Of a stretch of DNA of 64,000 bases, positions 1 through 64,000 are shown piece after piece. The DNA comes from Labyrinthula sp. Ha (Eukaryota; Sar; Bigyra; Labyrinthulida; Labyrinthulaceae): the NCBI GenBank assembly GCA_015227615.1, contig JAALGZ010000020.1, positions 248,001 through 312,000 on the forward strand, given 5' to 3'. The translations under genes were made by a program, and so were the position numbers. The notes beneath the pieces were generated by a model. The model worked only from the letters and a program-made list of their open reading frames with translations. It was not told where the DNA came from and searched no databases. Within the stretch, counting starts at the first letter, position 1. Every line of letters begins with the position of its first letter.

Positions 1-3000
1 ATTTTTCAAATAAATGCAACAAAGCTTTAATGGACTTATTAAAGCCTGCGAAGCTGAATCACCCTCTTGACTATGTTACTGAGGTTTTAGATAATACCAG
101 AATTTTGCATATGCAAAGCTTGAAAGAAATGATAAGAAAAAAAAATGCTTGGATGGCAGTTGGAATATGTAGTTGGATGCATTAAGTAATCAAGTACACA
201 TTCTCTATAGGTTCAAGTAGAGAAAATTACTATTGAGATTGATACTCATAGCGAAGATAGTGGTTACCATTCTGCTCAATCGCTTTACAAAGATAGCTTG
301 TTTTATACGATTAGTAGCTGAAAATTTGGACTACCATTTACTTTCCATTTGAATATTTCACAGTAGTTTTCATGAGCAATGCACAAATATGTTTTGATAA
401 AACTATCACGTGAGTACTGCATGGTGAGAAAGCAAATATTCTTATGATCAAGCTTTGAAAAATTAAACTTTCTTTCTTAATGCAAATGCGAGGTCATAAA
501 GATAGCCTCTATGGATTGGTATCTAGAGATAGAACATATATAAAACGAGAAAATGGATCCAGATCACTTCCAAGTCCTAACTACGATATACAGAAGATAC
601 CATATAACATAGAGTTTGATAAGTATCTCTCATAACATAGTGCATAATTGATAACCTATCAGCAACCAGCTGAATGGTAACACTATTTATATATTGATGT
701 ACAAAAGGTTATGCACGAGAGTACCTTGGCTTTTACTCGCCAAAGGAGGCTCAGTTTGAAAGAGAAATAATTGTCCGATCAAGGTTTTGAATGATCTGAC
801 ACGCTCTTTTACTAACCATGTATATTTGTGTTATGCATTTGAAGAAAGAGACTTATATATTTTTTAGATTTATGACTTTGAATCCTTGTCTATAAATAAA
901 AGAATTTGCATATCGTGCACATATGGTTATGAAACTAGAAAGAGAACATTATTGTAAGGACCCCTTTTTTAAACATAGTATCAATACATTGACTCCTTCT
1001 ATACCATCATTACTACATGTATAAATTGTATTTAATCTATATATTTTAATGCAGGATATCAACCATAATTCTTTGCTACTGCAGATTCTAATGCTGAATG
1101 CATTTTGTTTCTATATGTACACCAAACCAGTATCCATAAAGGTTGTAGCAATAGAGTATTCTCTGAATACACTCTCGCATGATCTAAGACATAGATCAAA
1201 AAATCTTGATTGTAGAACTAACAAACTATTAAAGCTTAGACTCTTGCAAAACTTGACATAGCTTTATATAACATTTTTTTTTTCATAATCCTATGAAGAG
1301 GAACTCTTAAATTCACTTCAAGAACTCGTAAAAACTCTCTGAGCAAAAAAAGTTGCAAGCGGATTGGTCATCATGTATGTATTATCTGTTCCTGAAAGGA
1401 ATTATATTTCATTCTTTATTTATTTTGACAAGGTCTCATTATATCAATTAATTAGGAGACACTTACTTTTACTCCGTATTTTAACTTTATCTCATTAACT
1501 GATTACAGTCAATGGAAGCATTAATAAATTATTGTCGTGTACTCTACCCTGTTTCCACAACACCGAAAAATAAGTTTAAACTTGATATTTACAAGCTTAG
1601 GGCTGATATCCCACCTGTAGTTTAATGTGTATCATGTAGACTAGTGTCTCCACATATCCTTGACCGCTTCTCGGAAGCTAGATATAAGTTGGATTTAACA
1701 TCGTTCTAAATTAATAACTTCCCACCTATACCATCATCTCTATACTAACATGTTTTATTTTTGATGCTTTTCACTTTGGATCTTTACACCTGCTTTTTAT
1801 CAACCTCCTTTTTGTTTTATATAGAGTGAATTAGCTCTACATAAGGTATTGGGTCTTAGTCTTCTAATTCTTTTATAAAATTGTTTGTAAAACGAACTCT
1901 CCATATATTTTTTTCATCTGTCCTTTGATATCCCAACGAGCTTCATATTATTTGCACTTTTCTCCTTAAGCTTTAGATATCTTAAAGGTACTGGTAACTA
2001 TTTTGTTAATGTTTTACTTTGTATTTATAGTCCTCTGAATTGGGAAATTAAAATACTAGACGGGATCATTTCATTCAATAGTGAGGAGTAGAACTTAAAT
2101 TAAAGCAACTGTTTGAGAGTGAAAAATAAGTTAATATCGCACTTGGGCTAATGTAGAATAATGGGAGAAGTCCCCACATCAGGTTTTCTGATAATAACTT
2201 TGTGCCGGATTTCTCATACAAAATATTTGTGACACAAACAACAAGTACTGTGATAAAGCATAATTAGAGTGTGAAAATAACCGACACCAGCAAGAATTAT
2301 TAAAATTTAAAAATTTTATGTTTTTATGGCTTATCTCTTACTATTATGTATTAGTTTTTTGCATGACATGATCAAAGGGTGAAGAATTGATTAACCATAA
2401 GCTAAATTTGAATGTGAGTGCAGATGATGTTAAAGTTAAATTATAGAAACTAACTGAGAAATGATGAATTTAGGTACTGCTTTAGCTTATCAGTAAACAA
2501 AATCCACTAAGTCAAGATAATTTCGCTAAAATAATTCAGGAAGATTTCAATATACAGTTTAAACCTTCCACCTCTTCATTAATGACTAGGGAAACCAAGT
2601 TGTGAACTGAAATCTGGAAGGATATATTAAACAATCCAAATAAATATCTGAATTTATATTCTTGTACATAGCAACAAATTGGCTAATTCTTTATGAAAAA
2701 GAAGAACATAATAGGTTCCACATATGTATAGGATGAAAATTTATCTCAGGTGAAGAAAAAGTAAAATTAGACTTACAAGATAAGAATATTGTGAAATAAT
2801 ACCTCCAGTTTCATATTCCCGATGTTGATTAAAATACCTAAACAGAAAACTGAAACATCTGCTTTGGATTAACAGTGAAATGTTGGTTAAATATACCTAT
2901 ATAGAGTGTAATCAACTATATAAAAGTGACGAGTTAACATGATATAAAGACACAATAATGTACTGAAACTGTAACGGGCTCTAAGATGCCGTACCCGAGT

Positions 3001-6000
3001 TTTATTAGACTCATAAACTTTAACCCCTCTAATAAATCAAATCAAGTTTATTAAAGTTTGTTTACAGAGTTTTCCGTACAGAGTATTGCAACTAGATGAG
3101 AATGGGTATTCCTAACTCTCTAGAATATAATTTCTCTTATATGTGGTTAGGGCTAAACATATAATCTAAACTAGATAAGCCCCAAAATAAGTTATTTAAT
3201 GTTAGTAAGAGGTAGTATTCTTACAGTTCCTGATAATATCATACTCTAATTGTATATTTCACTTCCCAAAACTGATAGAAACCAGTAGTTTGATAGTCAA
3301 ATTATGATTCTACCAGGGTGTGAACCTGGAGTCTACGAGTTGTGTCAATTATGTTATTGGTATTACAACTAGCACAATATATGAACCAATAATTTCAACT
3401 ATATTTACTTCCCATATTGTACTTGTATCTTTTGAGTTTCGAAAAGTAGCGCTATAACGGAATTTATTTCTGGCCTTAGATCTTTTAAAACTAAAAATAA
3501 ATCGCTGGTGCACAAAAATGATATTTTTTGCATCTTGTTCATAATTATTTGTTCGTCTTAATTTCGTACCGGGATTCTGTAACAATAAGCACATTGAGAT
3601 GTATAATCAAAATTAAGTTGTTGAGGTATTGAAGTGCACTATCATGGCAACAATGAGCCCGGGTTATTTTTTGTATCTTATCAGAGAAAGAAATCCCCTC
3701 CTTTTATGTAGCTGAACTAGAAATATGACTGTGGTTTTATAGATTCATTCTGTTTAAGCATCGTTAATTCATCATATCAGTGAGTTTCAAAGTCGTTTCA
3801 AATATTGCTAATGGTCATATTACCGGCATTCTTGCTGTCCATCAATTTCAGGAAGCTTGGATCGCAATTTATTATTCTTTTCTATGGCTGGCTTCCCCAA
3901 GTAACAAATTTAGAGATGGTATTCTAATCCGATGAAAATTTTACGTGGTATCCTCAATACTTTTCTGAGTCAAGATCTAGATGTTATATCCCAGAAAAAA
4001 AATACAGTACTGGGCTATAGAGCAATATTCATTGAGACAGCTGAAATATCTAACTAAATTTTTCCTCATCAGCTATTTGATCCATGCGATCATATTCTAC
4101 CCAATATCTATTCTTGATAATTCTTGTTTGTCAAGAAAATGACAACTATTTTTTTTCTGATCACCCAATAACTTTTGAACTCTCGAGCCCTAGTCTCAAT
4201 GAACATACATTCATATAGTTGTACTCCAATATGAGTTAAAAAACCTATCAAGTAAATGGTTGTAAATCTTAATTAAGTGAAACATTAAAAATACTCTGAA
4301 AATTCTCTTTAGAAGTTTGCGAGTCTGAGAACACAAAAAAATATTAGATTCAGTCAGAGATTTGCATGATAAGCACATAATATACCGTTACATGGAGTTT
4401 TAATTATGTTCAAGTACAAAATAAGAATCATGTCAAAGCGGCTGCATAATATTCGGAAATTAAATTTCATAACAATATGGTAGAGATAAATGAGCTACAA
4501 GATTAAAATAACATGGTTTAGAATTGGCATTTGGTTTATATAATGATCATAACTCCATCCATTTTGTCTTGCTCGATTTTATCCAGGAAGGGTAAATACA
4601 TGATCACACCATCGTGTGTTTTCGAGAAAGAAAAAAAGCACTGATGAATTTAAAGTCACTTGAAAACCGGTACATTTTATTTGAACCTACCAATATTTGA
4701 AAGAGCATGAGTATCTCCAAAATTGTATTCGGAATAGTCTTCTTCTGATAATGCGTATTTTTCTTACGAATGAAGAGTACAATATTTTTGAACTAATCTA
4801 ATTTAATTTTCTGCTAGAAATAGCTATCATTCTTCCCTCTAGTTGCAGGACTGCTGTTTTATCCTGCAGAGATATGTGCCAAACCCATTAGAAAGCTACA
4901 CATTTACTTATTATCACTATTTTATTTTGTATGATTATTCTGTTATAAGTCATATTAATCTCCTGGAATATATCTAGAGCAACTTCATTCATTATAGGTA
5001 CTTCAGTCTTACTATTATTTTGTTCTACTCCTTTTAGATTGATACGTATTTATATGGAATAAATCAAAATTTAATAGTTCTAAGCTATTGCTTCAAATTG
5101 AAAAAACAATCCTGTTTCTCTTATAATCTTATGGTTTAGGTGAGTGAAATAGTTTCTTTGCAATCTGAGTGAACTGTACTACATAATCTTAGCTTTTATA
5201 TTTGAACGGACAAATTAATTAGAAAGAGAATATAGTAAACGAGAACAAATAATATGTTAACTAAAAATGACGTGTAAACTATTTTATAAGTTTTGTATAA
5301 AAATTTTTCTCATTCAACAAATTGTAACTGACCAGATATTGTACTTTGGGAAAATTTCAATCCATATATTTTCAAGAATTTTTGATGAGGATCGATACTT
5401 TAAACCATTAAAAAGACTCATTTTAATTGTTAGTTAAACTGAATGTACTGGTCTTCAACCAATACATGTGTTAACGCGCAGCAACAAGAATGACTACTTT
5501 ATACACGTTCTGCATCATCTTGTTCTCTGAAATAACCTAAATTTTATCCTCTGAGTAATTTTTCGAAGCTCTATTACCTTAATGGAGAGCCATTGACTTA
5601 AGCTTGACTCATAGAAGTCTAATGTGCAGCCTCCCCAAACTTCTTAGTACGAAATTTCCTAAATCCACTATGATTTTGTTTTTCAAGGCACTCTCGATAT
5701 AAAAAAAAAGAAGTCCTCTGGTCTTTAAGTTCTTGTTCAAGAAATTTAAAATGAACCTCTTAACAGAAGCTTATATTAAGTTTATACACGTTCTTGCAAT
5801 TTGAAGTTGGGTAATGCCTCCAGATATACTCGTTTAAAGACTGAGAAGACCTCCCCAGGAGGAATACCCGGTTTGTCTCTAGCCGGAAGAAAATTTTATT
5901 TCCTTTTAGTGTTCCGTGTAAGACTTTTAGCAAGGTGACATGTATTCTAGATCTCAGGAACTCTGAAAAGGGTACTCTTAACTGTTAAATATTCCTGAAC

Positions 6001-6750
6001 GGCTGATGCCAAGTAACGAAGCGCTGTGAATAATGGTTAACATCTCTAGGTATGGGAGATATAGGAATCTTGCAAGTTTTGTTCAAAGAAACTCGAATAG
6101 CTTCCCTACTAATCTCAGCAATAATTATTTTCCTTAATTTAACTTGGTTTCAAACATAGCTTTGAAATAGAAAAAACTGAGCTTCTGTTTGGTAAAATAC
6201 CACAAACTTGGACTCTAGCTTTATCTAAGATCAATTTTCAGTAACTTAGAGAAAAAATCAGATAAAGTTTTAAGTATTTATTGCTTTTAATTGAGCAAAT
6301 CTCTGTCATTGTTACAGTCACTTACACAATACAAGGTGTTTTTTCATTTGCTTCTAAAATAGTTCTAAGAACCTAAGAAGCTTGATAAGCATAAGACTAT
6401 TAGTAGTTATGAATTATATAAGCTTTCATTTCATCAACAAACTCGTATTGTGCGTGTTCTTTTGGTGTAATTAACCAAATAAAGTGCTAGTGTTAAATTA
6501 TTGAAGGTATTGTTGTTTATTTTACTACAGGAATTGTTTTTCAAGTATTCTTAAGCAGAGTCTTTCGTGTTCCAAGAGAACTATTTTTGAGTTTTGACTG
6601 GGCTTGGTTGGTTTTGGTTTCAACTAGGAAGGGAAATTCTATAGTTTGGGTATTTCCCTAAAGTAACCGACATTGTCGGTATCTGTTGTGCTTCCCGTTC
6701 ATTTCCCGGTCAATTCTGCTCAATAATTACTTGTGAAGTTCGGTTAACAC
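1..6750. other. gene-poor AT-rich stretch
   Basis: No reading frame here has both a start and a coding-like composition; the frames at 1049-1261 and 3349-3594 look like chance. I saw no tandem array, tRNA or recognisable transposase. A tRNA T-arm-like hairpin at 3313-3329 was considered and rejected. Confidence 0.6.
6666..6680. promoter_or_regulatory. perfect palindrome upstream of IFT144
   Basis: ACCGACA-T-TGTCGGT is a perfect inverted repeat with 7-base arms around one base, about 510 bases before the IFT144 start codon. It may bind a dimeric regulator. It resembles, but does not match, the RFX X-box of many ciliary genes, because the half sites and spacing differ. Function is inferred from symmetry and position only. 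Confidence 0.3.
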
Positions 6751-6752
6751 AG

Positions 6753-6989
6753 TTAATGGTAAGAAATTTTAGTATAAGTGTAATATGATATACCGTTAAA
6801 AGCCCTCCAGTAACGAACTTTTAGGCTGAACTCAGAAGAAAAGATATGAACAAAGAATGAAACCAGTACAGCCATATGAAGTGAACCACTGGATGAGAAT
6901 TCACTGCTTTTATGCTGTTTCCAAATCTCTCTATCTTTTATGCTTTTAAGTTCACGTTGTGTATATTCTGTGCCAACGAGTAGTGCCAC
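6753..6989 (-). pseudogene. coding-like open frame without a start codon
   Basis: A 78-codon minus-strand frame with codon use like that of real genes ends at a TAA near 6753. It opens at GTG directly after an in-frame TGA, and no ATG lies in frame upstream. It contains a short hydrophobic segment (MAVLVSFFVHIF). It could be the last exon of a gene whose upstream exon I cannot find, or a relic. It lies about 200 bases from the divergent IFT144 gene. No family was recognised. Confidence 0.22.
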
Positions 6990-7189
6990 GCGCCTTCATT
7001 CTTATTAACTACAACCCTAGTTTAATTTCAAGAGCACAATATTGCAATCAAATTACTCTTGATGAAATGAATTAATTTTATAATTTATTTGATTCCTGAA
7101 AAACCTAGAATAAAATATTTTATACAGAATTTTGCTGTTTTCGTTTATTTTCTTGGCGAGGCAAAATTAACCGTTGGAGCTGAAGAGAG

Positions 7190-10100
7190 ATGAAACAATT
7201 ATTTAAATTAGATGAGATAAAGCTAGGATATGGTCCAGTTGTCTTCTCCTGGTCTTCAGATGGAACGATTCTTGCATGTTCAGGGTCTAACAATATGCTT
7301 ACACTTTTTTCAAAGCATGGTAACCTTCTGGATGAAGTTGATTTGGAGCAAGAAAGTTGCAAGTGTAATTTTTTTTTCAGGTTAATGGTTAGTCTTGGAT
7401 TGGTCAAAATCTAGCTCTTTTCTTGCTGTTAACTTTTCTTCGGATGATGATGTCATTTTTATATATCAGCTTAAGACTAGAAACATTTCAAAGCTTTCTG
7501 CTGGTGTAGATTGCATTAGTTTCCTCCAATGGTCAAGTTATGGAAATTTTCTGGGTGTAGGAGGTCAAAAGGGTGGAATATGCATATACAATAAAGATAC
7601 AAATACGAAAGAAACTTTTTTTGGCAAGCATTCTGCAAGTATTTGCTCTGGTGCATGGACTTCTTCTAGAACAAATTTGCTTCTTCTAGGAGGGAAAGAT
7701 AATCTAATAACTATAAATAACATTAAGGGGAAGACATTGCTCAGTATAGGGTGCAATCACATTCCGAAAAAAATTCTTCTTGTACCAGAAAACACGACAA
7801 AAAAACTTTCTTGGAATATTAGTGCTAATTTAGAATCAGAATGTATTTGGTTTTATTCTGAAAAGACTGCTTCAGATGAAGAAGATAAGGGTGATATAAA
7901 CTCAACCCCAGGAAAGCAAGTGCAACTAACATTTGAGCCCAAGTATGGGAAGTTGTTGGATTACCACTTTCTCACTTCCGGTGATGTGGCGGTGGGCTTC
8001 AATACCGGTTTTGTTATTGTTGCATGTGCTACCGAAGATGGATTTGGCGAAGAGATTTTTGTTTCCAAAATTTTTGAGGAAGGTCTATCTGTAATGTTGA
8101 ACTGTGCAGACCTAGCTCGAATAGTTTTTGGATTTGGATCTGGAATTAAAATCTATTCGGAGGTGAAACATAATACGTCTGGGGACATATTGAGGTTACA
8201 TGCCGAAACAAGGGTTGATGAGGATTTCTTACCTACTTCATGTGACTTCTCAGGTAATACCAATATCTGCAGCGTCGCATCCTCCAAGGGGTGTTTATAT
8301 TCCTTACTTATTCGTGCCCCACTTGTCTCAACAGTACATCGCAGCTTCGCGAACCCAAGACTAGCTTATCTATCCTCTTTGAAGGAAGTTACGGTGCTTG
8401 ACTTAAAAAATTACATCGATATTACTAGTCCAAGATTGAAAGAAGATGCAAACTCTGTTAATGGCTGCAAGAAGTGGACCCATTCTCTGAGTTTTGAACC
8501 AGCTTTAATAGCGGCCAATCAAGACATTGTTCTTTGCGTCTATGAAAGAAAAATTCAGGTTTATGCTGAAACGAAATTAACTGATCTCATCAAGAGCAGA
8601 AGAAAAAAGAGTTCACAGATAGATGCGCAAGAATCTAAAACACAAATAAGTTTTAAGCTCTCCGAAGTTGAGCTACAAGATCAGGTCGAATTTATTGTGG
8701 TAAACGAAGATAACTATGTGGTTGCTCTAGTTGAAGGAAAGGCTTTTATTTACTACATTATTCTCGATACTTCTTCAAAAATTCAACTAATCGACACCAT
8801 TGACACACAAGATAGGGCATACGAGTCTATTACAGCTATCGGAATAGTCAAAGATTTCTTCATATATGGTACTAGTCAGGGAATGATTCAGTATTACTCA
8901 TTGATAAGAAAAGAATGCCTTGAAAAATTTCGTTATCAAAGTTCTGCAAAATCATCAATTAAGAAGCTATTCCCCAATATCAGTGGAACCAAGGTGGCGT
9001 ATTTAGATGCAACAAACACTTTCTATTTAATGTTTCCTACTTTCTTAAGCTACCCGTTAGTAATTCGAAAGCAAGTTGAACCAAGTTCAATTGTCTTGTG
9101 GGATTTGGCAGATCAATTATCCTACTGTTTCTTTTTAGTTACTAAGACTGATGTATCTACCTTTATACACACTCCACAATCGCTTTCTGCGGTTCTTAAT
9201 GATAGCCTATCCGGTGAAATAACTGAAATAGGGCCTTTGCAAGTTGGGGAGGATGGCAGCATTTCTATGACACCTTTGGCTACTAAACTATTTCCTGGTT
9301 ATATTCCTTTGTGTGTTTATGGTGGTATTCTAATTTGCCACTTTGCAGAGAGTTCCAAGCTAGGAAGTATTATACTCGGAACACATGACTCACTTCCGGG
9401 CAGCATTTTTGAGAGGCCTTTACACAAGAACTTGAAGACCTTGGAGGAACCCACAAAGGAGAAAAGATTTTGCCAACATTTAGCTTTGAATCAACATGAA
9501 CATGCCTGGATTGAAGTTCTTAACATTAAAAACAGAAAATATTGGTTAGCGCTTAGTACAAAACTTCTAGAAACTCTTAATATCCAGCTTGTCATCCATT
9601 TGTGGAGGGAACTTGGTAATGGAAGTATGGTATACACTCTTGAACACATTCTTATGGATATTCGCGCAATTGGTAAAAAGAGAGAAGAAAAGAAATATGT
9701 TGCTGGACGAATATTGGTACTTTTTGGTGAGTACGGTAAGGCTGAGAAACTACTTCTTGAGTCTTCCGAACCAGAAGCGGCTTTGGATATGAGGAAAAAA
9801 CTTAATCAGTACAAAGAGGCTCTTGTATTGGCCAACTCAATGGTTAAAGAAGGCAAGGCACTGAGCTCTGATCTGGACATTGCCGAAGTTGCGTTCAAAT
9901 ATGCTCTAGAGCTTGAAGCAGAAGATGATTTTCCACAAGCATTGAAGTTGTTTCAACTAAGCCTAGAAAATTTGAAAACTTTGGAAGTAGAAAAAAAGTA
10001 TCCGGAAGCTTCTACTCTTGCGAACCAATGCAAATCTCATATTGCCAAATTAAGCTTAAGAATAGGTGATATCTCACAAGGGGTAGAACTTGCCCTCCAA

Positions 10101-11720
10101 TTAGCTGATAAATATATATGCAAAGAGTGCGCTGATATTTTGCTCGACCTTTTTATTGAGTCCGATACGAACTCAGAGAGATGGATGTATGATGCTGCAA
10201 GGCTCTATCAAATGGCTCAGGAAAATGATAAAGCATGTAAGCTTTATATAAAGTTAAATAATTTCAAAACAGTTTCAAAGCTTATTGATACAGTTACAGA
10301 TAGCATTGTACTAAGTGATTATGCAGCAGCGCGTGAAAGATACGAAGACTATCAAACTGCTGTCAAGTATTATAAGAAAGCAGCTCGCTATGAAGAATGT
10401 ATTAGACTTTACCTTTTTAAGCTCTCTGTTCCTGGAAAGGCTTTTCAACTTGTTCGTGAATGGAATTCAAAAACAGGAGCAAAAAAGTGCGCTGACTATT
10501 GTGTTTCAACAAATGATATAAAACAGGCTATTGAATTTTCGTTTATTGCAGAAGAGTGGGATGAAGCCTTGAATTTGGCAATTTCCCATCATGAGAATGA
10601 AAACACCATTAAGGTTCTTGAGCGCTGCTTAGAAAATAATGCACTGAGAAATACATTAAAAATAGATTCTTCATTTTTCTACAATAGCTTAGCTGAATAC
10701 TTTGAGCAAAGACATGACACGCTTAAAGCTGCAGAGTATTATACGTGCTGTGGCCAGTTTCACAAGGCCATTTCCTTATTGCTAAGCAGTAATGACCCTG
10801 GCAGCATTGAGAAAGCTATACAAGTTGTGGGAAATGCAAAGAACGACTTGCTAACACATACTGTAATTGATTTTCTTATGGGTGAAACCGATAACATTCC
10901 TAAGGATGCTGTCTATATTTTTAAGCTTTATGTTGCACTTAATAATTTTGCAGAGGCGGCAAACACTGCTGAACTCATTGCGAAACAGCAACAGGCAAGC
11001 TGCAACTTTTCCAAGGCTCATAAGATTGTATTTCAAATTGAGGAAACGTTGAGAACCAGAAACACAGATGTGAAGCTACCACAAAGTGTATACATGCTAA
11101 TGATGATTTTGCACAGCTATTTGTTAGTTAAGAAAAGAATCAAAGTGGGAGACATTATTGGTGCGATTCGTTTGTTGGAGAGAGTATACAATTCTCCACT
11201 TGGTTTTAATGAAGAAGCTGTAGCGAAGGTATTAACGACTTTAGTACTTCTCACACAAAAGGCTTCTTTCAAAGACCTCTGTCTAAAATATGCTGATATT
11301 CTTATGGAGCAAAACTATCGATCTCAAATTGAGCCCAAATATAAGCGAAAGATTGAAACCATAGTTAGAAAGCGCGGAAACCTTTTCCAGAAAGTTTTCA
11401 GTCTCCCTTCTGAGTTGGCGTTACATTCTCCGTTTAGTGAGGCACTTGTCCCAGAGTATAAGTTAGTTTGCCCAGTGTCAAGTGTACAAATTCCCTTTTG
11501 TATCGTTACAGGCAAGCATGTTACCTTGCAGGATTATTGTGTGTGCCCTAACAGTGGACTGCCTGCAATTTATTCTGAATATATTACTTATCTAAGGAAC
11601 TTTGATAATAAAGATTCTGTTGATCCAGTTTGGTCTCGACCAATCACTGTGAGTCAAATTAAAAAACTAACCCCGGATGAGGCTAAAAAGCACCTGACTA
11701 AGCTGACCTCGAACTACTAA
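7190..11720 (+). CDS. IFT144: intraflagellar transport protein 144 (WDR19 homologue)
   Basis: This is a subunit of the IFT-A complex, which drives retrograde transport in cilia and helps bring membrane proteins into them. Exon 1 is 7190-7364 and exon 2 is 7393-11720, joined across a 28-nt intron (7365-7392) that begins GTAA and ends TTAG. The join gives 1500 residues, against about 1340 in the human protein. Exon 1 matches the family start (FSWSSDGTILACSG, then a KHG turn) and exon 2 resumes at the conserved LDWSKSS strand. Residues about 1-660 form two WD40 propellers and about 770-1340 a TPR-like helical array (for example GEYGKAEKLLLESSEPEAAL). The conserved tail (about 1417-1450) includes IPFCIVTGKH and LPAIYSEY. 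The CxxC pairs usual in that tail are incomplete. The identification is firm; the splice is inferred from homology. Confidence 0.95.
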
Positions 11721-11851
11721 GCTACCATAGGTTTGCGAAGAAAAAATATACTCCTTTATACAAAATACACACCTAATTGATATCACTTTGCAAGACTCAA
11801 GGTAGTTATAAATCAACTAACACATCTATTCAAAAGTACAACCTCCAAAAG

Positions 11852-12640
11852 CTATTGATTCAGTGCTCGGATGTCGTTAAGCGCTGTTTCCAAGCTATTC
11901 TTCTCCTCTAGATCCACTCTACCCTCTAACCTGCACAATATCTCTTCAAGACCTTTCTCAAACTGTAAGAGCTGTAAAAACCTAGCATTCTTCTCAACAA
12001 CTTTTTCTAGAGCTTCCTTTGATTTTTCTTTCTTTTTCTCCCTCTCCTCTAGTTTCGAACGCAACTCCGCCTCTTCCCCCGCTAACAAGCTCAATTCTCC
12101 ATCCTTCTTGGTTACTTTATCCTGCGCTTTAATACCAGATTTGATAGTTATACTACTACCAACCTGAAGCGCGTTCAACCACTTGACAACTTTCTTTTTA
12201 CTTTTCGCTTCAAAATATAACGTTTCATATCTCGGGTGAAGAATCTCGAAACCTTTTCCTCCAGGAATTTGAGACGTAACATCAAACATACAAGACTGTA
12301 AATCCAAGATAAGTTCAGGAGGTTGCATTACACTCATTATTTCTTCTACTTTAAGTTCTTCCTTAGACATAGCCGCTTTGTGCAACTCTTTGTCAGAATA
12401 AAGAACCAGAAAACCATCTTTAACGAAAACAAACCTTTTTACCTTGCTGGGAGAAGGTTTGAAAGTAACTACATTCAATACACCAGAAGCTTGAAAAAAA
12501 TTTACTTTAACACTTGGCAGAACAGTTACTGAAGATTGTCTGCGATAGTACCCCGCCAATGTGGTTCTACTGTCTTTCAAAGAACTCTTTTTTCTTGATT
12601 CCGCACGTTTCTGAAACAACTTTTTATCTAGTTTATACAT
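11852..12640 (-). CDS. PH-domain and coiled-coil protein
   Basis: A probable phosphoinositide- or protein-binding adaptor. Counted from the first ATG (12640) it has 262 residues. The frame stays open another 22 codons upstream to a TTG at 12706 without an ATG, so an extra 5' exon is possible; that extension is basic and would add a KKNFVTRRLKKLYY segment. A pleckstrin-homology fold follows, beginning at FFQASGVLNVV. It continues through KRFVFVKDGFLVLYSD and a glycine loop (QIPGGKGFEI), and ends in a helix carrying the hallmark tryptophan (KVVKWLNAL). The last 75 or so residues are a charged coiled coil rich in Glu, Lys and Leu. The gene is tail to tail with IFT144, 131 bases between stops. 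The PH call is good; ligand and role are unknown. Confidence 0.8.
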   Translation of the reverse strand: MYKLDKKLFQKRAESRKKSSLKDSRTTLAGYYRRQSSVTVLPSVKVNFFQASGVLNVVTFKPSPSKVKRFVFVKDGFLVLYSDKELHKAAMSKEELKVEEIMSVMQPPELILDLQSCMFDVTSQIPGGKGFEILHPRYETLYFEAKSKKKVVKWLNALQVGSSITIKSGIKAQDKVTKKDGELSLLAGEEAELRSKLEEREKKKEKSKEALEKVVEKNARFLQLLQFEKGLEEILCRLEGRVDLEEKNSLETALNDIRALNQ

Positions 12641-13069
12641 TTCTCGGGCAATATAATACAATTTCTTCAAGCGTCGGGTTACAAAATTCTTCTTGTTCGA
12701 GAACAAATATTTAAACTTATATTTGGTTTACTAAAATGTTTTCCTACCTGTTCTCACCTTCTGTTTTAGTTTTCTTTGATATATTATTGCTCTGTATTAG
12801 ATGAGTAACGGGGTTTTATTGGGCAAAAACAGATGACGCTTACTATATATCCGGGGGTATCTTTATTTTGGATCGATGGTCGAGAGTTCAACGGACATCG
12901 AAGTCTGATTCCGGGTTAATTGTGAAAGCTAAGAATAGTCTTACCAAAGATAGAAGTGTTTAGGTAACAGTATTGAAGTTCCGGTAAGTAACAGAGAAAC
13001 TAATTGGAAATAGAATAATGGGTTCTCGGTAGCGGGAAGTTTGTGATTAAAATAGGTTGATTCCCGTAA

Positions 13070-13327
13070 GATACGGCGTTAGATGGTTCCCATTTTCCAA
13101 GAAGATATTTTTTTCATTCTTACCTATTGCATTCTTCATCTCGTTTTCAGTCATCTTGGTTCACTGTACTATTTCGTCCCTTACCCGATGTTCAGTTGCC
13201 TGCTTCTGGTGTTTTTGCCCAGGGAAAGCCATTCAATTTCTGGACTAAGAGAAGTAATCCTTCTTTTGAGTTACTTTGGGAAACAGGTTCATTGTTGGAA
13301 AATTCAATACTTTGCATTAGGTGCAAT
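13070..13327 (+). pseudogene. coding-like open frame, no start
   Basis: From GAT at 13070 a plus-strand frame runs 85 codons to TAG with coding-like composition (FRPLPDVQLPASGVFAQGKP, then FNFWTKRSNPSFELLWETGS). It begins just after a TAA and has no ATG. A second plus frame is also open over the same bases. It may be an exon with unknown partners or a relic. No family recognised. Confidence 0.2.
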
Positions 13328-13363
13328 TAGCCCGCAGGTTTTCGGGCCTGATGTTCCTGCACC
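13320..13363. other. two-tier hairpin
   Basis: Outer arms GGTGCA (13320-13325) and TGCACC (13358-13363) enclose inner arms GCCCG (13330-13334) and CGGGC (13343-13347). The inner loop is 8 bases and the internal loop is lopsided, 4 versus 10 bases. Such GC pairing is unusual in this AT-rich context. It could form in RNA from either strand. No RNA family was recognised. Confidence 0.3.
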
Positions 13364-13639
13364 GGTATATATTATACCCTTCAAATATTACAAACAGCCA
13401 TTTCGACATATCTAAGGCAAAATCTAAAATAAAATGTCTGTCCATTGCATCAATGCTTAATCCGAGGAAAATTGAATATTAATAGTTTCGTGACTGGGCG
13501 CGTTAAGAAAAATAGGTGCTTTGGGTTAACAAAATCACGGTACTCATCATTTACTTCTATTTTCTTTAACCAACGTACTCAAAGCGTTGAAACAAGCAAA
13601 ATGTACACGTATAATAAGCATGAACCACTGATAAGAATC

Positions 13640-14430
13640 TGATGAGAATGAACTAAACTGGGGTAGCTGCTTGTAAAATAAAAAGCTATGGCTACAGAAA
13701 AGAATACAAGCAAGCAAGATTACAGTGCTGTCTTAAAGTTCTTTACCCTCAGGCTTAAGCTAAATTCCTTATATTGTATGGTCAAGTAACGATGTTGGCA
13801 GGTCTTCCATCAAGAAAGGTATTATATGCATGTGATTGTAGCCTCTCGTGCGTGGCAGAGAAGAGTACACCAGGTTACTTTTCTACTGCTATCAAATTTA
13901 AGGTACTTTGCTTCAGTTAGCTCATCTTCAGTATGTTCAACCTGGCTGTCTGTCATACCTCGCTCAGGCGCTGTTGCTTTCTCTTTGATCTCTTCTAGGA
14001 TTTCACATGCTTAATCGGGAACGACGGGATAAATTTTATCTGCAGCTCCAGCTGTCTATTACATATAGTCTAAAACCAGAGGGAATCTTTTTAGATTCGC
14101 ATTGCCATGGAATAATCTAGCGAAGAGCTGTTCTTAATTGTGGATAGTGTGATATCTATGTATATAACCTTGTAAGGACAGTGCGGAACCCGCGAACTCT
14201 CCCATCCGGGTTTGTTAGAATGAAGTCACAACTAGAACTAGAGCTTATCATTCCATCACATTGGGTGGAAAACCTTCCAATAGCTTCGTGTAATGAACGT
14301 AATGTGTTCTGGGAAGAACTGAGTTTCGGCGCAAATTGAGTATGGTGTTTCTTATTGGTAAACAAGACAAGAAACTATAAGAAAAACACATAACAATCAT
14401 TACCGTTTCTTTACCGGTAGAATATTCACT
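13640..14430 (-). mobile_element. decayed PiggyBac-like transposase relic
   Basis: Minus-strand frames here read as protein but are broken. Around 14.1 kb is KKIPSGFRLYVIDSWS, which resembles the KP-x-K-x-G-F-K-L-W-x-x-x-DS strand of PiggyBac (DDE_Tnp_1_7) transposases. Farther along, about 13830-14010, a frame reads EILEEIKEKATAPERG and then KYLKFDSSRKVTWCTLLCHA. This resembles the family's RG-x-x-x and KW-x-D-x-x-x-V-x-x-L-S-x-x-H segment. An upstream frame (14156-14365) may be its N-terminal part. In-frame TAA and TAG codons occur within these stretches and frames change, so the copy is dead. I found no TTAA target duplications or terminal repeats. The family call rests on pattern resemblance only. 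Confidence 0.3.
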
Positions 14431-15175
14431 TATACCGTTAGGTCGTTATTATTCCCTAACAAGAAGTTTCCTCTGGTCTAGTCTGTGTCTAGTCTTTTCT
14501 CGAACTGTTCTTGAAAAAAAATAATTCAAAATTGAGATTTTATATAAGATGGACCATAAAAGAAGCACACTTTCATATTGCTCATTCTTTTCTAATTCTT
14601 GTAATTCCCCCTCTGAGCACGTCCTATTAACTTGACATTATATAAAGAGAGAATGGTCTATAAGTAAAAACAAACCATGATCCTGATAAAGAAAATAACA
14701 TTGTAAGAAATTAATTTCCAGTGAAAAAAGTATACCTTTCTAAAGCTCGCTTCCACTATATTGCCTTTATTATATCGGTCCTGCAAGTGACATTTATTAC
14801 TTTAAACTTAAAATTGTTCGGTTTCAGCTTCAAACAGAAAATAATGTTATTTTTTTTGAATTGTCTAACAAAACTGGAAACCGAGTTTATATAAAAATTC
14901 TTAATTATATAGTGTTTCTGTTACCTTCTATTTCTTATCGTTTATTACCGTTAGAGGCTATTAACGGTAACCCTCCTATCTTACCGTTACTAGGTAACCG
15001 ATAAGGAACCAGCTTGTTTGATTAGTTTTAATGTCATGGCACGACTGGCTCGGGTTCTCCATATCTTAAGTTGCAGCAGTCGTGTGCAGTATGCTTTGCG
15101 CCATGCACTGCCGGGCAGCGCTATCGTTAGTCAGACTCCTAACGTTAGCTTATCGTTGGTCAACCAAATTTTGGG
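14404..15175. promoter_or_regulatory. cluster of CCGTTA/CCGATA-type motifs
   Basis: TACCGTTA or its complement TAACGGTA, and close variants with CCGGTA or CCGATA, occur repeatedly, most densely at 14938-15003. There TACCGTTA, TAACGGTA, TACCGTTA and ACCGATAA fall within about 65 bases. AACGG is the core of Myb recognition sites (YAACKG). The dense part ends about 30 bases before an ATG at 15036, which suggests a promoter. The link to Myb is inference from the core sequence. Confidence 0.35.
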
Positions 15176-15197
15176 AAATTATACATTCTTAATCTGA
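15036..15197 (+). CDS. small ORF with presequence-like N terminus
   Basis: An ATG-initiated frame of 53 codons, shorter than most gene finders accept, begins MARLARVLHILSCSSRVQ. It is Arg-rich, amphipathic and free of acidic residues through its first half, as in mitochondrial targeting peptides. It stands just downstream of the densest CCGTTA-type motif cluster in the window and is less AT-rich than the flanks. A second coding-like frame follows at 15243. The two may be exons of one gene, but I could not find a GTA...TAG intron that joins them. No family recognised; chance remains possible. Confidence 0.3.
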   Translation: MARLARVLHILSCSSRVQYALRHALPGSAIVSQTPNVSLSLVNQILGNYTFLI

Positions 15198-15242
15198 GTC
15201 AAAAAGTTTAAATCTTTGAAGACAAAACGGCGGAGAAAATAA

Positions 15243-15503
15243 ATGGTAGTTCATTATAATGTTGTATCTTTAGTGCCGACTATCTTCTTCATGGATCTTA
15301 TGTGCGTTTTGACTGAGAATATAGATGAAAGACACCTCTATAAGGCTGATGCTAAGCAAGAAGAAACTTTGTTAGGAAAAGTTTAAGCTTTGAAAAAGCA
15401 GAGAGACAAACCTGACACTAAGCAAGATACCTTACTCCACAATAGTTATCACTTTAAAATTTATTCTATATCCTTTTTTCTACTTTATTGGGGGCAAAAC
15501 TAA
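15243..15503 (+). pseudogene. coding-like frame interrupted once by TAA
   Basis: From ATG at 15243 the frame runs 47 codons to TAA (15384-15386). It then stays open in the same register for another 38 codons to 15503. The composition on both sides is hydrophilic and similar: LYKADAKQEET before the stop and KPDTKQDT after it look like a loose internal repeat. This fits a recently broken gene or exon. No homology was recognised. Confidence 0.25.
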
Positions 15504-18500
15504 TAAAACACTTTTTTATATGAGAATTTGTATTAATTTGGCATAAACTTGTAAAAGTTATTAAAACTTTAAAATTCACCTTTTTCTCACCTGATCAACT
15601 TCAAACTGAGCTTAGAAAACGTTAGAATCTGATTTGATTGTATTTGACAAATTCAAAGTTAAGTCTTGGCTATTTTAAATTTGATTTTGAGACAAAGTTC
15701 AATGAAGCCAAATAATTATTGCAGATATAGATAGGGGAGTTTTTATTTTCTTCAAAAACTCTTGTAGAGGAATTAGAACATCCATACCTAAACATTAATA
15801 CTCTTATTCAGAGTTTTTCGATACTTGGTATCACCCGTTCAGGAATATTTAGCATTTAAGAGTATCCTTTTTCAGGGTTTCTAAGATCTTGGAAACAGGA
15901 TACATTGTTAGGAAGTCAATACAGAATACTCCAATTCTCAAATACACTTGTTTCTAGAGCAAATTCATCCGCTTTTTTGACTGCTGACGTATGCGTAGGC
16001 TCTAGACGAGTATTTCTTAAGGTATTGCATGGGTTGAAGTTCAGAAAAACACAATTTTACCCAAATAACTGTTTTTCTTTAAAATAACATGGAACACTTC
16101 CTCGAAAACTACTTTAAATGCTACAGATATTGTTTGTATTGTTGGGGGATTAAAAATACAAAAATGTAGAGGATTTTATTAAAAATGAGAGTTTTTCTAT
16201 TTTCAGATGTGCAGCTTTTCAGCATTTGACTTTTCTGAGTCAAGTTTAGCTGAGTTACCGTTAACTAGAGAAGAAAAACCCTGAGAAATAGTTTCATAAA
16301 TTAGGTATGATGATTCCTAAGGGTCTGAGAAGAATCAGATCACCTGTAGAATTGTTCTTCGTGATTTTACATTTGAATGTATGTTTTTTTAGAGATCTGT
16401 AAACTTAGTGAAAAAGACCCTTAAAATTAGACTTTTATAGGATTTAAAACACCCATCCCTATCGAATACCTTAGAAAAACCTATGTCTGGAAAGGTTTTT
16501 TAATGTGAAACATATTATGGGTGATAATATTGTATTTGAGAAAGATTTCGTAAGAATAACTAAGAAATACTATATGCGTTATTTTCAGTAATCATTGTTT
16601 TTTATATTGTATATTGTTTTCGAATTATAAAATTATATTTAAGCTTTGGGTTGGATTTGTAATGTTTTTTGAGCTTTGCAGGAGAGTTGAAATATATTTA
16701 GGATTGCATTGCCATTTTGCTGCCTTTTCTAAGGAATTGTTGAGGCAGTTGTCATCATCACATAATAGCCAAAAACTAAGATAATATTATTTATTATAAG
16801 TAATGGAATTAATCTAAGAATATTGCCTGGCAGTTTATATCGGCATTGTATTCTTTTTTTCAATGTTTTCTAGTCGATATAAAATAGCTGAGCTATATTT
16901 TGGTGGTATCTGGTGTTCTACATAATATTAATCACTTTAAATACTATTAAACCTTATATATGTAGAGGTGTATTTAGAAGAGCTTTCCAAAACTGTATTT
17001 TGTTTTTTATAATTCGAACAATTCGATGAGAAATGAACTCTGTCATTATTTAGTATTTCACCCAAAACACAGGTTAATTTGAAAGGAATAGCCTAGAAAG
17101 GTATCTCAAACTATGTAAATTTTAAAAATCATAAAGAATATCTGTTAAATGTATATTTTTAATAAATATTTTATGCGTAAGTCACTTTGTATACAAGAAA
17201 AGAATCATAATACTTGAATATCAATATTTGAGATAAGAGTTGCATGTAGTTTGGAGGTATTGTAATGATTAGTGTAACGACAGATACCTATGTGAAGACT
17301 GGCACTAAAAAGCAAAACAAATTTTGAATATCTGTTGCAGTTTTATAAGGTTTCACTTGGTCTAAGGAAACAAAATATATGTGGATATAAGTACTTTTAC
17401 TGAGACAAGTCCCATATACATTATTTTCTTCCGAAAGCTGTACTTGAAAGTTTGTGCAGCCAGTGTATAGTTTATAATAAAGCTACATTATTATTGCGAG
17501 ATTTTAGAGCATTCAAATACCTCCTAGAAATAATATTTATGGTTTTTGCATGAAATCTTGACCGGATATAGATTCAAATCTATATGATATTTATGCAAAA
17601 ATCCTCACTATTGTCAAGAGGTTTTGTTTGTTTTGGTGTTCACATGCGTTAACGAGATTATAAAGATAAGTCAGGTTAAAGTCACACCTACTCTATTCCT
17701 AACTTTAATATCAAGTTTCATTGAACATTGGTTTGGAATTGAGTTAAAAGCATTTCATTTTCTGCATTCGTCGTCTTCTGTTGCTATTGTTAAAGAGCTA
17801 ATGGCCTCTGTTCATAACTTATTCAAAATAAGCAATACGTAAAATAAACAAAATTTGATGAATTTCTTTTTTCTAACATCGTAAGTCACTTGTATTGCTC
17901 TGAAGTTGTTGTGAAGCCATATATACTCTCTTGTATTATCCTTCTTAAGTAGATTGTGTGCAGTATACCTGTAGAAGGCATCTAATTGAGGTATCAGCAA
18001 TGAGAATTTCACAAGAATGAATTAGACCGGAATTATCTATGTTATTGTGAGATAGAGAAGATATATCAATGAACCCTAGAAACACCAAATCTTTACCTGT
18101 GAGCAATTTGACACACTTCTCCAGAAGTTTCCCAGAGCTTCTCCTTTCTCAGTCCCAATATCTCATTTTAACTGTAGGTTAAAGTAAGAGGATATGAAAA
18201 TTCGGTGCAAACCGTTAATTTTATGAACAAACAAGCACCGCCTACCTCATTGGATCGAGAAGGAGGTTGGAGCATGAAGTATCATATGTTGAAAACATTG
18301 TTAGAGCGGGCAATTCTTTAATTGTGCATTAAGATAATAATATTAGAAGATGAAAAGTAGGACGATAATTCCTAGAGGCAAGAGCCTATACATTTTTTTT
18401 TAAATAAAGGAAGCTTTCTCTTAGAAAATTTCTTAATTTGAAGTTTAAAGTACCGCTACCATACTTGATTTCCTCTCTGGGGTTCCAAAGGAGTGATCCT

Positions 18501-21500
18501 TTGTAGTTTAGTTAAAATTCTTTACTCTAATATATCCGGTTATTACAAGAAGAACGTAGTTCACAATTATATAGATAATATTAGTTTTATTTATTAAGGA
18601 AACTTTTAAAGAGTTAATCATCAATAAAGATAGACAAGAGCTTATCATTCATAGGAAAGGTTGTTATTGGAATCACCAAAACTTATTATTACTTGATCTG
18701 GTATATGGGTACTGATGCAATGATGTGTGACTTTGTCTTAAGTAACTTGCCCTTTAGCTGTTGTATCTAGGTCTTGTAATTCGTACAAGGATTTAGATTT
18801 ATAAGAATATCTCGTGAAAGTTGGGAAATCTTAAGCTCAGCGAAACAAAAACTACATTCTTTTGATTAGTTATAATTTTTAAACCCGGTGTCGAGGTTTG
18901 TACTCTTTAACTGATGCTTCAAAAGTTCCTCAAAACCTACCGGAAGCCCTAAATCAATTCCTCGTGTTGTTTTGCCATTCTTAAATGGACTCTTTAGTTA
19001 TCACTTAAGATAGATACAAAGTTATCAATATCAAAGTTTTTAACGAACACCTCATTATTGAGTCATTACTCTTCAAATTCAAATCGAGGTTCATTCAGCT
19101 TAATCCCGTTACCTGACATATTTTGAAAAAAAAATAAATCCGCAAGAAAACTAATATCATACTTCTATTTTTATTACAGGGAGGGTAATTAAATAAATGC
19201 TTACAGTGATTGGCATCACTAAGTGTGAAAGTAATAAAGATTTAATTGTTTTTAAGATGAACAGATACAACATATACTTTGCAACATAGTTTCATGATAT
19301 CGAAAATAAAACCCTTTGGATCACAAGCTAAGTTATCAAAGAGTTACTTAGCTACCTTAAATGCTTTTTTGTAATAAGAACTATAATATTTTAGATTTTT
19401 CGAAGATCAATCTATCTAGATTTTAAATAATCATAAAATTGAAAGAGAAGATAACTCTAATCAGACAAACAACTCCAATTTCCATGGTTCTTAACTTTGC
19501 TGAAGTCTTAAGTACACCAGAAAAAGGTATATATTTGAAATAAGCCTTAAAATGCAAATAAACACAACAAAAACACCAAAAAATTAGAAAGAATGAGCGA
19601 TTAATTTCATAAAATTATTTATCTCTTTGGCAAAAATTTTCTGCTTTGTTCCCCAACTAAAACATATTTCTTCGAGAGAGGTATGTAAATGTTTTTGTTG
19701 TAACGTACAGCCATGAGAAATATATTAAACTGCTTAGGAGATTATTATCTCCCAGCTAAGTTCTTGAAAGGGTAAGTACACTTACTTTCCCATCAAACTC
19801 TCAAACATTGATCATTTATACATATTAGTACATTATAGTTCCCCGTATTTATTTGATTGCAAATAGAAAGTTGTAACATTATTAAGTAACTTAAATAAAA
19901 ATACCTACAATACGGATCTCGAAATTTTTAGCTGAATAATTACATCGACCATGTTTTTGGGAGATAAATCTACTGAGAACAAGAAGTTTTACAATTTTAA
20001 ATGTTAAGCCAGAATATGTTTATAAAATAAATTTATATGATAGTGTGTTGAAATCAATCATTGAAGACCTATGAGACGGAGCTATCTCTTCAGAAATACA
20101 ATAATGTGATCCTGACATAAATTTCTTGCAGAATAGATATGTTATTCTCAGAATATGAAGTAAAAAACCGAATATATCCAAAATGCTACAACCCTTATCT
20201 AATAAATGTTAGAAATGATTATTACACAGCGGGCATGTCAAGTAACAATACTGTGATTTAAACCACAACACTAGAAGACTTTTCTTATGGAAAGGTAAGA
20301 TCCACATGAGAGTCACAGGCCCTAATACATTATCAAAATGTAGTGAGACCCTATGTGAAATTATTCAGAATAATCAGCGACTCTTACTGAGAAAAATAAG
20401 AATATTTTATCGATTTCCCTCTTTGGTTTCTAGTACACTGGAAAGATAATAGTTTTTAAGGATAAGCACATTAATAGTCATGGAGTTTGTCATTGTTGAG
20501 AAAGAATTATGTATATTGTTCTCATAATAGTCCCTTGATTATTTTTGACGTCTAGCTTGAGAAAATACTATTTTTATTGTATTATTTTCAGTACAGTTAT
20601 CATTAATAACCATAAGAGTTCTTAAAAGTAATTATAGTATCTTCTAGGTGGGTCAGAAAAATCAAAAAATCTTATTCGATTTTAATTCTTAGGGTGTATG
20701 GATGGTTATAATGATATAGCAGAAATAACCAAATGAGATTCTGATTTATCTGTAAACAAAAGGTTCTTATTAAAAGTTCAACCCTTTTCAGATTGACTAA
20801 AAGTTACTAAATAACCAAAAATATGCCGAGGAGAAAATCACAATTAATACCATGGGGTTCCTCATAACAACGAATACGCAATCATTGCTTTCTAAATCTC
20901 CCTTGAAAAACGCGGCTAGGTTTTTTTTCTACCCATTTTTACTTATTGCTTCTAGCGCTTAGAATTAGGCCTAGTTTCTTGTCCATCTATTCATTCTACA
21001 GAATATGTTTGTTGGTGCTAATATAACTAAATCTTTCCATGTTCTTTATTTCTTTTCTCATGGGTATTAATTGGACACTTCTATGCAAACAAGTTTTTTT
21101 TTGCAAACCTTGAGTACTTATATAACATATTTCAATTTCCCCTATCTTTCAAGTGTTTAATATTATTGTGGCCGATGAACTGTTACTGTCAGTGCAAATT
21201 AAATACACTGGGTAATACAAGAACCCTTACTTTCATCAGCCTTTCAAAATATTGTGCTAGTTTTCTTTACTGCAACATTGTCTCGTTCTACTACTATGCA
21301 CAGCTCATAATAAGCTTCTCTACCTACCTATTACATCAATACTGATATCAAATAGAAAACATCAAGTGGTTATACATTTGCCAAAATTAATATCATTATA
21401 AGAATTCCCAATATTTTGTCATCAAAAATGTATTTAAATGAGTTTTCGACTTAAAAATTATACGATATTTCATTTTATTATTTATTTCGCCTTGAACAAT

Positions 21501-24300
21501 AATAAAATTGTTTAGCTCTCGCAAGTAAGATTCCTAGTGCCTTGCCATATGTAAATTTAGAGCCAAAAAAATGACCAGATACAAGTTTTTTTTGGATTAC
21601 ATGTGAAAGCGCTGAAGTATAGCAATATATATTGAGTTAATCTGCTTTGTGTTGCGCCTACAGTGCTGGAAGACATTGATGATACACCCGAGTTTTCAAG
21701 CCATTCAGATTCCCCCTGTTGATTTGATACGATTACTAGCAAGATGAAACTGAGTAAGCCAACAAAAAATATACAACCCTTATGTGATTCATTGTCATAC
21801 AGTATAAAGTTTTGAAATAGAATATTGAGTCTATGTGTCATTTTCATACATTTGGTGGATTTGCTGTTATAATCAGAGATACATACGTAACAGAGCAGGA
21901 AACCTCCTAAAGTTTCAATTCTACCTTTTATCTTTGGCCTAGAAGCACATCAACATTTTTTTTTCTTCGTGTTAATATGTTCAACTTAGGTATTGCACAA
22001 AACTTTATGCTGTGTATTTTAGAAAGTGTGGGTTCCCAAATCGTTTCATATTTCTAGAAAAGATAAGTTTATAAAACCTCAAACTCTATGAAAGTAATCC
22101 TGAGAAAAGTTAAATCAAATTATGAAGCTAGCCCTGTTTGGATTCAAATATAAAAATATATGACTCAAAAGGTTAAATTTAGAGCTGAAACAAATATACC
22201 TCTATGACTGTTCTAGATCACACCTGACAGCTAAGAAGGTACACTCTGGTACTATAACTTTGGTATGTGACAGCCCTTTTTTTCCCATCTTGAGTCCCGA
22301 TATTTTAATAAAACCAGAAGATGGGTCAGGGATTTAATTGTGGTTACTACACGGGGGGGGGGGGTAAGGCTTTATTCAGGCGTATAGAAGACTTAGTTAG
22401 TCACAGTAGAATACCAATGTAAGCTTTATGCCTTTGAAGTTTCACACCCAGAAGAAGCAGTTAAGTTCTTAGATAAAGATCATCGTAACCCAGCGAGATT
22501 TTCGCCCATTACTTCCGTATTTATTGTAGAAAATAACAAACTAAGTAAAATATAAAATGTGTTCAAATTTATTGCATCCTGTTACCTGAAAGTATTCTTA
22601 GAATATACATATTGAGGTATAGCGCATTACGTTTAGAAGAAACTCTGAGGAAAACTAATAGTTAACTGCTGGGCAAATTTGAGCATATTTGGATGGGATC
22701 AAAAGGAGCAAATACTTTCTGCACAGGTTAACCTCAATTATTTTCAGTGGAATAGCTACTGAAAAAATTAAATGGAAAGATATGTAAATCTAGGCTAAGA
22801 TTATTACTGTCATCGTATCGGAAACTGTAGAGGCGTTGAAGATAAAGTTATTCTTAGAATTCCGAGCATAATTTCCGTTCATATAAGTTACGATGTTCTA
22901 TGTTCAAAAAAAACAAAATATGGTGATAAACCTGAACCCATCAAAAGCTAACAACATGTATCTGCGGTAACCCTCAGTTGAAACAAGAAACTGGCATTAA
23001 AATACAAAATGTGAATTTGCTTAGAGATTCTGCTTCCTAGCAATCAACTTTTGGTTTACTTGCTTCTAAGACATTTTTTTTGTTGATACTGAGGTTTTGC
23101 CATATATTCTTCGCAGAATATTTAATTTGACCACCTATAATCCAATTATATATTGTAAATATTTTGCTAATTGTCAACAATTGGCAAATAGTTAGTTGCA
23201 TTTGATAAAAGCTTCGCTGAGATATGCCGCTTTAAAGTTTTAGTTTTATTGTTTGTCTGAGTTCTCCGTTTTTCAGAAAAATCTTCCTGAGGAAAAAGTT
23301 CACTGCAAAGAATTTTACTTCATACACTCATGTATGAAAACTTCTCCCTGCATGGTTAAGGCCTGGTACATTTAAACTTGGCTACCATCATATAAACAAT
23401 CTAACACGCAGAAACACTATCATAGGACAATATCTGGAGGTGCTGGATCTGGGTGAATGGTAATGATACCAAATTTTCAGTACTCTTACTTTTATTTTTT
23501 TTCTACCCTACTGGGGTGTTGTGAGAGGTGAAATCTAAATCCATTTAGAATATAAAGAAACATAAGGAAATTAAAATAAAAGAAGAACATGTTGCAAACA
23601 ACCCCAATAAAGTTACATGGACAAAAAAATTGCAGCATGTTAAAGATCATTCTAAGGGCCGCAAAAACAAAAAATAACCCTCTGCCCTGAGAATAATTTC
23701 CTTAATAGCAGAGAAAATTTTAAATTGATTAAGAAATCTAAGAATTTGGGTTTGAATTATAGTCTAGAGTCTAGCGTTTGTTGAATGGGAGATTAATTTA
23801 CAGCTTTATCACGAACTGAGGTTATCAAATTTTTCATTAGTTGCCTCTATCTATATATCACTCTACCTGAGCTCGTCTCTGTTTTCTCACTTTGGCTAAT
23901 CCCATTAATAATCACAAACTTAAACATGGTTTTAATATCGTTGCTGTTATCATGCAGTTCTTTAATAAACCATATCTTGAACAGTGGCTTTCCTCTAGTT
24001 AATGAGTAGGCAGTCTTAATCCCTTTGGAGTTTAAATGTTTTCGATATCCAAGCATGAGGAAAACTTTAAGGTTCAAAATTGCAAACGATTAGCTTATTA
24101 GCAATTCATCTTTAACCTTCATGTATAATTTTATTTCAATAGTAATAACTAGTTTCTCGAGGACCTCACAAAGGTTGATCTGATTCCTCTTACGTTCATG
24201 TAGTTGTTCGGGTTTTGGGAGTAACGAGAAGTTTTCAATATGAGCATACTTCTTCAGAAATCCCGTTTTACGTGTTGGTCTAGACAGAAAATAGGTAACA
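15504..24300. other. gene-poor AT-rich stretch
   Basis: I see no convincing gene in these 8.8 kb. The longest ATG-started frame is on the minus strand at 21557-21847: 96 codons with one hydrophobic segment near residues 32-45 and a Ser-rich tail. It has no homology and no supporting context. A run of 12 G lies at 22353-22364. Otherwise the stretch is AT-rich unique-looking sequence with short A and T runs. Confidence 0.6.
22353..22364. repeat. poly-G tract
   Basis: A run of 12 consecutive G, conspicuous in AT-rich DNA. It could form a G-quadruplex or be a slippage-prone homopolymer or assembly artefact. Confidence 0.8.
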
Positions 24301-24302
24301 TG

Positions 24303-25140
24303 GTGTTAACCTTTACCGAAACCTCGGCGAATATCGAAATTTGGTTTTAGTTTTATGAAGCGACCCTTAAATTACGTCTTTCCGTATCGTCGGCCTAAGA
24401 CTTCTTATCGTAAATAATGGTAACTATCGGAAGTTAATTTTGACAAATTTGAGTTCCCTATATCAGGGTAACGAGAATACTTAACCGATAGTGAGATAAC
24501 GGTAGCAGCGTAAAGTAGTCTTATTTCGTTTTCCCTAAGAGCATTTATTTGATAGTCTTGTCGAGAACCCTCTCTTGGTTATATATCTTAGTTAGATTTC
24601 CTTTTAACTGGGTAATAGTTTGAAAATTTTTAGCACAAAAACAACATTTTAATCACATATATCAGCTAAACTAAGGTGCCCAATACCAAGAAACAATCAG
24701 GGTTCAAGTTGATGTAGGGATATTGCGCTTAATGGTAGTCAAAACTACCGCCCCGTCTCAATATTTACAATTTTCTTATGCACACCAGAAGGTTTGTGGC
24801 AGTTTTTCCCTGGCGTTTTTCCCTTTTAAACTTAAGTTTAAAATGAAAATGATGAGTTTCCATGAATTCCAAAAATAGAACAAGCTTCTAGTACTTTTTG
24901 TTCTTATCGTTACTTTCGTTAAATTCCGATATTACAATTATACCAAAAATACCGAACTTAGCTTATCCCTATTACCGATAAAAACTTTATCGGATATAAA
25001 AGGTATTTTACCGGTACACATTATTTGATAAGGATATATTTCCCGAATCCCGAAGTTTACTATTTGCCCAAAAATAACTGTTCCAATATCATTCATGTAT
25101 GTCTATTCGGTCCAAAGAGCATACGTAACGGCACGTTTCT
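24303..25140. promoter_or_regulatory. CCGTTA/CCGATA-type motif cluster upstream of the EHD gene
   Basis: About a dozen CG-centred motifs of the types ACCGA, TAACGG, TATCGG and ACCGGT occur in the 850 bases before the EHD start codon. Among them is a perfect inverted repeat, CCGATAAA-AAC-TTTATCGG, at 24975-24993. On the minus strand one motif group sits inside a short ATG-started frame of 27 codons (MCTGKIPFISDKVF), so some motifs could be coding relics rather than regulatory sites. Confidence 0.35.
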
Positions 25141-25191
25141 ATTATTTCTCATTTCTCGATTCTAGATAATCAAATACCAAATAACCAGATC

Positions 25192-26876
25192 ATGATCAGT
25201 ATCAATTCAAGTAATCCGTTTAATGAATGTACATCAACATTATACGAGGTGTACCAACAATTTATATACCCATTAGAAAAGAACTTTTACTTTTCAGAGT
25301 TTTATGGACTTCAACCACTGTCAAAAAACTGTCTGAGCTCAAAGCCGCTTATTCTGGGTACGTCTTTTGTCTATGTATAATATTACGTAGTGCTTGGTCT
25401 GGGAAATAGTGGGAAAACTAGTTTTATACAACAGCTGATTGGAGAGGACGCCATCATAGCGTAAAAGTTTTTTGGGTTTGTGATGTTTATAGGGAAGGAA
25501 ATGGTGAGTTTAGTAGTAAAGGCTTTAAGGTAATTTACCATGGAGATTTTGATGAAGCTGCGAGTCCCTTTGAAATGCATTATGAAGAGTGTTTGCCTTT
25601 CCAAGACATCAAAGTTCTTGGAAAAAGTTTTGTTCATAATCACTTGCAAGGCTGTCGCAATACCTCTGAGTTCTTGAAGAACATGACTTTCGTGGAGGTA
25701 CCTGATCCACTTGAAGCGCAGGGAAGAATTCCACGTTACGAAAAGAGCTTGAACTACTTTTGCAACAAAGCCGCAAAAATATTTTTATTACTCGATGTGG
25801 AGGATCTGAACCTGAATATCAAGAACGATTTCAACAATAAGTTAAAGAATTTATTGACAAGAGTTGGGAGTTTTCAAGACAAACTGAGCATAGTATTCAA
25901 TAAGTGTGACCATTTGGAAACGAACTTTCAGCGAAAGTTGAGACATACGTATGGTGAGTTCATGTATTTTCTTGGAGGACTGTCTAGAACATATAGGAAT
26001 ACAAATGATTTTAATATTTTTACTATTAATACCAGAGAGCATTTTGATGATGAAGAAAACAGAAATGTCCTTCAGCTGGATTGGGAGGACATAAAGAAGA
26101 TTATTTCTGATGTGGCGAAGGAGGAAGTTCTTATTAAGAGAGATAAAGTAGAAGAAAGGGCAAACATGGTAAAAATTCATTCTATTATCATGTCTCACCT
26201 CAGAAGCCAGGTTAAATCTAAAGCCTATTTTGAGAGGGCACAAAAAACACAGAAACAAAAAGTTGCTGACAAAATAGCCTTCTTTTTCAAAGAAATTTGT
26301 AGAATACACAGGGTTGATCCCAAGGACTGTCCAAACCTTGAAAAGTTTAGGGAAGTGTTTAATTCATTTCCTTTGGAAGCTTTTTTTAATTTGCCTGTGT
26401 TAAGTGATGATCAGAACAAATTTTTTGCGTCATTATTCCAAAAATTCTTGCCCTCTGCAGAAGATATGTATGGTAAGTCTTTGAGAGTAGGTGAAATAAA
26501 GAGTTCTTGGTATAGCTTGCTGGATTTGCCTCAAGTTAGTGAACAAGCGTTGCCTGAAGATGAATCGAATGAGAATATTTACAAGACACCTTTTGATGAT
26601 GACTCCTTTTCTGTGATACAGAAAAGCTCCAGCTCTGAGCAACCACTTTCCAAAAGGCAGACACCTAGTTTCGGCGTCAAGAGCTCAAATCGGTCTGTTA
26701 GTAAGTCAAGCTGGAGGAAGAGTGGAAAGATTGGACTTAAGACGTTAAGGAGAGTTCAATCTATGAAATCTAAGAAAGGCGGGACAAGATTAAAGTCTTC
26801 TTGGTGGCATACATCTGGGCAATCAGTTACATCAAAGGATACTTATGATTTGGATCCGTTGGGCTTTGAGGCTTAA
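25192..26876 (+). CDS. EHD-family dynamin-like ATPase lacking an EH domain
   Basis: EHD proteins bind nucleotide, oligomerise on membranes and remodel endosomal, caveolar or ciliary membranes. Three exons (25192-25357, 25391-25460, 25493-26876) encode 539 residues, joined across introns of 33 and 32 nt that both start GTA and end TAG. The joins restore the family pattern. Helix LYEVYQQFIYPLEKNFYF is followed by KPLILVLGLGNSGKT with the P-loop GLGNSGKT at residues 58-65. The body then continues to FNKCD (NKxD-type motif, 215-218) and a long helical domain. The G3 motif, normally DTPG, aligns with EVPD (147-150), so catalysis may be altered. An NPF tripeptide stands at residues 7-9. The C-terminal 120 residues are Ser-rich and basic, and no EH domain is visible at either end. 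The family assignment is strong. Confidence 0.9.
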
Positions 26877-27085
26877 CGCGCAAGAAATGAGTTAAAACTA
26901 CTGTTTCCTATATTGAGTAAAGAATAAATTTAACTTAAACTCTTAAGCAGAACTTTCCTAGCAACTCAAGAATCCTAATCGCAGTTTCTTTCTTAGGCAA
27001 CTAACTTGTAAAAAATAAAACCCTCCTAGTTTGTACTTCCTCTGAAAATAGTTAGGTTGTGCTTGAACGTCAGAAAGCGGTGTCC

Positions 27086-27139
27086 ATGGGAAATATACCC
27101 AAAATCAAAGCATACGGCAAGACTGTATTAAATGAGTGA
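27086..27139 (+). promoter_or_regulatory. upstream ORF overlapping the next start codon
   Basis: An ATG at 27086 opens 17 codons (MGNIPKIKAYGKTVLNE) ending at TGA, and the following gene's ATG (27132) lies inside its last codons (ATGAGTGA). This could be a translation-controlling uORF with reinitiation. It could also be a true N terminus joined by splicing, but no GTA...TAG intron of the right length and phase is present. Confidence 0.3.
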
Positions 27140-27371
27140 AGACGAAGAAAACAGTGAACGAGAAAAACAACTACGACGAAAGCAACCTCATAGATGTAAT
27201 CACTTGTTGGATCCATTCTTTGATGCATTGATGATTGACGGTAACTTGCGACAGGGCATAAAACATTTAAGAACATTTTATAAGTGTTATAAAGATCCAA
27301 ACTACAGTACGAACCAAAATACAATCACCAAACCAAACTCAAACCAGAGCTCCCCTAATGCTTCTCCCTAA
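27132..27371 (+). CDS. small acidic-to-basic protein of unknown function
   Basis: Seventy-nine residues from ATG. The N terminus is highly charged (MSEDEENSEREKQLRRKQ). A compact central block follows (RCNHLLDPFFDALMIDG, then LRTFYKCYKDPNYST) with two Cys and several aromatic residues, and looks like a short conserved helical domain. The tail is Asn/Ser-rich. It sits between the EHD gene (same strand, 255 bases upstream) and the RhoGAP gene, whose stop codon on the other strand is only 4 bases away. That tight packing supports a real gene. No family was recognised. Confidence 0.5.
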   Translation: MSEDEENSEREKQLRRKQPHRCNHLLDPFFDALMIDGNLRQGIKHLRTFYKCYKDPNYSTNQNTITKPNSNQSSPNASP

Positions 27372-27375
27372 TGAA

Positions 27376-28243
27376 CTAAATGTCATCATCGTCATCTTTT
27401 TTTGCCACATATAGAGTATTCTGTTTAACACTATTCACGCTCGGCATAAATAAATTCACAGGTTCACTAATCAACCATTTCAAAACCCTAGCCCCGTTTG
27501 CTATTAAGAACATCTGCTCACCCGCATCAGAGTTATTCGAGCTCATCAAACATAAAACAAAGCATGTCGCTAAATTATCAGCACTCATCTGATTAAACCT
27601 TTTGAACGTGCAAACTTCCCGTAGAAATGAGATTAAAAATCCCAAACATTCTCTGTTAGGTCTCTTTATTCTTTTAATTACTAACCCTAGCTCATCAATT
27701 TTTTCCTGCCTTGCGAAAGAAGTAGCATTTAGTATTCTCACACACTCATTTGTTGCTTGAAAGGGCATTAACTATATGGTAAATCACTGCAGAGAAGAAA
27801 TACAGGGGAAGGAAGTGACTGGAAGAAAGATTTCAATAAGCCACAGACGTCATGAACAGATGGCTCACGTGGCAAAGTATCCAGGACGGAGATCTAAGTT
27901 AAGTAGAAAGAATTTATGTACATTCTTTTTCTTCTTATGTCTTGGGCTCGAATAATACTTGTTGTACTCTTTCTCGATCTCAGTTATATAACCTTTTTCC
28001 CCAGGAACTCGAAATATACCCTCAGTATAAAGCCCTACGATATATATTTTTATAAACAGCTTACCTTTATTTCTAATATAAGCAAGGCAATCGCAGACGA
28101 CAATAGGAGCTTCGTGATCCAAAGCGGACCCAAAGAAACCTAGTTATTATGATAATTATTTTGAGATACCTCCAACTGAGTCAAAATTCTAAATAAATAT
28201 TTAAACAAGTTGAAAAAAATACTTTCGCACCAGGGTTTGGCAT
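27376..28243 (-). CDS. RhoGAP-domain protein, six exons with five ultrashort introns
   Basis: It should stimulate GTP hydrolysis by Rho-family GTPases. Exons in transcript order are 28243-28223, 28188-28170, 28139-28065, 28034-27922, 27893-27804 and 27771-27376, giving 237 residues. The introns are 34, 30, 30, 28 and 32 nt, each GTA...TAG. The spliced product aligns end to end with the RhoGAP at 53.1-54.1 kb: NFDSVGGFFGSALDHEAPIV against NFDGEEGFFGRKLDHEAPIV. The arginine finger is R47 in GLYTEGIFRVPG. Downstream family motifs are HDVCGLLKSFF, LPSPLMPF, NRECLGFLISFLREV and NQMSADNLATCF. The protein is little more than the GAP domain and ends in an Asp-rich KKDDDDDI tail. The 30-nt third intron keeps the frame open if retained. 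Confidence 0.9.
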
Positions 28244-31200
28244 ATTGCTACAAGTTTGTCTTAGCTGTGCTGCTTTGTTTTCCTGATTGAAATGAAATCG
28301 AACTCTTCTGATTGCCCAAAATATAAATTCCCTGCTTTTATTCTTATATGCTAGACTTTGCTAATTGAAGAAAGAAAAGAGAACTCAGCCCGGGTACAGT
28401 TTAAATATAGAGAATGGGGACGCAATATTGGTAACTTAACAAAGATTAAGAACAGGATTATATAGGAATAATACTTAAGAAAAGCGACTAGAGAAACATA
28501 TATTGAAGTTGATGTTATTGAATACTCTGTAAAGAAGGTCAATACCTGACTCCTGCGAACTTAAGTGATGATATTTCCTGTGAAGTTACTTTTTATTGTA
28601 CTTGAGATGTGAAAAAGTGAGAGTGAGCTATTTGCTGCTTGTGTTCATTGGATTTAGAAGCTACAAGGTTTACATAACTTATTTAGGCCTATTGGGAAAA
28701 GTTGCTCTACTGTTATACTCGCATTAATAGACGAAGAAAGGATCAGATCTTAAAGAGTCTAACAATACAGGTTATTGATATAAAGAGTGGCAAGCTGATG
28801 TGCCTCTTTCCTTGCATATGAGATGCTCATAAAAACCCAAGTTTTAAGCAACTAGTAATTAATAAATTACCAAGAGTAGTTATCTATTAATGAGAACAAA
28901 GTCTGCAAAGAAAACATTAACTTGTGAAACTAGTTCTAACCGTTCAGTTTCAATAGCACATAGTTGAGAAAAAACCAGCAGCTAGCAATACAATAATGCA
29001 ACTCGAGTTGGGATCTAGGCATAAACTACTACAGAATCCTAAAGCAGCTAGAATGAAAACACAGAAAATCTTTGAGAAATAAATGGTTTTTATAGGGATA
29101 TATTTCTTGGTATTATACCTTGTTTGTTTTAAGAAAATTTCTTAGTCAAAATTTAGGAAAAAAAAGAAAACTCGGTCTTACAGTTATGCAATTCTTGTTT
29201 CGTTTTTCATATTTTTCAGCACTTAAACTTTTGTGCTGGGCGAGAATACTCGGTAATTCCATATGAAACCTAAAATTTTAGGGAAACCAGCTTCATCTTC
29301 CAAAGCGCATCCTGGTTTATCTTCTAGTATTTTCATTCAAACTAGACTTTAAAAATAGATATCATGCTAATGTGACTGAATGTTCCACAACCTCGCTCAG
29401 TGTGGTAGAAAAGGAAAGAATTATCTTTGCGAATTCAAGCGACTCACAGGATTTTTTATTTTTCTGCAATGCCCAAGAAACTCCAATTTTCACAGTTTGA
29501 GTTTCTTAGATGTTTATTATTTGGCTGGTTATAGAAAAATAAATTAAAGAAGGCTTTGTTTTGGCCATATCCCTTGGTATAATTCACTTTGTCGCAGAAC
29601 AAGCCACTTCATCTTTGACTGGTTATGGAAATGTAAGTTAATTTAAGTAATTTCAACTCAAATTCCAAAAGGTTTGGAAAGAATAAAGTGTGTTCAAATG
29701 GAAGTTATATGTTTTAGTTCTGAAGAGATTATTGTTTACACCTTAGCAAAAGGTTCTCGAACAATAGGTATCAGAAATAATTTTAGTTTTTACAAGCTCA
29801 AACAATGCCCTGTGATTTCATTCACGACTATGTTAATTAGAGTCTTTTTATTTCAAGTACTAATGCTAACGTGACAGCGGTGCTAGGAAAGTCTTCTCAC
29901 AAAACATAACATAGTTCGCTAATATTTGGGATTCATATTTCCTTAGCAATAATTACTTTATGATTAATTTCAAGAATCCCCAAGAAAGAATAAAATAGAG
30001 TTGTTTTCGAATATCAACTTAACGTCATATGAGATATCAGTAGCAAGAAAAAAATGGTGCATCGTTTTGCATCATCTGCTACTTTCATATATACATATAT
30101 TGCAAGATATCCTTTGATGTTATCGCTTTAGAAAATAAATTTTACAGCAGTGAAATTAGAGACTAATCATTTCAAGGTTTCATCCCAACATTTTTTTCAT
30201 GCTTAGTTATATATTTTCACACAAGCATGACTTAGACATTGAGTATTCTCATGGAAGTAAAAAAAAAATCTAGTTTAGTAGCTTAAACAGGTCATATGTA
30301 GAAGACTTTTCTTGGGAACAGATGCGGGATAGGTGAACTCTTATAGGGATTGTTTTTGGTTGGGATGAAATTGGGGTTAGAATAGCTCTCAGATCTTATA
30401 CCCAAAAAACTAAAAAAAGATTAAATTTATCCAGAATAACTGTAGTTCGGTGTGCTTGTTAAGTCAACTCGTACTCCATGGATGGAAGAACAATTTTTCA
30501 TTTCAAAGTTCCTGGAAATGCAATAGTAAAAGAATAAGGAAAGTGCCTGGTACAGTTGATACTGTGATAGGCGCTCTTACCATGTCCTTAGTTTAATCAG
30601 ACTAATCAAGGCTTATTTAAGGTGGTATACTGTTTGAACATCACAGGTTTTTGTTTACCTTTGGTTGGACTGTTTCCAATTCTAAGTCATTCCATTCGGT
30701 GACCTCTTGCATAGAATATTTGACAGCTATCTCTCTCTTACATTTACAATGAAATTTGGTTAGATATCTTGGTGTTCTATAACTCTAATAACATTACGGT
30801 TAAGCATCATGACTTCTATATGATGCACATGTTTCAAGCATTAGTGTGTTAATTTTGCCAACATCTTCCGACATGGAGGCCTTTATCAATTATTTGATAT
30901 AATCACTATGTTTAATGTGATCATTGTCAGTTCTTTTCTTGTATAATTCAGAGTCTCTTGAGTTGGGAGGCAAATGAAATTAAAGTTTTTCTTATGAAGT
31001 ATGCTTGAAACAATACTTGAAGTTAACTAGATTTCTTGCTTCTATTATTAATTCAATTTCTTTCTTAAGATCTGTTTATATAAGGAATAAAAAAGGATGC
31101 ATATATTGATTTCAACTACAAAATTTCAAATGTTTTTATTCTGACACTAACTTTCAATGAAAACTTAGTGACATTGATTAATGCCAAGTGAGCATATCAT

Positions 31201-34200
31201 AATTATTGGTTATGTGTTAATAATCAACATTGGATTTGAGCATATAACCGAAATCGTAATTCCCTAAAAATATATCTTTATTGAACGTATGAAAACATTA
31301 ATAAAATCACAATTTGGCTAATTCTATAGTTAGCAATCAGCAATCATTGATGTTCAATCAATATGATTGGGGATTTTTTAAATCAATCAATAAAAAAAAT
31401 ATTGGCCACAAATTTACTCATAAATTGATAATAAATAAACGGCTACAAGAACTTCAGACCAACTATAGAAATCGCCTATAAAAATGATCCATAGATTTAC
31501 TAGATAGCCCAGACTTCAGTTCTATTGTGGTAGAAAGTTGTTGAGAAATCACCATTGACAAACTTACTAGAACTGTGGGTTTCTACCTCTGCAACTCGGT
31601 TACTAGTTTATTTTCTTATTTTTTATGGTAAATTAATGAAATTGAAGCTAAAATTAACTGAAATCATATGGTTCTAGAGTCTAATACACCTATTTTTTCC
31701 TACTATCTTCTGGGAAAGATTTCTGTATAGCGTTATACTAAGTCCATAGTATGTAGTAAAACTACGGTTTCCGCCTATCAAAATATAAAAGACCCAAAGA
31801 ACATCCAAAAATTTTTGCTTCTAATAATTCTATTCTAGCTTTAGTATTATTCAAAGATACTCCGGTTATTCTGATGGATCGAAACATACCTAGTGCCATT
31901 GGTACACATGACCCAATTGCTTTATTTTTTTTCATCGTGTGAAAATCAAGCTAAAACTACCCATATACCCCACCAGTGTTATGTGAGTATGTGAACTTAG
32001 ATATAATGCAATGAGTTGGTATGATCTCAAATATTTATAATGTTGTAAAATATTCTTACCGAAAGCGTAAGCAACTCTTGGCAATAGATTTGCTAACTAA
32101 CATAGTTACGTAGAAGTCGGATTTCCCTTTCTGTAGTTAACAAATTGACCGTGAGGAAAATGTGTGAATATGGGTTTACTTATCACTTAATACAAAATCT
32201 CCAGTTGTAGAACTATTGAATTATAAATGCTTACGTAAAGTAAGAGAAACGTTCGAGAGGTAGAAATACTCTGTACATCAAAATGTCAAGTAACAATGGA
32301 TCATAGGATAAATATCCTAAGAAATATTGATAGGAATAATAAGAACAATTCAACTCAGTTAAAATTAGCGGAGAAAATACAAGTATTTAGCAAATTGAAT
32401 TGAAAATTATATAATTTGGTTTCATTTATCTTGAGGATATCAAACGCCTCTGCTGTTAATAACCTGGTTCTGTTGATTCAATAAGCTTTATACCCTAACC
32501 AAAAAATATAAAATAATACGTTTAATGACTTAATTAAAAGGATAGTATGACAAAAATTGGGTTAAATATACTAAGAATAGAAAAATAACTAATTTTTTAT
32601 ATTTATTTTAGTACTGAAGTGTTTCCGTAGTGTGTGTCATAATATTTTTGTGACATCCATGTAAACATGAAGTATGATTATTAGATCTACTTCCTGTTTG
32701 ACCTAATGCAATCTAACAGATTCTAATGAGTAAAAAGTCATTAATGATGAACAAAGTAATAATATAAAAGTGGTTACCAAGGAAGTATTTATTTGTGAAT
32801 AATATAGATAGGAGCCAGTTAACGCATATGAAACCCCACAGATATGCTTCTCTGAGTAATAAAACAATGTCTGCTCAAAATAAATTCTGGCAATTCCATG
32901 AATCTAAATTCATCCCAGCAATTCAAATTTGCTTCATCTCTCCTGAAATTATTGTCTTTTTGATAAAAGATAATCAGAGATAAATATAGGAGATATCCAA
33001 AAATAGGACTAAAGTGTTCCGCCACTCTTCGCCTTGGCAATCTATTTTTTTGGTTTAAGGTGTCATAGACTTTTGTCAGAGAAATAGATATCTAGGAAGA
33101 GTTATGTAGATACCGCATAAACCATTTGCTTCTAATTAAGTAAGTGTTATTATGTACTATATAACGGGATCTCCTCTCTATTGCATACTCTAATAAACAT
33201 GAGGGCTAAGAGGCTGCCTCATAAATATATTAGGATCTAAGCCACGTGACTTCATGACAAATTTTTGTTGGGTTATCTTTTGGATACTGGTTTATGTTGA
33301 GTATTCAGTTTAATGCCTCCGGATTTATTGTTATCAAAATTTGCCGAATAACCTGAGGTTGTACTGAAATGAGTTAATTTATTGATATTTGAGTATCATG
33401 AGACAATATGAAATCTACCAGTATTTACAGCCATTGGTATTTTTCCATAGTTTCTACTCTCAAGAAACATCAAAGTAACTATAAGGCTTAGTAAATTAGA
33501 GATCTTGTTGTTTTAACCACATGGAAAAGTTTTTCTCATCGTATGGCATCAAGTTTTTTATGCTTAGCACATACTCCTCTGTTCCTTACAGATTGAAGAC
33601 TGAACAGGACAAAGGAGAAGATTACATAAAGCGAAACAGATATTTACTTGATCAGTGTACTCTAGCTGAATATTTCAGATGAGAAGAAAAAGCTGATTCC
33701 TAATTTCTTATGTTGCTGTGCCGTTATTGAACTCTGGTTAACTGGTTAAACACAGGAATTTTGAGTATTAGCACAAAGGAAGTTTTGGTGCCATGTATTA
33801 GTTTATTACTGTAGTGAGAACTTATCTGCTGTTTTCTAGCAATTTACTCTATGGAATCAGATTTGAGTTTTGTTTTTAGTTCTTATGCTTCTAACCATAT
33901 TTTTTTTGATGATCACAGAAACTCAAAACTACTTTAATTGAGTTTTGATAATTATTAATTATGAATATTATCGTGAGTGACCTCAAACTTTTCCACTTGT
34001 TAAATGCATTAGTATATCTTTCCACATCGTAAGAAATCTATTAATAAGGAACCATATAGTGCAAGTATATAGTCTACGTTATGATGATTCATGGGTCATG
34101 TGATTCATTTTATGAAGGTTTTCTTTGGGTGTAAAAGTTAGATATTAGACTTCACTTAGTCTGTGGTTAGCAAACCCGTCAACTTTATGATAATCAATTG

Positions 34201-37200
34201 ATAGACTAAATCGGTTGCAATCATTTAATATGAACTAACATCACAGATTTTACATTAATAACAAGATTTAAGATAAGAATCATGTTGTTGTTGATAATTT
34301 AACAAATCCGAGACCCAGGTCTATAGTGGTTTCTCCACTTTCCCCAAATGCTTTTTTATCCTTTTGAATGTATTGCACCACATAGATGGTACTGCTTTAC
34401 ATTTTTTATATGTCAAATTTAGTTACAAAGCCTGATCTCTAAGTTTTACACCTGTGATCACCACTACTCATAATATGTGGAGTTCGAAAACTTTGTTGTT
34501 AACATATCGAATTCTTCATGCAGGTTAAATGACTTTCAGAGACCATAAGCCTGTTCTACTACATTAGAATACCATAGGAGTAAATTTGCATTTCTTACCT
34601 TAAGAATAGCCGTGAATTCCTTTTATCAGTAACATATCAAATATTTTTCGCTTTAATTGATGATTTATATCAAGATATGTCTTATAGCAGCCAGACCCAC
34701 AATGTCAAATGAAAAGGTCCAAGATGGTCATTTGACGCTACTCATTACAGTAGTGATCTTGGGAATAGACCCTGTCGAGTGTTTTATTGTTCAATAATGA
34801 ACAGTTAGCTATTTCATTTCCTCTTCCAAATAGTACTAAGACCGAAGTTTTACTTACACTATCTTTTGCACGAAATAGAGTAGGAAAATTGTAATGAGTG
34901 TTGTCCAAAGTTGTTTAGAATTTGGAAAAGTTATTTGATTCCCTGGCAATAATTTTAAACAAACAATAAAAACATGCTCAGCAGAAATAATTATACAAGA
35001 GGTATTAGTGATTACAGATAGCAGGGAACAGACTAGGATGAGATAGAATAATCGTCAAAAACTTTGTATTAGAAAAAATAGTTATTTTTATGTTACAGCA
35101 AAAGTTGTTATTAATAATTTTAATACTATTACAATTCTTAACATAATCTTAGAAACAGCTACGAGTTTTTTATATATTGAATGTAAACATACTTCATAAA
35201 ACCTTCTTAAACCAAGTAATAATGAAAACATTTAACCATAAGAGACAGACATTTATGTCTATCAGAAGGTAAAATAATGTTATCACAGAAGCTACAGGGA
35301 GTTTACTAGTATTTATTTGGAGTCTTTTGTTTTTACTTTTTGATCAAACTCTTTTTTAGACATACATCTCAGATGATAATTTTTTTTTGCTCCACGTTAT
35401 GATGAAGGGAGAATTGCTGCTTTTAGATATCAATCTAGAAAATAAATATTTCTATTGTTGTATTTCTTAAGGTGAGAATTAGAGGAAAATTTGATACATT
35501 AGAGATATAAAGTAGAACTAAAGGAAGAGAGAATCAGGTAAGTACTCAAACTGTAACCCTACACTCTGTTTAATTTCTAGTACGATTTTTCTCAGCTCAT
35601 TGCTAAGGTTTTGCAAGTATCTGATGATTAATGAGATAAGGCAATATACTACGCAGTTATCGGTACAAGATATAATCTTAAGAATATTCAAGGGCTTGTC
35701 ATCTAACATTGGTAGCTTCCAAAAATAAGCAAATGACACATTATTAGCTATTTACTTAGACATGGTGTGAAAATTTTATTAATTAAAGCTTTTTATTGCA
35801 ACTTTATGTTAATTTAATAGTTTATTTAAATACATACTCACCTTGCTAAAAACTTTCAAAGAAGTTGACAGGCCATTGGCCTTTTGTACTCTTTCAAATT
35901 GGGGCAAGCTTGGCGAGCAAAATAAATGCAAGTATTGTTATGGCGTTAGAGAGCCTAGTACAAAAATAAGACAATATCTTGGGCAATTCTCTTTAAACAA
36001 TCTTTAATCTAACTTGTGCTCAAGGTATAACTTTCTTAATCAAATAGTAAAATCAACTCATTGTGTTATTAAGAGAAAAGTATGTAATATATTGGAAAAA
36101 AACATTTATGGTACTCAACAGTCTCCCCCAGTACCTCTTATAGCTTTGACATGATAAAGTACCACTTCCTTTTTAGCTAGTTTGTATTCGTTCCAATCAT
36201 TGAGTGGCTTCTTTTGGAAAAGCGAATCTTTCTTTGAAGGATAGCCCATCTTTTTTATTTTTAACTTAACAAATTTTAAGAAGATTCTACTAGGTGAAAC
36301 CAAAAATTTGAAGATAATAAGCTTTATTACTTAAATAAGAATGAAAGGAATAGTGAATGAGTAGTAAAAACCTTTGGTAATACCGTTTCTGAATAATTAA
36401 CCCCTTTAACCGCAAATATTAGCCAATTAATCTAGAGGAGGTTAAAAGATGCCTCACTCACTAGACTTGTATTGCATAAAGGCAATTTGTGGCCTTTGCA
36501 ATAGAGCCTAACAAACTACTTGTTACTAATTATAATCCTGAGATGCCAAGAAATTATCAGCTACTTTGTAAGATCTTTTCTATTTTCTTCTGTGAAGGAG
36601 CAGCCAAAACACCAAGTAAGAATACCTTGACCACTCCTTTGGGAATTTTAACTAGCATGTCATATCTATTATACTTGGGATTGTATTTTATCAATAGCAG
36701 CCAAAATGGCTTCAGTTATATTATCTTGAATATGTTACTATAAAATTCGATGATGAGATGTAGACTTTCCATTATTGACTACATAAAAATACACTCATAT
36801 TACTCGGCAAGGGAAGTTTTTATGACTACAAAGATTAAATTTATTTTTGTCGCATAATTCTTGCCAATTCTAACGTTTATAATTTTAAACACATAACTCT
36901 TTATTTAGTTTCAATTAGTTCCAAGATTATGTTTGTAAAATTTGACATTTTTTGCACTTCATGTCCTCCAGGACCGAGGTTATTTCCTACTAAAATGCCG
37001 CTTTTGTTCATAAATTGAGTTTAATTATTCTTTCCCAAGGTTAGTTCTTAGAATTACAGCAATTAGGTTCACATCTATGTAAATCTCAACCTTCAACATC
37101 AACTGTCTGCGTCTGGCTTTGAAAAATGTGAGAAGACTTCTTCCTAACTCAAAATCAACTTCATATTCAACTTTCTGTTACTATTACTCAATATAGACAT

Positions 37201-40200
37201 ACGATAAGATTTTTTTCTCCGGAAACACGGTTATAAAACTTTCCAACCGAAGTATTCTTTTTAACAAGGCTCAGTTAGATACAGTTAGGAAAGTAATTGT
37301 CCATATCATCTGTATGTATATGAGGGTACTTATATTAAGCTAAATAAACTCAAAGAGCTTAAAAAGGGCTTTAAAATGATATAAGTAAAACCTTCTAACT
37401 CCTAGTATTTATTGAGATATTTAGGTTTTACGATCTTTTATTTCCGGTGCTTATGTATTAGTAAAGATGTATTATGTAAAGTTGTACCAATCTTACGGTA
37501 ATGTAATAGTGTATTATAAATATGTAAAATGTAAACAGCCAGTAAGAATAGAGTCGTACACTCGACTGCTCAGTGTCTGACTGATACATAAATATAGGAT
37601 ATAGGTAAAAACATGACTCTCTAAAAACGATTACTATTCACTCAAAAAAGCTTCACTAATGTACTAAGTAAAAAATTAGATTTTGAGGTTTCCATTTCAC
37701 CAAAACTTCTTCTTTTCCCTTTTTGTGTTCTGTTTTTTCATTGTTTAGCTATTTTGTCTTTCATTGAAAATGTCACTGGAACGGTTTTGTCTTCCGTGAT
37801 TGCCCAAAATAATTTTTAAGAACCAGATCAATTATAGTGAAACACTCTGAACTGAAGAAAAACGATGCTACTAGCAGATGATAAAGTAATGCGAGTAGTT
37901 GTACAGGAGTAGATATCAGAACTGAAAATATTCGGAAAATGAGAAAATGCGTATGAAACCGAATGTGTACACTCGGAGCTGAATCAGTTTTTACTTGGTA
38001 ACCAATATCTAAAGGTAGTACTGCATAAAGAACTGAAAACGAAAGGGTGCAAAGCCAGGGACACTGCGGAGCCAGTTACCACGGGGGAAAGAATGTTGTA
38101 CAATGAAAGATATTCGTAAAAATAAAGAGATGATAAATGTGTATAACTGATTAGTGTCACAAGAATGGAACGTCCTGAAAGAACCAATTTTTCACTCTTG
38201 CAACACCTAGAATGCTTCAATATAACTTGTTAAAAGAGTTTATTCATTCTTGTGTTGTGTTTTCTTTACTTTTTTATAGTATGTGCTCACTTCTAATTCT
38301 GGTAGCAATACTTTGTACAGTGATTTTGGTTGTTCCCTTCTTTCTTGTTTCTTAAGCTTATCTCGTCTACATTATCTTTTCTTGGAAAATGCTGAATATT
38401 TTTGTACATAAGTATTATATCTAGAATACTTTTAGAATAAACAGGAATATATTCTTTGAAAAAGTAGTTCTATATACGAGTTGAGAATATACCTAAAAGA
38501 GACAGTATTATAATACCTTAATAAAATAATTAGTCACTTTCCTTTCTAGAAATATTGTTATACATTAGATATATTTCCTTTCACCTTCTTCGATAATCTA
38601 CTCTTTTCTATTTCCAAAGTTAAGTTGGCTCATCAGATATCTATATTCTGGGTTAATCAACTTCATACTACAGGTTTCATACAAGAAAATAATCTGTGGT
38701 GTATCAAACTTTATATAAGAATTTTCAGATCCTTCACAAGAGTGAGAACATTTTAATTTGTGGCTTTCAATTTATTCTATATGGTAGCGGAACATCACTT
38801 TATAACCTTCCCTTTGTAGATCTCTAGCTTCTTTTGTTACCAACTGCCCAAGAATAAAGTATGATCTGTCTGTCACAAAACCAATCTTAATCCATACTGA
38901 TATATCCGAAAAATATTTGCATAAACTTAATGTATCCATAAAATATAACTATGTTCTCCTGAAGCAATAAACGCTTGATCTTTCTCAAAATAAGGCGCAT
39001 ATTTATATGAGTATAGTATTCGTGCTCTTCTGATTTCTTGCATATATATCTATGGAAACTGGTTGACAAACTAAGAATGTTTGTAGATCCAAAAGCTCCT
39101 ATTATTAACTCATTAGTTTTAAAACCACAATTTATTGCCTTGATCTAGAGATCACAGGAGTTGGCAAACATCAGTTACTTGTCATGTCAAAAACAAAAGC
39201 TATAGATTAACGCTACTCTTTCTTAGTATTACCTTGTTCCGTGCTTGGAAGTCGTGAAAATGAAAAAAAAAGGGTTGGAGGTATTGCAAAGGGCTAGAAA
39301 TTACTTGTTTTGTTTGGGTTAACTTGGATAAACATTTTGGTGAGATAATAGAGAAAAATCGAAAAGAAAACTCAATCTATTCTGAATACCAACATTTTCT
39401 GTTTCTTACACTCTGTCAACATAACATAAAGTTATCAACTTAGTTTTCAGGAGCAATACTCTTGAAAAACTAAGTAAGAAACCAATAAGCAGCATATAGA
39501 ATTTTTCAAAGAAAATTATTGTTTCTTTATTCTGGTACAATGAAATGCATATTGAAGCAAAACTTTCAAAAATATGAAATTAGAGCTTACCTCTTCAAAA
39601 AACCTGTATTTACTTTCTAGTTTGATTTTACAATAAATCTAGAACAGTTTTAGTCTAATTTTTAAAAAGAGCTAGCGTGTAATACATGAAAGAGGTTATC
39701 TATTTTGGTGTTTTTGATCATCTTCTCGCTCCCATCTTCTTTCTATATGAATAAGGATTTGAAACGAAGTTTGAAGAATTAATTGATAAAACAATCTGGT
39801 TGAGTTAGTAATACATTTCTTTAGTTTAGGAATAGAACCTATTTTCAGTCAACTTTATATTGTTAATCATCCATTCGAAATGAAGTTATTAGAAGAAATA
39901 TAGAGAATATTGTCTTCTTGTACATAAGACTCAAAGTAACCTTTAAGATGTAAAACTAAAAAGCAAATCTCCTTCAACTTTACTAGTTTTATTATCTTTA
40001 ACAATTGAGATATCGTAGATTTCAATTGCTTCTTTCTACTTTTTCTTTTGTATAACATGTTTTCTAATTGCTAGTCCTGTAAGACGTACTACAATTCAAG
40101 TTAAGTGGATAAGAATCTTTCAAATGCTTATTTTTGCAAATTATTATCAAGTAGTGAAGAAGCGAATGATACTGTAAAATCGAGGAAAAACCTCTATCAT

Positions 40201-40384
40201 GATGTATAGTTACTTAAGTAGAGGAAGCTCCTTGATCATGTAAGAATGTTCAAGAAAGCTACTTTATTTTCTTAACAAGCCAAAAAAAAATACATTCTTC
40301 CTAAGTTTAGGGCATATGGGTCTGTGTTCACTATCTTCAGCAATATTTTATAGCATATTATATCCTAGTAGTTTACCTTTGTGA
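28244..40384. other. gene-poor AT-rich stretch
   Basis: Twelve kilobases with no convincing gene. Short open frames occur (28351-28542, 32795-32983, 35518-35739, 36489-36743) but lack homology and look like chance. Near 31.32-31.43 kb is AT-rich sequence with ATCATTGA/TCAATCAA words resembling repeats at 47.3, 55.8, 56.3 and 61.1 kb. A polypurine-like stretch at 36.11 kb was considered as a retroelement end and rejected. Confidence 0.6.
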
Positions 40385-40726
40385 CGACGCTTTGGGTCTT
40401 TTGATACATGTGTCAAAACACACGCCATTCCATTGAACGAATTTCAAACGACCCATACTAAAAAAAAAACCTTACAGATCCATGAGAAAAAGAATGTTGA
40501 TGAAGCTGATGACAAGACTGACACCCCCAGACGAGGGGATTTAAAAAGATGCGGGGAGCATGAAAGGTTTTCTGGTGTGAGGGTATGACATCTTCACATT
40601 TTAGTACTTCTTGCTTTTGCGTTCAAGTCTACGTATATTGAAAACGTGGGTTCAGGAAGCAGAACCATTGGATATCAACAGTTAAAAAAAAGAATTACTA
40701 TATTCAAAGATTCAAGCACAGTTTAG
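40385..40726 (+). CDS. possible two-exon gene fragment in the desert
   Basis: A plus-strand frame is open from 40385 to 40574 and has coding-like composition in its second half (HEKKNVDEADDKTDTPRRGD, then LKRCGEHERFS). Removing a candidate 30-nt intron (40575-40604, GTGTGAGG start, TTTTAG end) continues it in frame for 40 codons (LLAFAFKSTYIENVGSGSRT, then IGYQQLKKRITIFKDSSTV) to TAG at 40726. Intron length and TAG end match the verified introns here, although the start is GTG, not GTA. No ATG lies in frame, so the 5' end is missing or the locus is dead. No family recognised. Confidence 0.3.
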
Positions 40727-41132
40727 TATGAAAAAACAAGTTCAAGATAAGTATTTTCATATGCGGTAAAAAGTTTTCATGTTTAGAGAAATAATTAAAG
40801 AAGTGAGTTCTTGTTTCAAAAAAAGAAAACGATTTATATTTGAAAGAAGACCAACAGGGAAATTTGTATTAAAAAAAAACTCGTCGATTTATCTTTGATA
40901 AAAAAAAGGAATTAATTTTCAAGCAATAAGAAACGAAAGGAAAAGCTTTCATACTGTACTGAAATGTTTTTTGTTGCGTTTAAGGCACTTAAGTGTAGAA
41001 ATTTGCTTTGATCACAAATTTGTATCTTATCAATTTCAATAATCCAGATTAATTATCTTAAAACTCTATTTACACTAGGTCAAGGATGTGTTTATTAACC
41101 CTTTCACATATGTGGGAGCATCTGCTCTCACT

Positions 41133-41210
41133 CTAAAGAAAAATATTTACATCCATCCTCATCTTCATCAAGGCCTGGCCGGGGAGAGAGGGCCGAGCCA
41201 AGCGGGCCAT
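41133..41210 (-). other. GC-rich patch with a very short ORF
   Basis: Bases 41170-41210 are strikingly GC-rich against the surroundings. On the minus strand an ATG at 41210 opens 25 codons beginning MARLARPSLPGQALMK, sharing its first six residues with the small ORF at 15036. The frame meets TAG at 41133 and then stays open 20 more codons. The last 18 bases of the ORF would form a GTA...TAG unit, but that is shorter than any verified intron here. It may be an exon 1 or a relic. Confidence 0.2.
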
Positions 41211-43475
41211 TTTTAAAGGCGTACGTCAACCCAAACTTCAAGGGAAAAGCTTGAATAAAAAAAAAGGAATTTATGCAAATGCATAGAGCAAGCAGAAGAA
41301 GTTATTTCAACATTAAATTTTTTTAACTTTTAATGTGTACTTGCTATCTACTAGTATACTTTGCTTTGTTTTCAGCCTCCTCTATATTTTCTCTAAGTAC
41401 AAAAACTTAAATTTTGGCTATATAGTCCAATTTAATGCTAGGTTATCTAAATATTTTGTCTAAGTAAAATTGTTTTAAGCCATGTGAGCATTCCTTATTT
41501 CACGCAGCCAATAAGATTGCGTATGCTTTTTACACATATGTCAAGAAAACTGATCCCTCTTATGTAATATACCATTAACCCGAGTGCCAGGACCAAATGG
41601 CCTTGTCCAAAATACTACTTAACTATTTTAAGTTGGTGTTATTGGTACTATTAGATTTTGATAGTGCTGGTATTGGATTCAAGAATACGTATTCCTTAAG
41701 CAGTTAATTGTGAATGAAGTTAAGTTATATTATTAGGGTCATTATACTTTGGAGTTGATTTAAGAGCCATTACAAAAGATTTACCTCTTTATTTTGCTTG
41801 TTGTATCAATATTCAATACTTTTTTGATATTTCGAAAATATTTTATTCAGGTTGGAAGTATAGTTGAGGGCTAAAAAAATTAAACTACATGAATTCCAGT
41901 AGTTATTCTTATTTTAGTCGTTGAATCTTTTGGTTCTTGTCTGAAAGTAGTACAATATATATATAACATCGTAAAAGACAAAAGAAACCAGTTCTAAGCC
42001 CCCCCAAAATGGCAGTAATAGATATTAATTAAAAGGAAGTAGATACTCTGGAATAAGTTTCGTTAATAACAGATTTACTGTCTCTCACGTTTTATGATTC
42101 CTTTATGATATATTCGTAGACAATATAATTGCAATAATCTAAAAATATTCTACTATGGTTACAGAGGCACGAGTTCGATCATGATTTCTCTTTGTCAGAG
42201 AACCTAGTCTTGCTAAGAATATAATTTGGTAAGAAAACAAAGCACAAATCTTAATAGAGCAAAAAGACACTAGTTTTTTTACTATTATAATAACGGTTCG
42301 TAGGACCGATAAAAGGGGTACAAGGCATGTAAGCAATATTTAATATCTGTTCATGGAGACAGAACATCAAATTTCAAATACTATATTTAGAATTACCATT
42401 AACTAGCTTGAATGATTTACAAGAATGAAACTGGAAATTTAAACTCAGAAATTTTGCTAAGAAACTAATTAGAACGAAATTATTCTTAGCATAGCAGTTC
42501 AGTTTACAAATAGAGAATGGCTAAAAAACCATTAAGTTCACTCAACAAAGCAAGATGTATGTTTTTAGGAGCAAGGTTTGGAGGCCTTGTGCCATAGTCT
42601 CTCGCTGAGTATACTAGAATTCAATAAAATATAAAGGGAAAGGCCTAGGAGAAGGAAAACCAAAAAAATATGTTAGTCATCAAAAAAAGTTGGATGAAAA
42701 ATTAGAATTGGTTTCTGTGGTATTCGAGTAGATACCATAGTTATTCTTCCGAAATATGTATTTATGGCTTTGGGTTCAAAACTTGAATAATTATGCATTG
42801 AAGGTGAAAATATATTATTTTCTAATGGAATAGACTGGTAGAATATGGATAACAGTCCTAACATTTATCTCAGAATACTGGAGAAATTCAAAGTGTCGAA
42901 GTTTTGCTAGGAACAGGACGGGTATTACTATTGAGATGGTGGTAATTGCTATACGAAAATAATCCTTAATTAAGACTAAGCCTAAGAAATCATATTTATT
43001 GAAAATGGACATTCCTATATCAGTTTGTCAGAACAATTGTTCGCCACATATAGCATGCCTATGCTAAATTTATGGCCCAATCCAAGGTAGGCATATGTCT
43101 AAGTAGATAGTCACTCTGATTCCTTCTGCAGTATCAATAGTTTGTTATATTAGTTTATAATTAACAATTTTAAAACATTTGGTCTCAAGAACAATAAACT
43201 AACCTTGTAATAGCTCGATACAAGATAAAAAACTTATTATCATATGTTAGTGAAACTTAAGACAAACAAAATAATTATTCCAAATTTGCCACTTCGCTAT
43301 ACTGAACAAAAAATAACCAGAGCTTTTGTTCAGTATAATACCAAATGGTTACTAAGAACTATAGCAAATTTGTATATGATAAAAAAATTATTAGATTTTG
43401 TGTGGTATTTCCATTCTTAATGGGTTAACTAAATTGTTAATGCTGTATTTCTCTAAAAATCCGTAAGATATGTAG

Positions 43476-44042
43476 ATGTTGCTATATTTGAGACAGATTT
43501 CAGTACTACTCAAAAATTCTAAATTGCTCGTTGCTAACTTGATGGTGGTACAGAGGAAGTTCAAAATATTCATATCAAATGGAAATGGTTTTATTAAGTG
43601 TATGGAACGGGAGAAACCCAGAGTTTCAGATTTCATTTGTGGCTATATTCCTAGATATGAAGTGCTTGTTAAGAAACCAAGGCTTTTCAAGATATTGTTC
43701 GTCTGTCACCAGATTACCTTGTTATTCATAATTTTATAAGCGTCGGGCTACACGAGTTGATACAGGAGGTTCTTGGAGAGAAAAAAGCTTAGAGAGCAAG
43801 CTGGTGATAGTGTTCATTTCTTTGAGTATTATTAGATCGGAAAACTAGAATTTTGGGACTTTCTAGAAGATTAACCCAAAGAAATTGGTAAAATACATGC
43901 TATTACAACGGGAAAAATTCTGAAGAAGTTATACACGTCTCTGAACAATGTCGATGTTGGGAAGATCTGCGACATCTTGAATTTATGGAAGTTTAATGAA
44001 CTAACCTTTTCCCAGATGAATAAGAACCCGAAAAAAACTTAA
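43476..44042 (+). pseudogene. decayed coding region, possibly CID-like
   Basis: Plus-strand frames here read like protein but change frame and contain stops. An 87-codon frame (43476-43739) includes PRLFKILFVCHQITLLFI. From about 43790 another frame reads LREQAGDSVHFFEYY, TAG, IGKLEFWDFLED, TAA. It then runs 56 codons, through IHAITTGKILKKLYTSLNNV and VGKICDILNLWKFNEL, to TAA at 44042. The last part loosely resembles the final helices of RNA polymerase II CTD-interacting (CID) domains, where a hydrophobic helix precedes an ILxxW motif. Part of the disruption could be mini-introns I failed to place. The CID link is weak. Confidence 0.28.
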
Positions 44043-47000
44043 TATACAGAAAAGTAGTGCGGGCTCAAAAGTTTATATCTTACATAATATGTTGGAGTAG
44101 ACAGGAGAAGATGGTATATATGAATAAAGCTTTAGGTTAATAGTGAATGTAATAGAGAAGAAGATATTCAACTAAGGTCTAGTTAATCGGGTTCCTTATG
44201 CTGGTAGAACAAACTTCATACACTTTTAACATTTTATTTCTTTAGGTTTTCTTTTAGTTATTTTGTAGCTATGATGAAATTGAATTATTTACGTTAATGA
44301 AGTTGTAGAATGGTAGTCGCCAGAATTGTATAATATTTATATCCTTAATTTTAGCCAGTTTTCTCGGTTCAATTTAAATTTAGATATTTTAGTATTTAGT
44401 TTCATAAGAAAGGAACAAAGTCGTAAAATAATTCAATTGAAAATACCAAAATGAGACACGATAAAACATGGTTTGACATTCTTTGAAACAATAATTGATA
44501 TTTGCTTGGAAACAATTTTTTTGCAAGGTTTCTAGCAGGTATTTTATACCCCAAAAATCTCATCATACTGATCTAATTAGTTTTTTGGGTTTGGTATTTT
44601 TTTGCAGAGGACTTTTAACTTTTGTATCATCTTGAAAGCTCTTTAATATATCAATACATCATGGTTAGGTATTATAAGATTGTTAATGATGCAATTAGGG
44701 AGCCGTATATAAATAACTGTAGAGGACTCGAGAATATTGTATTTTCTGTAAACTAAATTGTCAAAATATTTGAATCAAGTGAAATGCAATGCAATGTAAC
44801 TGCGAAAGCCTCCAAAAATATGGGGGCATGTTCAGTAACTTGTACAAGCGATTGGCATTTCTTTCCAAGAAACTCTTGATGTCGAACGGAAACAATTGCA
44901 TATCTGGGTATGTTCATGAGATAGTGGCTGTGCAAAATACGATATATCTTGTATCTTGAAATCAAGAATTAACACCCTTGGCTCCAGCACAGGTAGGGAG
45001 GGGGGCAGAATAATAAAAATCTGTCATTTATTCCCTTGTCAATGGTTCATCAATGTTCAATCAATGTTATATCTAGACATACTCCCAGTCGCTCTGTCAT
45101 ATAGAAAATTCCCCCAAACCCTGAATGAAATCCTCAATGAAAACTGACTCCGCTACTCTAGGAACAGACAAAATGTAAAGGATGGATAGTTTTTTAAGAA
45201 TCTATACCGCGGTGCTAATGTAGCAGATTGTTACTATAATGCCCCGGTAGTCTGGTCAATTTTGTTTTGAACAACTCTAATCACGGTCGCGGGGGGAATG
45301 TTCCTCGAAGAAGGTGTATCTAAAGTCAAATTTCCGAGACAGAATAGAGTGTAACAAGGTTATCTAGACCATAGGTCAATACTAGTGCAAAGTCAAACTG
45401 AGTTTAAGAGTCACACTAGAATCTGTGACTATTATACATACTTAGTTACTATTGGATGCGCCATTATGACCTATTCCTTGGTCATATTCCCTATGATGTA
45501 TCATAAGAATTCCATAAAGTGGCTGGTCAAAGTAAGACCATTCGTAGCATTACCAAAAACAACGCCCACGCTAAGAAGTTCCATATTTAAATCATATAGA
45601 GAAAAGGGTACACAAAATATTTAATTGATTTTATGAAAAAAAAAATCTAGTAATTTGGTGCCTGTGGATGACCAGTGATGTATTTTCCCCGAAGTCTGAT
45701 AGTTCCTCCTAGGCTAAAACATTTCGTAGTTTATTAAGCTTTATTAGATGATTAGTTGTGAAAAGTTATCTAATTGTATATTTCGATGGAGCTGGGTATA
45801 TAGAATGTGTTACTATTAGTTGCACTGGATTTGTCTTACCATTGAAAAGTTTTTAAGAGGAGTTTATGCAGCAAATATAACAGGTTTTTTGAGAATTGGA
45901 TCGTGAGTTTGAATTAGCCAGGAGTTGAACTCTTGAGTTATTTTGTTTTGGGTAAGGAGGGACCACTGTTTTTTTTACTTATAATGTAGTTCTAATGATT
46001 ATTAATGCTATTTATTAATTCGTACTGGTTCCTCATGAACGGTTTAACTCAATATTAGCATTAATTGATGTTTGATTGTTTCCGAGGATTAGGGTATTGA
46101 AATTGATATATTTAAGCAACCAGACTTAATAAAGTGGGTTTATATTCCTACTACCCTTGTTCAGACAGGGTTTTCTCCTTTTGCTACTGGCAATATTATT
46201 CTCTTGCATTCAGGCATTTCTCGAATTATGTTTTTATATCTATGCTTGAGAATTCTTTGAGTTCAGTTGAGGAGTGGCGTATTGGCAGAGAGTCATGCAT
46301 AGAATAATGTTATTACGTGGCTATTTTTAAAGGGTCTAGGCTATTTATCATAGCTGATTTTCCTGTCCGCTACCTCGATAATAATGTTCGCCTTTCAGAG
46401 GCATTAAAATTTTATTCTTCTCTATGGATTCAGGAAATGAATACTCAAGTGGCGTGTAATTTTCTTTTAGTAAGTACATTCCCTGATAATAATATATAGG
46501 CTTGGATACAAATGGTTACGATGGATTCAACGACTAAGGATAACGAATAGTTTTGAGTTTCTTGTTACGCAGGATATGTGACTTCTGTTATATGGTCCAA
46601 CTTACCCCCCCCTTTTTTTTATATTATTTCTACCAACCTCATCTTTATTTACAGTTGAAAAATATAGAATTACAGGTCATTCGTGAGCTAGGCGGTGTTT
46701 TACTAACATGTTTTTAGAGTTCTAAAACCCCAGAATAGGAGCACTAGTTTTCAATATTGTATGTTAGGAGCGCTATTATTCCTTTCAATGTGATTTTTTG
46801 GAAATGTCTTGAATATTTCTCGAGGTCGGAATATTTGAAAGACCACCAATAATGTCGTCTGTCGAATTTGCTATTTTTGACTCTTTCAGGATGTGTTCCT
46901 TGGGAGTTCAAACATAGTTAACATAATTTTAGTTTTCTCACTTTTATAGTGTTGAAACTCGGTTCTGTTTTGTTGGATTTTGATTAGACTTTGCTACGTT

Positions 47001-49185
47001 TGATTGCTGTGTTGTATAAGATTTGGAATATTATGCCTTTGATGTAGTTTCTTGATGTGATACAAGAGCTGGAACTGCTATTGCAGGCGAGAGGGAGTTA
47101 TTCGCAAAATGTTTAATTGCAAATTTTACGATAAACATTTAGTCGTAAGTGGTTTGCACCTGCATCTGGTATTTTTTCCACGCTTTGTATTCTTAATTGT
47201 TCAATACAATTTTAGTTTTTTTTGTAGCGCGACTTCTAAGGACAGAAACTAGGTCAAAGTATGTTGTATCTAGGGATTGGATTTAATGTATTGATAATAA
47301 GACGATAATGATTTTTCCCATGTTTTTAGTTTTTTATTATAATAATTCCGCAACCATTTTGATTGATTATTGCTAATTTATTTATAATCAGAATAAACCA
47401 GAATCATTTGATAATAATCAAAATTCCAATTCCTGTTTTGATAATCAGAAACAGAACAATTATCCAATAGTATTAAAGAACTTTTGTCCAATTCTATACC
47501 TTGTCGTATCTTTGAGAGCAAGCCGATGATTCCCTTGAAAATTTTTGTAAATATATCAAGAGTTTGTACAAATGCAATGGAAGACAATATTTTCTTGAGA
47601 ATTGTTGTTTCATCTAAGGAATACGAGTTTTTGTTCCATTTCCTATAGATTTCACAGAGAGGGTAAAGACGCTAGGTAACAGAAAATTTCCTTGGAATAC
47701 TATCCTACTTTGTTCCGTGCCCTTACCATATTATTCTACTAGATAGAAATATCTTGACTATTATGTATGAAGTTCGGATTAGATTATTTGGATTATTGGT
47801 ACTCTATATTCCATCAGTTGCAAAGTTGCAAACTCGTGTGGTATGCTATAGAATCCTTTCTTAAAATCCATGAATAACACGTGAAAGAGGATCAATTAAT
47901 TCAAGAATTCTGTCATTGAAATTCCCAAGTTTTCGATATTCTGTCTTCTGGATTTTACACATCTAAAATTAGTTTAACTGTTAGACAAGCATTTTAACAT
48001 TAGCACAAGATGGCTATTGGTGATTTTTACCAAGAACTCAGAGTTTAGGTTGATCAAGAATCTCGGACAACTATTTACAGGCCATTGATGCTAGATTCTT
48101 GTTAGTAGAGAAACAGTGCATTTCGTTTGCAAATACATTTTTCGTTTATTGGCTATTGAACTTAGCTCCCTTAAAGAGCTTAGATTCTTTGCATTATTCA
48201 GTTTACTGTTTCTGAATTAAACTTTAAGACCTGGTTCTCGACGTCATTTCACCTAGGAACATTATTGTTTTCAATAGGTCTAATGATGCAACAATGCCAT
48301 CCATGGATCCGAGATTCACATTAATTTCATCTAGCAGAGTTGGTTCCTATGTTCTAGTCTTGTAATGTCATATTGATTTAGATAATGGTTATGCAGCTGG
48401 AACTAGAGTGATTTGTTCCTTCTCAAGATAACCTTTCAAGATACCTACATGGCTAGTAGCTTCCACTTAGTTTACAGATGTATCTTTATGTATTTTACCA
48501 AAACTGTCCTTAATAGATTTTAGCTTAGCAGTTGACATGTGGTTGTGTAGTTTTACGTCTCAGCCATTGTTCGCAATTTAACCGCAACTACTTGCTCCCA
48601 CTTGTAGAAGGCCATTCTAGGTGATGGTATAATATCTTCGGGAGTTATTTTCTTAGCTGCTTAGGTTGGTCTGACCAGATATTTAAACTTGACAAGGGAT
48701 TAGGAAAGTCTGAAATTTTTGTTTTCGTGGTGTGGTTGTAATTCCTCTCTACTAGAAACTTTTCTATAACTAGCGGGATGATGCCTAGTATGTCTTCAAG
48801 ATTTCTCTCAAGCGCCTTACTCAACAGATTAGTTTTACGAGTGTTTCTTTATGTTTTTCTTCACGCTATATATTAAATTTAAATAGGTCAGACTTTAGTT
48901 GGTGGTGTCGTCTCTTACCAATGTATTCTTGACATCTTGCTTTGATGAAAACATATACTGCAAAATGATCGATGTTATGTTTTCCTTAGAGGTTTTCTAT
49001 TAAGATCATTCTTATTTTAAGCAGAGATACAACAGGCGCATGACCTGTCCACACATATTCAACTTTTTATATAAGTCGCAGTGTCTGTACTTGAAGTGAA
49101 AGTGGCACTTTTTGTAACGTCTTTGTTGCCAGCAACAATTGAATGAATAAAAATTTTCAAAGCTTTTACTAAATGAACCTCGTTA
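44043..49185. other. gene-poor stretch with scattered coding-like pieces
   Basis: No intact gene. Short frames at 44956-45147, 45385-45624 and 46317-46499 have fairly coding-like composition but no recognised family, and frames shift between them. A C8/T8 homopolymer junction lies at 46605-46620. Bases 47335-47460 are rich in TTGATAAT/ATTATCAA words shared with 55.8, 56.3 and 61.1 kb. Bases 48100-49000 have a more even base composition than the desert average but no readable protein. Confidence 0.5.
46605..46620. repeat. C8/T8 homopolymer junction
   Basis: Eight C directly followed by eight T, a simple-sequence tract with no obvious role. Confidence 0.7.
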
Positions 49186-49430
49186 TCAAACCTTTCGCTT
49201 TCGTTTGATAAAGAGCCGAAGCCTATTCTCAATTAGATTCCAATTACTCGCTGAAGTCTGGATGTTAAGATCCTCATGACCTAGACGCAGCCTTCTTTAA
49301 TTAAATGTGATAAACATTTGGCTGAACGGTCACAGAGAACCCTTGTTCTTCCTTGCATAGTACCCAATGCAAAAAGGGTACAGGCTTACTAAGATTTATT
49401 GAGGTTTTCCCCTAGCTTAACACCCAGTTA
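49186..49430 (-). mobile_element. possible Tc1/mariner-type transposase relic
   Basis: On the minus strand a frame reads QTSASNWNLIENRLRLFIKR followed by KRKV. It resembles the block near the end of Tc1/mariner transposases (SPDLNPIEN-x-W-x-x-LKRKV), which carries the last acidic catalytic residue. Here the canonical Asp is replaced by Asn and the frame contains upstream stops, so the copy is dead. No terminal repeats or TA duplications were found. The family call rests on one motif. Confidence 0.25.
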
Positions 49431-49649
49431 TAGGATTCTTTTGCAAGGTTCATTAATCTCCGCGACTTGGTTCAAGATTGTTACAGTCAGGTACGTCGCT
49501 GCAGCCGCAGCTTTTTCAGGAACCTTTGAGAAAACCAGCTGCGAGTAGCTAAACCGACACTCTCCGGTGGCGGAAGGTGATCCATTTAAGTCCTTTGCAG
49601 CACTTATGGCCAAGAAATGTCGATAGGTTGCTCCAGCTGGCGAACACAA
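49428..49649 (-). pseudogene. coding-like open frame, unknown family
   Basis: A minus-strand frame of 73 codons is richer in GC and Ala than its surroundings (GATYRHFLAISAAKDLNGSP, then KVPEKAAAAATYLTVTIL) and ends at TAA near 49428. It begins at TTG, and an in-frame TAA stands two codons upstream with no ATG between. It may be a terminal exon whose acceptor is the CAG directly before it, or the N-terminal part of the adjacent transposase-like relic. No family recognised. Confidence 0.28.
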
Positions 49650-49740
49650 CTGCGATTAAAGCGGTTAGATCGCCAAGGTTCAATCAGTTTATTTTCATCG
49701 TTGCGCTAGTCAACTCACAATCCTTGGAACTTCTTTTAGA

Positions 49741-49766
49741 TGTGTGTGTGTGTGGGGGGGGGGGGG
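49741..49766. repeat. (TG)7 microsatellite followed by G13
   Basis: Seven TG units run into 13 consecutive G. Alternating TG can adopt Z-DNA and the G run can form quadruplexes. It is likely length-variable. Confidence 0.85.
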
Positions 49767-50602
49767 ATAAAGCTCAAGAGTTTGTATTTTTGCTTCATTC
49801 TTGGCATAGTTATGTTGCACAAAAAAAACCTGGACATCGAATTGGAATTTGACTAAAATATACACCGTTCGCACATACAGCGTTTCTCAACGACAGAACC
49901 TCTGCTTACTATGTAAGTTGTCTCTGGTACTTACAGTAGAAGGTCGTTTCGATAAGAAACCTTAAATATATCCTTAATAAGTCATAATGCACATTATCGG
50001 GCTGCTATATCGGTAAGCTATTAACGACAAGAATTGTTTTACCGCTACAACTCCGTGTATAAAGTCAGGTTCCTTTTTCTCGAGTAACCCATGAATGTCC
50101 ACCTTTTTCTAGCTTGAACTCAAAACAAGTAAGGTTAGCAGAAAGGTGGTAAACATATCTTACTACAAAAGGTCGGGCTAAATGCAACAGCATATATGCT
50201 TTAAACCGTCTACTTTGTATATCTTGGAAGTCATTTTATGCTTAAATACAAACCTTTCCGGACCATCATCATGCATTGTTCTTAGGAGCTTGAGAGATTT
50301 TCTTGTCTCCTTGCGATGTTAAATTATTGTAAATATTGAATTACCGATTTAACTAAAAGCAGGAGAAAAAATTTACGAATTGCCAATTTCTTGTGTGCTC
50401 AAACGTACGGAGAGTTTCAATTTACAATAGATTCGTCTCGTTTCTAGAACGTGTCTGGACCCGCCATTTCGCGCCCATTATAGACAAGATTTTTGGGATT
50501 GAAAAGTGAACGATATGACAGTACAAACGATAAATTTACCGGTATTTAACGGTACAGATCTTAGCTAACTTCGTTCAATTTTTATTGCCGTCTCTGCCGA
50601 TA

Positions 50603-50938
50603 TCATAGCCTAGTAAGAAGTAAGGAGAGCATGATATATAGATGCAGGCGACCAGCTTGTCGCCGAGCGATCGGTTGTGCGAGACGTAATATGAGGACAA
50701 TCCAGCAACTAGCAACTTTCAAAACCAAGAGAACAAAGATTATAAAGGCGTAAATGAGATCATACGAGTACCAAGTTCCAGGACATAGTACCGAATCAAC
50801 CAGAGAGAGCATGTAATACACCAAGTTCAGAAAGTATAATCCTTGGTTTCTGCTTAGAAAACACGTAGTTTCAGGTGGGACAACAGCCCAATTGGAGATA
50901 ATAAATATTAATAATAACCCAAATTTTCTATGCCGCAA
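50603..50938 (-). CDS. probable exon of a multi-pass membrane protein
   Basis: A 111-codon minus-strand frame with gene-like codon use predicts about four membrane segments: KFGLLLIFIISNWAVV, LYFLNLVYYMLSLVDSVL, YDLIYAFIIFVLLVLKVA with CWIVLILRL, and LHLYIMLSLLL. A positively charged ARRQAGR loop precedes the last segment. The frame starts at TTG with no upstream in-frame ATG before a TGA, so a 5' exon is probably missing. A TAG acceptor-like site stands upstream (about 50967), but I could not fix a donor or phase. TACCGGTA/TAACGGTA-type motifs lie just 3' at about 50530-50560. Family unknown. Confidence 0.42.
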   Translation of the reverse strand: MRHRKFGLLLIFIISNWAVVPPETTCFLSRNQGLYFLNLVYYMLSLVDSVLCPGTWYSYDLIYAFIIFVLLVLKVASCWIVLILRLAQPIARRQAGRLHLYIMLSLLLTRL

Positions 50939-50969
50939 AAGTGAAGGAAGGGTGTAACAACATCTAAGA

Positions 50970-52250
50970 TTTTCAAAAAAGAAAATTCAAAAGAATAACT
51001 TTAAGGCTTGCCGTTTTTTATAGTTTAACACTAAGTTCACTTCTTAAACAACTTTGTGTGTGTTGCTTCGGGTATAACTATTGTTTCAAACTATATAATT
51101 CTTCTTAGTTCGAATTCTCTACTCTCTGTATCTTTAGACCTTTTCGAAGACTAATCTTGAAAGGATGGATTTTTTATATTAGCCTCTGCAAAAAGACTAT
51201 AGAACACGTGAAGAAGCTAACTTACGGCTCCTAGCTACATTTCTAGTACAAACAGCTATTAATGGAAAACCCCCAGAAACTGCCCAAGGTTAGTTTTGAC
51301 GTTGCTCTCTAAAGAACATGGGAAAGAAAAAGGCGAATATTCATTGAGGTGGGTTAGATTGGCTGCCAATATGTACTCCAAGTATGAAAGAAAATAAACA
51401 AGACGTTTACAGTTCATAAGACTTTGACGTCATGTTGGTGTCCAGATACTGAGAAAAAAAAAGTATATTTGACAATGCTTTCAGCACTTCATAGTTTGAT
51501 GGTAGCAAGAACCGTTGATGCGCTTGAGTTCACATGAACACAAGTCATCAAAGTTGAACTAAACCTGTGACCATGTGAAAAAAGAATTAATTCACAAAGT
51601 TTTTCCTTACTAGACACAGAAATACACTGTTCTATCTAGAAAACATGAGAGAAAATGATGTGGATATTCGTTCAAACTTTTAGATAAGTAGTATCAACTA
51701 GAAAAAGAAGTTTAGGTTTAGGTTCTCGATTTTTAAAAGATGCAACAAAACCTTTTCAAACCGAGACAAAGAGTTGTGGAGTATTGTTCCAATCGATTCT
51801 TAATTCGTTTTGTTCTCTATTTACAAACCCGACCTGGTAAAACCATTCTCTACTTCTAATTGCCCTTCCTCTTACCAGAAACCAGTTAAACAGTCCAGTA
51901 ACTTCTCAATTATATTCTTCGGGACAAGAAAACTTTCTAAAAGTTTCTTAATAGTACAACCTCTCGTGATAAAACTTAACTTACTTACCCTGGTTATGTT
52001 TGAGAATATATTCTCAAGTATTCGTCCCGTTCATAATAAATTCGTTTCCCCAATTCAATGATCGATCATTAGAACTTGTTACCAAGTATACTTTGCGCAA
52101 TCATATATAAAATAATATTTTGAGTACTATATTTTTAGAGGGGTTATTAAACTCCACATAAAGGAGTGTTTTCCGGTAACAGGAGCACAAAAACTGACCA
52201 GCGCCAGTAATAAAAAACTATGATCGAAAAGCAATAACCAAACCAAACGC
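50970..52250. other. non-coding stretch upstream of the 52.3 kb island
   Basis: No convincing gene. An 83-codon plus frame at 51810-52061 is Ser/Phe/Leu-rich and looks like chance. Confidence 0.55.
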
Positions 52251-52260
52251 TAAATAAAAT

Positions 52261-53119
52261 ATGATGAATAAACTTGTAAGTAAAGAACAGAAAACAAAGG
52301 CGATAACTTCCTTTCAAGTCTTTCAGTACTTTATAACAAAGGACGAACAAGGTAGAAGAACAGGAGACAAGATATTTTCAAAGGAATGCTTCCACACGTG
52401 GTTGGAAACCAGAAAGGAAAAGATTGTCCACCCGGAAGAGTCTTTCAGAAGAACTTTGTTAGCACACTTGTAACTTATTTTCACGTTTCTTAATTTTTAG
52501 AAGAGGAACTGATGGTAGACAACCTTTTGATCCTGAAATTGAAATGTCTCTGTTGAACCTTCTTCGAGAAAACAACCACAAAAAGAAAAGCGAAAAATCA
52601 AACCCTTGGAGTAGATGCTTTGATGGAAACAAGCAAAGAATAGGAAAAAGAGGTTTTAACAAACTAGGTTTCCATGAGCAGAAAAAACTAGCTAACTCAG
52701 GAGAATCACTTCAAGCTAGAGTTCAGGGATCCCTATCTCCTCTACTTAAGCAACAACTTTCTCCTACACGAAAAAGAGCCAGGGTAGATGAAGTGATAGG
52801 AAATAGTGGGATGTCAAAATTTGGTCGCTGTTTTATACAAAACGATGTTATTACGTACTGCGATCCTATGTTGACAAATCTTTTGGGTGCTGATGCATGC
52901 TTCACGAGTGTATATACCTTATTACAAAGTCTTGATATTACATGTACACAAGTTAATTTACTTCAATGGAGATCTGCTTTGATAGAAGTTAGAGCACAAG
53001 GTGGAGCATCAACTTGGAGACAGTTCTTAATAAATGGCAAACCTTTTAATGTGAAGATACAAGTGCAAAGTTTATTTCCCTCTATATTATTGTGCATATT
53101 TCAAAGGATTCATATTTAA
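52261..53119 (+). CDS. two-exon protein with a possible C-terminal PAS-like region
   Basis: Exon 1 (52261-52469) and exon 2 (52501-53119) join across a 31-nt intron (GTAA...TTAG) to give 275 residues. The junction is in phase and keeps a charged helical region continuous (FRRTLLAHLLRGTDGRQPFD). The N-terminal 100 residues are charged and helical, and the middle is basic (a KKKSEKSNPWSR stretch and SPTRKRAR, a possible nuclear signal). The last 100 residues (FGRCFIQNDVITYCDPMLTN, then a long spacer and STWRQFLINGKPFNVKIQV) have the rhythm of a PAS sensor fold. Function is unknown; a nuclear regulator is a guess. Its stop lies 3 bases from the stop of the RhoGAP gene on the other strand. A GTAAGT near the start leaves some doubt about the N terminus. 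Confidence 0.65.
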
Positions 53120-53122
53120 ATT

Positions 53123-54133
53123 TTAAACATCTGGAAAACCTTCCTCAAACCCAGTTTCCTGCTTATTATTAAAACTGGGGAACGCTTCAGCTTGCTGTTG
53201 TTTTTGCTTTTTCTTTTTTTTCTTTTTTCTACCTTGGATAGCTTGATGTTGCTCACTTGTCAATATATGTGCATAATCATTACTTCTTTCTCTTGTATCT
53301 TTGCCTACCGGGTTTCCTCTACTAGATCCTTGTGTTGACGTTCCTCCGGGATTAGACTCGGCTGCAGGCACAGGCTGACCAGTACCTTTAAACTTGGTGT
53401 TATTTTTTACATTCTGCATGCTTGGCATATATAACTTCACATCCTTTGTGATCAAAGTTTTCATAGCTATCCCACCAGTTCCAAGAATTTGTAGCTGATC
53501 TGTAGCGTTGTCTGCTCCAATAAGACTCAAGACGAAGCAAGTTGCCAGATTTTCTGCATTCATTTGATTAAATTTTCTAAAAGCGCTGACTTCCCTCAAA
53601 AAACTAATTAACAAACCAAAACATTCACGATTTGGTGAGGGGATGGCTCTAATAATCCTGTTGACGGAATCGATTAACATTGTCGGTTCATCACGATACT
53701 TTTGTATAGCATTCACCATTTCATCAATACTCCTCCGAGATATAAATGGCGTTTCTAGATCGTTGAAAAATGCTTTAAGCAAACTGGCAACATCATGAAC
53801 TTGTAAGCCATGTTCATCCTTAAACTCGTTCAATACACTATGGGAATCATACCGCTTTTTGTCTTTATTCTTGTAATATGCATTATAGCGCGCCTTGAGT
53901 TCATCTACCACACCTTTTCCACCTGGAATTCTAAACACTCCTGTTGTATACAGTCCTTTGTTTCTAATAAAAGCCATGCAGTCACAGACAACTATAGGTG
54001 CTTCATGGTCCAGTTTCCTCCCAAAAAAGCCCTCTTCTCCGTCAAAATTGGCATTCTATGAATAAAGAGTTATTAGGGGGGATACCTTATGTGCATTGCC
54101 CTGATTTCGTGCACGATGGTTACCGTGAGACAT
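53123..54133 (-). CDS. RhoGAP-domain protein, two exons
   Basis: A Rho-family GTPase-activating protein of 326 residues. Exon 1 (54133-54086) encodes MSHGNHRARNQGNAHK. A 30-nt intron (54085-54056, GTAT...ATAG, with a CTAATAAC branch-point-like word) follows, then exon 2 (54055-53123). A longer ORF overlaps exon 1 in another frame, but only the 48-base exon starting at 54133 joins in phase. Family motifs are the arginine finger R58 in GLYTTGVFRIPGG, then VHDVASLLKAFF, NRECFGLLISFLREV and NQMNAENLATCF. The C terminus adds an Asn/Gly/Ser linker and a KKKKKKKQKQQQ basic-glutamine stretch absent from its 28 kb paralogue. It shares one intron position, or a close neighbour, with that paralogue and lacks the others. 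Confidence 0.9.
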
Positions 54134-54997
54134 ATTTCACGCAGAAAAGTGAACAGAGATGTTGAAGCGTTAGTTTTATGCTGGATCGAAATCAAATCTC
54201 TGTTAATTCTGATTGGGAGTTTGAAGAGTTGTGATTGGGTAATTGGCTGTGTCTTATTGGTTGAACTGGATTCCAAACTCTTGATCTTGTTTCCTTATAT
54301 ACAGAACGTTTATGCCTCGTGTTTTCTCATATAGATACCGGTACTCATATTAAGACAAATACAAATTTAAAATAATAAAACCAAGTATTGTATAAGTTGT
54401 TGAAGGCACCTATACCTTCTGTATATAAACAATCAACCTTTTTGTATACTACTTTGAAAAACAGTATTATCTAATATAAAAACTTAGTGTCAATATTTTA
54501 ACATATTTTATCTTAAACCTAATATATATATCTCCATTAACCGCAAGGGACCGAAGAAAGCAGCATAAAAATAAAAAGCTGAATATAGACACCTTATTTT
54601 TAGTTTATGCTAGAAGATAATATTTGCGCGGTTCTTCTAGGGAAAAACTCAAATTTGGCAAGTATACTTTAAGGAGTGGACGTACAGGCTCTTAGCTAAC
54701 TCGTTTCTTGTGAACTCGCACCCTAGAGATAGCTCAGGCATGATGTAACTAGCTTCGCTTAAGATCTATTGAGTGAAGTTTCAAAATATGTTTACCCCAT
54801 TCGGACTAAAAAAAACATACCTTGCCGCTTTGACCTATTAAGGTTCTCAGCGTTACCGTTCATGTAGTAAGAGTGGATATACCTCTCAGTGCAATAATGG
54901 CTTTTACTCTGTTGAGAATGTTAACTCTATCGCGTTAATTTAAGTTTTACGCAGTTATATCTTCACTTTTTTTTCTGTTAAAGTGCTAATTACAGAT

Positions 54998-55198
54998 ATG
55001 TTACCAAAGCCATTATTTTGGTACCCCAGAGAGCGGACATGTTTGTCCCTGATGAATACTAAGCTGGATGGCGGGAAGGATGAAGCCACATGCTGCTGAT
55101 ATCTAATTATGCAAATTACATCGCAGACTAAAGTAGAAATATCTATAAGGGTTAAGACTAATTCATCATATGAGCTTAGGAAGAAAAAGTGCTCCTAA
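54998..55198 (+). pseudogene. coding-like frame interrupted once by TGA
   Basis: An ATG frame of 33 codons (MLPKPLFWYPRERTCLSLMN, then TKLDGGKDEATCC) stops at TGA (55097-55099). It continues in the same register for 32 codons (YLIMQITSQTKVEISIRVKT and on) to TAA at 55198. The similar composition on both sides suggests one former exon. The TGA could derive from CGA or TGG by a single transition. No family recognised. Confidence 0.22.
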
Positions 55199-55814
55199 AT
55201 GGTCTTTTTTTTATCTCAAGAATGATTTCATTTCTAGAGAGTTGGTCCTAAACAGAACTAAGTGAGCTGAGTAGCTTAAACCCGAGCTGACCTCTTGATG
55301 GATGTAACATCATTTTCTTGTCTATTTTCCAGAATCTACATGTTCTATGACCTTTTCTGTTTATGAGATTTGCGGTAAAATCAAGATTCTTCCTTCGAAG
55401 CTTTCAATTAAGAGCTAAGACGGAGCCATGACTGTTTGCCTTCTTTCTTCCAATATGATACTTAAATCTAAAAATTAAATAAACAACTACGAACAGCAAA
55501 GGTTTCTGCACTGCAACGCCAAAGCACGATCAGGAAATTAACGACTTTTATTTGAATGCCATGTGCTTAAGATTACCTTACGATGTCTAGCTTTGTCATA
55601 CATAAGGGTCAGTATGGGTTCTTGTTACCTCTATTCGTTTAGGTTCAGCAAGTTTTCTCAGAAAAATAATATAAGTAAAGCACTATTTCCTATATCTGGG
55701 GTGGGTTTTTAAGTACTCATTGCCATTAAGTGTATCCAGCTGAGTTGATTAAACTTCTAACTAGGACTCAGATTTGATTTATTAATCACGTATCACTAAC
55801 AGATTTCCCCATAT

Positions 55815-55893
55815 TTCTCTTATTGATTGATTCTGATAATTCTCAAATCATTTTGAGTGATTATTGATAATTAAATAATAATCAATAATAAAT
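55815..55893. repeat. AT-rich repeat arm, left
   Basis: TTGATTGATT-, TGATAATT- and ATCATTTTGAGT-type words are packed here. A related block in inverted orientation lies at 56258-56370. The pair flanks the small ORF at 55992-56189, as terminal arms of a short DNA element would. Related words recur near 31.4, 47.4 and 61.1 kb. Similarity is by eye and imperfect. Confidence 0.3.
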
Positions 55894-55991
55894 TGGGCCA
55901 CATGGCCTTTGGTCCAGCGGTCAAGAAAAGCTATATTTCATGTTGCTACCGTATGGAATTCTCCTAAGAAAGGGTAGATAACTAAAGTTTT

Positions 55992-56189
55992 TTAACGGTA
56001 GAACCTTATTTTACCGTAACAAACCTTTTCACCAGATCTGTACCGAGGTGGTACCATCACAGGGGTTTTACCGTTATACTGTGGTAGTTCTGTGGCATAG
56101 TGTTTCGTTAAGAAACCCAACATATGACCCAGCTCCATTCTATTATTGGTGCTATCCCGACCATATGGCCCTGATACACGGATTTTCAT
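55992..56189 (-). CDS. small ORF of unknown function
   Basis: Sixty-five codons from a genuine ATG with balanced, gene-like codon use: MKIRVSGPYGRDSTNN at the start, ELPQYNGKTPVMVPPRYRSG in the middle, KVCYGKIRFYR at the end. It is basic and soluble. Several TAACGGTA/TTACCGTT motifs fall inside it as Asn-Gly-Lys or Tyr-Gly-Lys codons. It is divergent from the ORF starting 50 bases away and lies between AT-rich inverted repeat arms. It could be a small gene, an exon, or the coding remnant of a short mobile element. Confidence 0.35.
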   Translation of the reverse strand: MKIRVSGPYGRDSTNNRMELGHMLGFLTKHYATELPQYNGKTPVMVPPRYRSGEKVCYGKIRFYR

Positions 56190-56239
56190 TCGATGCCTAA
56201 ATAAAATAAATATGTTTTTTCAGTTTTATTCAAGTTTAT

Positions 56240-56548
56240 ATGGTCAAGTTTGTTATTGGTGATCAATTGATAGTCAAAACAACGTCAGAATCATTTGATA
56301 AAAAACTAAATCCAAATTCTTTTATTGGTAATAAAACTCAAAATCATTATCAAACAATTATTGATAAATTCCATCAAGCTCAACTCCTGCTAGTAACTTT
56401 TACTTTAACCTTTCATATTTTCACAAGAAGCAGCCAGATTTACTGTCTCCCCTTGTTGATAAATTACAACGATCAAAAACTATCACAAAATACCAGGAAA
56501 ATTGCAAATCTCAAACTTCTAAAATGCGGAGAGGTGCATCTATTCTAG
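56240..56548 (+). CDS. small ORF of unknown function, divergent partner
   Basis: An ATG-initiated frame of 102 codons. The first 45 residues are Asn/Lys/Gln-rich and overlap the AT-rich repeat arm. The middle carries a moderately hydrophobic segment (LLLVTFTLTFHIF) and the end is KLLKCGEVHLF. The 50-base gap to the divergent ORF at 56189 could hold a shared promoter. The repeat overlap and low complexity make chance or a mobile-element origin quite possible. Confidence 0.28.
   Translation: MVKFVIGDQLIVKTTSESFDKKLNPNSFIGNKTQNHYQTIIDKFHQAQLLLVTFTLTFHIFTRSSQIYCLPLLINYNDQKLSQNTRKIANLKLLKCGEVHLF
56258..56370. repeat. AT-rich repeat arm, right
   Basis: Contains CAGAATCATTTGATAA, ACTCAAAATCATTATCAA and ATTATTGATAA words, partly the reverse complement of the block at 55815-55893 (shared core ATNATTTTGAGT). 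See the left arm for interpretation. Confidence 0.3.
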
Positions 56549-59500
56549 TATTACCAGTTCATCAAATAAAGAATGGACCAGAAAATTCCAGCATAATGTA
56601 CATAAATTTGACTCACAAACCAATTTTCTTGGACTTGATTGCTTAATAAACATTCCAAAGGGGTTTGTTTACTAAAATTTTAAGGCATGATGTATGACAT
56701 ATAGTTTCAAAACTTGTCCCGAGTCCATATTTTCACGATTGAGCTGGCTGAACTAGTATCAACTTACATTTGCCAACGATATGGGTTTGGTTCATCTGAC
56801 TCAATACTTATAATAACTAATGCAATTTATTTTTGTTCCAGTCTGAAGTTAATCTGCTTTCTGTCTTTTTGAAGAACCTGTGAAATTTATGATCATCTGT
56901 GGGTCAACTTGATTGAATAACATATTTCTTCCCTTAAGAAACAAAAATGATCTCATTCACTCACTAATTGACAGTTTCAAAGATTATCGCGATAGATTCC
57001 CATTCAGTACCTAGGATTTATTATTGATATTCTTGGGAGCAAATTCCTTCAGCAGCAAAAACCAAAGTACATTTTGTGCCAAACAAAGAATTGGTTAGGT
57101 GAAGCTAAGAGGAGTAAAAAGCTTAAGTTTTTTGTTGCTTTTAGATATAATTGATACAATGGAGTAAAACATATTTTCTAAAACTATATTCAATTTCATC
57201 TCTTTAACAAATCTCGTATCTATGATAATGGATCAAAATCTAGAGATTATTAATTTGCTTTGATTCTTTGAAATTTCTTGAGAAGGAGCCCCAACATCCC
57301 AAAAGAATTCATCTACTTTGCATTTTCATATGTAGATATTTTTTTGCACGTTTTTTTCGTGCAAAAAAAATTTTAGATGTCTTCATCTCCTACTAAGTAA
57401 ATTTTAACCGTTAATTTCTTACAACATTAGAGGAAAACTTATAGTTTTGGTCAGTTCAAGGGATTTATTTGAGATATTCCAAAAACCCTAAGTTATATGG
57501 AGCTTGTGGAGGTTGTGGAGATGGTGAATTGGGTTATTGCCATGTTTTAAGGTAAGTTAAACCTAAGAAAGCTGATAACATCTGTACAATATAGCTTACA
57601 TTATCCTACTCCAGGCTTGGTTAAAATCACCAAGGAATATTCTTAATAGTTTCATTCAGAAGTACTCAGTAAAAAAGGTAAGACTCATGGGATATTGTCT
57701 AAATTAATATGTTATAGACTGGTGATACCGCTAAAAGGGGACTATCCTAAAACCTCGAGGATATAACCAAGTTCCACATTCTAAAAAAAATTCTATTACT
57801 TACTTAATATTTTTGGTAGTTAGAAAACTTTGAGACATGATGTGACTAAATCCAGCATTTTCTCGCGCATATTTTTTTTTACATTTGTATTCAGTAAGTA
57901 GGCGAATTTATGGTGGGCAACTGCAGATAATCCTATGCAGTGTAGAGAATATAATTTATTAGAAGCAGAGTTTTTTTAATTTGAAACTTCTATTTCAAGT
58001 TTTTTTCGCAATCAGTAAACTCTAAAATACTTAAATTGGTAGTTAATTATTATGTTCAGTTCGTATTCTCATGAAGAGTATAAAGGATGAGTGAGATCTG
58101 CATTTCTAGTTACATTTTTTGCAGGTCAGATGATTTATCAATTTAAATATATTGTTATGAGGCATGTGCCAAGGCCATGTAAAATCACATTGGGATGTCC
58201 TAATTATCCAAGTTGAATTTCTCAAAATACAATATGACATCTTGAATAAATCAGGAAAACAATGCGTATATAATATAAACAATTCTTTATTTCATACACA
58301 CTCCAATGGTAAATGATAATGCATATTAACAAATTGATAGGAAGCTGCGTTGTTTCAACTACAGACGTAAAAGAACACATATATCAAACACAACCAAGTA
58401 AATATTATCTCCTATTCTAAGTATTAAGGCATCCGCAAACTTTAATAGTAGTGTTTTATCATCAACCTCTATAACCCCTTCGCGAAAGACTTATGTAAGA
58501 TGCATATTGCAACTAAGTCAATTCCATTATAGGACTGTTTAAGTTGAATTTTGCAGGCTCAAGGTAATGCTACATTTAGGCTGTTACATGTTACACAATC
58601 ACGCTAAGATCTATTGTGCATCAAACTTTCCAGAATACATCTTAAAAAAACATCAACTTAGCAGTGTTGTCTTAAATCACAAATCTCACAAAACCCTATC
58701 ACCAATCTCCTAAAAATAATTATCTGGTAAAAATTGAATTTTATGATCTTTCTCGCTAATAGTAGTGTTCATGCTAGTTTTTCCAGGATATATATAGGTA
58801 TTTATAGAACTTACTGGGATCTTTAACTAGATCAAATGGTTTGTTCCTGAGTAAGGAATAGTACTTTAGGGTAGGCTACTCTTATTTATCTAAGAAGTGT
58901 GTTTGTATATTTTTAAGCTCGAAGAATTGGGTTTCTTTGATGCTGAAACTTATATCGCCTACTTAATTTTTATTTCCGTCCACAAACTCCTTGACAAGAA
59001 GACACTCAGCAAATTCAACCCATTCATAAGATTCGCGATTACCTCATTGCTCATCTAAGCAATATCTTTCGCAAAGTTTTTATTTTGTATATTGAGGTAT
59101 TAAAGTATTTATAAATAGTGCTCTCACGGTATGATGTAGGTTGATGCAATAAGTAGCCTCTGTGCACTATTTACTCTCTTTTGCCTTATATGGTCCATAG
59201 ACTGAGTTAGTTCTTTGCGTTGCTTTCTATGAAAATTATATTGATTAAATTTTGTGAACCCCATAAATAAATTTCCCCTTTTGCTAAAATACTTTGATTT
59301 TTTGTTTTCTGGAACTTTAGCAACTTTGTATATGGATTTCATACAAGATGTTACTTGCACACCAAATTACTCGTGAGTGCTTGCATTAGCTATTCTAGGA
59401 ACTGCCTTAACTCTGAATATCTGAGCCCCCTTGTAGTTAATTCAATAGGAGCGGCGTGGCGTTTTTCCCAACAAAATCTCCTGCCGAAGCAATAGTTGGC

Positions 59501-61665
59501 AACTATGCCTGAAAAATTACTGCTAATAGGTGCCTACACCTTCGATTTATCCAGATACAAATCTCAGAAACCGTATACATTTTTTCAATGTTCTTGGGGT
59601 GTGTGAAATTTGTTTTTTTCTACATCGGCTAATATTATATTTTAGACCTGCCCAACAGTAGAGTACTAGTACATTACCTGTTTTCTGCATGGGTAGATGG
59701 AAAAGGGATATAATCAAGCTACTGTTGCAACCTTAACCCGGATAGAGCGATCATTATTAAGAATTTTCTATGGGGGCGAGAACGACCTTCTTCGACTAAT
59801 AGCATTACCTAATCAGCTAGCTATAATGAAGTTCTTTTAATACTTGCAAAAGCTAGGATATGATGTCAGTTGTGGATAGATAACTGAAATGCTCCCTGGA
59901 ACAAGTAAAAATGTCTGCCTATAAGGCCATAAATTATCATCTCCAGTTTATGATGAGTGTTTTTGCCTCCACTTTGACTCTTACAGATACATCCTTAGCC
60001 TAAAGTGGAAAGGGCATTTTCTCTCGTCTCGGCGACAAAGAATTATTTCAGTCTCTTTCAGTACGTAGCCAGCTTTCTTTAATTTTAAAAAATTATCAAT
60101 TAATGATTTTTTTTCATACAGTTTGTATTTCGTAAACAAATGTGTTCTGTCAATATACATACAACTACAGCATTTGTTAGTTTATTCTATAAACATCTTT
60201 AAAAGGACACACCCTTAGTGCGGTGAACTCTTTAAAAAATATCTTTAAATTTTCTTCCACGTTTCACAAGACTTGTTCTGCACCCCACTATTTCTTTTAG
60301 ATTATTATCCCCTGACTTCTTGTAATATTGTTCTACTTTTTTCATATCAACTTTTAAATATTCTCTTGAAAACCAAATACCTGGAAATTTTCACTTAATC
60401 GCAACATTGTGACAGTAACATAGCCGTCAATAACGCCAAGTTTCTAAATTAACTTTACTTCATCTTCTGCAGAGCTCTTAAATGTAATCCATGTATTTTC
60501 CTCTCTTCTTGACGGCGCGTTAAGAACTTTTGTAACATCAACTTCGTCCTTCCTGTTATAGCATTGGCTTTATGTTTTTACGCTAATAATTTTTCTAATT
60601 CCGCCCAATCTTCATTCGTGAATTAAATGAACCAATCAAATTTGGCATGATTCTATACTCTGACCTTGGAATGGAGTTGATAAAACCAGTCTATATTTCT
60701 TTGAACATTTTCTTGATTTTTATTTTTAATGGGAATATTGAGATCTAAATTGTTTTTGAATGCTTCATACTATATGCTGGTTATGAATTGATTATCATTT
60801 CAAGATCGTGCTACAGCGGCTTGGCTTAAATGGCCAAAATAAAGACATTTCACCTCATAGAAACTTTGGAAAAATGGGCTATCATCTATTATTGTATTCT
60901 AGCTCTGAGTTATTCTCAAGCCTGTTTGTAAAGCTTTGAACATTTTCACATGGGGAAAACAATTTTTTTTAACCACTTGATCAAGGGCCATGAAGCCAAT
61001 ACTTGAAAAGATCAACATCAGATCATCAGAACATGACTATAATCATTTGAAAGGAATCAAAACCCAACTCAGTTATTCATGTTCAGAATCAAAACAATTA
61101 TCAAAGGAGTGTTGATAATTAGTATCACATTCGATGCCTAATTGCAAGATAAGGCTAAGTAAGACCGTTATTGAATAGTGTTAATGCAAGCCACCTTAAT
61201 ATATTCTTGACGTCATAAACATTCAAACAAAAGTGTTCTCTGCCGCTAGAGGCTTATGTTATCCTCGGATACCAATAATAATAAGAGCGAGCTCAAATCT
61301 GTTTTCCTAGAGTTCGGGTCTTCTAGCTACTAATCTTCACTTCAACCTGAAATGGGGTTATTGCGTTTTCAGAAATAATCTAGTATAATATGGCTACAAA
61401 ACATGGTATAAACTTTGTTTTCTTCTTTTTCTTCAAAAATATTTATACAGTTGCCCTCTTGACGCAATCTGAATAGCAAGGGGCACGAGAACAAGGAACT
61501 CCAAAGACACAAAACTTAGTAGAATAGAAAGATACGAAATAGAACTGAACTTTTAATCGAGATACGAAAACCTAGTTGAAAAGTTATTGAGTTCACAGTT
61601 CTCAACAATGTTATGTTACAAGAGTGTTCTCGACATGTTTAGCAGGTATACATTTAAAAAAGCAA
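56549..61665. other. gene-poor stretch
   Basis: No intact gene. Small coding-like pieces lie at about 59495-59600 (a 33-codon ATG frame, MPEKLLLIGAYTFDLSRYKS) and 59768-59840 (GGENDLLRLIALPNQLAIMK), without homology. Near 61.02-61.12 kb is AT-rich sequence with ATCATTTGA, ACAATTATCAAA and TTGATAATTAG words like those at 47.4 and 55.8 kb. Confidence 0.55.
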
Positions 61666-63414
61666 TTAAAATTTGGATATGGATGAAAATTGTGTCATTT
61701 CCTCAACTTGACACTTCAGGCTTCCTAAGTTCCATCCCTTTTGTTCTTTACTAGACTCTTGAGGTGAAATTATCGAAGAAGGAAAAAACAAAGTAAGGCT
61801 AGGCCTTGGCAGTAAAGGCTTAACCACAGTTTCCTTCTTGGATTGTTTTGGTTTGGTGTCTGAAACCTGACTCTCTCTATCCACTAAATTCTCAGAGTCC
61901 TCACTATGCAACTCAGAAGAAGTCATATTATTTATAATACCAAAAGCTTCGGGACAAACTATCACAGAGTGCCCCTCTGTAACTCTTGGAACCTGAATCA
62001 TTTCAACATCCTTTCTCAAATTATAAGCAAGTTGTGCAATCGCGTTACTTAAACTAGTTTCAAGTGCTTTAAGTTTAACCAAGGCAGTGCTGTAAGGATT
62101 CTTCCATAGCTGTTGGTGGTCTCGAATCATCAATACAGGATCATTATCAATATCCACTCTAGGGTTCCCAAGAAGAAACTTTGAAGAACGGAAACGTCTC
62201 ACTCCATCATTAGAAATTTCTTTAAGTTTTTGGACTTGTTCCAGTCCTCGATATATAACGACCCCAGTCTGTTTGTTGCTCAATGAAAGGTGTTTTTTCT
62301 CAAGAAGCGTGCGCAACTTGTTAAGTTCCTGAGTAAATTTGACCTCCCAAACAGCTCTATGTTGGAGAGAAGCATCATCATAACTTTGGCCAGAAGTTGG
62401 CAACCTTCTTTTTCCTACTTTTGAAACTTGAGACATTGCACGGTCAGTCGTAGCATTCGCGTCAGAATCAAAAACTCTGGGCAAAATAGTTGAACTTGCT
62501 CCCAGTTGTTCAATCAATGAGTGATTTATACTCTCTAGCTGTCGGTAAGAATAGTCAAAGGTAACTAATTCAGCCTCTTCTGCTGTCGAGACCTCATTGC
62601 TGTCTGGATGAGAGATGGGAACATCGTTTCCAGGTAAAGAAAACAAAGCAAGAGCACAGAACATCCCACATACAGCGGCTTTAAGCTTCGCCTTAACTCT
62701 AGGATTTTCAATTTTTTCGGAGTCCTCATCAGACTCAGATGTTGCGGGATCGAGCAGTGAAAAATCAGTGTACTCCATAAAATCCAGCTTTCTCTTATTT
62801 GGGTTTGAGACTTCCGAAAGAGAATATTGAAACTTAGAGGATTGGAGTCTTTTAATAAGTTGATCTTGGTCGTGAATCTTCTTCTTCAAAGCAGCATTTT
62901 CCTCTAAGAGTTTCTGGTTGTTTTTTTCTAGTTGTTCATAGTGTTTCTTTTTTCTTTCCCGACTTTGCTGCGCACTAAGTCTATTTTGAAGCAATTTTTT
63001 CTCCCTCCTTTCAATTAATATTTCTCGCTTTGTTTTCTTTTTCTTTGCGCCTAACCTCTTAGTATGAATTGGTACGAGACCTTTCTCAACCTCTTTTTCT
63101 TGAATAACTGTAACTTTTGGTTCTGATTCTGGCCTCTTATCTAATATCTGTATCACCTCAGAGAAGTCCTCTGCAGATAAAACTTTGGAAACTTGGGTGG
63201 ATTTTTCTGTTGAGGTCATGCTTTCCCCGCTTCCCTCGCTGTTTCCAAAAGAATTAACATCTGACCCTCTACGTGGTAACTCAGGTGTTAGCACCTCAAA
63301 CGGCGGCGATATTTCCACCAAGCTACACTGACTCAGCTCATCCAAATCAATTTTTTCAAATGAACTATCCGAGTGGTTATTTAGTTCAATCGTTTGTAAA
63401 GTTTCTTCTTTCAT
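61666..63414 (-). CDS. membrane-anchored bZIP transcription factor (ATF6/bZIP28-like layout)
   Basis: Single-exon gene of 582 residues. A Ser/Glu-rich N terminus (1-120) resembles an activation domain. A classic basic region at 128-158 contains NRLSAQQSR (144-152, the NxxxAxxSR DNA-contact motif), and a leucine-zipper helix follows (about 157-190). One hydrophobic segment, AAVCGMFCALALFSLPG (246-262), lies after an acidic linker and basic KAKLK residues, so the N terminus would face the cytosol. The remaining 320 residues would be luminal, with N-glycosylation sequons (NHS about 297, NAT about 320). Arg-x-x-Leu-like sequences close to the membrane (RQLE about 291, RRLP about 336) are candidates for site-1 protease. 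This is the plan of ER-stress sensors released by proteolysis. Protein-level bZIP is sure; membrane anchoring is inferred, since the segment is short. Confidence 0.8.
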   Translation of the reverse strand: MKEETLQTIELNNHSDSSFEKIDLDELSQCSLVEISPPFEVLTPELPRRGSDVNSFGNSEGSGESMTSTEKSTQVSKVLSAEDFSEVIQILDKRPESEPKVTVIQEKEVEKGLVPIHTKRLGAKKKKTKREILIERREKKLLQNRLSAQQSRERKKKHYEQLEKNNQKLLEENAALKKKIHDQDQLIKRLQSSKFQYSLSEVSNPNKRKLDFMEYTDFSLLDPATSESDEDSEKIENPRVKAKLKAAVCGMFCALALFSLPGNDVPISHPDSNEVSTAEEAELVTFDYSYRQLESINHSLIEQLGASSTILPRVFDSDANATTDRAMSQVSKVGKRRLPTSGQSYDDASLQHRAVWEVKFTQELNKLRTLLEKKHLSLSNKQTGVVIYRGLEQVQKLKEISNDGVRRFRSSKFLLGNPRVDIDNDPVLMIRDHQQLWKNPYSTALVKLKALETSLSNAIAQLAYNLRKDVEMIQVPRVTEGHSVIVCPEAFGIINNMTSSELHSEDSENLVDRESQVSDTKPKQSKKETVVKPLLPRPSLTLFFPSSIISPQESSKEQKGWNLGSLKCQVEEMTQFSSISKF

Positions 63415-63440
63415 TTTTGTTTCAGGAGCACACTTAACCG

Positions 63441-63686
63441 CTAGGAATTTTCTAAATCAGAAATGGCGATATAGGGCAATTCGTTTTTCACTCGTGCCAC
63501 TGCAAGAGAAGAAAGCTCTATATTTTGAGCAAAGTGAAAATACCGCGAGAAGTTCTCAAAGAGAGCGTCTGTGTATCTAAACGCCATCCTAGCTCGTTCA
63601 CAGACTCCAAAAGCTGTCGTGAAGTTCAAACAACTTGTGTTCTCTTGGTGAACGTAGATGGTCTTACTCTCAGCAAACTGAACACC
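63441..63686 (-). CDS. probable terminal exon of an unknown gene
   Basis: From GGT at 63686, directly after a TAG splice-acceptor-like site, a minus-strand frame of 81 residues runs to TAG at 63441, 26 bases before the bZIP start codon. Codon use is gene-like and the peptide is helical and balanced (SKTIYVHQENTSCLNF, CERARMAFRYTDALFENFSR, ELSSLAVARVKNELPYIAI). A possible 30-nt intron (GTGAAAG start, CTCTAG end) lies upstream, but the preceding exon would carry a stop, so the 5' structure is unsolved. A 93-codon plus-strand frame over the same bases (63525-63806) has no ATG and I take it as the shadow. No family recognised. Confidence 0.4.
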   Translation of the reverse strand, partial: GVQFAESKTIYVHQENTSCLNFTTAFGVCERARMAFRYTDALFENFSRYFHFAQNIELSSLAVARVKNELPYIAISDLENS

Positions 63687-63806
63687 CTAGAGCAAAATAT
63701 TTCCCCCCTCTTTCACCAACTGTTTTGGCTATCTAAGAATTTGGTGCATGAGATATCTAGAAACGCAAGGAAAAGGGTGAGACTGTTAGCGATACTGGGA
63801 ATATAA

Positions 63807-64000
63807 AATCGTTCCTTAGATATATCTTAAAACGATTCACTGGCGTAGGTAACTATGTGACACAACGGTTTGTATCAAGTCTAAGGTGTGTCTCCATGGT
63901 CAGCGACTGGATCTTCCTAAGCAAATTTTTTCGCAAAAAAAAATCCTAGTACTGACATAGATTTGTGCAATTCAGTGTAGAACCGGAACATTAAGTCATC
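63807..64000. other. window end, no feature seen
   Basis: AT-rich sequence with an A run near 63935. It may contain the 5' part of the minus-strand gene at 63441-63686, but no exon could be identified. Confidence 0.4.

What the first reader, a model, noticed from the sequence alone, without database searches (positions are those of the whole stretch)
7190..54133. Ultrashort spliceosomal introns, 28-34 nt, all GTA...TAG
Ten introns can be placed. IFT144 has 7365-7392 (28 nt). The EHD gene has 25358-25390 (33) and 25461-25492 (32). The RhoGAP gene at 28 kb has 28222-28189 (34), 28169-28140 (30), 28064-28035 (30), 27921-27894 (28) and 27803-27772 (32). The gene at 52 kb has 52470-52500 (31), and the second RhoGAP has 54085-54056 (30). 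Each starts GTA, ends TAG and joins in phase. Nine restore a conserved domain or a paralogue alignment. Introns this short and uniform are known in ciliates, nucleomorphs and a few other lineages, and imply a constrained intron-definition spliceosome.
Basis: partly seen in the sequence, partly recalled or inferred. Interest (0 to 1): 0.85.

Follow-up and report, generated by a model that had tools for sequence, protein, structure and literature searches.

The report
Protist with tiny introns, altered U6
A single-celled organism with cilia genes splices out introns only about 30 letters long in many genes, and its only detected U6 splicing RNA carries a rare change at the spot that normally reads the start of an intron.

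Summary
All ten segments are GTA...TAG at the stated coordinates. Seven of ten equal, to the base, junctions of gene models held in EukProt, whose MAKER strings mark all splice sites transcript-confirmed (meaning recalled). One (28064-28035) is retained in the public model, but homology favours splicing. The 52-kb intron has only frame and gene-finder support. The pattern recurs across the genome: in 20 Ras-family loci GT-AG beats all 255 other dinucleotide pairs; of 49 supported introns 37 are 27-34 nt, 7 are 42-134 nt. Signals are GTA, TAG and a U-rich, G-poor body; +5G (6 of 46) is not above the body and no branch motif exceeds shuffles. The only U6 gene detected reads AUAGAGA instead of ACAGAGA; its U4/U6 helix fits the local U4 and not human U4, so it probably works. 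Ultrashort introns are a known kind; I found no report of this U6 change in the searches made.

The parts
7365..7392 (+).
   Evidence: Letters; conflict; 4 of 5 PDB chains favour 28 nt, one favours 37 nt; gene finder
7190..11720 (+). IFT144/WDR19 gene
   Evidence: Pfam WDR19 propellers in P0001; PDB matches
25358..25390 (+). 33-nt intron 1 of the EHD-like gene
   Evidence: Exact junction of P0010; MAKER string field 2 = 1
25461..25492 (+). 32-nt intron 2 of the EHD-like gene
   Evidence: Exact junction of P0010; MAKER string field 2 = 1; gene finder
25192..26876 (+). EHD-like gene (539 aa)
28189..28222 (-). 34-nt intron 1 of the first RhoGAP gene
   Evidence: Exact junction of P0002; MAKER string field 2 = 1
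28140..28169 (-). 30-nt intron 2 of the first RhoGAP gene
   Evidence: Exact junction of P0002
28035..28064 (-). 30-nt intron 3 of the first RhoGAP gene (3n, no stop; retained in the public model)
   Evidence: RhoGAP 125.1 v 111 bits when spliced; 7 of 7 homologues score higher
27894..27921 (-). 28-nt intron 4 of the first RhoGAP gene
   Evidence: Exact junction of P0002
27772..27803 (-). 32-nt intron 5 of the first RhoGAP gene
   Evidence: Exact junction of P0002
27376..28243 (-). first RhoGAP gene
   Evidence: P0002, PF00620
52470..52500 (+). 31-nt candidate intron in a gene without Pfam match
   Evidence: Frame only and gene finder, which also proposes 52326-52355 in this gene; no Pfam family at E 0.01; not compared with a public protein
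54056..54085 (-). 30-nt intron of the second RhoGAP gene
   Evidence: Exact junction of P0003; MAKER string field 2 = 1
53123..54133 (-). second RhoGAP gene
   Evidence: P0003, PF00620
25964..25996 (+). decoy: 33-nt GTA...TAG inside the EHD-like exon, kept as exon in P0010
   Evidence: Proposed by the gene finder but absent from P0010; one of 7 exonic decoys

Best explanation
These are real GT-AG introns of the major spliceosome, of an ultrashort class (mostly 27-34 nt) that recurs in genes on many contigs of the 50.8 Mb genome of an unidentified protist with cilia genes. SHOWN by calls: GT-AG ends, length peak, GTA and TAG preference, exact agreement of 7 window introns with public models, U1, U2, U4 and U6 genes, Prp8 and SNRNP27 domains and a METTL16 homologue, and a single detected U6 gene reading AUAGAGA whose stem II fits the local U4. 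INFERRED: each intron is recognised across itself. U1 (canonical 5' end) reads GUA, perhaps with the exon-end G; the U-rich, G-poor body separates true introns from exonic GTA..TAG decoys. At hand-over to U6 the docking helix relies less on +5G, because the U6 base expected to face +5 (the C before the methylated A) is U here, which could pair with +5A or wobble with +5G. Longer introns with the same ends are also spliced, so the machine tolerates short introns rather than requiring them.
For: Exact junctions of 7 of 10 introns in public models (strings). Profile-to-DNA alignment of 20 Ras-family loci: score gain 2161.6 for GT-AG, best of 256 pairs; the runner-up GG/TA (1860.5) is the same cut moved by one base; median 1170. 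49 supported introns (48 distinct) of 76 proposed in 32 loci: 37 of 27-34 nt. Signals in 46 distinct introns of 24-40 nt: +3A 40, -3T 41, exon-end G 29, +5G 6, body T 52% and G 7.6%. Finder with only GT and AG required: in the 25-34 nt class GTA 15 of 21 and TAG 14 of 21, against 28% and 25% background, and 17 and 13 of 63 in the class over 100 nt. Composition (T minus G) separates 34 true introns from 7 decoys with AUC 1.0. snRNAs: U6, U2 x3, U1 x3 beginning AUACUUACCUG and U4 x3. METTL16 homologue.
Against: I saw no reads. Transcript support is only what MAKER strings say, whose meaning I recall. The finder with only GT and AG recovered 2 of 10; the GTA/TAG run proposes 58 introns against 20-46 in controls, so many of its single calls are false, and its coding model was retrained on GTA/TAG output. 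The Ras loci were picked mainly because matches were split or partial, which selects for introns though not for one length; their introns share positions, so exon signals are not independent (exon-end G 26 of 39 Ras, but 3 of 7 window introns, list). No branch motif exceeds shuffles. For the U6 link: +5A is 17 of 46 (p = 0.09 against the body), U1 still carries the C that pairs with +5G, and the B. natans nucleomorph has no identifiable 5' motif with ACAGAGA intact (PMC6461891, passages). U5 was not found; that search rang in no control either and shows nothing.
Confidence: 0.95

Rival explanations
1. DNA-level excision: the segments are TA-bounded eliminated sequences like Paramecium IESs (G-TA...TA-G), removed from DNA rather than RNA.
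For: 40 of 46 introns start G-TA and 41 of 46 end TA-G, and IESs can be this short (recalled).
Against: TA-for-TA excision would remove L-4 bases and break the frame that removal of L restores in the homology-supported introns and in the exact public models. GT-AG is the best cut; TA/TA ranks 12th of 256. MAKER strings report transcript-confirmed splice sites. Retroelement-like sequence at two contig ends, judged by eye, does not suggest a macronuclear assembly.
Confidence: 0.01
2. Minor (U12-type) introns.
For: A few introns begin GTATCC (2 of 46), like the U12-type donor as recalled.
Against: No U12 or U6atac match (no control rang either, so absence is not shown); donors vary, no TTCCTTAAC-like site was noticed by eye in the 46 listed introns, and major snRNAs are present.
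Confidence: 0.01
3. Mostly chance or gene-finder artefact: in-frame GTA..TAG segments picked out of coding sequence.
For: Seven exonic decoys in 7,818 nt; the finder's false-call rate is high.
Against: 255 other dinucleotide pairs do worse; 7 of 10 equal public junctions; decoys differ in composition without overlap.
Confidence: 0.02
4. The introns are real, but the U6 C-to-U change is drift or serves something else and has no causal part in loss of +5G or in short introns.
For: +5A is not significantly enriched; the B. natans nucleomorph has no 5' motif but keeps ACAGAGA (PMC6461891, passages); U1 is canonical.
Against: The box was invariant in 240 fungal and outgroup species, and the one variant cited there, in C. 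merolae, is at another base (PMC10581693, passages); the changed base is the one expected opposite +5, by inference from m6A43 facing +4.
Confidence: 0.45

Closest known systems
Nyctotherus ovalis introns (PMC2633312, passages)
   Same: 21-29 nt, exon|GTA...TAG|exon, T-enriched, no branch motif found, three longer predicted ones (76, 114, 252 nt)
   Different: Here the mode is about 30 nt and 7 of 49 supported introns exceed 40 nt; U6 box AUAGAGA here, U6 not mentioned in the passages seen
Paramecium introns (PMC11334263 and PMC5014332, passages)
   Same: Over 95% are 20-34 nt, GTA/TAG called the canonical splice sites (PMC11334263; PMC5014332 counts only GT...AG as conserved in oligohymenophoreans)
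   Different: Paramecium shows a deficit of 3n introns; here 10 of 39 are 3n and 4 of those lack a stop, too few to judge
Bigelowiella natans nucleomorph introns (PMC6461891, passages)
   Same: Tiny introns without an identifiable 5' motif
   Different: Its U6 keeps ACAGAGA; this genome is a 50.8 Mb assembly with AUAGAGA
Cyanidioschyzon merolae U6 variant (PMC10581693 and PMC11732430, passages)
   Same: A natural change inside the U6 ACAGA box
   Different: There the central A (faces +4) is U and U1 genes are reported absent; here the preceding C (expected to face +5) is U, and U1, METTL16 and SNRNP27 homologues are present
Larvacean non-canonical introns (PMC13326754, passages)
   Same: Introns that depart from the usual donor consensus with a largely conserved U2-type spliceosome
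   Different: There ACAGAGA is strictly conserved and U6 m6A is reduced; here the box letter itself changed and GT-AG ends are kept

Membership tests
U2-type spliceosomal introns | GT-AG termini at the true cut | tested here: met
   Best of 256 dinucleotide pairs over 20 loci
U2-type spliceosomal introns | Absent from mature mRNA | tested here: inconclusive
   7 of 10 equal public models whose MAKER strings report transcript-confirmed splice sites; no reads seen
U2-type spliceosomal introns | Major snRNAs and core proteins in the genome | tested here: inconclusive
   U1 (three copies, each below Rfam's cut-off: 66.2 v 69.5 bits, 5' end perfect), U2, U4, U6 and a Prp8 domain found; U5 not found by a search that rang in no control
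U2-type spliceosomal introns | Branch-site motif complementary to U2 | tested here: inconclusive
   U2 has GUAGUA; TAAY in 17 of 46, shuffles 15.2. Nyctotherus introns also showed none (PMC2633312)
Ultrashort intron class (ciliate or nucleomorph type) | Sharp length peak below about 35 nt | tested here: met
   37 of 49 at 27-34 nt
Ultrashort intron class (ciliate or nucleomorph type) | Nearly no longer introns (as in Paramecium) | tested here: not met
   7 of 49 are 42-134 nt, three of them possibly mis-joined; so the genome is not filed as one with only ultrashort introns
Ultrashort intron class (ciliate or nucleomorph type) | Depletion of translatable 3n introns (Paramecium, Nyctotherus) | tested here: inconclusive
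   3n without stop 4 of 39
Paramecium-type IES | Excision between TA repeats (L-4) keeps the frame | tested here: not met
   Frame is kept by removal of L
U12-type introns | U12 and U6atac snRNA and matching donor and branch motifs | tested here: inconclusive
   No match, controls silent too; 2 of 46 donors are GTATCC

The most novel reading that the evidence does not exclude
A nuclear spliceosome in which the 5'-splice-site docking code has been rewritten: the U6 ACAGAGA box became AUAGAGA, +5G recognition was given up, and introns are identified by GUA, UAG, a U-rich G-poor body and a short span. METTL16 and SNRNP27 homologues persist although the motif changed by one letter next to the A that METTL16 methylates in other species.
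Probability: 0.4. Interest if true: 0.78.

Novelty: new variant of a known kind. Interest (0 to 1): 0.58.

Why it matters
It adds a protist with megabase contigs to the few genomes whose dominant introns are about 30 nt. If the U6 change is confirmed in RNA, it is a natural experiment on a highly conserved contact in 5' splice-site docking: it asks whether loss of +5G follows, precedes or is independent of a change in the facing U6 base, and how METTL16 copes. It also warns that public annotation can miss or shift such introns: two of the four public models checked here differ from the homology-favoured junctions at one place.

Tried and rejected
Rejected: IES-type excision (L versus L-4 frame); U12-type introns (disfavoured, not excluded); pure chance. 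A gene finder with free lengths was too weak for single calls (2 of 10 recovered) and is used only for class statistics; its 35-100 nt class also shows TAG in 13 of 32 and GTA in 11 of 32, so some true introns may lie there. Naming the organism failed: three protein-hit lists carried no species names (EukProt MAKER ids), the rRNA search did not complete, and ten contig ends show no telomere by eye. Anaeramoeba was set aside because A. ignava is printed as 80.65% A+T (PMC11550330, passages) against 66% for this window; the value for A. flamelloides was not in the passages, so this is weak. A branch-point motif was sought and not found. Stem I of U4/U6 does not discriminate (-11.6 v -9.6 kcal/mol). 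Searches for a natural AUAGAGA U6: one search listed 15 of 43 papers, none evidently about U6 variants by title (the one splicing paper, PMC3454408, holds the letters only in a primer; passages); one search listed 2 of 2, both on plant miRNAs. With that is the basis of the novelty claim, in one open-licence library. Short-intron searches (listings) named no such organism that I could match.


Full report
OBSERVATION. The ten segments are in the window as described. Their MAKER strings carry 1 in the second field, which I recall as full transcript confirmation of splice sites; the third field of P0002 is 0.8. I saw no reads.

TWO CONFLICTS. P0001 (IFT144) is joined from a GTTGCA donor (7356-7392, 37 nt) and its string has 0 in that field. 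P0002 keeps 28064-28035 as coding sequence; it is a multiple of three without a stop, so frame cannot decide, but splicing it raises the RhoGAP score from 111 to 125.1 bits and extends the match to profile position 1, and raises the best BLAST score with 7 of 7 homologues. The public model may also reflect real retention. The tenth intron, 52470-52500, sits in a gene without a Pfam match and has only frame and gene-finder support.

GENOME-WIDE. The window is part of a 50.8 Mb assembly in 153 contigs. I took 20 Ras-family loci whose matches were mostly split, partial or interrupted by stops, 11 more with mostly short or partial matches, and L006. A profile of seven intact Ras-family proteins of this genome was aligned to the first 20 with introns of any one of 256 terminal dinucleotide pairs and flat length 10-200. 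GT-AG gained most (2161.6); next was GG/TA (1860.5), the same cut moved by one base; the median was 1170. Over all 32 loci, 76 introns were proposed in 30 loci (two loci, L062 and L066, gave none), and 49 (48 distinct; L044 and L045 share one) lost at least 10 score units when their donor was disabled. Of these 49, 37 are 27-34 nt, 40 are 24-40 nt, 7 are 42-134 nt and 2 are under 24 nt; I judge the latter two and those of 42, 48 and 55 nt possibly mis-joined. GTA begins 41 of 49 and TAG ends 39 of 49.

HOMOLOGY-FREE CHECK. On 295 kb (window, 20 regions spaced along five contigs, and nine loci) a coding-potential model that required only GT and AG gave 29 introns of 25-34 nt, against 0-13 for nine control pairs. 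With lengths to 400 the 25-34 class has GTA in 15 of 21 and TAG in 14 of 21; the class over 100 nt has 17 and 13 of 63; the 35-100 class 11 and 13 of 32. This finder is weak: it recovered 2 of the 10. Requiring GTA and TAG, total score is 4692 against 4313-4441 for 17 control pairs and all ten are recovered, but it proposes 58 introns where controls propose 20-46, two of them extra in the window's own genes. The coding models were retrained on GT-AG output or GTA/TAG output, which favours the true pair to some degree. Single calls from the finder are not evidence.

SIGNALS. In 46 distinct introns of 24-40 nt (39 Ras, 7 window): +3A 40, +4 T22 A11 C10 G3, +5 T18 A17 G6 C5, +6T 31, -3T 41, exon-end G 29 (26 of 39 Ras); the body is 52% T and 7.6% G. 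+5G does not differ from the body (p = 0.16); +5A is suggestive only (p = 0.09). TAAY occurs in 17 of 46, shuffles 15.2. In 7,818 coding nt there are 7 GTA..TAG decoys of 27-34 nt, one of which (25964-25996) is kept as exon in P0010; T minus G separates the 34 true GTA/TAG introns of that length from these 7 without overlap.

MACHINERY. U6: one gene found by the family search, which scored 48 of 6155 candidates (59.9 bits, cut-off 44), and one place only within 3 mismatches of the conserved core. The box reads AUAGAGA; a TATA-like run lies upstream and a T run follows. The base in the position of the bulged U of the internal stem-loop is C (my reading of the alignment). U2 (three copies) keeps GUAGUA; U1 (three copies) begins AUACUUACCUG, though its whole score (66.2) is below Rfam's cut-off (69.5); U4 scores 48.8-50.4 in three copies (cut-off 46). 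The METTL16 homologue matches the U6 A43 methyltransferase in the PDB (1.8e-34, methyltransferase domain). SNRNP27 and the Prp8 U6-binding domain are present. U5, U12 and U6atac gave nothing, but those searches rang in no control, so absence is not shown.

LITERATURE. The ACAGA box was 100% conserved in 240 species, with C. merolae cited as having the central A changed to U; m6A43 faces +4 (PMC10581693, passages), so the C before it should face +5 (inference). Larvaceans, where most introns escape GT/AG, keep ACAGAGA (PMC13326754, passages), as does the B. natans nucleomorph, whose tiny introns lack an identifiable 5' motif (PMC6461891, passages). Nyctotherus and Paramecium have ultrashort GTA...TAG introns (PMC2633312, PMC11334263, passages).

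VERDICT. Known in kind (ultrashort GT-AG spliceosomal introns), with a rare U6 change that may be linked. The link is a hypothesis: +5A enrichment is not significant, U1 is unchanged, and another lineage lost the motif without changing U6.

Noticed in passing
G000:C96 about 200.3-222.9 kb and C135 about 72.7-77.5 kb (L030-L032, L053-L055): U1, U3 and U4 genes sit within about 3 kb of each other in three loci, with U2 genes 4.4-4.7 kb away, two sets in opposite orientation on C96 and one on C135; U6 lies on C46.
   Followed up: partly
L009 1501-1609 (minus strand): The U6 base aligned with the bulged U of the internal stem-loop reads C, a second change at a place that is conserved in the Rfam consensus.
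   Followed up: no
window 7356-7392 and 28035-28064: Two of four public EukProt/MAKER models examined disagree with the homology-favoured junction at one place (other donor; retained 3n intron).
   Followed up: yes
G000:C66:1471971-1472444: The Prp8 domain lies in a single open frame of 2434 codons, apparently without any intron.
   Followed up: no
G000 contigs C2, C71, C72, C107 and others: Dozens of weak Ras-profile matches fall in open frames of roughly 600-650 aa, suggesting a large expanded family of GTPase-like genes.
   Followed up: no
L077, L078 (ends of C99 and C110): Retroelement-like coding sequence at two contig ends, by eye (reverse-transcriptase-like and CCHC zinc-knuckle motifs recalled); no telomere repeats seen at ten contig ends.
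   Followed up: no
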